Source: Pseudeuparius sepicola
Lineage: Eukaryota; Arthropoda; Insecta; Coleoptera; Anthribidae
Assembly: GCA_963920635.1 (NCBI GenBank)
Contig: OY987298.1
Coordinates: 118,906,035-118,970,034 of the forward strand
DNA: 64,000 nt
Direction of reading: 5' to 3'
The notes under the pieces were generated by a model that was given only the letters and a program-made list of their open reading frames with translations, did no database searches and had not been told where the DNA came from. A program made the translations under genes and the position numbers. Positions 1-64,000 of the stretch are shown here, in pieces (positions within the stretch are counted from its first letter, which is position 1; every line of letters begins with the position of its first letter).

Positions 1-127
1 AGAATCTACCAACAACTATGAAATAGTAACCAAAAATATTATCTGTCGCCGGTCCTATAATAATATATAAGAACTGCAGTTTTGAAGCTGTTTAGACGAT
101 CAGGTATCAAGTGTCACAGAGTCTCCG

Positions 128-545
128 AATGCAAATAATAGTTATTTGTGTACCAAGGCACTGATATGAGTTAGGTATATAAAAAAACTCCAGTGCCGGA
201 TAAAAAGATATTTTATTAGGCAAAATATTTAAAAAGGGTCATACATCCATGAGCCGACCGCGCGTCGTTGCTTTGCCTCTATATCGCTGTATCTAAATCG
301 AGCACGATATGGTACCTCTGGCCCCTCTCTTGCAGTGTACGTACATACATAGAAAATATTATTGATATTCAAACCGACCAAAATACTTATACTTGGGTTG
401 TTGTATGTAACAATTCCGCAATGGGGCTGAAAATTTAATGATTTTGGAGCCTTTAATAATGATTTTAAGACATTAATGTCGATTAAAAAAAGTCAGACTG
501 GAGCAGACTGGCCTTTCTAAGAGACCTCTTTTAAGAACAGTTAGA
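128..545 (+). repeat. Diverged copy of the dispersed GTACCAAGGCACTG repeat family
   Basis: This stretch shares an ordered series of words with the array at 27.7-29.4 kb: AGTTATTTGTGTACCAAGGC, CAGTGCCG, TTTTATTAGGCAA, a GAGCCGACCGCGCG block, and ATTGATATTCAAACC. It is more diverged and shorter than those units. No coding potential is seen. The element class is unknown; the shared word order shows common ancestry. Confidence 0.6.
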
Positions 546-2274
546 AGAAACGATATTTCTGGAAATGCAATGAGACATCGCGTGGCTAATAAAAACCATT
601 TGCTCAGTAGCTTTCGGAATATTTCATTAATTCGTCACAACTAAAAATAAAGTGACCACAGCGGCAATATGAATAATTGGTGCAACACCGAAGGTTCTAG
701 CCGAAAAAAGGACGGTTTAAAATTGCCAGGACATCGAATTTAGATTTGGCAACGTTGCGCTCTGTGTCCAAAACATCCCGCCAAATTTAAATGCTGGGAG
801 GAATGACGTTGCCGGTTTTAAACCAGATAATCCTGTTAATCTCCTAAAATATAGGGGTGTAGGGTTCAAAAAGGTCACGTTTTCCATATGATTCTTTTTC
901 AAACTCTAGTCGCGGAGATGGGACGTTCGCGAATTTAGAACCGTTACCAATAGAATTACTAGTTCTGCATATATATTTCTAACACATCCCATGGTAACCA
1001 TTCTCCATTACCTTATTCCTTGCACAATAATGCAAAAATTTAATTCCTTATTAAGATAGGTACATAGACCCCAAGTACCCAAATCGATATAGGTATATCA
1101 CTGGCTATTTGAAATTTACCTAATTATACTAATAATAGCTATATGTATAATGTACTAATTTTGTTAAAAAAAATCTACTCGAGAAACCAAATAGTAATAG
1201 TGGTGTTGCCCGTACACAGTTCTGTTTGATGGGGTTCTCGTGAACAATCCGTTGCAAAATATGGATATTCCCCGAGGGTGTTATAAAGTTGAACCTTTGA
1301 CCTTCAGCCATATGTTCCAATATTTATTAACTAATGAGGTGCCAGATCTAGGTCTCTTTCCTGCACTTCTTATGGATCGACATCGATACAGTGAAAGTTT
1401 CTCATGCAAACTCTGGATAGCTCGATGCCTTTCCGGGCTGTGTGATAAATAACTGATCGATAATATTTGTTCAGAAATCTGCGAACTCGCTCCGAACCGT
1501 CCGTGTTGGTGGATCCGTTGACGAATCGGGCCCATCGGTCCTCGCTAATTCGACTAGCTTTGTAATCGTAATCGCCATTATTTCTCTCCCATCGAGCTAT
1601 TATTGTCGAGCGCGAGCGGCACCATTGTGTGGAGCCGGCGCCGGCGCCGGCGCGGCGTCTGGCGTTTGGAAAAAAATTGCCCACTTTGCAGCCCGGATTC
1701 CCGAATTGCTCATGTATAAAACGGAATGTCCGCTATCGCCGGCACTCGCGGACGAACGAATTGATCGAGGGAGGATGGCCTGTTTTACGCACACAGTTGT
1801 TCGGCAATCGAAAATTACATTTTTGTAAAATAATAGGTTGCATACCAAAGCAACATGATAGTAAACGGGACAAAGTGTTTTTCCACTTCCACGACTATAT
1901 TTTCCGCTTTATTTATAATCTACAAAATGCAATTCCTGGTGCAAATCAAGCACACCTTGAATTTATTTTGTTATCCCAATATCGGTTTAGTATTAGCTAA
2001 CTTGCCATATGAACAACTTGCTTTCTTCAATCTCAATAGTCAGAGTCAGTCTTGACTTACATTTTTCTTGAGTTGGGAAGTATAAACGCCTCTTATGCGT
2101 GAGAGTTGTTTCATTTATTAGACACTCTTTCGATCCAACCGTGCTCATTTATAATAATGATCATAATTTCATTCACAGATAAAGTTTATTCTACAACACG
2201 TATGGAATGGCCCATAGTCCACAGTTCCCCACGAACGAAAATGTTGTAGTCCGAGGCGAGTCCGAGGACGAAGG
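546..2274. other. No gene recognised; contains one GC-rich patch
   Basis: I see no protein homology, RNA gene or repeat partner here. A GC-rich patch lies at about 1590-1760, including a (GCCGGC)-type run near 1635-1655. Reading frames across it are short and compositional. Confidence 0.4.
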
Positions 2275-2680
2275 CCAAAAATTATAAGGCGCGTTTATGT
2301 CTTTAAGTTTAGAAATCCTTGATAATATAGCAATTAAATTTTAAATTTCCAATTATGAAGAAGTAGGTAACTACACAAAGTGGAGTAGGCGACTTGGATG
2401 CATGGGCTCAAAAGTTAATTTAAATTAGGTACAAAATTACTTACCGATCGATTATTATCCTCAAACAAGCCAGGAAAGAGTCACAAGCCGCATAGTTAAG
2501 CATAAAAGTATCGAAACACCATATACTGACACCTATCACCGTGTCAGACATCATCAAAACTTGGTTCCTACGCACACAGAGCGATTTCCGTATTACGTAT
2601 TTTATAATATCCATAGAGCTTTGGCTCATTCCTGGGGTTCTTTATTCATTGCGCGGAATCTATATTTCCATAAAATGAAT
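2275..2680 (+). repeat. Dispersed repeat R2, copy 1 (partner at 40.5 kb)
   Basis: The same ordered text occurs at about 40510-40920 in the same orientation. It runs from AAAATTATAAGGC through CCAATTATGAAGAAGTA, CAAAATTACTTAC, CACCATATACTG and CCGTGTCAG to CGTATTTTATAAT. Copies differ by many substitutions and small indels, so the duplication is old. No protein is recognisable. It could be a noncoding transposon piece; the LINE directly downstream here is absent at the other copy. Confidence 0.65.
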
Positions 2681-2715
2681 CCTGTATAACATTTTAGATT
2701 TGAGTGGACCAAAGT

Positions 2716-4590
2716 CCTGACGACGAAATACCACTAAAGAAACTTACCCAGCTTGCTGCATTACGCAATATAAGAGCAACAATTAAAGCTAAAATAAAGC
2801 ACGCATATCGAAGTTATGTCCAGTTTAATGAGAAGTTCTGATCCGACTAAATTCTGGACATACATTAAGTCCAGAAAGAAGTCTCGTGGAATGCCGAGCA
2901 AGATGATCTACAGGTATACTATACTGAATGCACCCGATGAGATTGCGAATTCGTTTGCTAATTTCTTTGGGTCCACATACTTGTCATCCTCCCCAGTTGC
3001 TTCCTGTACTAATTCTGTGCCATTTTCTACCTCTCACACGTATATGACAACTTTTACAGAGTCAGATGTATTGGCTGGACTAAACAAATTTAAACCTAAA
3101 CTGACTGCTGGGCCTGATTTTGTACCTGCTGTTGTGATGGTATTTAGTAAGCCTCTGTTTGTTCTCTATAATAGGTGTCTAGATGAATCTAGAATACCAG
3201 ATGTCTGGAAGGTATTAAAAGTTTGTCCTGTATTTAAGAAGGGAGAGATTTCTACGATTATAAACTACAGACCTAGATCAACCATATCAAATTTTTTGAG
3301 ATCTTATTACATGGCCATATCTTTTTTCAATTGGTCACAAATCTCACAATTATTACTAAGACCATTGCAGAGGCGATTGATTCTGAGAGTCAATTAGACG
3401 TAGTATATACTGATTTCTCGAAGGCCTTCGACCGGCTGGATGATCGGATTCTCTTGTCAAAGCTTAGAGATTTTGGATTTGATCACCGGTTGGTTCAATT
3501 AGTCAGATCCTAACTAACGGATAGACGTCAATATGTTGTTGTTAACGGTTTTAAGTCGAATGTCTATGCAGCAATATGGGGGGTACTACAGGGGTCCTCT
3601 CTTATTTAATATGTTTATTAATGATATTGGTGATGGTATCACAGTTGATTATTTGCTCTACGCTGACCTGAAGCTGTACTGTGTCATTAAATATCTGTCT
3701 GACTGCCTAATCCTTCAAAGGAATATAAATTTAATTAACAAATGGTAAATTACAAACAAACTATGTCTGAATGTTGATAAATGAAAAGTTACTTTTGCTA
3801 CAAAGAATACTTTACTTTTTGACTACAAAATCAGTAAAGCCCTTCTGGAGAGACATAAAACTTTCTGTGACCTTGGCATAACGTTTGACCAGAAACTGTC
3901 GTTTGTAGAGAGTCTTGAGAAGGTTCAGCGTAGATTTTTGAAGTACCTAACTTATAGATTTACAGGCGTTTATCCAAGGATTGGAACGCCTGAATCAGAA
4001 TTGCTTGACACATTCGGTATGCAGTCATTGCAGGGTCGGCGCCGGTATCTTTCGCAGGTGATGCTGCTAAAGATTGTCTCATGCGTGATTGATTGTCCGA
4101 CCTGCTTGGCAGGCTTAATTTTCAAGTGCCACGTCAATCACCTCGCCAACAATCTAAGTTTTTCTTGCCTAACCCGCACTCACGAATATCCTGAGATTCT
4201 CTCAATTTTTTCGAATGTGATACCTGTAATAAATTAATTGATTTTGAAATTTTTCGTCCAAATGTTAATAAAGAATCGAAGAAGACGTTTTTCTAAACTA
4301 CAATATATTGGTTTCGGGATTGTTATTTTTTAACATTGTCAGTGGTCTTTATTTTTATTATTTTGGGTTTATTATTATTATATTGAGTTAAATTTGATCT
4401 AATTTAATGTGGTTTTATTGTATTAGATCTTAAGTTAAATCTAGTTTAATATAAGTTTAATTCTTTATTTTATATTATTTATAATTTTAGTCTTGGCATT
4501 GTACCTTGTATTGTAAGAGTACTACAATGGCTTACTTTAGTGCCGCATTTTGAACTTATAACGACTGGTTTGAAGCATTTTAATTAAAAA
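2716..4590 (+). pseudogene. Degraded non-LTR retrotransposon (LINE, jockey-like), 5'-truncated
   Basis: Translated segments in shifting frames match a LINE reverse transcriptase in order. Near 2760-2820 is a lysine/arginine-rich lead-in; at 2816-3300 come SDPTKFWTYIKS, then AGPDFVPAVV, a VPDVWK-like segment and INYRP. At about 3400-3510 is LDVVYTDFSKAFDRLDD, the palm region containing motif A. At 3640-3690 is YADLKLY. The expected catalytic motif is YADD or FADD; here one aspartate codon is missing, in addition to frameshifts and stops. A C-terminal piece follows at 3938-4237, then an AT-rich 3' untranslated region with AATAAA-like words. The first half of the usual protein (endonuclease) is absent. 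The jockey-type assignment rests on the wording of the palm motifs; the element is dead. Confidence 0.85.
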
Positions 4591-7140
4591 AATATATATA
4601 TGTACACAACTAAATGCATAACATCGTGTGTCTAGACCAAAGAGCCGCGAACTAAGCACTTCAGGTGCTCGACCGACGGCGTCTCCGCACAGAGCACTAA
4701 AACTTTACTGCAGGCCTGGAGGGCCGTGCGGACGGTCTCGATGGGGCAGCGTTTGTCGTCGACATTATATTTAACGGATACTGATATTATCCTTACGAGC
4801 CATCGAGGGTTTGAGGGTTATGCGGCGACACCGTGTTGTATTATACGGTAATGAGGTACTGGATCCTGATGGCTGAATAAGAGCTGTTCAGAAATTCTAG
4901 TATAGTGTTCCATTTCTGGATGTTGGGTATGTTTAGTAGGCTATAAATGGACATAATAGGTCCAGGATGCCAAACAAATTACTTGTTTTTTTCTGCGTTC
5001 TTTCTTAAATGAGGTGCAGACCATTGCGAGATAAATCCTTGGCCAATTTTTACCAACAACTTAGAACATGCCAATTTTCCTTTTAGACTAAGACTCAACA
5101 CATGCCTCACAGTAGGCAATACCTACTACTGTAAACTGATACTGATTGAACCGAAATCAAATAGTACATTAGATACCTGCATAGTAGGTCAACTCTCGTG
5201 AATATTTTAGTTTGTAATTTGAAATACATAGCAGCATATCATTAATCATACTAATAGCTTTCATAATAATTGATTTCCTTCTAGTCAGAAGCACTAGAAG
5301 GTATGATTTTGATAATTGCATGCGCGCCAGAGAAATGCACAATTTGTTATGGGCGTCAAACTATTCATTTCATATGCATACACACGTCAGATACTGGAAA
5401 TCGATATTTTAGAAGTTGATATAGCTTCACTGGTATAACATCAATTTCAGTTCGTTATTATGAGAAAATAATATGAAAATTGTTACAAAATTCGCCTGGA
5501 TATTGGAACGAGAATCTAGAGTCTGAGCTGGGCTGAAGCGGATATAATCAATTTTCCATTATTTTAATAAGGGTTTCGGTTATTCAATCTAACAGATATA
5601 AAATTATAAAATAAAATGAATCGCTTTTAACACAGTTTGGTTTTTAGCAATAATTTAATAACGACAGTAACTGAATACTAAATTCCCAAATGTTGAATAG
5701 ACAAGGTATTGAGATACTATAGGTATAGTTCGAGTTTGTCAGGTCATCGGGCCCTAGTAATATTTTCGTTCCTGGTGCAATATCTTGGAGATATGCTGTT
5801 TCCTATACAGGGTGGGACACAAGTGCCTACGTTAAAATATTTCAGCGTGGTCATACTCAGTCAATTCTATAAGAAAAAAGTTCATATAAACATGTGTCCC
5901 AAATTCTTCGCTTTCGTTATACGAGATGTTAAAATTTTCTAGAAAAATCTTCTTGTCCACATACCTCTTTTATTTGTAAAGCTTTTTTAACCAAATTTAC
6001 ATAGCACGCATACTTACGTGTTGGGGGCCTTAGGCAAATGTCTGCTCTTAAGATTAGTCTTCATTGTTCGATGGTCTATCCTTTGAGCTCATTTTATCCC
6101 CAAATACCTTTTCTTATCTCCCGTGTACATTGTTTTGATCTCCTCGCGTTTTGCACTTGGCGTGTGCCTTAGCGATGTAAAGGGTGCGGTACTTCTTTCA
6201 TCCAAACTGCATTTATATATCCCTGGAGAACTTCTCCACAATTTTAAGCATTTGAATCAATTGTTTTTTGGGATCCGCAATAAGTTGGTTGGTCTCCGGA
6301 AGGAAGGGTTGGTAGCCTCCGTACCTTTTCGAAGTAACAAGAAAGGGGTTTGATATTTAGAGTGCCCGAGGGGCCGAAAGTGGCTCGGACACTACCCGGG
6401 CTTGAGTTGTCTCAAGGGTGGTTCGATGGGTAGTCACACTATTGTTTTACGCTAATATAAACTTCAAAAAAAGCACGACTGTCTCCTTTTACCTTGCTTT
6501 TATTAATGGATAAATTATTAGTACCTCAAATGGCCACAACACTTGGCTTCGAAAAACTTAATAGTAAAAGCTGCCTAAGGGCATTCAACGATAATATAAA
6601 ACTAGAATAGACGATAATAATATGCAGTGCGCTTAAACCTACAACAATTGGGTGGACAACAAGATTAATATTAAGTGGCTTATCTGAATCCTTTCGGTGG
6701 TGATCTCTGAATGGTACGTCACGACTGAACTGATCTCTAAAAGCTCGGAGTAGTTCCAACAACTCTGCTGGCTGGCTGGCTAGCTACCGAGGGCCCCCGA
6801 ATGGTTCGTGGGATGAAGGCACCCTAGCCTACACCGTAGTGGACTCCAAAAGTCTGCAGACCTAATCTGCCTGCTGACCTGATCGGCAGACCTGGTCTTG
6901 AACTTCACCTGTCTGTAACTGCTTGATCTGTCAGGCTCCTTCTGTTCGAACGTCTGACGGGGAAAACTTGAAGCCCCCACAGAATAGCCCTAAAGAAAAA
7001 GACCACCTCGAGTCCCAAGTTGATTTTAAATACTCAATTACTTACAATGCTGTTAAGTGGCTAAAAGGTAGTTTCTTGATGTAGGAGACCGCCACAGACG
7101 CCCAAAATCGATGCTATAAAGGAGAAAATCCCATTATAAC
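4591..7140. other. No gene recognised
   Basis: Unassigned AT-rich DNA. A TA-preceded CAGGGTG end-like motif lies at 5806-5814, followed by GGACACAAG and, about 75 bases later, ATGTGTCCCAAAT, an inverted-repeat hint of a small transposon end. A GC-richer section at about 6360-6460 and 6770-6990 shows no homology I can name. Confidence 0.35.
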
Positions 7141-8070
7141 AATTCAGCTCCCCTCAAGCATAAAATGGCGTCTCACCTGACACGGGAAAGTCGCTCAAGA
7201 ATTCGAAAAACTCGCAAAAACCGACGAACGCAAACTCCAAAAATGTACGCAAAAACTCCACAACGAACGCAAGACGGCAATATTTACTGCACGTTAAATC
7301 CCGAAACAACGGATAAATTATTGCACGGCAGAAATTCCAAAACTGCGACTTCCCAAAAACATGTGCTGCACAGGACGATCTTTCAATCGGAAGAGGGCGA
7401 GATTCCCTCCAATTTTCAATGTGAAGAGAAAATCCGCTGTCAAACCGTGTTGCCAACCCACAAAATAACAAAACACAATAGTACCCCAGACAATGTCCAG
7501 TAGCGCAGACTTCATCACGCATTCTGGCGCTCCAACTTCTTGCTTAAAACCCACTCAAGAGTAACAAAACTCTTAAATAAACATCCCGCACAAGACGACG
7601 GATCATCAACCCTTCATCCGACAAGTCACGATCGTACAGAGAAGAAACACCTTCGAAATACCATTCCACACGACGACCGAGTATCCAGGCACCTAAACTC
7701 AAGGCGAAATCCACGTCGGTTAGGACACGTAAGTATTCCTCGGAAAAATGCGTGACTCGGGAGTGCCAGTACTGTTTACATCTGAGAGTTTTCTAGAGTG
7801 TCAACAATGGGGCGAAATAAGACCGAAAACCCACAATCTTGCAGTCCAAACGGCAAAATTGTAAGCAGAAATGAACACAAGACACCCGGCCACGAAATAG
7901 GACAGACACATCATGGCAAAACATTAGCCACTGGAAACACAACAAAAATACAAAACGACCCCCCACATAACGCAACAAAACACGACAAAATAGGGTTCCA
8001 CAACCAACAAACGGCAACGCTCCAGAGTGAACAGGGACGACAATACAACCCCCAGTAAAAGAGAGGTAAC
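7141..8070 (+). other. Strand-asymmetric A/C-rich, G/T-poor block
   Basis: Over about 930 bases the plus strand is dominated by A and C (for example AAAACTCGCAAAAACCGAC). Several open frames (7165-7503, 7540-7755, 7798-8058) encode Lys/Arg/Asn/Gln/Thr/His-rich peptides. I recognise no domain, and the frames do not join. The composition differs abruptly from both flanks. It could be a relic of a retroelement gag-type region or a transcription-associated skew; neither is shown. Confidence 0.45.
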
Positions 8071-8829
8071 CCAGTCATTTCCGTGCAAATCTCGCAATTA
8101 ATCGTTTACAATTTTGTAGGCTCACTACGTCTCGATAGAATACAGTAGTCATGTTCAAAGGAAGTCCAATAGTCGTTTGCCAAGGCAGTGAGACCCACTC
8201 CACTCTACAAGCCAGGGAAAACCAAAACAATACTCTTAGGTACGACAAAAATTATACGAAAATTTCTAATAAAGGTCAGTTTCTCACTACCATTGGCCTA
8301 CTCTTGATAGTGAAGCCGTAACTGGTCGAGTCCGACTGATGTGATCGTGGGTTCATCGCAATGCAGAACCAAGTGGACTTTTAGTGAATCCTTGAAAAAT
8401 CCCACTTCGAAAGGGTTTGTGTCAGTCTGGATATTACTGCTCGTTGGTTTGTGTTGTATCCTGGCGCTATATTGTCATGACGTGTTTTAAACGGAAGCTG
8501 CGCTACGATATACAGGGTGAGTTTTTTTTATGATCAGTATGGGGATCTCGGAAACTCGCGGAGATAGGAGGAAGGTTAAATGGGGAAAGACTTGCAGTTT
8601 TGTGAGTAAAATTTAACGCGACTTGTGGATTTTTGAAAAAAGGCACGGCTTACTAGATATTTCCAAAAAACGAAATTTTGGCGATTTATTCCAATCCGAC
8701 TAGCTTCGCTGTTTCTGATTTTAGATAAAAAGTGCAAATAAGAAAGTTAGAGGAATTTGTGCACCGAATGTAGTTATCATGTCCTACTTTCTGTGATAGC
8801 TGTCATTTTCGAGATATTACACAAACATA
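8071..8829. other. No gene recognised; lone CAGGGTG end motif
   Basis: Unassigned sequence with a TACAGGGTG motif at 8511-8519, about 320 bases before the left end of the large foldback. It may be a fragment of a related transposon end. Confidence 0.35.
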
Positions 8830-9409
8830 CAGGGTGACCCACCACGAACTGCATCGATCTATATATGGAAAACTAAAAGTAGAAAAATTCTGAAAATTTG
8901 GCATCTTACCAATGCCGATGGGCGCTGCTCAACTAAAATACTTTGGTGAATCTGGCACTTCCGGTTATACCGGAAGTTGATATCAACTTTCTTATCTCAA
9001 ATGGAACACCCTATATATGTATTATTGCATTTTTGGATTCTAGGCATCATTTTGGAACAAAAACATGCAACATGTCCTATGTCTAAATCCAACCGTTTTT
9101 GAGATATTCGCATTTTTCCGAAAAAAATTACAGATGCAGACCTAAAGTCAATTAGCAATTTATACGAGGAAACCACGAAATTTCAAAACGAATTTTTGGC
9201 ATCGTGTAACAGAAGCCCTGACCTAGTGATCTCTGCTGAGAAATAAATTCGTTCTTATACAGGGTGTTCACAAAATATTTTAATGCGATCTTATTCACCA
9301 CTAAAAATGATGACTACTTTTTGTAAGGTTTCCTATATCTAAATGCAGTAATTTTCGATTAATTTACGAAAAACCCACTTTTTGTCCATAAAATGCGGGG
9401 TTTGCTTAA

Positions 9410-12380
9410 GGACGGAAATAAAACGTCATCACCTCGCGACGCCTTCATTTGACCGTGTTCCTAACTAGGATAAATGTTGCTAAAACAGAAATTGGGTACT
9501 GGAGTGCAAAAATTGCGCAAGTGTCTGTAAGATGGCGCTGGAGTTGAAGAGCGGCCATTGGTACAGAGCGAGAATAAAAAGTAATGTTTCGCCTTGCTAA
9601 AATAAGTTTCCGTTCCTTATAAGTTGTTTTGTTGCCCGGCAAGGTCGTTGGTCGGAACCAGGGGTCTAGGGGGAGGCAGGCGGACCGACCCCCTTTTTTA
9701 TACAAATAACAGCACATCGCTCCCATCCTGGCGTATTTTGGGATTGAAACTGTGAATTGTTAAACACAAAATAATAATATGAATATTACCTACCGGCTGT
9801 CAAATCTACTGTCATGACATAATAATTCTCCCTCAAAACCGCATGAATGATCACAATACTTACCCTAACTGACATTTAGAATTTATGTAACTATAGTTTT
9901 ATCTTTTATCATTCTATTAACTTTTCATTAAGTACTTAATATTGATAAACCGAAAGAAATTAAAATTCTATTGTATTTGATCCAAAGTTGACGTAAAGTT
10001 GTGAATTTTGTTAGATACCTGAAATACCTACTATTTGCTGATATCTTAATATATGTATTATTTTGGCATACATTTATAGTAATGGAAAATGTAATGTGAA
10101 TAAATTTATAGGTACTACCATAGAAGAATTTACGTAGTAGATTCTTCTATGGTACTACCTAAATGCTTGCCGGTACATCAACTTTGTGTCAAACATAATA
10201 GAATTTTAAAGCGTTAATATAATTTTCTTTTGAAAAAGACATATTCTTATCGATATTTTTTAGTAATAATAAAAAGTTAATAAAATTATAGAATGATACT
10301 CGTAAATTTTTTTACGAAGTAATGACTTTTTAAAATTTAAAGAAATTTTATAAATAGGAAATAGGCGCTTATGTAACATTAAAATAGAAACGACTTTTTC
10401 AAGTTAAACGTTTTGAAATTGTAACAAATAAGCCAATTTTTAGGGATTTTATTTTTTAAATATAATTTTTGACAGATAGCGAAAGTCACGTGACCACGTT
10501 TGAGTCGGTTATTTTTCCTCGTTTTTAATCGAAAGGTAACCCCAAAGTTAACTGAATATGTGTTCTATTATTATCCGTTAATAAAAAAATATCTTTAAAT
10601 TAATAAAAAGATACATTTTGCACCATCTTTCAGGTTTTTTGGTTATAACTTTTGTTTGACGTTCGATTGTTTTTTCCAAACGACATTACATTGTTTGGAA
10701 AAAACTGCAACAAACTGGTTTTTAAATCATTAATTTGTTTAAAAAAATACGGAATGTTTAAATTGAATGTTCCTATCACCTTCAGGCGGACACCCTGTAC
10801 CTAATAAAAATATTATTAAAAAAATAATAGTAATTTTTGAAATTGAGCCCATGTGTTGACAGGTGGCCATGATTACAGCCCAAAAGTAAAGTTACACACA
10901 TTGTTTAATGTGCTTTTTGAACCTAACAAAAAAAAGTTTATCAAAATCGGTAAACAAATAAAGATATTTTACCAGGGTGGTAACTCCTTAACGGAGGTCA
11001 CACTGTAGATGTTTAACATATAGGTACAGAAGATGTTCTTTCGCATCAATATATCGTTTTCTTCTTTCATTTCTTATTTTCGAGATATGTATTTATCTTA
11101 ATTATTGCGTTACTTAAAATGTGTGTTTGAATGTAGTGTTAATGCAAACGAAGAAACACCTTATGTACACATAAAAGACCATGTTTCATTTTATTGAAAA
11201 AACTAAACATAATTTTGTAGAACTTTTAAGCCAGCAATACCAGCGCAATACTATACCTACAGAAAATGTGCTGAATCACATTCTTTACCTAGAGATATGC
11301 CTTTAACAGTAAAAAACACAGTAGACATTCAAGTGACCTTGAAAACGTCGTCTGCCTACAAGTGAAAACGTGCATCTTACATTGCACCTCATAATATGCT
11401 TCAACTTTTATGTGATTTTTTTGTAATTTTCGTTTTTGAGATATTTATAATAGCTGCATTTATTAAAATGGAACACCCGGTATAGATAATTTTCGACATA
11501 CCTATACATATAGAGACATAGACATGAATCCTTCCCTAATGTCAGTTTATATGCTAACGATTGTGATTTCCTCACGAAAAATACATAACGGCGACATAAC
11601 TATAAGAACATAACAGTAACTCACACGTATGTATAAATAATGCAAAGTCAACTAAAGCAGTTTTTAGTGCCGCCGTGTACCTTTCAAGCTAAAAATCAAT
11701 GAACCATTGCTAAAAAGAGAGGGGTTAAAATCACAGATCGGAGTCTTTGAGCTACGAGGGTCTCCCGAATATACCTTTTGAAGTTTTATATTATTTTAAT
11801 ATTAAAAATTCGCAATTCATAGTATATAATAATACGGAAGTAATACAAAAACATAAAAAAGTAATCAGACAGCTTAGTTGATTAAATATAATATCGCCAA
11901 AACGTAAAATTGATCATATGAACATAACATATGTAATTATTAAACTGGACCTGTAACAACAGCGTCAACCGTTCATCGATCGACAGTTTTTCGCGCCATC
12001 TGATAAATAATAGCCACACTTTTGCATTCCCGCTGCATAATTTAAGGGGTATTTTGCCTATGTTTTTTATTTACAACAAGACTGGATAATTACAAAGTTT
12101 ATTACCGTGTTTTCGTTCCGAGCATATTCCGAAACCTATGCCAACCTTAACGAAGGTAAAATTCCGGCTCAAAGACAAAATAGAAAATTTATGCCGGCAT
12201 AAAGTTTGAATTTAAAAAAAAACTCGCCCATAACTTTTAAACTAGTGTCATTAGTATCTATGGATATTTTAAAAATACCCGTGTTTTTTGTAATCCTTTG
12301 AAATTCGCTACTTTTTCCAGCTAGTTGGAAATAAAAATACATTGATACAGGCAACCAAACATACAATGGCGAGCCCCCCC
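9410..12380. mobile_element. 2.97 kb TTAA-flanked insertion inside FB-1
   Basis: A TTAA sits at 9406-9409 in GTTTGCTTAA and another at 12381-12384 in TTAACGCTTGG. The opposite arm of the same foldback holds the uninterrupted form (reverse complement of 12685-12705), GGTTTGCTTAACGCTTGG, with a single TTAA. That is the signature of an insertion with TTAA target duplication, as made by piggyBac-type elements. The ends (GGACGG... and, inverted, GGGGGGGCTC...) are not good inverted repeats, and no transposase is recognised inside. The class is therefore inferred from the target site only. Further end-like words occur inside at 10791 (CACCCTGTA) and about 11470 (GGAACACCCGG). Confidence 0.65.
10109..10161. 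repeat. Short near-perfect hairpin, 21 bp arms
   Basis: Arms at 10109-10129 and 10141-10161 (TAGGTACTACCATAGAAGAA and its inverse) pair with one mismatch around an 11-base loop. It could be a minimal MITE or a foldable RNA; it does not match a microRNA I know. Confidence 0.6.
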
Positions 12381-12384
12381 TTAA

Positions 12385-12693
12385 CGCTTGGAAAATCATA
12401 TTAGCCGTGGACGTTGAAAAGACAATAGCGGGTGAGGAAATGTCACTTGGTTTATAAATTATTGTCAACAATAATGCCGGCGCACTTAAATTACACAAAC
12501 GAAGATTATTTAAATTTGTTCATTATCTACGGAGAATGCAACAAAGTAATATCAAGAACGTGCGATACATAATCTTCGTTTGTGTAATTTAAGCGCGCCG
12601 GCATTATTGTTGACAATAATTTATAAACCAAGTGACATTTCCTTACCCGCTATTGTCTTTTCAACGTCCACGGCTAATATGATTTTCCAAGCG
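12385..12693. repeat. Inner palindrome of FB-1
   Basis: The sequence from CGCTTGGAAAATCATATTAG folds back onto its inverse around a centre near 12539. It includes AATTATTGTCAACAATAAT and CACAAACGAAGATTAT. The same inner palindrome is the centre of FB-2 (about 19708-19975), so it is an original part of the element. Confidence 0.75.
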
Positions 12694-13549
12694 TTAAGCA
12701 AACCACGCATTTTATGGGCGAAAAGTGGGTTTTTCGTAAATTAATCGAAAATTACTGCATTTAGGTATAGGAAAACTTACACAAAGTTGCATCATTTTTA
12801 GTGGTGACAAATATCGCATTAAAAAAAAGGGGGGTTTCCATTTAAAAATTTCGAGATTTAAGCACATTTTGAATGTAATTTTTATTCATATTTTGTGAAC
12901 ACCTTGTACAAGAACGGATTTATTTCTCAGCAGAGATCACTAGGTCAGGGCTTCTTGTTACACGATGACAAAAATTCGTTTTGAAATTTCGCGGTTTCCT
13001 CGTATAAACTGCTAATTGACTAGGTCTGCACCTGTAATTTTATTCGGAAAAATGTAAATATCTCAAAAACGGTTGGATTTAGACATAGGACATGTTGCAT
13101 GTTTTTGTTCCAAAATGATGCCTAGAATCCAAAAATTCAATAATATATAGGGTGTTCCATTTGAAATAAGAAGGTTGATATCGACTTCCGGTATAACCGG
13201 AAGTGCCAGATTCACCAAAATATTTTAGTTGAGCAGCGCCCATCGGCATTGGTGAGGTGCCAAATTTTCAGAATTTTCCTTCTTTTAGTTTTCCATATAT
13301 AGATCGATGCAGTTCGTGGTGGGCCACCCTGTATGTTTTTCTTGGAAATAAGTAATATATTTCAACCTTTTGCAAAAATAATCGTATTGTTACAAGCCAT
13401 GAGTATAGAGACAAGAATTTTGACTCACTGCGTTAACGAAGCCATCATAGTACAAGCTTCCCTTATAGCCCTGCTAGGTATATAATTCCCAATATATTCC
13501 CCCCTCTCAGCAGGTTACCACCCTCCCCAAAAAATTAAATTTGGGTTTA

Positions 13550-13850
13550 TTTATAGGCGAGGCCACGGGGAGCCCCAGGTCCCGGCACCTCCCCCGGGGG
13601 ACCCTTCTTCGCCACGCTCCTAATCCGCCAAGTAACTTCATAATAAGCCCGCCAGGATGCGGCCGGATCCTTCCGGACCCATCATTTATAAAGTGAGCCT
13701 GGTGCGTACGGGACCCTGCCGCGACGTGCCTGCCAAGACGGGGGTTGTTCACCCCGGGGGAGTTCGCCCTCGGGCCTGTTTCGGCAACTATCTTGATTCC
13801 GTTTCGGGGGATGACATGGCCGGGGTTCGCGGTAAATTGGGGCGGGTATT
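13550..13850. other. GC-rich patch
   Basis: A compact GC-rich, CpG-containing island in AT-rich surroundings. Peptides on both strands are compositional (proline, glycine, arginine) and match nothing I know. It could be regulatory or a conserved noncoding element; no TATA box or splice pattern supports an exon. Confidence 0.4.
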
Positions 13851-16800
13851 GGTAGCTCTTATAATTTCGGTTTGTATGCAATAATATCAAACGTTGAAAT
13901 AAAAATTACTTCAAGCGTACTCTGGGAAGCTAAACGTAGGGATGGATACACCATATACTTATAACCTAGATGGCTCGAATATCTCGGCCAATTTTTGACA
14001 GGAAAAATCTGCAGTCGATCAACATCAGTGCACTAATTAGAGATAATATCTTCTATACTCTGACCAACGAGAAGCTATAGAAAGTGAACAACATCCGAGA
14101 AATACCAACAAAAAAGACGGCCTAGGAATTATTATAGAAGAGCTTATAGTGTCCAGTTCTCAGAAATACAAATAATTAGAAAAGAATGCCGCAAATACCG
14201 GTATCATTCCTCCAGCTATAACTTCCGCCAATTCCAATAATTATCGACCTCTAAGTAGTTACGAGGGTAAGATCACAATATCTAGATCTGGACCTTTGTA
14301 ACTGAGACTTTAACAAGGCACTTTCTACGAGAAACGACACTCGCTCAAATATTTTGTTCTTATGTACGCCATATTATTTTTGGATCGAGCATTTTTTCTG
14401 ATTATAAAATTATTAATTTTTGCATAGTAGTGTGCCTTAGAACAAAAGGAGAAATATAAACTTATTAATTTCGCCAACCTTCTATTTTTGAAACAAGACT
14501 CAAAGATTCCAGGTGCGTATTTCCAATTCGCAAAACACGTCAGCGAATCGGGAGCACCCTTTGAGATCAAAGGGACGATCAAGCGGACGGATCTGCATAG
14601 AAAAAACGATTAAGCGTCGCCGGTCCAGCGCCCTCGTTTCCCTTGCCTGAAAGGGCCCTAATGGAACTTTGAGCGTTCGCACGTGATTTGTGGCGCGGCG
14701 CGGCGGCCCTATCAAAGGATCCCATCCGGGATGGGCTCTTCCGAAGAAATCTTGAAAGTTTCCGGAGTAAGTAATTTCGAATTCGGACAACATGCTTGAA
14801 GAACTTCGACCATGGCATTATTATGTATCAATTTATTGAGTTATTTAATTATACGTTCACCGGTCAGTCAGTTCCAAGAAAATTAAAACGGTTCTAAGTA
14901 AAGAGTAGCGGGTCAGTAAGTTTAAAAAAAATTCCAAATAATTTCATTCCACACAAGGAAAAATCCTTGCATTCATTGAAACATCCAAATAATTTAAACC
15001 GTGATTAAGACATCTTCCTATATAACTGTTGAAGACTTTTTTTCGCATTGCCAAATGTAAAACTATATCTAGAACATTAGATTAAAATTCACTGCTACCG
15101 CCAAACCTTCAATCACTTTTCCATTCCCTCCCCTGTTCTTCTATAAATCCCTACCCCAGTGATATGAACAACCAGTTTCAATGGCATTGTCGTACCCTTA
15201 GCATGTTCTGTATAATCGTGGACGAAAGCTTGGCTCAAACAGCTCCATCGACACAGGATGTGTCCGGAAGAACAATGATTTTCTGGTTTATTTTTAGTGA
15301 CGAATCGCTGAGTAAGCGCTTACCGCTCACCGGTGAACTAAAATATTAAAAGAGTCGATGTGGATTTTTTTTTGTTTGTCTGGAATGTCTATGCAGACAG
15401 ACTAAGTATGTATTGTCCAAGCTCCGTAACCAACGAATGTTCGCAATTTCCTACTTCATCGTGTCGGAATGTTTTGCCTCTACCTAGTAAGCGACACCAT
15501 GTTTTTGCAAGCGATTTACTGGAATCTGAATTGTTTTAGCTTTTACTGTCACTACATAACTTTATTGTGAAAATGGCTATATAAATTATCGTTGGTTGTG
15601 TAGTTACTACATATATGGTCCTGCTCAGCAAGTTGCCGTTGGTTGCTCCAAGAGTGCCGTTAGTTGTTCATAAGGAAACTACCTTTATTATCGCAAATTT
15701 ACCTCCTACTTACCGTTGGTTGTTTATTGTCAACCTACATTACCCACCTTTCTAGTAAAAGAACCCACAGACGTGTGGTAAGTTTACACTAATTTATATA
15801 TACTATACAGGGTATAGGAATAATATTTCAGGGCTCAAATCTTCGATTGCCTTTATCTATACGTTTCTAGTCTATGATTACCTTTGCCAAGGGTTTTAGA
15901 TCTACATATATTATTTATGTAGATTTACTCTTTCCTACGTATTTCCTGTCGGATGCTGAATTTTTGGTGTCACTGAACATAGGGTTCGACATGTAGGATT
16001 TTAGCAAGTTTTTCTCAAAGTCATAACAAGTCAATTTTCTTAGTCTAATTTCTGTATTATCAAATAAATTTCCTTTCTTTGTGGTTTTCCTGCTCTCAGA
16101 ATAAGATCTCAAAGGAGTAGATAGGTGGCATCCAAAATAATTGTATCAATAAATAACTAATTATGTTTTGACTAATTTCTAAGAAATAATAATATGAGTC
16201 TTGATTAAAAACCTCCACAGGCGGAATATGATGATTCATCGGGAAGAAACTCAGTTTCAATAATAATAATATTTGAACACATCCTACACATTTATTCTTA
16301 ACGGAAATCACTATGTACCAGTGCTATCTATATACTGTACTGGATCTCAACAATCACAGTCCAAATTCGTTGTCTTGGTTACCACCTTTATTGCTTAACC
16401 TTTAAAAATCACAAATAAACTTGTCGGATACTGTCACTGACCAAGAATATACTCTCAGCTCCAAAAGTCGCACTAAAATCGCGTTATAACCTTCTTAAGT
16501 TCCCTCAGGCATAATTCCCAGGGCTTATAATTAATTCAAATGGAAGCCTGGAGACTTCTCTAGAATATTCCTGGCCAATGACTGAAGCAAAAATCAAAGT
16601 TCTAGCAAATTTCTAGAAACTGATGGAAGCTCTACAGAGAAAACAATGGAAACTAAAAGGAAATGGGGCCCTGGGGGCCTCAGGCCAACAAAGATGCGAC
16701 GGAAAATGCCTCTAAATTAATTACAGAAATTATAAAACTGTATAAGTGGAATACCCAAACTTAAAATTCATCTGCTAAGTCTTTGAGTAGGTTAGAAAAC

Positions 16801-16959
16801 AGTGCAGACATGTTCATTGAAAGCTGATATAACAACTTTAGAGTCATTTTTCGTTACAATACTTATAACTTCTATTTTGGACAGATGAATCAATCTGAGA
16901 ATCAAGATCTCACATCATAAGCAGGTTCCGCCTCGTTCCCGTCAAAAAAGGGTAAAATG
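13851..16959. other. No gene recognised; GC patch at 14.5-14.75 kb
   Basis: Mostly AT-rich unassigned DNA. A GC-rich section lies at about 14540-14750. Near 15590-15730 four imperfect copies of a CCGTTGGTTGT-like word occur in 150 bases. A CAGGGTATAGG word is at about 15808. No homology is seen. Confidence 0.35.
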
Positions 16960-17290
16960 GCAGTATTTTCCCAGGCGTAAACCGGCCCGCGATACGGCCC
17001 TTAAGTGATTCGTGGGATCTGTCGGCCGCACGCCCGGTAAAAGACGTTATCGCGAAACAACCCCATTTTTTATTGCCGTCCCCTGCGGCCGCCCATGATT
17101 TGATTGTTCCGGCCTATCTCCGGATCGGGCCCAAATCCAGGGCCCTTGCTGGGATCCGTGTCGAACCTTAAGGGCGCGGGGGCCGACGGTGGCAAATTGC
17201 GGCCCCCGTTTCACCTGCGGAATCCGGCCGGCTGACAGGTCGGTAGCGCGTCGGCCGTGGGGCCTGACTCCCCCTTACCTGGAAAGAAAA
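16960..17290. other. GC-rich patch
   Basis: A second compact GC-rich, CpG-dense island with GGCCGC, GGGCCC and CGGCC words. No protein or RNA family is recognised. It is similar in size and character to the patches at 13.6, 14.6, 30.0 and 33.2 kb, but does not share sequence with them that I can see. Confidence 0.4.
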
Positions 17291-17339
17291 GATACGTTTC
17301 AGTACATGTGCCGCAAAGAAGAGGGACAGTATCTTAATT

Positions 17340-17587
17340 CGAAGATTTTATCGGGGTCCTGGACGAGGATTTACGCACAATATGGGTCTCCTGCAGTATT
17401 GAAGATTTATTATCATCTCTACGACAAAAATGTCCTAAAATGGAGAGTAGTAATATATTACAGTTTAACTTACGCAAGTTGCCTTAACGTTAATTAAATA
17501 TTGCCGTAGAGGTTATAGTAAACCTTCAATACTGGAGGAGACCCATATTGGGCGTACATCCTTGTTCAGGAATCCGATAAACTCTTC
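17340..17587. repeat. Imperfect inverted repeat with arms of about 90 bp
   Basis: The left arm (about 17341-17432) and right arm (about 17497-17587) share inverted text such as CAATATGGGTCTCCT, CAGTATTGAAG, TTATCGG and CCTCTACG/CTCTACG. They differ by scattered substitutions around a loop of about 65 bases. It is MITE-like; no clear target-site duplication is seen. Confidence 0.65.
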
Positions 17588-18372
17588 TAAATAACATATT
17601 CAAACCAAATTTAGCACACAAGTAAATATGTGGATATTGTATAGCGAGAAACTGTGGACAGAGGCAAAAGACTCATTCAATTCTGAAAAAAAGTATGTTT
17701 ACATTTTTCGTACAATGTGTTTTTGAGTTTCTCTACAAAATTTCAAAGTCCTGATCAAAAAACCTGGGACACCCTTTTCCCTAAAAACAAGCGTTAAACC
17801 CTTGCCGAAGATTTTTAAACTAAGGATGTGTGCAAGCGCATTTGCAACATCTGGCTCAAGGATCGCTTGAACGGACTATACCCGTATAGTGGTGTGTGAT
17901 GTGCTCTGTTCATTACATTTTCGTTAAAACTTATTGCTGATCATTTAAAACGATATCGATATCTTGCTGAAGTACCTTAGCAAATAATAAATTGATTCAA
18001 ATACCTACAACATAAAATCCCATTGTTGATTCAATAATTCTTAAGCCAATATTTGGCGCCAGGCTACTTTTGATTACTTCCCCAAATTATAATCCTCCGC
18101 TATTTCGCACCAGTTGACCCGTGCCAAAATTTTATTCAGAGTTAATACCCGTGGAGTACGATATTTTTTAATCCCAAAAATAAAATTTCCGTTCCTCTAC
18201 GATTTTTTTAAACAGTTTTCCGACCCTTTACCTCGTTCGTTGCTTCATCCACCATCCTAACATAAAGTGCAATGTTGCACCATTTCAGAAAAATCGTAAT
18301 CTTGTTTGCAAATATTAAAAAAATTCAATTATTCTATTTATATGTTAATAGCAATTTTTTAAAAAATATATA

Positions 18373-20432
18373 CAGGGTGGACCACCACGAACTGCATCGA
18401 TCTATACAGGGTGAGTCACATCTAAAGGCAGAGCCGAAAACACAAGGTAGAACTCGCTAAAATAAACACATATGCTTAATAAACATTAGCCCAAAAAAGC
18501 TTGGTTCTCCATATACAGCGTGTTGAAAATTTTCCAAAAATAACATATTTTTTTAATTTCTTTCGATCCCATTTAGGAATTCCAACCAAATTTGGTACAC
18601 ATTATACACTGGACGGTTGCCATTTTGTGGAATAATTTGACCCCGTTCCGATCACCAGCGGCGTAGGTACAAATAGTTACTGTAAATAATTGTAGAAAAA
18701 AAGTAGTACGGCCCTGTGCAAAACCAAAAATTTTGCCTTTTTTGGATAGCCCATTTAATTTGAAACAAAAAGTGCCTCCTGGTATTTTTTTTATTTCTGG
18801 TACAGTTTCTTCGTAATTTCGGATTTTTTAAACTAGTGTCAAGGTGATTATGCTGGCATTTAAAATAAAGTTATTTGTATCTACGCCGCTGCTCATCTGA
18901 ACAGGGCCAAATTATTGCACAAAATGACAACCCATAATATGTATAAAATAATTCCTAAACGGGCTAGAAAAAAATTAAAAAATATTTGGAAAAGTTTCAA
19001 CACTCTGTATATGGAGAACCAAGCGTTTTTGAGCTAATGTTTATTAAGCATATGTGCTTATTTTAGCGAATTCTACCTTGTGTTTTCGGCTCTGCCTTTA
19101 GATGTGACTCACCCTGTATATGGAAAACTAAAAGTAGGAAAATTCTGAAAATTTGGCACCTCACCAATGCGGATGGGCGCTGCTCAACTAAAATATTTTG
19201 GTGACTCTGACACTTCCGGTTATACCGGAAGTCGATATCAACTTTCTTAACTCAAATGGAACACCCTGTATATTATTGCATTTTTGGATGCTAGGCATTA
19301 TTTTGGAACAAAAACATTCAACATGTCCTATGTATAAATCCAACCGTTTTTGAGATAATTTGCATTTTTCCGAAAAAAATTACTGATGCAGACCTAAAGT
19401 TAATTAGCAATTTATACGAGGAAACCGCAAAATTTCAAAACGAATTTTTGGCATCGTGTAACCAAGCCCTGACCTAGTGATCTCTGATGAGAAATAAATC
19501 CGTTCTTATACAGGGTGTTCCAAAATATGAATAAAAATTACATTCAAAATGTGCTTAAATCTCGAAATTTTCAAATGGAAACCGCCATTTTTTTTAATGC
19601 GATCTTATTCACCACTAGAAATGATGACAACTTTGTGTAAGGTTTCCTATACCTAAATGCAGTAATTTTCGATTAATTTACGAAAAACCCACTTTTCGCC
19701 CATAAAATGCGAATTAGCCGTGGACGTTTAAAAGACAATCGCGGCTGAGGAAATGCCACTTGGTTTATAAATTATTGTCGACAATAATGCCGGCGCGCTT
19801 AAATTACACAAACGAAGACTATTTAAATTTGTTTATTACCTACGGAGAATACATAATCTTCGTTTGTGTAATTTAAGCGCGCCGGCATTATTGTTGACAA
19901 TAATTTATAAACCAAGTGACATTTCCTCAGCTGCGATTGTCTTTTCAACGTCCACGGCTAATTCGCATTTTATGGGCGAAAAGTGGGTTTTTCGTAAATT
20001 AATCGAAAATTACTGCATTTAGGTATAGGAAACCTTACACAAAGTTGTCATCATTTTTAGTGGTGAATAAGATCGCATTAAAAAAAATGGGGGTTTCCAT
20101 TTGAAAATTTTGAGATTTAAGCACATTTTGAACGTAATTTTTATTCATATACATATATATTTATACACGATGCCAAAAATTCGTTTTGAAATTTTGCGAT
20201 TTCCTCGTATAAATTGCTAATTAATTATTGACTTTAGGTCTGCACCGGTAATTTTTTTCGGAAAAATGCAAATATCTCAAAAACGGTTGGATTTAGACGT
20301 AGGACGTGTTGCATATTTTTGTTCCAAAATGATGCCTAGAATCCAAAAATGCAATAATGTACAGGGTGTTCTATTTGAGATAAGAAATTTAATATCGACT
20401 TCCGGTATAACCGGAAGTGCTAGATTCGCCAA
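18373..20432. mobile_element. Foldback element FB-2, second copy of the FB-1 family
   Basis: It starts CAGGGTGGACCACCACGAAC after TA and carries the same arms as FB-1 (CTTCCGGTTATACCGGAAGT, GATGCAGACCTAAAG, CGAAAAACCCACTTTT). It folds around the inner palindrome centred near 19845. The left arm is interrupted by a 710 bp MITE. The right arm stops after GATTCGCCAAAATA, where the pentanucleotide microsatellite begins, so its right end is lost or displaced. No coding sequence is present. Confidence 0.8.
18407..19116. mobile_element. 710 bp palindromic MITE inserted in FB-2
   Basis: The ends are CAGGGTGAGTCACATCTAAA and its inverse. The arms (about 18407-18680 and 18845-19116) remain alignable for over 250 bases, through GGCAGAGCCGAAAACACAAG, GCTTGGTTCTCCATATAC and CAGCGGCGTAG. 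FB-1 has the uninterrupted target GATCTATATATGG; here it reads GATCTATA, element, TATATGG, so a TA was duplicated on insertion. TA target and long inverted arms point to Tc1/mariner-type mobilisation in trans, as an inference. Confidence 0.85.
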
Positions 20433-20434
20433 AA

Positions 20435-20763
20435 TATAATATAATATAATATAATATAATATAATATAACATAACATAACATAACATAACATAACATAAC
20501 ATAACATAACATAACATAACATAACATAACATAACATAACATAACATAACATAACATAACATAACATAACATAACATAACATAACATAACATAACATAAC
20601 ATAACATAACATAACATAACATAACATAACATAACATAACATAACATAACATAACATAACATAATATAATATAATATAATATAATATAATATAATATAAT
20701 ATAATATAATATAATATAATATAATATAATATAATATATAATAATATAATATAATATAATATA
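20435..20763. repeat. Three-block pentanucleotide microsatellite
   Basis: Six ATAAT units (20436-20465), then 39 uninterrupted ATAAC units (20466-20660), then about 19 ATAAT units with one interruption near 20736-20740. It begins where FB-2 reads CCAAAATATTTTAG, and that word reappears at its right end (AAATATTTTAG). The array therefore seems to have grown from inside the element. The long open frames reading Leu-Cys-Tyr-Val-Met across it are artefacts of the 5-base period. Confidence 0.95.
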
Positions 20764-22721
20764 AATATTTTAGGGTAAAATTTTTGGAAGAGGTACATTT
20801 TAAAATCGCACTGTGTAGGGATTATAAAAGTGGAATTATGTAATCAAGGAAACAGGTTGATTTTTTTTGTAAAACATTGCTGGTGATAGTGGGAGGTGCG
20901 ACCGAGTTTTCTTCATTCGATTTCTTTGGGATTTTGGCCCTTTCACATTGCAAGAATTGTCGTTCATTAATCGTTGCAGTTCTCAACGTACGCTGGTTAT
21001 ATTTCGCCAAAGCAAAGGTGTGAAAGCGTGTGTTTCTTTGTCATAAAAAATCAGACATTTTTTTATTGGCATTATTCTATCTATTAAGTTTCGCCCGCAG
21101 TAGACTTAGCTAATTATTTTCTAAGCTCCTCCTAGGCCGCTCCACGTCATTAAATTTGTAAGTAAAAGAGTAAATGTAACTTATAGTCTAATAATTTTCA
21201 TTATTTTAGGGCCTTTTATTTTTCTTCTGGTTTCTCCTGTTTAATCTACGTGTCTTCTCGATTCCAAGTGATTGATACTTTGTTTGAACTATTTAGGTAT
21301 TGTCAGCTGTTTGTCCAACAACGCTGACACCTGATTTATTATTTATAATAATAATAAATAATAATAATAATAATAATAATAATTCTCACCCTCGCAATAC
21401 TCCAAACTAGGAGTACCCGAGAAGCAACCACATGCTTGTGCGGGGGAGGGGGGCAATTACTATTATTTTGTCTTCGTTGCCATTGGCGGCTAGGGCCGAC
21501 TTTTTTCCCGATAGAACTAGGATAGCATTCGCTCAAGTACTACGGAAAACCCTAGAAAACCGTAGTAATCCCAGTGAGTGTAGGACAATTAGTAAAGCAC
21601 ACGGATAAAGCTATTTAGCAATACCGTGTACCCACATTTGTCCAGCGCTCTTGGCCATAGCGGTGTTTGTCTTTAAAGACATATGCATGCGCCTGCCTCG
21701 AACCAAGGTCGATCGAAGGCAGAAAAACATGCAGTCTAAAAACTCAGCGCCGGTACGAGCGACGCCACCGCGGCCCTTGTTTGATATCAATGGTGTATGG
21801 TAAAATTCTTGGATAGAAAATTGCTGGAGCTGGTTTTTGAGGTGTCTGCATCCTTAGAAGAGACCCTTGCAAAAGATCCAGAACAGGAAAGTACCCAGAG
21901 TAACTTTATTAATTAGTTTATATTTATTTAAAGTGTTCTTGTTGAACGTTTCGTTGTTATTATTATTTTTTTTAATTTAAATATTTTCTTAATAGTAAAT
22001 TTCCTAGAATCTTGAATATAGATATTATTTGCCAGCATATTATGCAAAATGAGTCTAAACCATAATATGTGATCACATTCGTTATCCATTTATAGAGGTT
22101 AAATACCAACTTTAATTTTTCGAACTAACTACTATACCGAATGTCCACCTAGACTTCAAGGTAATAGTAGGAAACAGCAATTAATTTAATTGGTATATTT
22201 TAGGCAATAAATTTGTGAAAAGAAAAAGTGTACCAGCGTAGGGTTTCTGACTTCCTGCTAAAGCTGGTCCAATTTGTTATTGTCATTTAAGTAGAAAGCC
22301 TTCTTTTCCTCACAAACATAATATAAAAAATTAAATAAATTGAAATTCTTAAAGCAACAAAAGCGGTATCAGAGTGAAAATCTCACCATAGGCATTTTAA
22401 GCTGTGTGCTTATGGAAAGATAAAAATGCAGGGTGGTCAAGAAACAACATCGAACAGTATAATTTAATTTGTTGACCACTGCGTTTTTGGGGAAATTATT
22501 TTTAACATAAGTTGCTTCTCTTCCCATATCTTTCACTCAACGATATTTATACGTATCAAAAACTTGCAACAACTGTTCAATGCATCGGATTTTTAAAAAT
22601 CCATATACCACTATAAGTATAGGAGATTGAAATCGACCACAAAATACTAAACAATAATTATTATTAACTACTAAGCATAAAACAGGTTGTTGGCTTCGTC
22701 TGTTTTTATAAAAAAAACTTA
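20764..22721. other. No gene recognised; (AAT)n microsatellite at 21.34-21.38 kb
   Basis: Unassigned DNA. A trinucleotide (AAT)n tract covers about 21337-21383. A GC-richer section follows at 21400-21800 without recognisable coding content. Confidence 0.4.
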
Positions 22722-23578
22722 CATACAGTGTTGATAGAAATTGTGGAATATTGCTTATATTTCTTAAAATATTCCTCATATCAAAAACATGTTTTAATAA
22801 AAGTGTTAGGGGAAATTATTTCCCGTTTAGTGATATCAAGCAATCTTTTGTAGCACAAAAAATGTGGTTGCCATGGTAACCGATTTAATTTTTTTAAATG
22901 GCACCATATACTTTTTTTGGTGAAAATTGATACATTGGAACTTTCTGAATACGATACAATACAATTTTAATGGGGTTGCATAAGAAAAAAATACAAAAAA
23001 AATAAGTTTTCTATTATGCTATTGACAATGTTTATCAAAATGATTATTAACATCAAGTTAGCCATGCCAAAATCAGAACAATGCGAAACTGTCACTAGCT
23101 GTATAACTGTGTACATTGTTACACTAAACGTACTGTGTACTTAAGTACTTAGTATGTTATCCTGTATTATTTCCGTTTCACTTGATTCAAGCGTCATTAT
23201 AACTTACTAGGTACTTAAGTACACAGAAAATTGAGTAAAAAAATACGTTTACTGTCACAATGCACACAATTACAAGCAACTGACAGCTAGTGACAGTTTC
23301 CCATTATTCTGATTTTGGCATAAACATTGTCAATAGCATAATAGAAAACTTATTTTTTTTTTGTATTTTTTTCTTATGCGACCCCATCAAAATTGTATTG
23401 TATCGTATTCAGAAAGTTCCAATATATCAATTTTTACCAAAAAACGTATATGGTGCCATTTAAAAAAATCAAGTCGGTTACCATGGCAACCACATTTTTT
23501 GTGCTACGAAAGATTGCTTGATATCACTAAATTGGATATAATTTCCCCTAACACTTTTATTAAAACAAGTTTTACATA

Positions 23579-25174
23579 CACTCACCGGCACGAAAAACGG
23601 AGCACTTACAATTTTTATTTAAAAAATGTGAAATTTTAATACTTTGCGATGGTTTATTATTATAATAAGTTAAACGCAAACAACAACATGTTTTAAATAA
23701 TTTCTAATAACAATTGGGCGCTTTTTTTTTTAAATAAAAACTTTTGTTACAATTTAAAAAATTAGAACGATAAACCCACATTGGTGTTGTGGCAATTCAT
23801 AAACTTAAACGATTTTTGAGCAAAAACTAATGAGGAGCATTTTTAATAACGGGTATTACCCCCGCGAGCTCGAATGATTGCATGCATTCTCCGTGGCATG
23901 CCTAAAATCAAATGGCGAATGTCCTCTTGAGGAATAAGGTCCCATTCCTCTAAAAGAGCTTGTTTCAACTGATTTATGGTTAAAGGAGCAGGAACGCGAC
24001 TTCGCATTCTTCGCCCAAGCATGTCCCAAACATGTTCAATCGGGTTCGCATCTGGACTTAACGCTGGCCACTCCAAAACAGGAATGTTTACATCATTTAA
24101 ATACTGTCGAGTGATTCTTGCGGTATGAGGTCTGGCATTATCATGCATGAGAAGAAAGTTATTTCCAATAAAATCAACATACGGGACAACAAAATCTTGG
24201 AGAATTTCATCAATGTACCTGGCAGCAGTTAAGGAGCCTCTTGGAACGATGTACAACTCAGTGTGTGCCTCCAGAGAAATTCCAGCCCACACCATTACTG
24301 AACCTACTTGGTATCCTACTGTAGGACTGAAGGTACATTCTGCAAAACGCTCTTGTGGTCTTCGCCATACTCTCTCGCGACCATCTGGAGATCGCAGGCT
24401 AAACCTGGACTCATCAGTAAATAAAATTCGCCCCCAATCATTTTCACCCCAGTGCTCATGATTTCTGGCAAACCGAAGTCGCGCAACACGATGACGCCTA
24501 AGAAGCTCTGGACCTGTTGCAGGTCTACGACTGGTAAGATTCGCTTCTCCAAGTCTTCGTCTAACTGTACGTTCGCTTACATTGGTATTCCGAACATGAT
24601 GAAGTCTATTTCTGATTTCTACAGCTGTAGCACGACGATCTCGTAGACTTTGCAAGAGGATGAAGCGATCATCATGAGCGTTAGTTTTTCGTTGGGGAAC
24701 AGTTCCAGGTCGTCTGGTGTAAGCTCTAGTTTCCAAAAAACGTGTATAAATACGGTGCACAGTGCTATTGGATACGGCATATTGTTGGGCAACATATCGC
24801 TCAGTTCTTCCGTCTTGAAGCAACGCAACAATAGCAGCCGCTGTTTCAGGATTAACAGCCATATTTTTACCTTAAATAAACGCAGTACAGCTTTGAACTG
24901 TTTCACTTCTTTAAACTCAGACTTGTCAAAACAATAAAAACAAAAGAAAAGTCATGGCCAACTAAGACTTGTGCACTTTTTAATTTTTGGAAATTTTTAT
25001 TCAAAACAGTCTAGTCTTGCTTTTCAAATAAACGTTTAATTGTTGTTAGATATTACTTAAAACATGTTGTTGTTTGCTTTTAACTTATTATAATAATAAA
25101 CCATTGTAAAGTATTAAAATTTTACATTTTTTAAATAAAAATTATAAGTGCTCCGTTTTTCGTGCCGGTGAGTG
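23579..25174 (-). mobile_element. Complete Tc1-like transposon, 1,596 bp
   Basis: Both ends are CACTCACCGGCACGAAAAAC and its inverse, flanked by TA (23577-23578 and 25175-25176). The terminal inverted repeats extend about 137 bp (23579-23717 and 25038-25174) with few differences. They enclose one intact transposase gene on the minus strand. The uninterrupted target is preserved in the opposite arm of FB-3. Length, TA target, long inverted repeats and D34E catalytic spacing agree with the Tc1 family. It is potentially autonomous. Confidence 0.95.
23843..24862 (-). CDS. Tc1-like transposase, intact
   Basis: This is a 339-residue cut-and-paste transposase, a normal length for Tc1. Residues 1-60 form the first helix-turn-helix of the paired-like DNA-binding region (ETAAAIVALL, YAVSNSTVHRIYTRF), with a second at about 65-115 (VSERTVRRRLGEANL). 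The DDE catalytic domain has Asp150 in RILFTDESRF, Asp241 in LMHDNARPHTA and Glu276 in ANPIEHVWD. There are 34 residues between the last two, the D34E pattern typical of Tc1. GHMGG-like glycine text is replaced by SVMVWAGIS at about 188-196. The start ATG opens MAVNPETAA right after the left-hand untranslated region. There is no frameshift or stop, so it may be active. The protein would bind the inverted repeats and insert at TA. Confidence 0.95.
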   Translation of the reverse strand: MAVNPETAAAIVALLQDGRTERYVAQQYAVSNSTVHRIYTRFLETRAYTRRPGTVPQRKTNAHDDRFILLQSLRDRRATAVEIRNRLHHVRNTNVSERTVRRRLGEANLTSRRPATGPELLRRHRVARLRFARNHEHWGENDWGRILFTDESRFSLRSPDGRERVWRRPQERFAECTFSPTVGYQVGSVMVWAGISLEAHTELYIVPRGSLTAARYIDEILQDFVVPYVDFIGNNFLLMHDNARPHTARITRQYLNDVNIPVLEWPALSPDANPIEHVWDMLGRRMRSRVPAPLTINQLKQALLEEWDLIPQEDIRHLILGMPRRMHAIIRARGGNTRY

Positions 25175-25339
25175 TACGAGGAATATTTTAAGAAATATAA
25201 GCAATATTCCACAATTTCTATCCATACCTATCCATACTGTATACACAAATCCACTGCATGGGTGGGTTTGATTCAGACGCACACAAAAAGCTTTTCTATC
25301 AACCCCTTTTGTGTGGTCAAAAGGCATTTGGCTATAATG

Positions 25340-25690
25340 TTACTACGCGTAAAAAACAATTTGCCAATATAGGTAATTTCCTTTACATTTAACCCTTCAT
25401 TAATTTGAATTGCAGAGTCGTCCGAATTTCCTGTCGGGCTACCGCAACACCCAACAACCGCATAGAAGTTAACTGGAGAATCCACAATTGGGAACGCTAA
25501 ACAAACTCCTTCCTGGGTGCGGGGGAGGTCCAGGGCCGACATCAACTTAATTACCCGCCCCTGCCGAGATCCACCGGAAAGAGTAAAACTTCCAGCCAGC
25601 TTAATTGCACTTGATTGTAGGGGGCATCCCACACAGACAGTATCTATCCCTCATCGCCGCAAATCAAGTTCAATGGGGTTTCGACGGGTT
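25340..25690 (-). repeat. Dispersed repeat R3, copy 1 (partner at 41.8 kb)
   Basis: Read on the minus strand it shares ordered text with about 41815-42100 on the plus strand: CCATTGAACTTGAT, CAATTAAGCTGGCTGGAAG, TCGGCCCTGGACCTCCCC, TGTGGATTCTCCA and CGCGGTTG/TGCGGTTG. This copy keeps a 119-residue open frame (25273-25632) with LDLPRTQEG and VDSPVNFYAVVG. The other copy is closed by indels. I do not recognise the peptide. Confidence 0.65.
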
Positions 25691-27010
25691 AGGTTTAATA
25701 CAGGTTGAATACGCCCATTTAATTTTGTGAGATAATAATAATTATGGCCGAAGTTTGAGAGGGTGACTCAAAATTACAAGGTGCTCGCTCTCACCTAGTT
25801 TCCACTCTCTGAAAACATACAGAAATATATAAAATATAAGCCATAAGACCTCTTTAGTTCCGTAATAATTATTTTCTTTAATTTTTTGACACATGCACAG
25901 ATTATGTCTAGTGTAAATAATTCTATTATCTAATAAAATGTTCTTCCTATTCTCGAATTTAAAGCCTTTTCTTTGCTTTAATTAGCAAACCACAGAGTTG
26001 CGTTTAATTTCTCTGTAGGTATAGTAAAGTAGGTACATCGAAAAGTTTTATTAAAATTTTAATCAAAATTTGCACTCGCGAAGTTTAGTGGTAGGCTTAC
26101 TTCGAACCTTTGCATCTTTGTGTAGAAAGAGTTAGTCCAAAACCTTTTTTGTCACAATTAGAATAGGTGATTTCGTAGGTACCAAATTTTAAGTCAATCA
26201 ATTTACCTTGGTCTACCTATTAAAAATGTATGTAAAGTGTAATTCTTATAAAATTTGTCTATGGACTTTACGAAAAGTACAATTTATCTGGCTAATTAGG
26301 GTAGGTATACATAAATAAATATATTCTACAGGGTGTACATAAACAAAGGAATAAATTCACTTTCTCGACAAGTTTTTCAGAGAAATCCTAACTTACGTAA
26401 ATTTTTGATGTATATAAAAAGCGCTTAGTTTGATATGGTACTCTCATTTGTGGTATCACAATGTTCTGGATATGACGTCATAGGTAATTTTTTCAAATGA
26501 CAACCTATATTTTTTGAATATACCCTCTGATGGAGCATGTTTGTTACATACAGCACGTTAAAATTATCGAGAAAAGGAAATTGTCGAGAAAATTTATTTT
26601 ATACCTATGAGTTTAAAATTCATTTATTTTATTTAACAAAATGACCACGAATCTAGTTAGTTGAGTGTTCAAACCAAAATTCTTTCTGGGCGTGGCAGTA
26701 TTCAAGAGAGTTAATAAACTCTCATTGGGCTTTACTGAAAGTTTATTGGGAACTGGTACATTGATTTCGAAACATTTATAAGATGGTCACAAAGAAAGTA
26801 ATCGAATGGAATTAAGCCCAGAGACCTTGCGGATACTCAGTTCCAAAGAAACTTCTACGAAGGCTTCAGTTTGAACTCTTAATGAACTAGATGGTTGTCC
26901 ACTTTTCTAAATAAAATAAATTAATTTTAAGCCACATAATAGTTATTTATATACCAAGTTCAGCTATTTATGTCTTATGTTTAATTTAGTTGCCGAGGCC
27001 TCTGACCGAG
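25691..27010. other. No gene recognised
   Basis: AT-rich unassigned DNA. A TACAGGGTG motif lies at 26327-26335, followed by inverted words ATAAATTCACTTTCTCGAC and GTCGAGAAAATTTAT (to about 26600), so a small transposon fragment is possible. Confidence 0.4.
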
Positions 27011-27383
27011 TAAAATAAAGCGCGTGAGTCATAAAAAGAACTTCAGTGCCGAGGTACATATATTATATTTTTCCTGCTCCCTCCCCCGTAAGTTCAATTT
27101 ACATGCTCGCGAAAAGTGAAATGTTCGAGGTGCCCTGTTGCTAGGTACAAAAAGTGGTTGGTAGGTACAAAAAGTATTGCCTAGCAACGATGCAACGATT
27201 ATGCAGCATGGACTTTAAAACCATTAATAAAATATATGTAGCAACTTGAAACTGGCGTCAAATTTAATATGTTTCACATCGATTGTTTTATAAACTGGTT
27301 TTAATCAAAAAGAATACCATTTCATGCCAAAGAATTAAGAATATGGATATATTTTTCAGTGTCAAATAATGTGGCTAATAGCA

Positions 27384-27456
27384 AAGTCAAGCAGCAGTGA
27401 ACGTAACGCTGCGCGATGGTAAACCGTTAGTCACGGGTTCGAGTCCCACACAAAAC
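27384..27456 (+). other. tRNA-like sequence (pseudo-tRNA or SINE head)
   Basis: A good internal promoter B-box, GGTTCGAGTCC, lies at 27436-27446 in a T-arm context (CACGGGTTCGAGTCCCAC), with a T8 run at 27473-27480. The D-arm and acceptor stem do not fold convincingly. A functional tRNA is therefore unlikely; a decayed tRNA or tRNA-derived SINE head is more plausible. Confidence 0.45.
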
Positions 27457-27755
27457 CCAAGCTTTTTTTTATTTATTTTTTATTATCGCTGCATTCCACT
27501 TGTATTTATTATCTACTTATTTTAATTTTAGTAATGTTTATTATTAATATTATTACTCACAATCTACTCCATCTCGTTTAATTAATATTCTCTATATATT
27601 TTTTATAATAGGAACTTGTCGAAAGCAGGAAAAATATAATACATTGCACGATGCGCAAGCTCTTTTTTGGCCTTGTGGCGTTGCCTCGGTCCTTAAACAA
27701 CCTCCTCGGCCAAAAAAAAGGGGACTTACGCATCTTGCAATGTAAATAACTATTT

Positions 27756-29412
27756 TTGAAATCGGGAAAAAAATTTATTAGGCAAAAAAATAATCATAAT
27801 GGATCACCCGTCCATGAACCGACTGACTGCTCGCGGTGTTGCTTGACTTTGACGAGCCTCCATGAAAAATAGATTGATATACAAATCTACTAAAATATGT
27901 ATAGTGAAAGATTGCACTGGCTATAGGTAACAATTTCGCAATGTGTCCGAAAAGTTAAATGGGACTTTTTTATTGGCCGGGTTTTGAATATTTTGTCACT
28001 TTTCAGAGGCGATGGCTCCGCGCCTGACGTTTGAAGTTTACATCTCGTCAAGGCCTACTTATTGAAAAAATCGTAACTTCAATAATTGGCCACTTCAGTA
28101 TGCCGATTTCTGAGCTTTTAATGACGATTTTGAGACACTTCACTGCCGATTTCAAGAAATAGTTATTTATGTACCAAAGCACTGAAGTTCAACTTTTTAT
28201 GACTCATGTGGAGTTTAGTTGCTGAGGCCTCTGGCCGAGGCAAATAAACCACATGAGTCATAAAAAGAACTTCAGTGCCGAGGTACATATTATATTTTTC
28301 TTGAAATCGGAAAAAAAATGTTTTATTAGGCAAGAAAATAATAATAAGGGATCACCCATACATATTATATTTTTCTTGAAATCGGAAAAAAAATGTTTTA
28401 TTAGGCAAGAAAATAATAATAAGGGATCACCCGTCCACGAACCGACTACGCGCGGCGTTGCTTGACTTTACCGATCGCTCTACCTGGGACAAGTATAATG
28501 ATGTACGGCACCTTCTGACAGAAAAACCAAACTGCTGCTTCTTGTGCAGCCTACACAACAAATCTATTGATTTTCAAATTTGCTAAAATATGTATACTGA
28601 AGGATTGCGCTTCTATAGGAAACAATTTCGCAATGTGTACGAAAAGTTAAATGAGCCTTTATCGGCCGGGTTTTGAATATTTGGTCACTTTTGACGGGCG
28701 ATTTCTCCGCGTCTGACGTTTGATGTTTACATCTCGCCAAGGCCTACTTATTGAAAAAATCGTACAATAATGGGCTACATTATTGTACGATTTCTGTGCT
28801 TTTAATGACGATTTTGGGACATTTTAATGCCGATTTCAAGAAATAGTTATTTATGTACCAAGGCATTGAAGTTCAACTTTTTATGAACAAACCACATGAG
28901 TCATAAAAAGAACTTCAGTGCCGAGGTACATTTTTTTTTGAAATCGGAAAAAAAAGTTTTATTAGGCAAGAAAATAGTAATAAGGGATCACCCGTTCATG
29001 AACCGACTACGCGCGGCGTTGCTTGACTTTGACGATCGCTCTACCTAGGTCAAGTATGACAAAGACACGGCGGCTTCGAACAGAAAAACCATACTGCTGC
29101 TTGTTGTGCAGCCTCCATATTAAATCTATTGATATTCAAACCTACTAAAATATTTATACTGATAGATTGCGCTGCTATATAGGTACCTAACAATTTCGCA
29201 ATGTGTCCGAATAATGAAATGTGCCTTTATTGGCCGGGTTTTGAATATTTGGTCACTTTTGACGGGCGATGGCTCCGCGTCTGACGTTTGATGTTTACAT
29301 TTCGCCAAGGCCGACTTATTGAAAAAATCGCACAATAATGGGTTACTTCAGTGCCGATTTCTGAGCTTTTAATGACGATTTTGGGACACTTTACTGCCGA
29401 TTTCAAGAAAAT
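27756..29412 (+). repeat. Tandem array of a roughly 560-640 bp noncoding unit
   Basis: Three successive units share AATCGGAAAAAAA, TTATTAGGCAAGAAAATA, GGATCACCCGT, GAACCGACTACGCGCGGCG, TGGCCGGGTTTTGAATATTT and GACGATTTTGGGACA. Between the first and second units lies a hairpin (about 28171-28285) built from GTACCAAAGCACTGAAGTTC and its inverse around GAGGCCTCTGGCCGAGGC. Partial copies occur at 26985-27060 and at the left edge of the window. No protein is encoded. Confidence 0.8.
28286..28435 (+). repeat. Exact 75 bp tandem duplication inside the array
   Basis: 28286-28360 and 28361-28435 both start CATATTATATTTTTCTTG and run through GGGATCACCC. They appear identical apart from the last few bases, indicating a recent slippage or unequal exchange. 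Confidence 0.85.
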
Positions 29413-31245
29413 TTATTTTTCGAAAATTTGCATGATGCCATAAGTGCTTTCCACAAAAAATTGTGAGGATTTACCCGAAAAACTTTTCCTTTTCGAAAGA
29501 CCGAATGTAATCTTTAGTTTGTGTACACACAGTGGATAGGTATACTCACTATTTCTGGATCAATTGTTAATATATCTTATAGTTTCATCTATTCACAGTT
29601 GTTTACTAGCCTATGTGTGATTGTCTAACTCTGTATTACTGTTTACTTAATGTAGTATAAACTTAGGATTTACAATTTTTCTGAAATCGAAAACTTTTAG
29701 TCTCTACACTACCTGCCTTAAGATATTGGGCAACCGTTTGTAATGAATTGGCAGGACCCTCTAATTTAGGCTTTAACGAATGTAACAACTCTTTGCTCTA
29801 TATTCATTTGTATTTGCATCTACCAATAGAATATGAGGAACAAAGAACGCGCTTTGCATTTTCATCCCAAATTCACCTTCCAGGACACCCGTACGTATTT
29901 CCGGCTCGACCGCACGGGCGCTGATAATGACCACAAAGCAAAACTACGCACACAATGGCCGTTCGCTGGCGCTTTGTTTTTCTTTTGCGGTGAATTATCG
30001 CCGGGCCGCCGGGGAAAATCAATCTCGGCGGGCGATAAGAGCCGCCGAGATGCGGGAGGCAGATAGTGAACGGCCGCCGCCGCCGCCGCCGCCGCCGCCC
30101 CCGCTTCCGCCCGATAAACAAAACAACGATTGGCGGCGCGCCGGCGGTCAAGGGAGGCCCTGGGCCCTGGCCAACTGGACCTGGAACGGGTCGGCTGGTG
30201 TGACCCATTTTATAGGTGGGATATGTAGGTATATAGATAAGATGCGTAAAGGAAGATCGCCTCTAGTTTCTTCTTTCTACAGACAGAGTCGATAGGAGGA
30301 GAGAATCTTTCTTTTTATATTACTAATTTACAACGAAAAATAATTCGGAATAAAAAATTGGCTTGTCGAAATAAATCTGAGATTAGATGTAGGTACATGC
30401 GGTAATAAATTAAGAAAACACAAAATATTTCACGAGATAAGAAAAGTGTTTGATACTGGACACCTCGGAAATATATATGAAGGTCGAGGAAAACAAATGT
30501 TCTCTATTTTTTATTGGTAGTCCCAAGGGACATTATGTCATAGGCAGTAGGGTACTTATTTCATGGCCATGAGAAAAGAGCATACTTGATAAAAAGTTTT
30601 GCTTGTATTTTAAAGTGAAGTTGCTATGTAGAAACTAACATTTCATATACGAGGTATCCAGGAAAAACATGAAGATGTCATACATTTATTTTTAATCTTT
30701 CGACAAAGCGTGAATGGCAATAGTTGTTCAGAATTAAAAGGTACGAGAGAATGATAATTTCCACTTTTGGTAATATTGGCATTGGCCCACTATTTCAAAA
30801 AAGTAAGTCCAAGGTTAAAGTGAAGAAGAGGGGAAAATGAGTTTGATGTTATTACTTTACTTCGCATAGTTGGTTGTGACGAAAATGACATTAGTGGTAT
30901 TTTTAACTGAGGCACTGATCCGATGAGAGATGTGAGACAGATTCAATTCTCACTTGTGTAGTTAACCTAACAATTTTTCGTATTAATTTTTTGTTGATAA
31001 TTTCGATCGCTTGTCTGTATTGTTTGTCATTAAAATAACAAATAGCGAACCGAGATGGCAAAATGTCCGAAGAAAAAAGAAATCGAGTTAGGTATTTCAA
31101 GTGCAAAATAACTTTCCACTACATTTTCCTACTTTGTCGATCACTGATTTCAGTGGTCGCATCTTGTCCCTCTTATGTATATATAGGTATTTAAAAATAA
31201 CGGAAAATAGGATATAAACTTAAATTTTCAAATTAAAACAAAGTA
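29413..31245. other. No gene recognised; GC-rich patch with (CCG)n at 29.9-30.2 kb
   Basis: A GC-rich, CpG-dense section spans about 29870-30200, with a CCG trinucleotide run near 30070-30100 that would encode polyproline or polyarginine. An open frame at 29927-30295 is probably compositional. The rest is AT-rich and unassigned. Confidence 0.4.
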
Positions 31246-31400
31246 GAATTCTTATAGTCAAAACTCCACAATCAGTTTCTTTAATGAAAACTGTACATGT
31301 TTCGAACCTCTAAGCGTTCATCATCAGCAGTAAAATTACTTTAGTGATAAATGACAAAGCTAGAAAAAGGAAAAGGTGAAATACAGGCAAAAAAGGAAAC
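31246..31400 (-). mobile_element. Solo terminal fragment of a Penelope-like element
   Basis: Read on the minus strand the text parallels the 3' end of the PLE at 37.9 kb: a hammerhead, then AAAGAAACTGATTGTGG (compare AAAAAGAAATTGTGGGA there). No reverse transcriptase or GIY-YIG sequence adjoins it, so it is an isolated terminus. Confidence 0.6.
31290..31331 (-). ncRNA. Hammerhead ribozyme motif, family C
   Basis: On the minus strand the order is stem I ACUG, core CUGAUGA, one extra U, stem II GAAC/GUUC around an 8-base loop, core GAAA, self-complementary stem III A-CAUG-U, cleavage triplet GUA, then stem I CAGU. Stem I pairs 4 of 4. The short palindromic stem III is the form known from PLE termini, which is thought to act as a dimer. 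Confidence 0.8.
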
Positions 31401-32276
31401 TCGATTACCTTACCTTCTAATCAACTCTGAAGATATTAAATCATTTTAGTAAACTTCGAAACGAAAATTAATACATATATATGACATATACAGGGTGTAT
31501 CTTTGATAGGTACAGAAATTTTAACCACGTAATCGGGGACGTTCATAAAACCGAAAAATGAAAAAAAAATTTTTTTTAATCGATGTTTAGAAAATGGGGC
31601 AAATCAATCTTTATCCGTGCTCAATGCACGCCGCTGGATCGTCACTAGAAGCGCTGAGAGGGGAGGTCTAACCTCTCCCTAGGAGATGGAGGGGAATAAC
31701 GTTAGATTAGGAAGGGGAATACCGCGACGTTGCCGCATGTCAGAGTGGAATAAATCTGCTTGCAGAATTAGGTACCTAGGTACCTTTGAAAATTACTGCT
31801 GGTAGGTATCCACGTTTTTTTATGATGTCGGTTGCTGTGACGAACTGTTTATTGCTTTCTTCACAGGCGCACACAATAATTTAACAAACACGTCAGTTTT
31901 TATCACTTTACTGTTATTTTAAGTCCCTAGGCAGCAGAAATGTATCCGAGCGCCGCTCGGAGAAGTCATTGCTAGAAAACTCATTGCTGATTTCACACTC
32001 ATAATTTTTTGACAAGTCTTTTGTGGAGTAGGTATCTACCTACCTACCTATTTTACAACTGATTTTCAGGCCGCAATTTTTTTATACTAATAATTAGCCA
32101 TCTCTTGGGACACCTTGGGATAATAAATTTCTGATCGGCAATCAACTGAATAAAGTATTTGTTTTAAAATACAAATTATCTGTAAAAATTGCAAATTTCC
32201 ACAACCACCCATAGGGTAGAGCGTAGAGCAGCGGCGCGTTACTTTTTTTTAGCGAGTGTTCGCCTGTAGCCCTATC

Positions 32277-32840
32277 ATCTCGAAAAAAGTGGGGGAAGAC
32301 TGTAATTTGACGTGAATTTAACGCGCGGCTTCGATTTGTTCATAGTTTTTAATATTTTTCAACCCTTGCCCGATAGTGCGCCACCTTTAAACCCCCTCGG
32401 GGTTGTGGTCCTATGTATTATCTACTTTTAAAAGTTATTCGTTTCCGAAAAAAGTGGGGGAAGACTGTCATTTGATGTGAATTTAACGCGCGGCCCCGAT
32501 TTGTTCATCGTTTTTAATATTTTTCTACCCTTGCCTGATGGTGCGCCACTTTTAAACCCCCTCAGGGTTGTTGTCCTGTCTATTGTCTACTTTTAATAGT
32601 ATATTACACACCGAGGTGTCTCGAGATAAAGTAAACTTTCCACCCGGGCGGGAGGGCGGGAAGTAAAAGTCAAAAAATTGACACTTTCAAACTTCTAAAA
32701 AGTCAGAAATGTCGATATTACATACATGGTTGTAAATAAAAAATTATTCGGTTCCGAAAATAGTTGGGGAAGACTGTCAAATTGGCGTGCTTATCATTTC
32801 CGCATTTTTTAACCCTTTGCCGTTTCGGAACTCTCTCAAG
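32277..32840 (+). repeat. Three diverged direct repeats inside the 3.56 kb element
   Basis: Copies start at about 32281, 32446 and 32755 with CGAAAAAAGTGGGGGAAGAC or a variant. The first two continue through TTAACGCGCGGC, ATTTGTTCAT, TGCGCCAC and TTTAAACCCCCTC with a 165-base period. The third is shorter. Confidence 0.75.
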
Positions 32841-33951
32841 TTAATTCCTTACCATTCCTCTTACTTTTCGTAAAAACTTGGTGGCGAAATGTCGCGTAAT
32901 GTCCCCAAAAACCGAAAAACAGCGACTCCTCCTGGTGAATTTAAGCTTCTGCGTGCCCTTGACTACTGCCCGACATTCCTTCGCCGAGATTCGCCAGGCG
33001 CGGGCATATGACGTTGGCGTCGGGCGCTGGCGTCCGACGCCAACTTCACACAAAAACGACGCCGCGCCGAATCGCGCAATAATTACAATTACGAATGAAT
33101 TCACTGGCACTGATTCACTCGATTTTGCTCCATTTCCACGCCGCCCGGCCCGGCCGACCTACTAAATTACAGCTGGGCGAGGAGCGCAAGCGCGGGGCGC
33201 CACTTGACATCGACACTACAGGTGATCCCCACTACTCATAACTAGTGCGCGATATTAGCCAATCGCGGCTCGCGGCTCGCGGCCCCTACTTCTCTCGGGG
33301 CGGCGCTACTATGTTGCCAAGTGTGCTGAAAATTTACCTGATTTAGTAATTTAATTCCATATAAATTTAATTGTGTAGTGGATTTTTACATGGATTTACC
33401 CGTTTTTGTGCGTAATAATTATACGAGATAGTAGATTAACTTATAACGAAAGAAACCCCGTATAAATCCGCGAAAATCAAAAATCGGATTTAAGGGACTT
33501 TAAGTCAGTTTGGGGACATGTCGGCATAAACGGCAACACCGAATAGTGGTATTGAATGGTATGGGGGAAAGCTTGTGCGCCGTCACCGTACCGCCGCGCC
33601 GTAGCCGACGCGCTAGTCGAAGATCGTCCGTCCGATTATTATGGGATTTAACAGCTGATTGATATCGATCCGCGTCCGCCTGTAATTTTTGGGAGCGCCA
33701 GCTTCAACAAGCAATTTATTATTATACAGAATGCCTTACGTGTGGCTATTCTGTGGTATAACAATTCTGTTTCCAAAACGTGGACGCGTATGCAAACGTC
33801 GCGTCTCGCTAACCGATATTGTTCCGTTACTTTGCTTTGTTTTACGAACTGTCGTCGGAACTGAACCTGCTTCTGTACATTTTTCCAGATCCGTTCGCCA
33901 TTTTTTTGGACCAGCAGTGATGTCCAAACCTGTTGCAATTGCCGCTACGAA

Positions 33952-34790
33952 TTTGCAGTGAAATAACAAGTGATTTTTTCATATTTCCGTTAAGAAATGC
34001 AGTGTTAAACTTTCGCGGCCTTCGTATGAAAACAGTGCTAGATAGGTTCCTACTAGGTACCCCAATTACGCGCGAGGATAAAAGAAGCAGCTTCAAGGGT
34101 TCGCGAAAATTCGGGTTTTATTAGACGCATACGGTATGGATCTAATTGTACAATCCACCTAGTCGAGTCCCCGTTGGAATAAATCAGCTGAGGGAAACCG
34201 AGACGTCCCTAATATTTGGCATCGCGCCGCTTTAAGTGTGCAGTGAAAAAAAAACAAGTGTTTTGTTCGTATTTCCGTAAAAAGAGACTATGAAGTGTTA
34301 TACCTTCGCGACCATCGTATAAAAACAGTGCCACTAGTTAGGTAGGTACTTAGTGCTTTATGTGATTTTGTGAAGATTTTTGGATAGTATCTAAACACAA
34401 GAAAATAGTAAAAATAATCGATGCATCTCAAAGGTAGGCTTTTTCATGCTATTCGTCGAGCTATTCGCTAAAAGAACCTTTAAGGAGTTGTCCAAAAATT
34501 ATTTATTTATTTATTTAATCTCCACATACACCAAATGATACATGGTTGCGTCAATATTCTTCAAATACTGCGAAAAAGCCTCGGAAAAAGCGATTCGACT
34601 GGCAACCAGTTACCTAGTGCTTCTTGTGATTTTCGAGAGGATTTTTGGATAACATAAGAAAGGAGTACGACACCCGCAAGGAAAATCATCCAGGCATCCG
34701 AAAGGTAGTTTTTTTGCATGCTATTCGCTAAAAGAACCATTAAAGATTTGTTCAAAAACTAGTTGAAAGACTATTCCTGAAATACTGTGA
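33952..34790 (+). repeat. Two further pairs of diverged direct repeats
   Basis: The pair at about 33952-34075 and 34222-34350 shares GCAGTGAAA, ACAAGTG, ATTTCCGT, CTTTCGCG/CCTTCGCG and AAAACAGTGC. The pair at about 34350-34480 and 34610-34760 shares TGTGATTTT, GATTTTTGGATA, AAAGGTAG, CATGCTATTCG and GCTAAAAGAACC. Spacing of about 265-270 bases links all four as one degraded tandem unit. Confidence 0.65.
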
Positions 34791-35046
34791 AAGAGCTATA
34801 CGTCTGACAACGCTGCACGGCGGAATTGGGGGGGATCCGCCGGAACCGGCCTCAGTTCCAGCTGGTCCCGGCAAGGTCAAGGACCCATGGCCGTAGCGTC
34901 GGAAAAAGGGGTTTTAATAGCGTTTTAAAAAAAATTATTTCTGACGTTAATATGCACTTTAGAAAAATTTTAATTGCATAGGCGTAACAAGTGCATTTTT
35001 CCCGACCTGCCCTTAAAATTTCTGTACTTATCAAAGTTACACCCTG

Positions 35047-35086
35047 TATATATATATATATGACATATATATATATATATATATAT
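35047..35086. repeat. (TA)n tract at the right edge of the 3.56 kb element
   Basis: An AT dinucleotide run interrupted once by TGACATA. A near match to that context (ATATATGACATATA) also sits just left of the element at 31476-31490. Confidence 0.9.
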
Positions 35087-35381
35087 AATTACAAGAAAAG
35101 GTGATAATGGGCAAACACTCAAAGTTAACAAAAAGAAAAAACTAGTAACCGCATACACGTGTTTCATGCTATTTGCTATTTGCTGACTGAAGCTGCAAAT
35201 GTGCTGTTGGCTCCTGCCTGGACTTCATTTGTTGCTTCCCAAATCATGCCTATCTTTTGATTTGGTTAATGTTACACCGTACTGATGATTGCCAAATAGC
35301 ATGAAACACGTGTATGCGGTTACTAGTTTTTTCTTTTTGTTAACTTTGAGTGTTTGCCCATTATCACCTTTTCTTGTAATT
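35087..35381. mobile_element. Small inverted repeat bearing a PLE-type terminus
   Basis: The arms 35087-35175 and 35291-35381 are essentially perfect inverted copies of about 90 bp (ACAAGAAAAGGTGATAATGG, ACACGTGTTTCATGCTATTT). The spacer is about 115 bp. It lies between two (TA)n tracts. The right arm plus spacer carries a complete hammerhead; the left arm carries only the GAAAC and stem III half. It looks like an inverted duplication of a PLE end that broke within the ribozyme. Confidence 0.75.
35276..35320 (+). ncRNA. Hammerhead ribozyme motif, family D
   Basis: Order: stem I ACCGUA, core CUGAUGA, extra U, stem II UGC/GCA around CAAAUA with an unpaired U on the far side, core GAAA, self-complementary stem III A-CACGUG-U, triplet GUA, then stem I UGCGGU. 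Stem I pairs 6 of 6, including one G-U wobble. Stem II is short, so activity is less certain than for the other families. Confidence 0.7.
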
Positions 35382-35411
35382 ATTACATTTACACTCGCTA
35401 ATCTTACATCG

Positions 35412-35435
35412 TTATATATATATATATATATATAA

Positions 35436-35469
<34 letters not shown>
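35412..35469. repeat. (TA)n tract left of the PLE palindrome
   Basis: An AT dinucleotide run interrupted by ACG near 35434-35437. A matching tract lies at the other side of the palindrome (37963-37997), so the PLE probably inserted into or expanded a TA microsatellite. Confidence 0.9.
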
Positions 35470-35473
<4 letters not shown>

Positions 35474-35562
35474 TGAAGGGGGACCCCATGTGGGTTATTC
35501 ATATTTTAGAAAGGAAATAAAGGAAACAGACCTCAGTCCCACAATTTCTTTTTAATTCAAAA

Positions 35563-35603
35563 AGCTACCGGTTTCGTAACTCCCAAAGTTACATCATCAG
35601 GCT
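35563..35603 (-). ncRNA. Hammerhead ribozyme motif, family A, left copy
   Basis: This is the inverted copy of the motif at 37864-37904 and reads in the same direction as the left PLE copy, downstream of its GIY-YIG gene. Stem I AGC/GCU, core CUGAUGA plus extra U, stem II GUAACU/AGUUAC with loop UUGGG, core GAAA, stem III A-CCGG-U, triplet GUA. Confidence 0.85.
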
Positions 35604-36094
35604 AAAGCTATAATAAAAGGAGAATAAAGCTAAAAAAGGTCAGCAGCAATGCTAATCAATGACTGATATTAATTTAACAATTAATGAGTAAAAAATTCGT
35701 TCATTTACTTACAAATATCATCAAGAGCTGTACCGTTTTAAGAATGGAGTCTATTATAGTCATTGCACTAACTACTAGCATTTATATAACTAAATTTAAA
35801 AGGTAAGACAAACTAAGACAAGGGACATACAGATTAAAAATTCTTGTTAGGTCTATCTACGGCGGCGTAATAGCTGTAGGTGTTTCGAATTGGTTCTAGA
35901 ACATTTTTTATACAAAATTTTTTAATGGCTACGTATTTTGATGTTGGCGGCGCCCCCCATTGGCAAAGGTGGGAGCTAAGTCTTAGGAGAGAATTAGCAT
36001 TTACAGGTAACCTCAATATTTCCGAAAAACTAAAAGAAGAAACCGACAGTGCAGAAAACCCAACAGAAGAGTTAGGTATAGGTAGCTATTATAA

Positions 36095-36856
36095 TTATTC
36101 AAAGAAAATAGAGAAAGTTGGTGAAGATTCAAAATTTATTTGGGAGTTTAACGATTTTTCATTATTCAATTTTACTTGTCTAAGAATCTCAAAAGACTCT
36201 AAGTTATTAAGAAAACAACCTCTATGGGCTATGTGTAAAATTTTAAAATCACGTTTCGGGTCAAAATCATGCTGATTATCATATAAATGTTTAGAAAAAT
36301 GTGAGAAGCAACTTGAAAGTGGGTTTAAAGCCCTTTGATGTTCCTTTAATCTGGTTCTGAAATTACGAAAGGTTCTACCAATATAAGAACAATTACATGT
36401 CGAACAAATCAGTTTATAAACACCTTTAAGATCCATTCGATCAGTTTTATCTTTATTGTTTAACAGTAATCTACCCAATGAGTTTGAACTTTTAAACGAG
36501 ACTTTAACGTATCTTTTGAAAATATTAGAAATTTTATAGCTTACTGGGCCACAGTAAGTTAATGAAATATATTTATTGGTTATATTCGAGTCGACTGTAG
36601 GTTGAGGTAAATGTTGATCGCTTTGATAACGATGTATATAAACAGAATTTTGCATTATTTTATTTTGTTTCTTAGATAATAATTTACTAACTAATTTATC
36701 ATCGTAGTTGTGTTGTAAAGCAATTTGAGATACAATATGTAACTCTTTATTAAAAGAATCCTCTGAGAGGGGGACTTTAATTAATCTATCCAGATAAGAA
36801 TTAAATGCAGCCAATTTATGAGATATAGGGTGTTTGGAAAAATTATCGATCAACAT
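36095..36856 (-). pseudogene. PLE C-terminal fragment: RT linker plus GIY-YIG endonuclease (left copy)
   Basis: The open frame covers 253 residues of a Penelope-like polyprotein and lacks the reverse-transcriptase palm. Residues 1-80 (ISHKLAAFNSYLDRL, IALQHNYDDKLV) are the thumb/linker region. Residues 81-140 carry YCGPVSYKISNIFKRY. The GIY-YIG endonuclease follows: GVY at 145-147, YIG at 158-160, with RTRLKEH at 167-173. Cys151 and Cys154 with His186 and His190 form the CCHH-type zinc pattern known in PLE endonucleases. The domain is intact, but the gene is 5'-truncated and the initiating Met is accidental. The family nicks target DNA to prime reverse transcription. Confidence 0.9.
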
Positions 36857-37372
36857 TTACCTCAACCTACAGTCGACTCGAATATAACCAATAAATATAT
36901 TTCATTAACTTACTGTGGCCCAGTAAGCTATAAAATTTCTAATATTTTCAAAAGATACGTTAAAGTCTCGTTTAAAAGTTCAAACTCATTGGGTAGATTA
37001 CTGTTAAACAATAAAGATAAAACTGATCGAATGGATCTTAAAGGTGTTTATAAACTGATTTGTTCGACATGTAATTGTTCTTATATTGGTAGAACCTTTC
37101 GTAATTTCAGAACCAGATTAAAGGAACATCAAAGGGCTTTAAACCCACTTTCAAGTTGCTTCTCACATTTTTCTAAACATTTATATGATAATCAGCATGA
37201 TTTTGACCCGAAACGTGATTTTAAAATTTTACACATAGCCCATAGAGGTTGTTTTCTTAATAACTTAGAGTCTTTTGAGATTCTTAGACAAGTAAAATTG
37301 AATAATGAAAAATCGTTAAACTCCCAAATAAATTTTGAATCTTCACCAACTTTCTCTATTTTCTTTGAATAA
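36847..37372 (+). pseudogene. PLE GIY-YIG endonuclease fragment (right copy)
   Basis: From HLPQPTVDSNITNK onward this is residue-for-residue the same as the left copy (its residues 82-253): GVYKLICSTC, CSYIGRT, RTRLKEH, then the C-terminus ending PTFSIFFE. The upstream linker is missing because the palindrome joint lies just before it. The frame opens about 30 bases earlier in spacer sequence with an unrelated leader. It is non-functional on its own as a retroelement. Confidence 0.9.
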
Positions 37373-37863
37373 TTATAATAGCTACCTATACCTAACTCTT
37401 CTGTTGGGTTTTCTGCACTGTCGGTTTCTTCTTTTAGTTTTTCGGAAATATTGAGGTTACCTGTAAATGCTAATTCTCTCCTAAGACTTAGCTCCCACCT
37501 TTGCCAATGGGGGGCGCCGCCAACATCAAAATACGTAGCCATTAAAAAATTTTGTATAAAAAATGTTCTAGAACCAATTCGAAACACCTACAGCTATTAC
37601 GCCGCCGTAGATAGACCTAACAAGAATTTTTAATCTGTATGTCCCTTGTCTTAGTTTGTCTTACCTTTTAAATTTAGTTATATAAATGCTAGTAGTTAGT
37701 GCAATGACTATAATAGACTCCATTCTTAAAACGGTACAGCTCTTGATGATATTTGTAAGTAAATGAACGAATTTTTTACTCATTAATTGTTAAATTAATA
37801 TCAGTCATTGATTAGCATTGCTGCTGACCTTTTTTAGCTTTATTCTCCTTTTATTATAGCTTT

Positions 37864-37904
37864 AGCCTGATGATGTAACTTTGGGAGTTACGAAACCGGT
37901 AGCT
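37864..37904 (+). ncRNA. Hammerhead ribozyme motif, family A, right copy
   Basis: Core CUGAUGA at 37867-37873, one extra U, perfect 6 bp stem II GUAACU/AGUUAC with loop UUGGG, core GAAA at 37892-37895, palindromic stem III A-CCGG-U, triplet GUA and 3 bp stem I. It lies about 490 bp downstream of the GIY-YIG stop in sense orientation, the expected place in a PLE terminal repeat. Confidence 0.88.
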
Positions 37905-37959
37905 TTTTGAATTAAAAAGAAATTGTGGGACTGAGGTCTGTTTCCTTTATTTCCTTTCT

Positions 37960-37962
<3 letters not shown>

Positions 37963-37997
<35 letters not shown>
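37963..37997. repeat. (TA)n tract between the PLE and a transposase fragment
   Basis: An uninterrupted AT dinucleotide run. The PLE right arm ends in it and the transposase relic starts directly after it. Confidence 0.9.
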
Positions 37998-37999
<2 letters not shown>

Positions 38000-38306
38000 C
38001 ATGTTCCAAAAAATGTAGGTATCAGCATTGAGCCTCTGTGGAAGTTCATAGAGACCCAAAATTCCACACCAAATATTTATTGAAAATTCGTGTTGAAAAT
38101 GGTGTTGTCTTGGCAAATGGGGATTTTCTAATTCCCAAGAATGGTTAAAAACCCCTCGACGTGTGAATGTCTCTTCGTCAGTAAATATTATTTTGTTGTA
38201 AAACATCGGATGTCTATTTTGTTGGCGTCGAAAATAGCGTGAAAATTGAAGCCGACGTAAGAATTCTTGTGGCAAGAAGCACTGGACAAAAATGATATGG
38301 ATACAA
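37998..38306 (-). pseudogene. Fragment of a Tc1/IS630-type DDE transposase
   Basis: The minus-strand translation runs HIIFVQCFLPQEFLRRLQF, then NKIIFTDEETFTRRGVFN, ENPHLPRQHHFQHEFSIN and WCGILG. This is the region around the first catalytic Asp (FTDEETF) of DDE_3-type transposases common in insects. It ends at the (TA)n tract before the second Asp and the Glu, so only about a third of the protein is left. The upstream limit is where the next foldback begins. Confidence 0.75.
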
Positions 38307-38315
38307 TTTTTCTCC

Positions 38316-39330
38316 GGTTAGCGGCCTTATGCGACTATAAATTTTGGCAACTGGTAATATCATACCAACATCCCATTTCTAATGGATGTGCCGGTGCTTT
38401 CATATTTGAATCGTTCGGGAAGGTAGACTATGACAGCTGTTTCCCCTTATTAGGTTCATCAAGACAGCCATAACCCTCTCGAACGACTCAAACCGAAACA
38501 GTAGCACTTATAACAGTGTAGCTTACACTTGGAGGTGAGAACCAACCAGTGGCGCCATCTAGTATCAGGCTGATAGCACCAGAGCCGAAATTTCACAAAA
38601 CATAATAAACACCAACAAGAAAGTTAGTTGGTGTTGAATCCAGAAAACTACAAAATAATGTGAAGAAGAAGCGACGGCTATGGCTGTCTTGATGAACCTA
38701 ATAAGGGGAAACAGCTATCATAGTCTACCTTCCCGAACGATTCAAATATGATATTACCAGTTGCCAAAATTTATAGTCCCATAAAGCCGCTAACCTTCTT
38801 TTTGTAAAAATCTATTGGGGACGTGAAATTTTTATCATTTTTAATATTTCTACGGCTATAAGATGCAAGTTTCACAAGGATAGGGCTCCCGGCCAGATCC
38901 TTGTTGATTTCCACAAATTTGGAAGATACAGTGGTGAATGGCCAATGAGCCTGTTTTCTGTGTCGCTTCTTCTTCACATTATTTTGTAGTTTTCTGGATT
39001 CAACACCAACCTAACTTTTTCTTGTTGGTGTTTACTATATTTTGTGAAATTTCGGCTCTGGTACTATCAGCCTGATACTAGATGGCGCCACTGGTTGGTT
39101 CTCACCTCCAAGTGCAAGCTACACTGTTATAAGTGCTATTGTTTCGGTTTGAGTCGTTCGGGAGGGTTATGGCTGTCTTGATGAACCTAATAAGGGGAAA
39201 CAGCTGTCGTAATCTACCTTCCCGAACGATTCAAATATGAAAGCACCGGCACATCCATTAGAAATTGGATGTTGGTATGATATTACCAGTTGCCAAAATT
39301 TATAGTCCCATAAAGCCGCTAACCTTCTTT
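38316..39330. mobile_element. Foldback FB-4 with an internal partial third copy
   Basis: The left arm (about 38316-38660) and right arm (about 38962-39313) are inverted copies: GGATGTGCCGGTGCTTTCAT, GATCGTTCGGGAAGGTAGA-like text, AACCAACCAGTGGCGCCA and GTGAAGAAGAAGCGAC. A partial third copy (38660-38830, from GGCTATGGCTGTCTTGATGA) repeats the outer part in the right-arm orientation and matches 39166-39370. No transposase is seen inside, but a DDE fragment abuts the left edge. Confidence 0.75.
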
Positions 39331-40509
39331 TTGTAAAAATCTATTGGGGACGTGAAATTTTTATCATCTTTATAATATCTTTAATTCACTAGGTTTTTAA
39401 AAATACAAGTATGGCTAAATAACCGCATTAATGCCATGACCGCAGTCTACCTTGATTTTTCTTGTTCATATTTCAAAGCCAACTTGCGAATTGTTTTTTA
39501 AATGCCGTCCTCGGGGGTTGTACACCGATCCATAAACTTGCTTTTATTTCGAAAACGGTTAGGATTTTCGAGTTTTAACAGGTTTTTTGTCTAAAATTAA
39601 AGGTACTTTCATAAAAACGAGTGTAAATTGCCCTAACTGATCGAACAAAAAATTTTATACTTAGTGAATTTATAAGACGAGAATGGAATATATCGCGCCC
39701 TCTAGCGGCAAACAGTAAACCGATAAACTATTTGGATTTCTCGACCAAAAACATATGCATGTCTATTTTCCGAAATTGATTTTTCGACTTTAACGCCCTG
39801 TAGAACGGAAACGAGCAACATTTGTATAAGGCATATTTGGCTAAATCGTCATATTTTGACGTCAAGAATGTCCCCTTTAGAAATGTCCCACACATTTTGG
39901 GACACCCTGTATAGTCAGTTGGAACAAATACCACCTACCCGATGGAAACCGTATGTGCTTCGTTAGTTTAGTACCTATATACGGAGTCCCGGGGTCGAAG
40001 CCCCGTCATTTTTTTCAACTGATTATCCTTTACTTGATATGTCACAAAAACATCCCTCTTTATTTATGCAGGTGCCTAGTAATATAGAACATTAAATTTC
40101 TTCCTTAATAAAATGAGAATTACAGCCGAAATACGCCAGTGCCGTTTTTTCATTTCTTGGGCAATTCCCAAGGGATCATTTGTCACGGCTTTTAGTGCTT
40201 CATAAAGTAGCATGAAATTAAAAATAATTTACGTCTGGATGACAAATTGCTTCTGTAATCAGATCAAAAACGCGCCAACGGAATACTGTAAATTGCCCTT
40301 AACGATATTGTGGATTTGAAATTAGATATGCATCGTCGTCTCCGGAATAAAGTAGTGCAGAGAATATTACCCACGATAAGAAAAGAACTTTTATTTCCAG
40401 AGTGGAGCTTGATGAAAAGGCATCGTTGACACTTAAATCTTTTACTGCCGTGAAAGTGAATAAAAAAGAATGGGAACGGTATACTGAAATATAGCAGTTA
40501 TCTACAACA
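39331..40509. other. No gene recognised
   Basis: AT-rich sequence with a CACCCTGTA end motif at 39903-39911, preceded by CCCACACATTTTGGGA, and a weak tRNA T-arm-like hairpin near 39990-40005. Confidence 0.35.
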
Positions 40510-40920
40510 GGCAAAAAATTATAAGGCACGTTTATGTATTTAAGTTTAGGAATCCATCATAACATAGCAATTCTAATTTTAAGTTTCCAATTATGAAGAA
40601 GTATATGTATACTTACACAAACGTCTATGCCACTTTGGCTAAAGTTAATTTAAATTACAAAATTACTTACTGATGGCTTATAATCCTCAAACATTTAGTT
40701 TTGGCGGCAAGAGAAGAACCACCAGCCCCCAGCTAAGCATAATATCCCGAAAAAGTATCCAAGTACCATATACTGGCACCTATCCCCGTGTCAGATCAAA
40801 ATATCGTGTCAAAACTTGGCTCCCACACAGGGCGATTTCAGTGTCACGTATTTTATAATCCCTATAGAACTTTGACTCTTTCCTGGGATTTTTTATTGAA
40901 AGGCCCCTACTTAACACGGA
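40510..40920 (+). repeat. Dispersed repeat R2, copy 2
   Basis: This is the partner of 2275-2680 in the same orientation, with shared words in the same order (CCAATTATGAAGAAGTA, TTAATTTAAATTA, CAAAATTACTTAC, ACCATATACTG, CGTGTCAGA, CGTATTTTATAAT). It is unrelated to its present neighbours. Confidence 0.65.
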
Positions 40921-41814
40921 ACAGAGGCACAGGGGAACATCGTAAATTTGAAAATGTGAAAGAGCAGTTAGTAGAAAGACTGCCTGCTTTTCGAAATCAA
41001 ATGCAGCTGTACTGGTTCCGATCTATCAATTAATTGCTTTTCTTATCTCCCACCACACATGAGCCTGTTTTAAAGGGCCTCCAAACCCAGTTAAAATTTA
41101 TTACTTATATCGAGTCTTCCTCTCCATTGTTTCCTCGGTCGGTTCCGCCGGGTCCACCATGATACATTAAACACTGCATCACTGGGGAGGCTGAAACCTT
41201 ACGTAATGAGAAAATAGAAATAGATTTAGGAGCGTAACAGTTGTTAATAGATTTGAGCAGAACTAAAGGTAAAATAAATTGTTATTAATGGTGGGCATTT
41301 AAGATTTTGTTTGTATTATTTGGGATTACACGAATTCCGAATTCCTACCTTTGTATTCATTAGTCAATCCAGGGGATTACTTATTCCTCCAAACCAGGAT
41401 TATCCCAAAATTCGGATGCAAAAGCTTCATCTAGATTTGCTTTCCCAAAATCCGAGACGTGTTTTCTAAGTGAAAAAACCAGCTCGTATGAAACTGATGA
41501 GCTTGGAGCAGGTCAAAATCTGACATCTGGGATTAGGCCGGCCACAATTCGACATCTATATTATTATTATTATTGGCCCGGTGAAAAAAAAAACAAGTTT
41601 CCATTCTCTTCTATTCAGCATTATTAATAAGCTAATTGCCTGCAAAATCGTCTTTTAAATACATTATATTTCAAAATTCCCCGTTTCCTTTAAGAAACCC
41701 CTATAGGTACCTATCATTGCCAGTTAGACACTACATAATTTTAGTAGAGCCTCTCGTACACCCTTTGTAATGAAGTAGCTAAATTAAAAGTCTAACAATC
41801 CTTCCATGTAATCA
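40921..41814. other. No gene recognised
   Basis: Unassigned AT-rich sequence with a short ATT run near 41562-41574. No protein or RNA homology is seen. Confidence 0.35.
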
Positions 41815-42100
41815 ACCTAATCCGTTGAGACCTTATTGAACTTGATCTGACACGATGGGGGATGTCGTCATGTAGGCTACCCCCATCAACAGCCTCACAA
41901 CCAAGTGAAATTAAGCTGGCTGGAAGTTTCTTTCTACTGGATCTCTCAGAGAAAGAGGATAATTAAGATCATGTCGGCCCTGGACCTCCCCTATACCCAA
42001 GGCCGGAAGGAATTGTTTGTTTGACGAAAACTCTCGGGGCCTACTGTGGATTCTCCACTTTACTTCAACGCGGTTGCTGCTTGGTTTCGCGGCAGGCTGA
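41815..42100 (+). repeat. Dispersed repeat R3, copy 2
   Basis: This is the partner of 25340-25690 in opposite orientation, sharing TTGAACTTGATCTG/TTGAACTTGATTTG, AATTAAGCTGGCTGGAAG, TCGGCCCTGGACCTCCCC, TGTGGATTCTCCA and CGGTTG. Indels close the frame that is open in the other copy. Confidence 0.65.
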
Positions 42101-45100
42101 TTGAAAATTCAGGCAATTAGGTAACTTGCATAAAAACTTACCTACAAAAGGTTCACCGGCGATTGGTCTTTGTCCTTGCCAACAAAGAAACTATGTAATT
42201 GCACCTAAAAGCCATACTATTTTCGTAACCCCATGCCTAAACCAGGTTGATACCGGATCACTAAGGAACTTTATGTTTTCAACCATTCAATAAAGTGAAA
42301 TAAAGACTTGTCGCCACACACAGAGAATCATCCCAGCACGGTTTTAATTGCGCACGCTAAAAATCAAATCGACGGACTTAAATGCGCATTCCAATGATTT
42401 GGCCATACATGATACATTTTAACTGTACCACGCCATATTTTGACGTGTGGTCAAAAAAATCGTGGAGAACTTTTGCCTTTTAGAAACTGTAGGTAACTAA
42501 CTTTAATACAAATTAATACAAATAACATTAATTTCAATAGGTATACTTAAATACAAAAAAAAATAAACTAAAAATAAAATTGTTGTTTTTCTACATAATA
42601 TACCATTCCAATATTTATTTCTTATTTCTATTTTCATGTAATATTTTCATTCGTTAAAAAGTTCAAAATATATTTCTGTTTACATTTTCCTGATAGAAAC
42701 CTATGACTGATAATGTTGGAGAAGACGAATAAAATTTAAACACGTATATTTTTGAACTTGTATGAAAATATGAAAAATATATTAGAATAAATCGTAGATT
42801 GATAGAAGAAGCAAAATTTTAATTTTTAATTAGGTTTGTTGTATTCAGGTCCACTGACATTAGATATCATTATTTGTAATAAAGCTAATAAAGTTTCTAT
42901 ATTTTTTTAATCCACATGACATGTAACTTGATTTAAGAGAGTAGGCACATAAAGTAGGTAATTTAATCGAGATTTTCGATGTTCTCTAGAATTGTTTCGT
43001 TCAAATTTCAACAAAATTTGATACAAACACGTTTTAAGGAATGCCCAATCAGATTTTTTTAAAAAAGTAGGTATTCCTAATATAATTTCTCCAATTTTGG
43101 CATTAAAGAGTAGATCTTGGTTTTCAAAATTAAAATGTGAAATTTTGCCTTATTGTTAAAAAAGATCAAAATCCGGCAATAAATAATGCAAATTTTATGG
43201 GAGTGATTCAGTGATGATGTGAAAAATTTTAACAGTGGGGGAGGTTTAGATGCTAAAAAGGGAAATGCGAAAGAAAATTTGTTTCTCGATGTTAAAAACG
43301 TGGGTCAAATAAACCTTAATATTCGAGTAAATCGACGTTTCTGCTTCAATGTCAACCGTCGAGGTTGGCAGCGGAGAGTGTTGCCACATTTCTATCATTT
43401 TTTTTGTGGAAGGTGAAACTGGAGAAAAAATAAATACCCACCTTTCATTTGCATTTTTGGTGCACTCAGTCTTGATTCTACAAAGGGCAAGCGTTATAAC
43501 ATTTCAAACATCTCATGAAAATGTTATATTTACATCATAAGCAGCAGTATCTATTTGCTTAATTTTAAGAATTTTTCGCACACACACATTATTTGTATCA
43601 CAAGTTTTAAATTACACTAGAATATTGCTACCGGCAACGCGTAACGACGCCTACCGCGATCCATATTTTGCACGTTTTAATTTTTTTATTGGTTTTTCTA
43701 CGCAACAAAACAGCCAGACAGTGGTTATTCTAACACGATTGTTTAGTTTACTGACTTGACTGGCCAGTGGCCGGCCACTAGACGCTGGCGGCGTTGGCTG
43801 TCACCAGGATGCGCCAGTAATTAAATTATTACAGATTACTTATACAGGACGGCAAGTTCAGGCAGCACCGGATAGATGGCGATGGCTGCACTGATCTCGA
43901 AAAGTACGAGGCTTGCTTTTGTAGATAATTCATATCAGTAAAATTATTTTAAGGTATTCTTAAAAAACTAGTCGCACAGTTAGTTTTAGTCCTTCGTTAA
44001 TGTTTCGTTGATGTGAACTCACTGCGCTTGAATAAGTATTCCCAGAACAAAAGCAATGGTCGGGTGGTAGCGGTAGCATACGGTAGGAAGGATTGGAAGG
44101 AACAGGAATAGTACTGACTGCAGCGCTCTGTAGCGACTAGGTGACTCAGTCTTGTATATATCTTGAGAAATATTATTTTAATTTTGATGCATATTTCCAC
44201 GTTTTGTACTTAGTTTTAGTCTGCTACTGCAGTCTTTGCATCCGTTGTGGGAAACTAAAAGCTCCCTATTATACTCCTACGTACCCACTAATTACAGTTG
44301 AAAAATCAAAAAGTTCATAAAAAAAACAATAAACAATCTTGCATGACTCATAGATATCAACCTGAATTTCACCTCGAGACCATAGTCGCCTACAAGCAAA
44401 ATACTTTCTCTCCCGCATAGGTATATATCTACCCGCAGGAGGGCGCAATATAAATACGGGGCATTGTTGACCAATACAAAGTGAGGCGATGAAAGCGCGT
44501 TTATTTCTAATAAAGTCTGGAATACGGCGATCCAGGGTCATAAATTTCCGGGGTCCGGCGTGGAAATTCTCCTACACAAATTCTCGGTCGCTGTTTCAGA
44601 GGCACTAGATGAATTTATTGGCACCAGGGGCCTGGAGTGTACGGACAAAGGATGCAAATGACAACCGAAGGATTAGAAGATGCTTTAGACAGTACCCTCA
44701 AGGGCTGAATTGCACAATTACTACAATATTCTCTACATATACCTAAACCTTTGAATAATAATTTATTCCTCTAAACATATTTCCTGAGATCACATCAAGG
44801 GTACTTTTCAGGCGCTGCGTTACAGAAGATTCAAATTAGTCTGTCACCAAAATATTATTCGGATAGCGCTTATCTAAAGGCGTCCAAGCACCATTTTACA
44901 GCTTTGAGAAAATTAAGGTTAAACATTTCACAATTTCAAAAATCGGTATTTCAATATTTTTGACTTCTGGTATATTGTTTCTGGAGAAGGGTGATTAAAC
45001 TAAATATGGTATGTGGAAAATCTTAGGTTAATTGGCTTATCTTGTTTCTGTAGTGAAAAATGGGGTTTGGTTCTTTTTGGATAAAATTATAAAAATGTAT

Positions 45101-47250
45101 GTGGATCTGTTTAAGCATAATCATTATTTTGCATTAAATGTTTGACAATAAACATAGCTTATGAAGTATTTGACTCAACGACTCTTAAAAACCAGCATCG
45201 AAAACAATATTATTCTCGGCACCATTTTCTGCAGTATCGTTCTTTACCAAAAAAAAAAAATAAAAAATCCATTTTTCAAAAAGATCCAAGCAACGTAACA
45301 AAATATAATAGAGATCCATGGGCCATTTTATTTATTACATTTTTCTGAATAAAAAAGTTATCTAGTTAGAATAATTATTGAAACAATTAATAATCGTACC
45401 TATCTATATGCCAAAAATCATTGCTATATTCTACATAATGATAGATTATTAAATTCAGCAAAATATTAGTTTTATAGCCTTAAAAAACGTTTAATACTTA
45501 CTTCTTGGCATAAGTTTCTGTTTGATAAAATATTATTTTTATTATTACACATCCAACATCTAACATTAAAGTCTAAAAAATGACAAGCAGCCACATAACA
45601 CACACAAGTGACTATGTCAAAAGAAATCCAAGCGACACTCAGAAACAAGTTTTTGGTTTTCAATACAAATCCAAGCGTCATTCCACAGATCTTCCAGTAC
45701 TTGGATCCTTTTAAAGACAAGCAGAATTCTGTAATTCGTGACATGCAACTTGGTAACTTGATCAAAAGAGGTCACTATACGGTCTAGTCAGGGACGTAAC
45801 TACCGCTGTATCAGCTGTATCAATGATTCAGGGCCCACTGGCCTGGGGGGCCCACCGCACCGACCAGTAAAAAAAAGAAATCAAAATATTTCTGCTTTCA
45901 TTTGGTTACTACTTCAAACTTAAAATTAAATTATTTTCTTTTAACATTTGTATGCATCTATGTATCACATAGACATAATAAAATGAAATTTATGAGTTTT
46001 TGTTTCCAGTATAAGTATATAATTACAGTCTTAAGAAACGGTGTAAGCTGGTCCAATAACTAAAAATAAATCACACTTTGTTGCTATATCACTCACGAAG
46101 CGACACCTTCATTTTGATGGTCGTCTGAAAACATAACATCTGAAACATTCCCCTATTCATCATCTTATTCATCTGTACGTTAAAGATTTTACTCCCCCCC
46201 CTGGATTTTTGGACGAAAATACAAATTTCTAAGTGAAAATATCCTAAACGCAGAATATACAACATTGATTCATTGATTGAATAAAAATTGGAAAATTGTC
46301 AGGTAATAATGTGTAACATATAGATACATTTATTGGAAAATATACTTATTATGTCAAGTAGCTAACTACCGATTCCACGAGACCTGGGCTTTTCCCATAC
46401 CTACATAAGCCCAGGGCTGTATATGGTTTGAAGGTTCAAGAGTTCAAGTCCCCTACATTGAGAAAAGACGAAAAATACATAATACTGCTATGATTTTGTA
46501 ATTTCCTATACCTCTTTTAAACTATCTGTGCTTTATATTTCTAAAAATTTTCGCCTACGGCGCATTTCAGTAACCAAACACCTCTGCTTTCTTTTGTATA
46601 GCCGGTTTAAAAAGCAATGATTTTTATGGGCTCTGACTAAAACAAATTTCGAAATTTATATTGGTCACAGTTAGTTGTTCTATAAAAGAAGACTGAGTAG
46701 GACTTCTTGGCTACAAATGTTATGAATCATAGTGACCAAAAAAAATACCACCAGTTAACAAGAATATGTTTTGCTTCGAATTTCTTTTCGTTAATTTAAA
46801 CTGTTTGACCTTGAATATTTGAAAAATTTTCGCCCGCGGCGCCCCTTTAGATAAGCGCTATGCATTTACATATTGGCATGTAAACAATTTTTAAGTATTT
46901 GAGACCAAGGTTCGGAAGTATATTTTTATTATTATTGCAAAATAATCATTCTTTTGTAATATTCAGGTTCATCAGTTGGGTTAGATTATTTGCTGAAGTT
47001 TTTGCCCCTCCGTGCCCATTTGTGAAAATATCGTTCGTGGATGACCATCAGTAGGTTCTGCACAGGGTTTTATTTTGTTTTGTTTCTTGTCTCAAATTAA
47101 TTGTCATAAAAACTTAACAAAGTGATAAAGTGTCCACCTTCAAGCATGGCAGTATCCAATATAAACATCTTGCTAAAAGTATATAGTACAATTTAAAATA
47201 TTATAAGATGAGCTCAATACAGATCGATGAACAGTGATGAGGTTGTACTA
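42101..47250. other. No gene recognised; possible weak element ends at 44.86 and 46.86 kb
   Basis: Long AT-rich stretch without coding homology. A GC-richer part is at about 43630-43880. TAGCGCTTATCTAAAGG at about 44861-44877 recurs inverted at about 46846-46862, hinting at a 2.0 kb element. A composite word GGGCCCACTGGCCTGGGGGG near 45830 looks repeat-derived. Confidence 0.35.
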
Positions 47251-48505
47251 CCGTAAAACGGGGTTACTTTGCACCACTTTTTTCCCCTAATTTTTGAAAT
47301 GCAAAAGTTAAAATATTTTAAATCCAGTATCGGTAATTTTTTTTGTGGAAGACAATTGTATAGGTTATAAAACAAGTGTACCTACGTTTACAACTAGGTT
47401 TAACGCGTCACTAAAAGGTGGCACTCATTTTAATTATGGTGCAAAGTATACCCTACAAGAGGGATACTTTGCACCATTTGGAATTTGAATTATTTTTAGC
47501 CTGTATAGATTGACACTAATGCAAAGAAACCCGACGTAAATATTTACTTTGCACATAATAGATAGGTACGTAGGATTTTTTTCCGCATATTTAATTACTT
47601 CATTTGGCCAATAATAGGCATTTAAAGCTGCTATTTTTTATTAGGGTAACAACCCCCTTAATATGGGTATCAAATGAGAGGGCTTGAAGAGTAGAAAACT
47701 ATGAAGTTAGTGACATCACACTAAATAAATATGGCCGCCGCTCCAAGATGGCGGATTACATTTTCTTTTTAATCCCCTTAATATGGGTATCAAATGAATG
47801 GGCTTGAAGAGAAGAAAATGGTAAAGTTAGTGACATCACACTAAATTCAATATGGCCGCCGCTCCAAGATGGCGGATTAAATTTTCTTTTCAACCCCCTT
47901 AATGTGGGTAGGTATCAAACGAAATGGCTTGAAGAGTAGAAAACGGTAAAGTTAGTGACATCACACTAAATTCAATATGGCCGCCGCTCCAAGATGGCGG
48001 GTTACATTTTCTTTTCAACCTCCTTAAATTAAATGAAAGGGCTTGAAGAGTAGACACCACTGAAAATGGTGGGAGACACCACTGAAAGTGGTGCAAAGTA
48101 TCCCCAATTTTCTAAAAAACCGTTATAATAATAAAAAAATATTTTTTCTTCGATTCCAAATTCTAATAACTTTGTTTTTTTATTATGCGTATAAACAATA
48201 GTGGGTACATGCAATTAAATGTATTCTTACCGCTTCTTATCAGCTAGAAATTCCTTGGCAATACAATTTTGGGGAACTATAAAACAACGAAATTTTGAGG
48301 TTAAGATACCGGTAACAGCTGATCAACAACTAATGGCGGGAGGGGGAGTCTAACCTGTTGCTATTACTTATTGCGGCTCCATCTAATAGTAGAAATTGTT
48401 ATAAAGTGAAAAAATCCTCATTAGAGGAAATAAGTGTCTATAAAGAACATTTACAACATTGGTGCAAAGTTACCCTGACAGGTGCAAAGTAACCCCGTTT
48501 TACGG
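47251..48505. mobile_element. 1.26 kb TA-flanked element with CCGTAAAACGG ends
   Basis: The left end CCGTAAAACGGGGTTACTTT and the right end are perfect inverted repeats for 25 bases, each flanked by TA. Subterminal and internal copies of GGTGCAAAGTA or its inverse occur at about 47265, 47440, 47470, 48092, 48461 and 48480, in both orientations. That arrangement is typical of transposase-binding subterminal repeats. No coding sequence is present; the middle is a tandem array. It is a non-autonomous DNA transposon. Confidence 0.85.
47651..48060 (+). repeat. Tandem repeat, about 120 bp period, 3.3 units
   Basis: Units begin at about 47651, 47771, 47892 and 48016 with AACCCCCTTAATATGGGTAT or a variant. 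They continue through GGGCTTGAAGAGTAGAAAA, GTTAGTGACATCACACTAAA and GCCGCCGCTCCAAGATGGCG. The fourth unit is truncated. A single diverged unit occurs at 62372-62490. Confidence 0.9.
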
Positions 48506-51500
48506 TACCATTCTTTCTGGCTTTACCACATGCGTTTCTCATTTCAACACACCTTGTACATAATATGACGACCTATGTTCAGTGCCCCTATATTTACTAA
48601 GTATCAAGATAATCAGTTTTGTATACAGAGTGTAAAAGTATCTTTACGGCTTTATTTATAATCAAAGATTTCCCCAATGTACAGTGAGTTGTCCTGGAAA
48701 GTAATAAAACGGTGAAATAACTGCGACAGCAGAACCTGGAGAGCAGTGCTAGTTCTATAGCAGAGACCGAATAGGAAATTGTGAAATAGATAAAATTTAC
48801 GTGCACGGTTAGTTTCCCATTCGAGCCAGCAACACTTGATGGAAGCTTTATAAAAGGCTCACCCATTTTATTATAGATAAGTCTGCATATAGAAGGGAAA
48901 TAAATTTTAAATTTTATTAGCACGGTCTTACCGAGTGAGAGGATCAGCAAAAATGTATGTCTTTTCTATAGGACCGAATTTATATAAGGGAACTTATGGT
49001 CGCCCGCCGGGTTTATGACTAAGGGTGATTTTATATCCTTTCCAGTAATAAAATTCGCTTTCCCGTAGCCGAACTCCCTTAAATAATCAAAGAAGTGGAA
49101 AATTCGGCAGTAAGTAGAGTACCTATGTACAGGGTAAACTATTTAATGTCCCTTTCTTCAGTGTGACAAAATGCAATAAAATATATTCTTTCCAGGGACT
49201 GTATTGTTAAATTTTCTTCAATTCCACGATATTAAGAAATTCCAACCCAAGCTTTCTTACCAAGCTCTATAGGAACAGTGTTATTCATAGAGTTTGTACC
49301 ACATTAGAAAAATGTTTATTATTAGATTTTTGAAAATCTTATTTCGGGCTATGTTGGTGAATGTTTTCGGTACACCGTTACACTTACACATGGTGCGACG
49401 CCACAGAACATGCCTGTCAAAGTTGACGTTTAAAATTAAAAAGTAGAAAAACTCTGGTTTGCCTTGGAAATAACTGAAAAGTTATTAATAAAACGTATCT
49501 ATTCGTGTTGTGTTGTGCTTCTGAGCCAATTTCCATAAATAGGTATATCCGAATTATTTTTCGCAATTATTTCTCTTTAAATCCGTACTCGGTATTTTTT
49601 TCCTGCAAATAGCTAAAGACACTTATTTACTGGTTGCTCTCTTACCTACTAAATCATAACAATGCAAATAAATTTAAACTCAAAACTAAACTATATAATT
49701 TTTAAAAATAGCTGTTGGGTAGCAACGCAATATTGGTGCAAAGATTCTTTAATTTCAAGCTAAATTCATTCGCTGGGCCAGTGTTGCAATATTTTTACAT
49801 ATAACGTATCCATAATATATGGAATTCAGAGGAACAAAATGATAAGGTAGGTACATCTTTTTATTGAATTTTACGGTTTCAATTTCAATTCAAGGAATAT
49901 GAAGAAAGGAAAAAGGAGCATCCTGACATCTATCTAAAAATTGTCTTAGGGGCACAATAATACAACACGAACACATTTTCTTATCTTTTTTATATATTTG
50001 CATGACAAACCCGATTTTTCTCAATTATTATCAATTTTAAATGTCAGGCATGGACTGTGATGCCACAAGGCGCAATAGTTTAGCCAAAACATGCCTACTT
50101 CAACGTAGGTATGTATCTGTTAGTGTATATTAGTTACATTGTAGCTATAGGGGCAACGGCTAAAGGAACCCTCCTAGCATACCTTGTACCAAATTATAAC
50201 GGTTCATGTTGGATACACAATATTGCTTTGCAGAATATAAATCATAATTTTGGTTAGGCACCATACATATTATTAATTTTCCATAGGAAGACTAGGTATA
50301 AATACCAAGTGAAAATGATGCTATTTGGGAAACCTTAAATATTACTGAAATAAATTTAATCATTACGCCACGTGGCAAATTCGCTGCTTTTAGTGAACGT
50401 ATTTGTGAGATTAAGGCAAGAAAACCATTTGCTAATATTGTAAGACTTCTCTAGAGAGCTTTTGAAAGAACTCTTATATAGAGTAAGTCGTTAGTCCCCT
50501 GCCTCCATCCCGGTGGAATACTTTTCAAAGCTAGATAACACAAATGAAGGTAATACATTTGCTAAAATAACAGAACGGAGTGCTAGAGTGGGATAGTTCA
50601 AAACCATCACCGCAGCAAGAAAAATCTTTACATTCTAATGTATTTTCTCCAGGTCTATTTATACTTCGCAACAAATTTATCCTTTGACCCCTGTTTTCGA
50701 AAAGGCTGCAATAATTGTATCTTTCAGTAACATTAATTTTAAGATTTTTTTATTCGCACTATTATTGAGTACCGGTATACTCCAAAATAAACAATTTTAA
50801 CAGAGATATTACTCCTTAAAATAAAAGAAGTGCCTATAAGCATAGGTCCTCAAATGGACCCCTCGGGACAGCTTTTTAAATGTGCATGAGAAATTAAATA
50901 TTTTTAATGCATAAAAAACATTTTGCTTATGGCACATGGAACACCTACTACGATCCTTGTAATAAATTCTATTTACATTACAAATGACCAGACTCTCTAG
51001 TCTTTTATTATTGCATCCTGAACTTCAACGACGAATCTTTTTTGTGCAGTGCAACAAGCTCTGAGGTGGGGAATACAGGTCGTACTTCTATCGTCAGTGT
51101 TCATTCAAAAACGACAAAGTTACGAAAGAACTAAATTAAAAACTACCATCTTTAATGATAGAACGTACAGCGTACTGCCGGCAGGACCAAAGCAACTCAT
51201 TTGAAGCCTTTACCAATCGTAATATGTATTTAATAACCTTAAAAAGGTCTTAATAGTATGAGAGCCGGCCGCATGATTTCAACTCTCATAAGATTATAGA
51301 ATAAGATGTTATGTAAAATGTAGAGAGTATATTTCTTTACTTGCCTCAATTAATATGGGCCCGATCATTGTTATTTAGAGAAGTTGGGGTTAATTTTTGA
51401 GCAAATCTACTCTCACATGATTTTAGAAAAAAATAGGTACCATCGGAAAGGAAGCCCATGGAGCAACAATAAAAAAGGGGTTGACACCTCGTAAGCGGTT

Positions 51501-51638
51501 CCTTCGCATTGGCAGCCACCAGTAAAGTGGTGTTGTTTTGTTGACTTTTAACTCTAAAGAACATAAATAAATTTTATGCCATATGAAAGCTTGAATTTTT
51601 CTCTACAAGATAAGGTGAGGTTGCCTACTACAGGGTGG
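48506..51638. other. No gene recognised
   Basis: AT-rich unassigned DNA without repeat partners in this window that I could find. Confidence 0.35.
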
Positions 51639-52337
51639 GCCCAATAACCAGCAGCCAGCATTTTAGGACGCGGTGGGCGGTGGACTTCCGCCGTAACCAG
51701 CGTCCAAGAGCGGTACACGAGGATGACGCTTCGCTGGCAATTGAATGTATGTATGTACCTACAGGGTGATCCAAATTGGTCACTTTTAGGAAGTTTCTTC
51801 TATTTCTCGATTACCTAGTCAAAAAGTAGCTGGAACTCCATTTTCGAGAAAAGTTTAATGCCGCAAGCCGCATGTTGATATCTTGATTAGTTTAGGAGAT
51901 ATAGGGTGTTTCTCAAAATGTCTCTTTTTCTTCAAAGTCCCATAACTTTTTTATCATGCGGCCGGCTCTTGGACTATAAATATTATTTAAGATCTTTTCG
52001 ACATATTATGTCATATATGTTTGGTCCAGCCGTTGTTGCAATACAGGGCTTTCAACATTTTATTTTTTCATGTTTTCATACTTCGTGTTTTGGAAAACGT
52101 TTGCCGAGTATAAGAAAAAAAATGACGAAAATATTGCCCCCAAACCACAATACACAGATAACGGTATGTCAGGTAGGCGAACGAAAATGAAACTCTTCTG
52201 CGCACCTACGTCACTTGCGACAGAAGCACGGCCAACTTATAAAAAATAGTCGCAAAAATGGTCGCACTGATATACGCCGGTTAAAAATTTCACTCAAGTT
52301 AAATTGAATTTTTTTAAATTTTGATGTTACGAAAATG
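51639..52337. other. Transposon-end-like sequence with two CAGGGTG motifs
   Basis: TACAGGGTG motifs lie at 51639-51647 and 51760-51768, followed by ATAGGGTGTTTCTC at about 51901. The stretch 52013-52235 is an inverted, diverged relative of about 53460-53815 (shared GTCCAGCCGTT/GCCAGCCGTT, TTTTTTCATGTTTTCA, AAACGTTTGC, GAGTATAAGAAAAAA, ATAACGGTATGTC). The two are probably arms of one degraded element. Confidence 0.5.
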
Positions 52338-52480
52338 AAATGTCGACTTGTGTGATCCAAAACTGTAAAAATTTCACTTTGAAGGCCAAAGGGAAGTAAC
52401 ACAAAGTATATTCCCAAACATCCAGAATTAACAAAGAGATAGATTGGGGCTTTTGGCCGAACATTTATAATGGATTTAAA
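52338..52480 (+). pseudogene. Degraded THAP zinc-finger fragment
   Basis: The frame from the ATG at 52340 gives STCVIQNCKNFTLKAKGK and then a stop. After a frameshift it continues KYIPKHPELTKR and IGAFG. The CxxxxC start and the later PKHPEL / W-A-like text are the pattern of a THAP domain (C2CH), the DNA-binding module of P-element-type transposases and their host derivatives. Only about 45 residues remain, with a frameshift and two stops. No catalytic part was found nearby. It is likely the relic of the element whose arms flank it. Confidence 0.55.
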
Positions 52481-53459
52481 CACAGGTATAGTAAGTGCCA
52501 TAGTAGGTATCATTATCTAAATAAGTAGCGGAGGGTAATATGGAATACTGTTTTTTTCTATAACAGTAATAATTTTTTCTAGGTGTAGTATAATGCATTA
52601 GAAACTTCATCGACTACTGCATTAACTATCCATCTAAGCAAATAAAAGTCTGGAATTTCAAAACCTTTACATAAGAAAAAATGGCTGGGTAATATGTAAT
52701 ACCCCTATAGGAACATGAAATACTATACATAAACTAAAAAATATATACTTATAGGGACATTTTAGCGAGAAAAATCACAAATGTTAATATCCTGAGTTCA
52801 AAGTTCCATCTTGCACACTGAATCCAGTTTTTTCCTCTTGCTACAGTGTAGTAATAAACACTGCTTTCCTCATATTTTCCTCATTCCACTTTTTGTGTTT
52901 TTTATTCATGTGCTCCAATAATACTTCTGCAACAGAAGAAAATAATTTTTAAATCACGCCCGGGTAATATGGAATACTCTTCCATATTAGCCGCACCATT
53001 GAGTAAAAGAATATATATTTTAGTTAGGTAATCCTAACTAAAAACTTAACCTAAACTTAACCCTAACTAAAAATTTACACAGATTTTCTCGCCGGAGATA
53101 GGTGTCGCCGTCTGATATTCTGCACAAGATCTACAAAGAACGGTTTTCGGCCAAGGGGCGGAGAGTAAAATTGCGTATCGAAATAGTCTTAATAAAGAAA
53201 CTAGTTCTTGTAATGTAGGTGTAGTCACTATTTTTTTAGTGCATATACGCGACTGAAAATAAATATTGAAATATTGTCAACATACCAACTCATTAGGTAC
53301 ATGCCTAATGCCTTTTTCAATTAAATAATTTCGATTTCTTTAATGTTACTTTTTAAAAAATATAAAAAACAATGTAGACACCTTGGTATATAGGTGGTTG
53401 CCTAGGTCACTATAAACGAGTCAAAGTTCCGTTCAAAAATAAAAGGCAGCCATGCTTTC

Positions 53460-53815
53460 GTCGCACGAGCGTCACAGCTGACGTCACAGCACCTGCCCGC
53501 GGACATACCGTTATGTGTGTATCGTGCCCCAAACGTCAACGGTCATTTTTTGTAATCATCCAGATAAAAAAGTTGCGATTGGTCCAGGGCACAATAATTA
53601 TTATTATAGTTTGTGTGAAACGTGTGAAAATACGAACCTTGATTCGGAGTGGATTCAAAATGATTATGAATGTTCCAAGGGCACTATTTTCATCCTTTTT
53701 TCTTATACTCAATTTATCCGCAAACGTTTCATATCACTATGTAGGATGTGAAAACATGAAAAAATGAAGTTTGAATGCTGTATTATTAAAACGGCTGGCA
53801 CAAACATACGAGTTA
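53460..53815. repeat. Inverted relative of 52013-52235
   Basis: The reverse complement repeats the word order of the left arm, with about 130 extra bases in the middle. Short open frames at 53513-53751 cross it and start MCIVPQTS. They have scattered cysteines, but I cannot assign a domain. Confidence 0.5.
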
Positions 53816-54163
53816 CCGTTGCAATCGGGATGAAGCGATGATACGGAAAATTCAATAGTATAGTTTGTACAACAAGAGTGGATAATAATATGTTGTCCAA
53901 ATTTAACGAGGACAAGAGTTGCATAATACGCCGTAGGTGGAGTGCATAAGGGAGATATGGTGATTCCTCTCGAGGTGTAAGTATATTTTTTCCATGATAA
54001 CTTAATAGCTATGATAAACGAATATTTGGATAAACGATGAAAATTATTTGACATACCACACTGACGTTGTGGAAAAAGTAAATTCAAGGGTTAATTTATT
54101 TGCAAACACCTCGAAACGTGTCGGAGAAAGCTTAACTGTGATTGTTGATTTCTATTTCATATA

Positions 54164-57100
54164 CAGTGTGTCCCAGGATAAGTGAAACGAGAGTTGTAAG
54201 AGAACAACCGAGAGAACAACCATTCATTCTAATAATCCATGACGGAAATGAACCATTCTATTTTGCTGAGGAAAATGCTGGGAACACTAGGTATTGGTAT
54301 TGATGATTCGGACGTTATGCTGGTGGGTTTACAAAACTTTTTTTTATTGGAAACAAGTCGATTTTATCTATAAAACGACACAATTCGTAAGTACCTAACT
54401 GAACTTGCACAAATTAGATATCTAGACTTGCTGATATATTAGAGACAATAAAGAACCAACCAGGTGTTACATTTTAGCTGACTATTTTAGATTAGTGGCT
54501 CTGACAAACGATGTTTTACTTGTTATCAAGTATATTCCACCGACTGCTAGTTGTTTGAAGAAACTGATGATATTTTAGCCTCAATACCTAGTGTTAATCA
54601 ACAGCATTGATTGGTTTTAAACTAAACTGAGAAAAGTCAATCCTATAGACGTCAAGCACTTACCTGGTCCGAATATAAAAAATTTATTACTTTAATTTCA
54701 TGAGCCCTTACTTACAGAATTAAGTTAGTAGTTAGACCTGCATCGGTTCAAAAATGTAACGCTAGAATATTGGAGAAGGTGCCAGTTCTTGGTGATGTTA
54801 GAAATATAACATGTAAAACGCAATAAAGCCAAGTTTTCAGTCGAAAAACTTTATTGTCATAGCTTGAACTATTTTAGACCCATTTAGGTAAAGTATATTG
54901 CCGAAGCATCCTCATAAAAAATGACATAATTCTTTAGAATTTTTTCACTATACATATTATATATTTTTTCTGGAAAATAAATTCATAAGCATATTTTGTG
55001 ATTGTGGTTAATGGAAGTTAAAAAGAAAAAAATATCATGCAGCAGACGGCCAAAAATAAAGATTTCTTTAATTTGCAAGAAAAAAACATAATTTTGCATT
55101 CTATGGCAAAACCCCAAATAAGTTATCTACTAAATTTAGTGAAAATATTCCAAAATCAAATAATACAGTTTTCATGTCGCATACACAGGGTGTAACAAAC
55201 TGGATGTTTTTTTGGGGGTTTCTTCTATTCTGCGAAGAGATAGACAAAGAGTAGGTAGGTGTACTGTGCTCGATTTTTGAGGGCAGTGGAAAGCAGTTGA
55301 ATCTCAAAATCTCGATTCGTTTTGGAGATACAGGGCATTTTTCATTTTTTAACATGTCAGACAGTCCCTCCTTGTAATACGTTTTGATTTTTGCCAAAAA
55401 TCTTCCTTCATACAACTTCAATGTATAATAATTATTGAGGTAAAAGGTAAATCCTCGAAGGTAGACTTTCATATTTTTTTATTGCACTTGTGTTGACTTT
55501 TTCCAATATAACAATCTACTGATGTTGTCCATGATTCTTCGCTATTTCCAGGAAGTCAGCAAAGAAAAGCAATACCTTGCTTACATTCATCTAAAATAAG
55601 TTTTCCATTAATATGTACCTACCTGCAAAAATTTGACAAGCGTAGTTCTATTATTAGTTGACAAAGTTAATGTCACTAGTGCAGAAAAGTACAACTTTCC
55701 GCATCAAAATGGATGCGACAAAGTGTACTACTACGGACTTAATTACTTAAATACTTCATTAGATCATACAAGAAAAAAATACCCGCAAAAAGTAGTCATT
55801 GACAGTCAAGCACTTGATATTGAATGAAACTCTGCTGTCGAACTTGCATTGTCTTTAGATTATTTAAATTAGTTCTGAATCATGGTTTTCACATGTAGGT
55901 ATCAACGATCATTTTCATAAATGCATGCTTTTTTGTTTTGCTAATCGATTTCAACATTGGGGTGTGCGACACCCCCACTCCCCTCCCCCATATCTTAACT
56001 ATAGGTATATACACAATAAGTATTTCTTTACTGTACTAGCAACTAAACTAGAAGCACAAAAAACTGTATCTACGTTTATGCCACGATGTATGATCCTCGT
56101 ACATCGTGGTATGTGCATAATTTAGGACTAATCTGCTTATGTTGGGTAATTATTACAACATAATATACCTACTTCCACAACTATTCAGTTGAATTTCTTC
56201 ATTTTTAACCACAGTATCATTAACATTTTTCTTATTAATTTTGTGCTCGGGGGTAATTTTTGCCTTAACCGTGCATTATGCATTCATTGCTATGTTCTTT
56301 CCTCTGCGTGTCTCCAATAACATTGTTACCATAATATTTATTCTCTAGTCTACCTAAAACCAGAATTTAAGCTATATCATCATCATTAAGCAATATTAAA
56401 ACAATATACAAATCAAATAACAAACATACCTCTTCATTTCTCCAAGTTTTGCTCCCCGTTTTTATTGATAAAATTGACACACCATATCAAAATATATGCA
56501 AGGCAAGTTATCAGGACAAGCTTTAACAAATCTTGTCTTCTTTATAAACCGAAAAAATAAAGTATTCACAGCAAGATTCTTTTAAAACTGAGAATAGAAT
56601 TTATTTAGTTTTCACTAAAGTTATTAACCTTGGTTTCCGCGTTCCGCGGGCGAAAGTGAGGTTATGCAAAGCAAAGTGCGGCGTTGCCGACGATTTTCTT
56701 TAAAGAATTGAGTAATATGTCATCTGTCATATTTTATTGGGGACATCTAATAAGTTCAGAATGGGATCAGTAAAATCCAAATATTTCATTGAAATGCTCC
56801 GAAATTTGATTATTTCTCATCAGGCGCATACAAACTGAATCTAATAATTTGCCTGGGAATGCTTGGTTATATAAAAAAAGACGAAATAAGTACTAAGAAA
56901 ATAGCAGGTACTTATTGAAATTAGGGATCGTGACGTCACATTCCCTATTTTTGCGACCGTTTTTTTTTTCAATTTTTGAGCAAACTAATGGGGAAAAAAT
57001 CTGTTGGTTGGGTTTCGTGATTATCTAGACATGTTTTACAAATTCCAAGGCAAAAAATTATTTTTCATTCCTAAGTATACTTGTCTATTAGCCAACTTTG

Positions 57101-57694
57101 ATTTTCGTCCATTTTATTTCCTATAGATAGGTGAAATATCCTTGTCCTTTAAAATATCGAAAAATTTCATTAGAAAAAGTTGCTTAGAATTGAAAACTAT
57201 GACCCTGTGTCAATTTTCAAAATAATTAGCCTACTTTGATTTTTGTCCACTTTATTTCCTATACCAATAACAAATAATAGTAGGCCGATTGAGTCCAAAT
57301 TTCGCAGTCTTGCATACTTTTTTATTATGAATTTCTTTTTCTAATTTTTCGATATTTTAAACGACAAGGATAGTTCACTTGCTTAAAGGAAATAAAGTGG
57401 ACAAAAATCAAAGTAGGCCAATTATTTTGAAAATTGACACAGAGTCGTAGTTTTCAATTATAAGCAACTTTTTCTAATGAAATTTTTCGATATCTTGTCG
57501 AGAAAGGACACTTAACCTACACAGAAAATAAATACCTATATCATTCCTGTCAGGGCCTACTTTAGTTTTCAAAATTAAAAATATGGTGAAGATTATTTTC
57601 AAGGCAAGCAGGCGTGGATCCCAAATGGCCAAATTCGAACTCGAAAATTTTTGGTCTTTTACACCTCTCTTTTCACTTATCCTGGGACACACTG
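54164..57694. mobile_element. 3.53 kb TA-flanked inverted-repeat element with CAGTGTG ends
   Basis: The left end CAGTGTGTCCCAGGATAAGT and the right end are inverted copies, identical for about 28 bases and similar for about 50, each preceded by TA. The interior has no recognisable transposase. It contains an internal end-like word (ACACAGGGTGTAAC near 55188) and a cluster of inverted and direct repeats at 57.1-57.5 kb. The length nearly equals that of the element at 31.5 kb, but I see no shared interior. Confidence 0.65.
57086..57500. repeat. Complex inverted/direct repeat cluster
   Basis: The arms 57152-57260 and 57387-57493 are inverted copies differing at only a few positions (CGAAAAATTTCATTAGAAAA to TTTGTCCACTTTATTTCCT). 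A direct partial copy of the outer part lies at 57086-57130 (GCCAACTTTGATTTTCGTCC). A further inverted partial copy lies at about 57330-57375. Confidence 0.8.
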
Positions 57695-58135
57695 TATATA
57701 ACTTAGCCATTCTGTACGTTGTAAAGGAAACGACAAATAAGATGAGAAGCTGGCTATATCTCGGAAATTGCTTAGCGCAGGACTTCCAGATTTTCTTTTT
57801 ATTATAGTAAATGCAGCCTGGAAAATATTTTCAAGTTCCTAAAATGACCGCTAGGGGGCTCAATGTCCATAGCCAACTGGGAAAATTAAGTTTTTCCGAA
57901 ATTTTAAAAAAATGGTACTTACTTAAAATATTTCCATATTAACCCCAAGAAGATTCTATACATTTTGTTTTACACATTTTTGTATATCCCCGTTGACTGA
58001 AAAATTGTTCAGTCAACGGATACACGCAAATAATTCGAAAAACTTCTCTGAAGAATTTCTCAATGGCTGGATAAAAAATTAAAGAAACTTAATTTACCGC
58101 AAAAACGCATTGACATTTTTGTTTGAATACAATAC

Positions 58136-58147
58136 ACTAGCATAAGT
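58136..58147 (+). repeat. Target-site duplication of the second PLE, left copy
   Basis: ACTAGCATAAGT; the right copy is 60282-60293, overlapping the end of the right terminal repeat by one base. Confidence 0.85.
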
Positions 58148-58240
58148 GACTAGTTGATATGTTATTTTCCAGTGTTTATTCAAACAAATAGTGGTAGTTT
58201 TCGGCTTACGGAAAAATTAAAACAAAGTTTGATGTTATTC

Positions 58241-58276
58241 GCGACGGTTCGTTATATTTAATAACTTCTTCAGGCT
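58241..58276 (-). ncRNA. Core-mutated hammerhead, family B, 3' terminal copy
   Basis: It is the same as 60186-60222 except that the conserved GAAA reads GAAC, replacing the adenine (A15.1) that pairs across the core. It is in sense orientation downstream of the GIY-YIG gene. This copy is predicted to be inactive. Confidence 0.75.
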
Positions 58277-58728
58277 AAAAAAGACAAAAAACAGTAAATA
58301 CTTATAGTGTGCTAATTCAAACACAACGACTAGCACAATAAATAATGAGACAATTTTAACTTACACACTAAAAAATTTACAAAAATACAAACAAAATAAA
58401 ACCAATAGCGAGAGGGCACAAAAGACTTACCGACAACTAATCTTCTGTCATAATTATCTATAAACAGCCAATTATTATTAACACACATTACAGGCAACAT
58501 TTTAGTTATTCAGTCAGGTATTTTAAGTTTTATTATTTTATTAAAAACACGATGTAGTTCGATGGGAACGATTTTCGTTGAATTCTGAACTGGATTTTAA
58601 CGGCGGGCTAGTAGTTTTTTGGTTGGGTTTAGCAAAAAACACGAAATCACTCCCACAAACCACTTCCTCCCGGCTTAAGGTGAGTGTGTATCTACGATAT
58701 TGTGGTGGCAATAAATCAACAGTGGGCA

Positions 58729-59247
58729 TTACCTCAACCCTTTGTTACCCATCACTGTAGACATCTTAATCAAATTTGTGTAAATAATGCTGAGATTGTG
58801 TGTGTCCATTCTATTATTAATGGAGTTTGGATGTCGATTGATATATATCATTTCTTTAAAAAGTCTCTTGGAATAAGTTGGTTCAGAATCCAAAATAGTA
58901 GTGTCATTAAATTTAAAGGTGTGATCTTTACTAATACAATGTGCACACAGTGCCGTACTTTCTTTACCCTTACGGCAGTCATTTTTATGGTTATTGATTC
59001 TGTTCCTGATATAATTTTTAGTTTGTCGTATATATACACCATCACATTGTGAGCAAGGAATTTTGTAGACCACTGAAGACAATCTGTCAAACTGTTCTTT
59101 CTGTTTAAGCCTCGAAAACACACTAAAATTTTTGTGAGGGTAATATGATGTAACATCAAATTTAGATGGATTAAGCGCACGTTTTAATTGTTGGAATAAG
59201 GTTGGTATGTAAGGTATTTTCGCCCAAGGGGTTGTTCTTTGTGGCAA
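58729..59247 (-). pseudogene. PLE GIY-YIG endonuclease domain (second PLE)
   Basis: The 172 residues contain VVYKIPCSQC, then GVYIRQTKNYIRNRINNHK, the GIY-YIG core with its zinc cysteines. The glycine of the second signature is replaced by arginine (YIR instead of YIG), which should impair it. ALCAHC and DHTFKF precede the C-terminal helix region (YSKRLFKEMIYINRHPNSIN). The frame is the same as the upstream RT segment. A single TAA codon at about 59269-59271, where CAA repeats predict Gln, separates them, so the two were one protein. Confidence 0.88.
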
Positions 59248-59268
59248 TTGTTGTAGCTGTGATTGTTG

Positions 59269-60082
59269 TTATTGTTCTTGGGATCTAGGTGAACTATTAA
59301 ATATTTTATTTATTAAGTGCAATGGATAGCCATTATCTTGTAACAAGTTAGATAAAATGACCGTATTTTTATGTAAGAACTCTGGGTCACTCAATTGCTT
59401 GATCCTATGGAGAATAGTCTTGATAGTGGCTATCTTGTGTGTATTGGAGTGGGAAGAATAGAAATTAAGCAATCTACCAGATGCTGTGGGTTTGAAATAC
59501 CAATCAGTAGAGATAGTTCCGTTGCTGTTAATAATACTGAGATCAAGGAAAGCAATCCTGTTATTTGTCTCAGTTTCGATCGTAAATTGTAGATGTGAGT
59601 CGTACTGGTTAAAAGCATCAAGAATTACTTGTTGTGTTCCTTGGGGGATGGCAGTCAACATGTCATCCACATAAACTTTGAAAAAAGGTGTATGAAAAGG
59701 TAATTCAGGTAGGACCTTAACGGTTAAAAAGTGTAAAACAATCTCAGCAAAAATGGGGGAAGAGGGAGCCCCCATAGGAGCGCCTTTAATTTGATGGTAA
59801 TATTTGTTGTCATAAGCACAATACGCACTGTCAAAAATTAGATCTACCAAAGACACAAAAGAGTCGAGGCCAATGGAGGTATGTTGTGATATTTCTGGCC
59901 AGATGGAACGAATGTCGAATGCCTTCAACCACAAGATGTTTGGGAATGTTGGTGAAGAGTGAGACAACGTCGAGACTAACAAGGACATAACCCTCAGGTA
60001 AATCATTGTGTCTGAAAAACTCAGCAACATCAAAAGAATTCCTCACTGAGTTGACAAACAAATGCCTTATTTGGTTCAACAC
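59269..60082 (-). pseudogene. PLE reverse transcriptase, 5'-truncated and frameshifted
   Basis: The first part (frame at 59831-60082) reads FFRHNDLPEGYVLVSLDVVS LFTNIP, the RT motif A region. A frameshift near 59900-59930 leads to the second frame (59269-60033), with YHQIKGAPMGAPSSP (motif B) and FKVYVDDML, the catalytic Asp pair of motif C, still intact. Then come IETETNNRIAFLDLSI and YFKPTASGRLLNFYSSH, typical PLE palm/thumb text. The N-terminal fingers are missing. Defects are truncation, one frameshift and the TAA before the endonuclease; the copy is dead but not old. Confidence 0.9.
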
Positions 60083-60185
60083 GTGTGTTACGAATTTCTC
60101 GGTAATATATGTTGGACTGTTGATGAAAGATGTCGTTGTGTTTGAATTAGCACACTATAAGTATTTACTGTTTTTTGTCTTTTTT

Positions 60186-60222
60186 AGCCTGAAGAAGTTA
60201 TTAAATATAACGAAACGTCGCG
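60186..60222 (+). ncRNA. Hammerhead ribozyme motif, family B, inverted 5' copy
   Basis: Stem I AGC/GCG (two pairs), core CUGAAGA at 60189-60195, one extra A, stem II GUUAU/AUAAC with loop UAAAU, core GAAA at 60212-60215, then C-G-U-C. Stem III is just the self-complementary ACGU without a loop, so it could only form between two molecules. Cleavage triplet GUC. The orientation is antisense to the PLE genes because this terminus is inverted. Confidence 0.82.
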
Positions 60223-60281
60223 AACAACATCAAACTTTGTTTTAATTTTTCCGTAAGCCGAAAACTACCACTATTTGTTTG

Positions 60282-60293
60282 ACTAGCATAAGT
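60282..60293 (+). repeat. Target-site duplication of the second PLE, right copy
   Basis: ACTAGCATAAGT, identical to 58136-58147. Confidence 0.85.
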
Positions 60294-60317
60294 ATTTTGG
60301 TAATATAGAATATAGAA

Positions 60318-60545
60318 GATTTCTTGTCTTGTAAGGCCCATTCTTGTCTTGTCTTGCAAAGCAAGACAAGAATTTAAATTCATTCTTGTCTTGCACGACT
60401 CTTGCTGGAAAAAATCTTATCTTGCAAGCAAGATTTCTTGCAATTTCTTGTTCTTGTTTTTTGTTTAGTGACGTCATCGCAAGACTCTTGTCTGCAAGAT
60501 TCTTGCTACCAAGACTCTTGTTGGCAAGACTCTTGCATTATTTAT
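60318..60545. repeat. Cluster of TCTTG/CAAGA motifs, left
   Basis: About 20 copies of TCTTG or CAAGA in both orientations, often as TCTTGCAAGA-like palindromes or CAAGACTCTTG. The second cluster is at 61775-61920. Dense inverted pentamers of this kind resemble transposase-binding subterminal regions of hAT-type elements. Confidence 0.7.
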
Positions 60546-61774
60546 TACGTGTAAAGCTTTTAGAGACAAGTTGACGCAGCACTACAGAGCCGCGGCGCGG
60601 CAGGGCGCAGGATCCACTGTGCCAGAGAACAAGGAAGGGGAGAATATAAACTCGTCGGCGGTGCCTTTGTTCTTTGGCAGCCGGTGGTCGCCATGTTCTC
60701 TGTTTAGAAGACAGGGCCGTATTTAGAATTTAGTGAAGGGATAGTGTAGGTCTGTACTCAGATATTTTAAATCATTCATTGATAAACACTAAACAAATCA
60801 TACATCCTGAAATGATGATTGGAACAGACAAAAATGTTAATTGGATTTTGAAAAAATATTTTTATTTTAAGGTAGTTAGATAACTGAAATATTTAGTAGG
60901 TATGGAAAGGCGATTTTTCTTATCTTATTCCAAAAATTTAATATTTTATTGATCTCAAAATTTGATGACTACCAGAGCAATATTTTTTAAGCCATCATTT
61001 TGTAGAATACAAATGAAAAACAAAACATAGGTATATGTATCAGAATATTGTCTTCATCGGATTAATTAAATATACCTACCCAGTTCTAAAACAGTTTCGT
61101 TCTTTCGATTATCATAAAAACTTAAAAAGGTGCTATTACGCACTATATTACTCGTATTTGTCGCAATTTACCAAAGTTTTTCTCTAAACTTTGCTATTAC
61201 TTTAGGAGGGTGTCTAACTTCTTGATAAAAAAAAACGAAGCAATTAGTATCCACAATAGGTACATAGCTATGACCACAGGTAAACGAAATGCCTCTAAGT
61301 CTAAGACTTTCCTTTCTGTTAAAGTTATTTTAATGTCTATGGATTTCGATATTTGTGTGGAAGCGGACAAAAACCTCGAAACCCACCCTGCTAAAATAAC
61401 CCGATCTACATTATGCCACAATAATACGAAGCGAAGCAATGCATTAGGAAATTAGGTCCAAATAGATTGCTTTGGTTGTTTAAGTATTTTAGCAAAAATA
61501 AATAAATCAAACTTATAAAAAATAAATTAATCCACTCCAGTTAACTGCAGTAGTTCAAAAAATAAAAAAATATATATCAATTTCCAGGAATATTGTAAAT
61601 AAAATATATATTTACTACATACTAGCATATAGAGACAGTTATTCTTGAATAACCATTTATATTTATGCTCATTTTGCAAAAATCGGTAGGTATTATTCAA
61701 TAACGTCGTCACTTACATTTTATTATTTATCCTATTAAAGTTTTGCAGAAATTATAATTACAGATAATGATTTT
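60546..61774. other. Sequence between the two CAAGA clusters; no gene recognised
   Basis: It starts with a short GC-rich section (60580-60700), then AT-rich DNA. If the clusters are subterminal repeats of one non-autonomous element, this is its interior. Confidence 0.35.
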
Positions 61775-61920
61775 TTCAAGATTTCTTGCTTTTAGCAAGA
61801 TTTCTTGCAAACTTGCAGAATAATTTCTTTTCTTGTCTTGCTTTGCAAGAGTCTTGTCTTGTTCTTGCAGCAAGAACAAGACAAGAACAATAAATTTGCA
61901 AGAGTCTTGTGAAACACTAA
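61775..61920. repeat. Cluster of TCTTG/CAAGA motifs, right, with possible element end
   Basis: The same motif mixture as the left cluster. It stops sharply at GCAAGAGTCTTGTGAAACAC, ending near 61918. Read inverted (GTGTTTCACAAGACTCTTGC) this resembles a hAT-type terminus. A matching left terminus was not found, so the element, if real, is incomplete. Confidence 0.5.
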
Positions 61921-62371
61921 GACACGGTATGATTCATAAAAGAACCCTAATTTTCTCTAAGGGAATGTTCTAACGTGCTCCCGTAGTAAGTATATATCCC
62001 GGATGTCCTACGGTAAGCCAATATATTCTACATCGGAAAGAAAACTGAGTTATCCGCCCTGTTAGCCTCGGATGTGACCTATCTCGATAAGGGGCCTAGC
62101 GGCGGCCCGACTCTGTTGACTCCCCCAAATTAGTTTAAAGTAAGTCCCGGGCTTAATGCGCCTTTGGACTTATGGGAATCATTTTTATTTTGCGGGCAGC
62201 TCACGTCGATTCTTTACGTCACGATATTATATTTGCTATATATAATGGCTTAGCTTTAGGGGGCGCTATTCGCCTCTACACTCTTGTATAGGTATCACAA
62301 AATAGTTATTTCTTAAGCGTTTTATTCTTATGTTTTGCTATTTTTATAGAATAGAAATAAAACTTGGATTT
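61921..62371. other. No gene recognised
   Basis: Unassigned sequence with moderately GC-rich text at 62040-62160. It is not rRNA or tRNA as far as I can judge. Confidence 0.35.
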
Positions 62372-62490
62372 TTTCCCAACCCTGCGGTATAAAATGAAAG
62401 GGTTTGACGAGTAGAAAAAGAGAAGGTGATTGACGTCATACTTAATCCCACATGGCGGACTAAATTTTTTTACCACCCTCATAACATGGG
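62372..62490 (+). repeat. Single diverged unit of the 47.65 kb tandem repeat
   Basis: Shares AACCCTG, AAATGAAAGGGTTTGACGAG, GTGATTGACGTCA and CACATGGCGGA with those units, in the same order. Confidence 0.6.
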
Positions 62491-62648
62491 AATCACATCC
62501 TTAAAAGCACAAAATAATAAAAAAAAACTTTTTCAAATTCATATTTAAATTTATTGACTTCATATGGCACATATACAATAGGTACATAAATAAAAATCAA
62601 GAATAAGAATATTAAAGTAATATAAAATATTAATAATATAGAACTATA

Positions 62649-62999
62649 CTAAAATTGAGCAACCCTTACGCCTGGCGTAAACAAGAGCACGTGCGTTGAG
62701 ATATTCGCCAGGGCCGCACTGAGGCACGACCTTTATTTAATTTTAGTTTTACAATTGTTTACATCAAAATATATCGGAAAAAAATATTGGCTTAATTAAA
62801 ATGGTTCAAAACATAGATAAAATTATTTGTGGCAGTGCCTAAACAGCTGAAAACAACAAGATCAAATCGCATAACTACACTTTTGCGATCGAGTACGTCC
62901 CTGTTGCTGAGTCCGGTGAAATTTTATAGCTTACCGACCAATCGCGGAACGTCATTGTTGGTTTTATTTACACCAGGCGTAAGTATTGCTCGATTTTAG
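62649..62999. mobile_element. 351 bp TA-flanked MITE
   Basis: The left end CTAAAATTGAGCAACCCTTA and right end (inverted CTAAAATCGAGCAATACTTA) pair for about 31 bases, through CGCCTGGCGTAAA/CGCCTGGTGTAAA. TA flanks both sides. It has no coding content. Confidence 0.8.
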
Positions 63000-63396
63000 T
63001 AAGATATAACAATCAAACCAAATGTGGTTTATGAAATGAATGTGGCCAATTCTGGCGCTTTTCCTAGGCATGACTGCCCGTCCTGCCCCACGCCTAAAAT
63101 CGAACACTCTACTGCAAAGCTTTGATTCCTGTGAGTATAAAATCAATACAGAATAGTCCACACCAATATCCCAAAACTAGGAAACAAAGCCCCCATTATT
63201 TCTACCAAAAACAATAACAAGTTAATAACAAGTCAATAACAAAAATGAGATGAAATAGGCAACAAGGGCAGGCATCTAACTTTGAAACGGATCTCTGTGA
63301 GTATACAAACTAAAACTAAATTAGCACACCTCAGGTAAGTTCAATATATTAGGGAACGTATGTGCGTAACCAATTAGCAATTTTTTTTACTTCAAA

Positions 63397-63588
63397 CTAA
63401 AATATGTTTATTCTGGTGATCTGTCTAAGATGCATAGGAACGACAGTAAACAACTTTGGACCAAAGAACAATATAGATCTTTGAGTAATTGTCTTTTTAA
63501 AAGTAGAAATTTTAAGATTTTTATTAACAACAGATCTGGTTCGCCTGTTAGTTTCAGAAGAATGATCTGTTACATTAGTAAGATACAT
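63397..63588 (-). pseudogene. 3' terminal fragment of a LINE open reading frame
   Basis: The 63 residues read RRTRSVVNKNLKISTFKKTI, SILFFGPKLFTVVPMHLRQI and a stop soon after. This resembles the C-terminal tail after the RT domain in insect LINEs (jockey-like proteins end with a GxKLFNxLP motif). No RT core adjoins it within the window. It may be a separate family from the LINE at 2.7 kb. Confidence 0.55.
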
Positions 63589-64000
63589 TTTTTATATTAA
63601 GTTCGTGATATAAGATTTAGTGTTGTATAATTTATTTTTTCTAAAAATTATTTTAAAAATTAAAATAAGATTTTAGTTAAGCCAAAATAAAATAAGTTTA
63701 GGTTTCCGTTAAGGTAATTCAATTCCAAATTGGGACAACTTTCTTTTAATTAAAAAGCTTGTCACGCAAAATTTTCATAAAAGTACGCAACAAATAATTT
63801 TGTATGTATTTCCTTTACATTTCGCGGGACAAGCTTTTTGATTTCAAAAGGTAATTATTCAATGCCAAATTTCGACAAGCTTTTTGATTTGAAAAACCTT
63901 AACGAAAAGCTACACTTATTTTATTCGTTCTAGTACATGGCTTCAACAAAGGCTTGTTTTTTTTTAATGTATTTTTTATTTTATTATAAAAATCAGCTCA
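63589..64000. other. AT-rich edge with AAGCTTGTC/GACAAGCTT repeats
   Basis: GACAAGCTTTTTGATTT occurs at about 63829 and 63888, and its inverse AAAAAGCTTGTC at about 63750. These are small inverted and direct repeats of an unknown element cut by the window edge. Confidence 0.5.

What the first reader, a model, noticed from the sequence alone, without database searches (positions are those of the whole stretch)
31290..60222. Five well-folded hammerhead ribozyme motifs plus a mutated copy, in four sequence families, all in PLE-type termini
Positions are 31290-31331 (-), 35276-35320 (+), 35563-35603 (-), 37864-37904 (+), 60186-60222 (+), and mutated 58241-58276 (-). Each has CUGANGA, a paired stem II, GAAA, a palindromic stem III (ACAUGU, ACACGUGU, ACCGGU, ACGU) and a GUA or GUC cleavage triplet. 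The self-complementary stem III is conserved as a property while its sequence differs among families, which argues for selection for dimeric cleavage. Hammerheads in PLE terminal repeats are established knowledge; four families within 30 kb is notable.
Basis: partly seen in the sequence, partly recalled or inferred. Interest (0 to 1): 0.85.

Follow-up and report, generated by a model that had tools for sequence, protein, structure and literature searches.

The report
Hammerhead ribozymes in Penelope-like retroelements
Four truncated jumping-gene copies, two of them clearly Penelope-like, each end in a small RNA motif of the self-cleaving hammerhead kind; this is a known property of such elements, but in three of them the motif sits at a nearly constant distance from where the copy ends.

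Summary
The motifs are real and not chance. A core plus stem II search finds five sites in 64 kb; 100 simulated windows gave 23 in all. All five sites (four families) have a loop-free palindromic stem III, against 1 of 23 simulated sites. F3 and F4 are 5'-truncated Penelope-like elements (PLEs) by coding sequence; F2 shares their end anatomy; F1 is probable.

The six motifs sit in four apparent insertions. Three are head-to-head pairs with 3' ends outward, one tailed and one tailless; the 35563 and 37864 motifs are two arms of one insertion.

PLE minimal hammerheads cleaving as dimers are already published, so the central interpretation is known. Two corrections: the motifs carry an extra residue after A9 (in F2 readable as a U.U mismatch), and a canonical-core scan found none; and no two same-family motifs found here lie on one strand, so these copies cannot form the double hammerhead in cis.

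One modest new observation: tailed ends lie 97, 97 and 95 nt after the cleavage site in F2, F3 and F4, near the 85-92 nt derived from published Anolis numbers; F1's likeliest border lies at 108. The host genome could not be searched.

The parts
31290..31331 (-). F1 hammerhead: stem I ACUG/CAGU 4 bp, extra U after A9, stem II GAAC/GUUC, stem III ACAUGU palindrome, cleavage after GUA (H17 at 31294)
31186..31474 (-). F1: probable 5'-truncated PLE 3' end, single copy, between short TA runs at 31178-31185 and 31475-31482; borders inferred
   Evidence: inference
35085..35411 (.). F2: head-to-head pair of very short ends of PLE anatomy; tailless end at 35085-35088, tailed end at 35411; (TA)n on both sides; no coding sequence
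35276..35320 (+). F2 hammerhead: stem I 6 bp, stem II 3 bp plus U.U mismatch (or one extra U on each side), stem III ACACGUGU, cleavage after GUA (H17 at 35314). The left partner copy is cut off inside the hammerhead.
35469..37966 (.). F3: head-to-head pair of 5'-truncated PLE copies, 1120-nt arms 100% identical; tailed end left (35469), tailless end right (37963-37966); (TA)n on both sides
35563..35603 (-). F3 left hammerhead: stem I 3 bp, extra U after A9, stem II 7 bp (one search count, G-U allowed), stem III ACCGGU, cleavage after GUA (H17 at 35566)
37864..37904 (+). F3 right hammerhead, identical to the left one, opposite strand (H17 at 37901)
36095..36856 (-). F3 left copy: short end of RT part and GIY-YIG endonuclease (Pfam PF01541 22.9 bits, cutoff 22.6)
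36785..37372 (+). F3 right copy: GIY-YIG part of the same protein, more truncated
58148..60281 (.). F4: 5'-truncated PLE copy on - strand plus an inverted end at its 5' side (arms 58177-58330 and 60132-60285 as aligned, 3 mismatches of 154); tailed end left, tailless end right
58136..58147 (+). F4 target-site duplication, left copy, 12 bp, exact repeat of 60282-60293
60282..60293 (+). F4 target-site duplication, right copy
60187..60221 (+). F4 right hammerhead: stem I 2 bp only, extra A after A9, stem II 5 bp, stem III ACGU, cleavage after GUC (H17 at 60219); antisense to the F4 reading frame
58241..58275 (-). F4 left hammerhead with core change GAAA to GAAC; sense to the F4 reading frame
59272..60042 (-). 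F4 reverse transcriptase part (YVDD box seen by eye); ends at an in-frame TAA (59269-59271)
58729..59268 (-). F4 endonuclease part, same frame after the stop; GIY-YIG weak (15.3 bits, below cutoff 22.6), YIG box reads YIR (by eye)

Best explanation
Four insertions that each end 3' in a minimal type I hammerhead: F3 and F4 are 5'-truncated Penelope-like retroelements, F2 has the same end anatomy, F1 probably too. In F2, F3 and F4 the copy stops 62-69 nt (tailless) or 95-97 nt (tailed) after the hammerhead cleavage site. Probable working: PLE RNA is read from tandem or complete copies elsewhere; the PLE protein cuts TA-rich target DNA on both strands, starts reverse transcription at two fixed internal sites about 65 and 97 nt beyond the hammerhead, and the two truncated cDNAs meet head to head. 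The hammerhead can cleave the RNA when two copies pair through their palindromic stems III, or with help of the protein. Shown here: motifs, their orientation, head-to-head pairs, the F4 target-site duplication, (TA)n at F2 and F3, the spacing. Inferred: cleavage activity, priming on both strands, and the active parent copies.
For: Motif counts far above simulated windows. GIY-YIG domain in F3 just above Pfam's cutoff; F3 and F4 align with proteins of unnamed sources that carry RT and/or GIY-YIG domains. Three of three pairs have 3' ends outward, one tailed and one tailless. F4 has an exact 12-bp target duplication. All five runs of six or more TA (or AT) units in the 64 kb lie within 25 bases of a border of F2 or F3. 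Published PLE biology agrees: both DNA strands cut and extended, AT-rich targets, two RT start sites that bound an optional 30-40 bp tail (PMC11167929, main-text section read); inverted pLTRs, 31-bp tail, short TSDs, head-to-head most frequent (PMC3846280, passages); minimal PLE hammerheads and dimeric cleavage (PMC7761336, passages; PMC6466107, passages); palindromic stem III in other animal hammerheads (PMC3088659, passage on its Figure S8).
Against: No curated Rfam score reached. F4 stem I is 2 bp, its double-hammerhead energy only -3.1 kcal/mol; for F1, F3 and F4 the two-strand MFE is another structure. F4's RT and GIY-YIG stay below Pfam's cutoffs. No named PLE sequence was compared; the name rests on domains, anatomy and literature. 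F1 and F2 have no coding sequence; F1 has no partner, and its likeliest border lies 108 nt from the cleavage site, not 95-97. Self-priming on an antisense template is a published rival for how head-to-head pairs arise (PMC3846280). In the Anolis PLE the reading frame starts at stem II; here the AUG at that place (F1, F3) meets a stop within four codons.
Confidence: 0.88

Rival explanations
1. Chance matches to a short degenerate motif.
For: Rfam gives only sub-threshold hits at one place and none at three regions searched alone; a scan with the canonical core spacing finds nothing; the optional extra base was added after seeing the sequences.
Against: Five core plus stem II sites against 0.23 expected per window, 5 of 5 palindromic against 1 of 23, and in the three paired insertions they sit at similar distances from the insertion ends.
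Confidence: 0.03
2. F1 and F2 are not PLE ends but animal retrozymes (small non-coding retroelements of about 170-400 nt with type I hammerheads).
For: No PLE protein match at either and lengths of about 290 and 327 bp; metazoan retrozymes are short and of low GC (PMC7229834, passages).
Against: Retrozymes are described as tandem repeats with canonical type I hammerheads; no tandem repeat of such size was found here, the hammerheads are minimal, and F2 has the same tailed/tailless head-to-head anatomy and 97-nt spacing as the coding F3 and F4.
Confidence: 0.12
3. The perfect inverted pair F3 is an assembly or amplification fold-back artefact rather than one insertion.
For: Arms of 1120 nt are 100% identical.
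Against: The arms differ in truncation point (226 nt lie between them) and in tail (one end only), as in F2 and F4, and (TA)n flanks both outer ends.
Confidence: 0.06
4. The hammerhead fold is kept mainly as a landmark for the reverse transcriptase (start-site positioning), with dimeric cleavage secondary.
For: Cleavage site to tailed end 97, 97, 95 nt in F2, F3, F4, whose sequences there are not clearly alike (F2-F3 137, F2-F4 12, F3-F4 62 of 200 shuffles reach the observed score); about 85-92 nt from the published Anolis numbers (111-118 minus 26), where cleavage needs the protein and core mutants still insert.
Against: Three families only; F1's likeliest border is at 108; common descent of the termini could keep the spacing; a mere landmark would not need the catalytic core and palindromes; in Anolis core mutants insert with unchanged product size, so the exact core does not set the start in vitro.
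Confidence: 0.2

Closest known systems
PLE minimal hammerheads that cleave as dimers (Cervera and de la Pena 2014; Lunse, Weinberg and Breaker 2017; neither paper held; known here from reviews and reference lists)
   Same: Type I, little or no stem III of its own, palindromic stem III, located in PLE terminal repeats
   Different: Extra residue after A9 here (whether this is typical of the published set could not be checked); no tandem same-strand pair in this window
PAc, Poseidon of Anolis carolinensis (PMC11167929, main-text section read)
   Same: Hammerhead near the insertion ends, two end positions separated by a 30-40 bp tail, AT-rich targets; both DNA strands primed in vitro, which could explain head-to-head pairs
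   Different: In PAc the reading frame starts at stem II; here the AUG there meets a stop within four codons (F1, F3) or is absent (F4); spacing 95-97 nt against 85-92
Adineta vaga Penelope elements (PMC3846280, passages)
   Same: Inverted pLTRs, about 31-bp tail on one end, short TSD, 5' truncation, head-to-head arrangement
   Different: The word hammerhead does not occur in its main text; its pLTR holds the first codons of the reading frame
CChMVd viroid hammerhead with an extra A between A9 and G10.1 (PMC3705267, passage)
   Same: Extra residue at the same place; changing it to U raised trans-cleavage 3-4 fold, and F1 and F3 have U
   Different: A viroid, not a retroelement

Membership tests
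Hammerhead ribozyme, minimal type I (PLE type) | CUGANGA and GAAA core, stem II, UH cleavage site, stem I open-ended | tested here: met
   Five intact sites, with one extra residue after A9; F4 stem I only 2 bp; 58241 copy has a broken GAAA
Hammerhead ribozyme, minimal type I (PLE type) | Palindromic stem III allowing a double hammerhead | tested here: met
   5 of 5 intact sites; 1 of 23 simulated sites; for F2 the two-strand MFE is the double hammerhead, for F1, F3 and F4 it is not
Hammerhead ribozyme, minimal type I (PLE type) | Tandem arrangement giving a dimer in one transcript (needed for action in cis, PMC6466107) | tested here: inconclusive
   Not met in this window: no two same-family motifs on one strand. 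These are truncated copies; the genome, where tandem parents may lie, could not be searched
Hammerhead ribozyme, minimal type I (PLE type) | Self-cleavage | not testable with these tools
   Needs an in vitro assay
Rfam Hammerhead_1 / Hammerhead_HH9 as curated | Gathering score | tested here: not met
   Best 26.5 of 34 and 27.1 of 52 bits, one place only; no hammerhead match
Penelope-like element (F3, F4) | RT with C-terminal GIY-YIG endonuclease | tested here: met
   F3 GIY-YIG 22.9 bits, cutoff 22.6, almost no RT left; F4 RT-EN aligns with P0003 residues 43-426 of 426 (E 4e-67) and P0002 residues 12-342 of 394 (E 2e-21), but Pfam RVT_1 16.7 and GIY-YIG 15.3 bits are below cutoff
Penelope-like element (F1, F2) | RT with C-terminal GIY-YIG endonuclease | tested here: not met
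   No PLE protein match near F1 or F2; they are described as PLE-like ends, not as shown members
Penelope-like element | Inverted or direct pLTR ends with optional tail and TSD | tested here: met
   3 of 4 insertions (F2, F3, F4) have inverted ends with one tail; exact 12-bp TSD in F4, hidden by (TA)n in F2 and F3; F1 inconclusive
Metazoan retrozyme | Tandem repeats of about 150-400 bp with a type I hammerhead | tested here: not met
   Repeat searches show no tandem repeat at F1 or F2

The most novel reading that the evidence does not exclude
In PLEs the hammerhead is a ruler as well as a ribozyme: the folded hammerhead, bound by the PLE protein, sets the two reverse-transcription start sites at about 65 and 97 nt downstream, so that its fold and position are kept even in copies that never cleave. 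The 97, 97, 95 nt spacing in three families without clear sequence likeness is what this predicts.
Probability: 0.18. Interest if true: 0.6.

Novelty: new member of a known kind. Interest (0 to 1): 0.27.

Why it matters
[quoted passage not shown] If the spacing between cleavage site and reverse-transcription start sites holds across PLE families, it would tie the ribozyme to initiation of reverse transcription and give a simple genome-wide test. As it stands, the locus adds well-preserved examples, including one perfect head-to-head pair, to known biology.

Tried and rejected
A canonical-core scan found nothing; the optional extra base was introduced afterwards. Start codon in stem II, as in the Anolis element: not supported, since from the AUG made by A9, the extra U and G10.1, F1 reads AUG AAC GCU UAG and F3 AUG UAA (read by eye). 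A pattern search of viral contigs for F3-like motifs gave two hits: L001 looks like chance; L002 has a plausible stem II and extra U but a weak stem I; about that many hits are expected by chance by my own rough estimate, which no call computed. A PLE-protein search of viral contigs gave one partial relative (40% over about 48 residues, L003), not followed. The host's own genome could not be searched, so copy number, tandem parents and conservation are untested. The two primary papers on PLE hammerheads are not held; a search for 'HHmini' found no paper.
Full report
Observation. They form four families: F1 31290-31331 (-), F2 35276-35320 (+), F3 35563-35603 (-) and 37864-37904 (+), F4 60187-60221 (+) and its mutated partner 58241-58275 (-). 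A search for core plus stem II alone gives five sites in the window, and all five have a loop-free palindromic stem III; 100 first-order Markov windows gave 23 such sites, 1 of them palindromic. With stems I and III also required, the counts are 4 against 5 in 200 simulated windows, and 5 against 1 in 60. The controls are simulated sequences with the window's dinucleotide make-up, not exact shuffles, and the descriptor was loosened after seeing the sequences: the first scan, with canonical spacing, found none.

The motif itself. F1, F3 and F4 have one more residue between A9 and stem II than the consensus (U, U and A); in F2 a U.U mismatch can be read the same way. This may be why Rfam gives only a sub-threshold match at F2 and no hammerhead match at the other regions searched. 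An extra residue at that place is known from the CChMVd viroid, where A lowers trans-cleavage moderately and U raises it 3-4 fold (PMC3705267, passage). A monomer cannot close stem III properly, because the palindrome leaves no loop; two copies can share a stem III of 4-8 bp. The unconstrained two-strand fold of F2 is exactly the double hammerhead (-23.9 kcal/mol); for F1, F3 and F4 that structure is allowed but not the best one (-15.2, -20.3, -3.1 against -22.4, -25.8, -7.7).

What carries the motifs. F3 is a head-to-head pair of 5'-truncated copies with 1120-nt arms that are 100% identical; its frame holds a GIY-YIG domain barely above Pfam's cutoff (22.9 against 22.6 bits). F4 is a 2.1-kb copy with reverse transcriptase and endonuclease parts, interrupted by one stop and with YIG changed to YIR (by eye); it aligns with P0003 (E 4e-67) and P0002 (E 2e-21), proteins of unnamed source with RT and, in P0002, GIY-YIG matches, while its own Pfam RVT_1 and GIY-YIG scores stay below cutoff. 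At its 5' side lies an inverted end of about 150 nt (3 mismatches of 154). F2 has no coding sequence: it is a pair of very short ends (91-nt arms, 100%; the left arm starts inside the hammerhead). F1 is a single truncated end. No named PLE sequence was available for comparison. In F2, F3 and F4 the 3' ends face outward, and one end of each pair has an extra tail of 28-35 nt. F4 is flanked by an exact 12-bp duplication. All five runs of six or more TA or AT units in the 64 kb lie within 25 bases of a border of F2 or F3, and F1 lies between two of the 18 runs of four or more.

How it probably works. The purified Anolis PLE protein cuts and extends both strands of AT-rich DNA and starts reverse transcription at two internal sites whose interval is the 'tail' (PMC11167929, main-text section). 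Two such cDNAs, started on opposite strands and cut short, would give just these pairs: 3' ends outward, truncated 5' ends joined, tail on one side. That is inference; self-priming on an antisense template is the published rival for head-to-head pairs (PMC3846280, passages). The hammerhead presumably cleaves tandem PLE transcripts as dimers, as published for PLEs (PMC7761336 and PMC6466107, passages; primary papers not held). Palindromic stems III that allow dimers were noted earlier for other animal hammerheads (PMC3088659, passage). In the Anolis element cleavage needed the protein, and core mutants still inserted.

No two same-family motifs found here lie on one strand, so none of these copies can form the double hammerhead in one transcript; a transcript across F3 would carry one sense and one antisense copy in a 1.1-kb hairpin. 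The window therefore does not test dimeric cleavage, and palindromes in four families, though well above chance, do not by themselves prove selection for it. The six motifs sit in four apparent insertions.

A new detail. Measured from the cleavage site, tailed ends lie at 97 (F2), 97 (F3) and 95 nt (F4), and tailless ends at 66-69, 62-65 and 62-63 nt; ranges reflect bases shared with the flank. The distance derived from published Anolis numbers is 85-92 nt for the RT start (111-118 minus 26). F1, a single copy, has its likeliest border at 108 nt and does not fit as well. In these stretches F2, F3 and F4 are not clearly alike: 137, 12 and 62 of 200 shuffles reach the observed alignment score for F2-F3, F2-F4 and F3-F4, whereas F1 and F3 are alike (2 of 200). 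I saw no statement of this regularity in what I read. Searches for hammerhead with pLTR (three papers) and for PLE, hammerhead, reverse transcription, tail and insect (two papers) listed PMC11167929 and a review, PMC11722881, that I did not open; the third paper concerns HIV. Three families are few, and inheritance of the termini could explain the spacing.

Limits. The host genome could not be searched, so copy number, tandem parents and conservation remain open; the host is not identified.

Noticed in passing
31474-31524 and 35013-35062: A 51-nt repeat (92% identical, inverted) ending in CACCCTGTATA and followed by TA-rich DNA lies directly upstream of both F1 and F2: both landed behind the same repeat.
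   Followed up: partly
22733-25222: Tc1/mariner-type transposon: 342-aa open frame on the - strand (23843-24871) with HTH_Tnp_Tc3_2 and DDE_3 domains; inverted repeats 22733-22780 and 25175-25222, and a self-complementary stretch 22784-23573.
   Followed up: no
38316-39380 and 57087-57532: Two clusters of imperfect inverted repeats (86-96% complementary arms), possibly small fold-back elements.
   Followed up: no
8823-9409, 12380-13343, 18361-20437: Related repeats (about 80-95% identical), some self-complementary, scattered over 12 kb.
   Followed up: no
L002:9868-9898: A viral contig (IMG/VR) holds CUGAUGA, extra U, stem II GGAC/GUCC, GAAA and ACCGGU with GUA; stem I weak, may be chance.
   Followed up: partly
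2798-4237: Two open frames (2798-3397, 3785-4237) that look by eye like pieces of a LINE reverse transcriptase; no Pfam match at 1e-3 for the first, the second not scanned.
   Followed up: no
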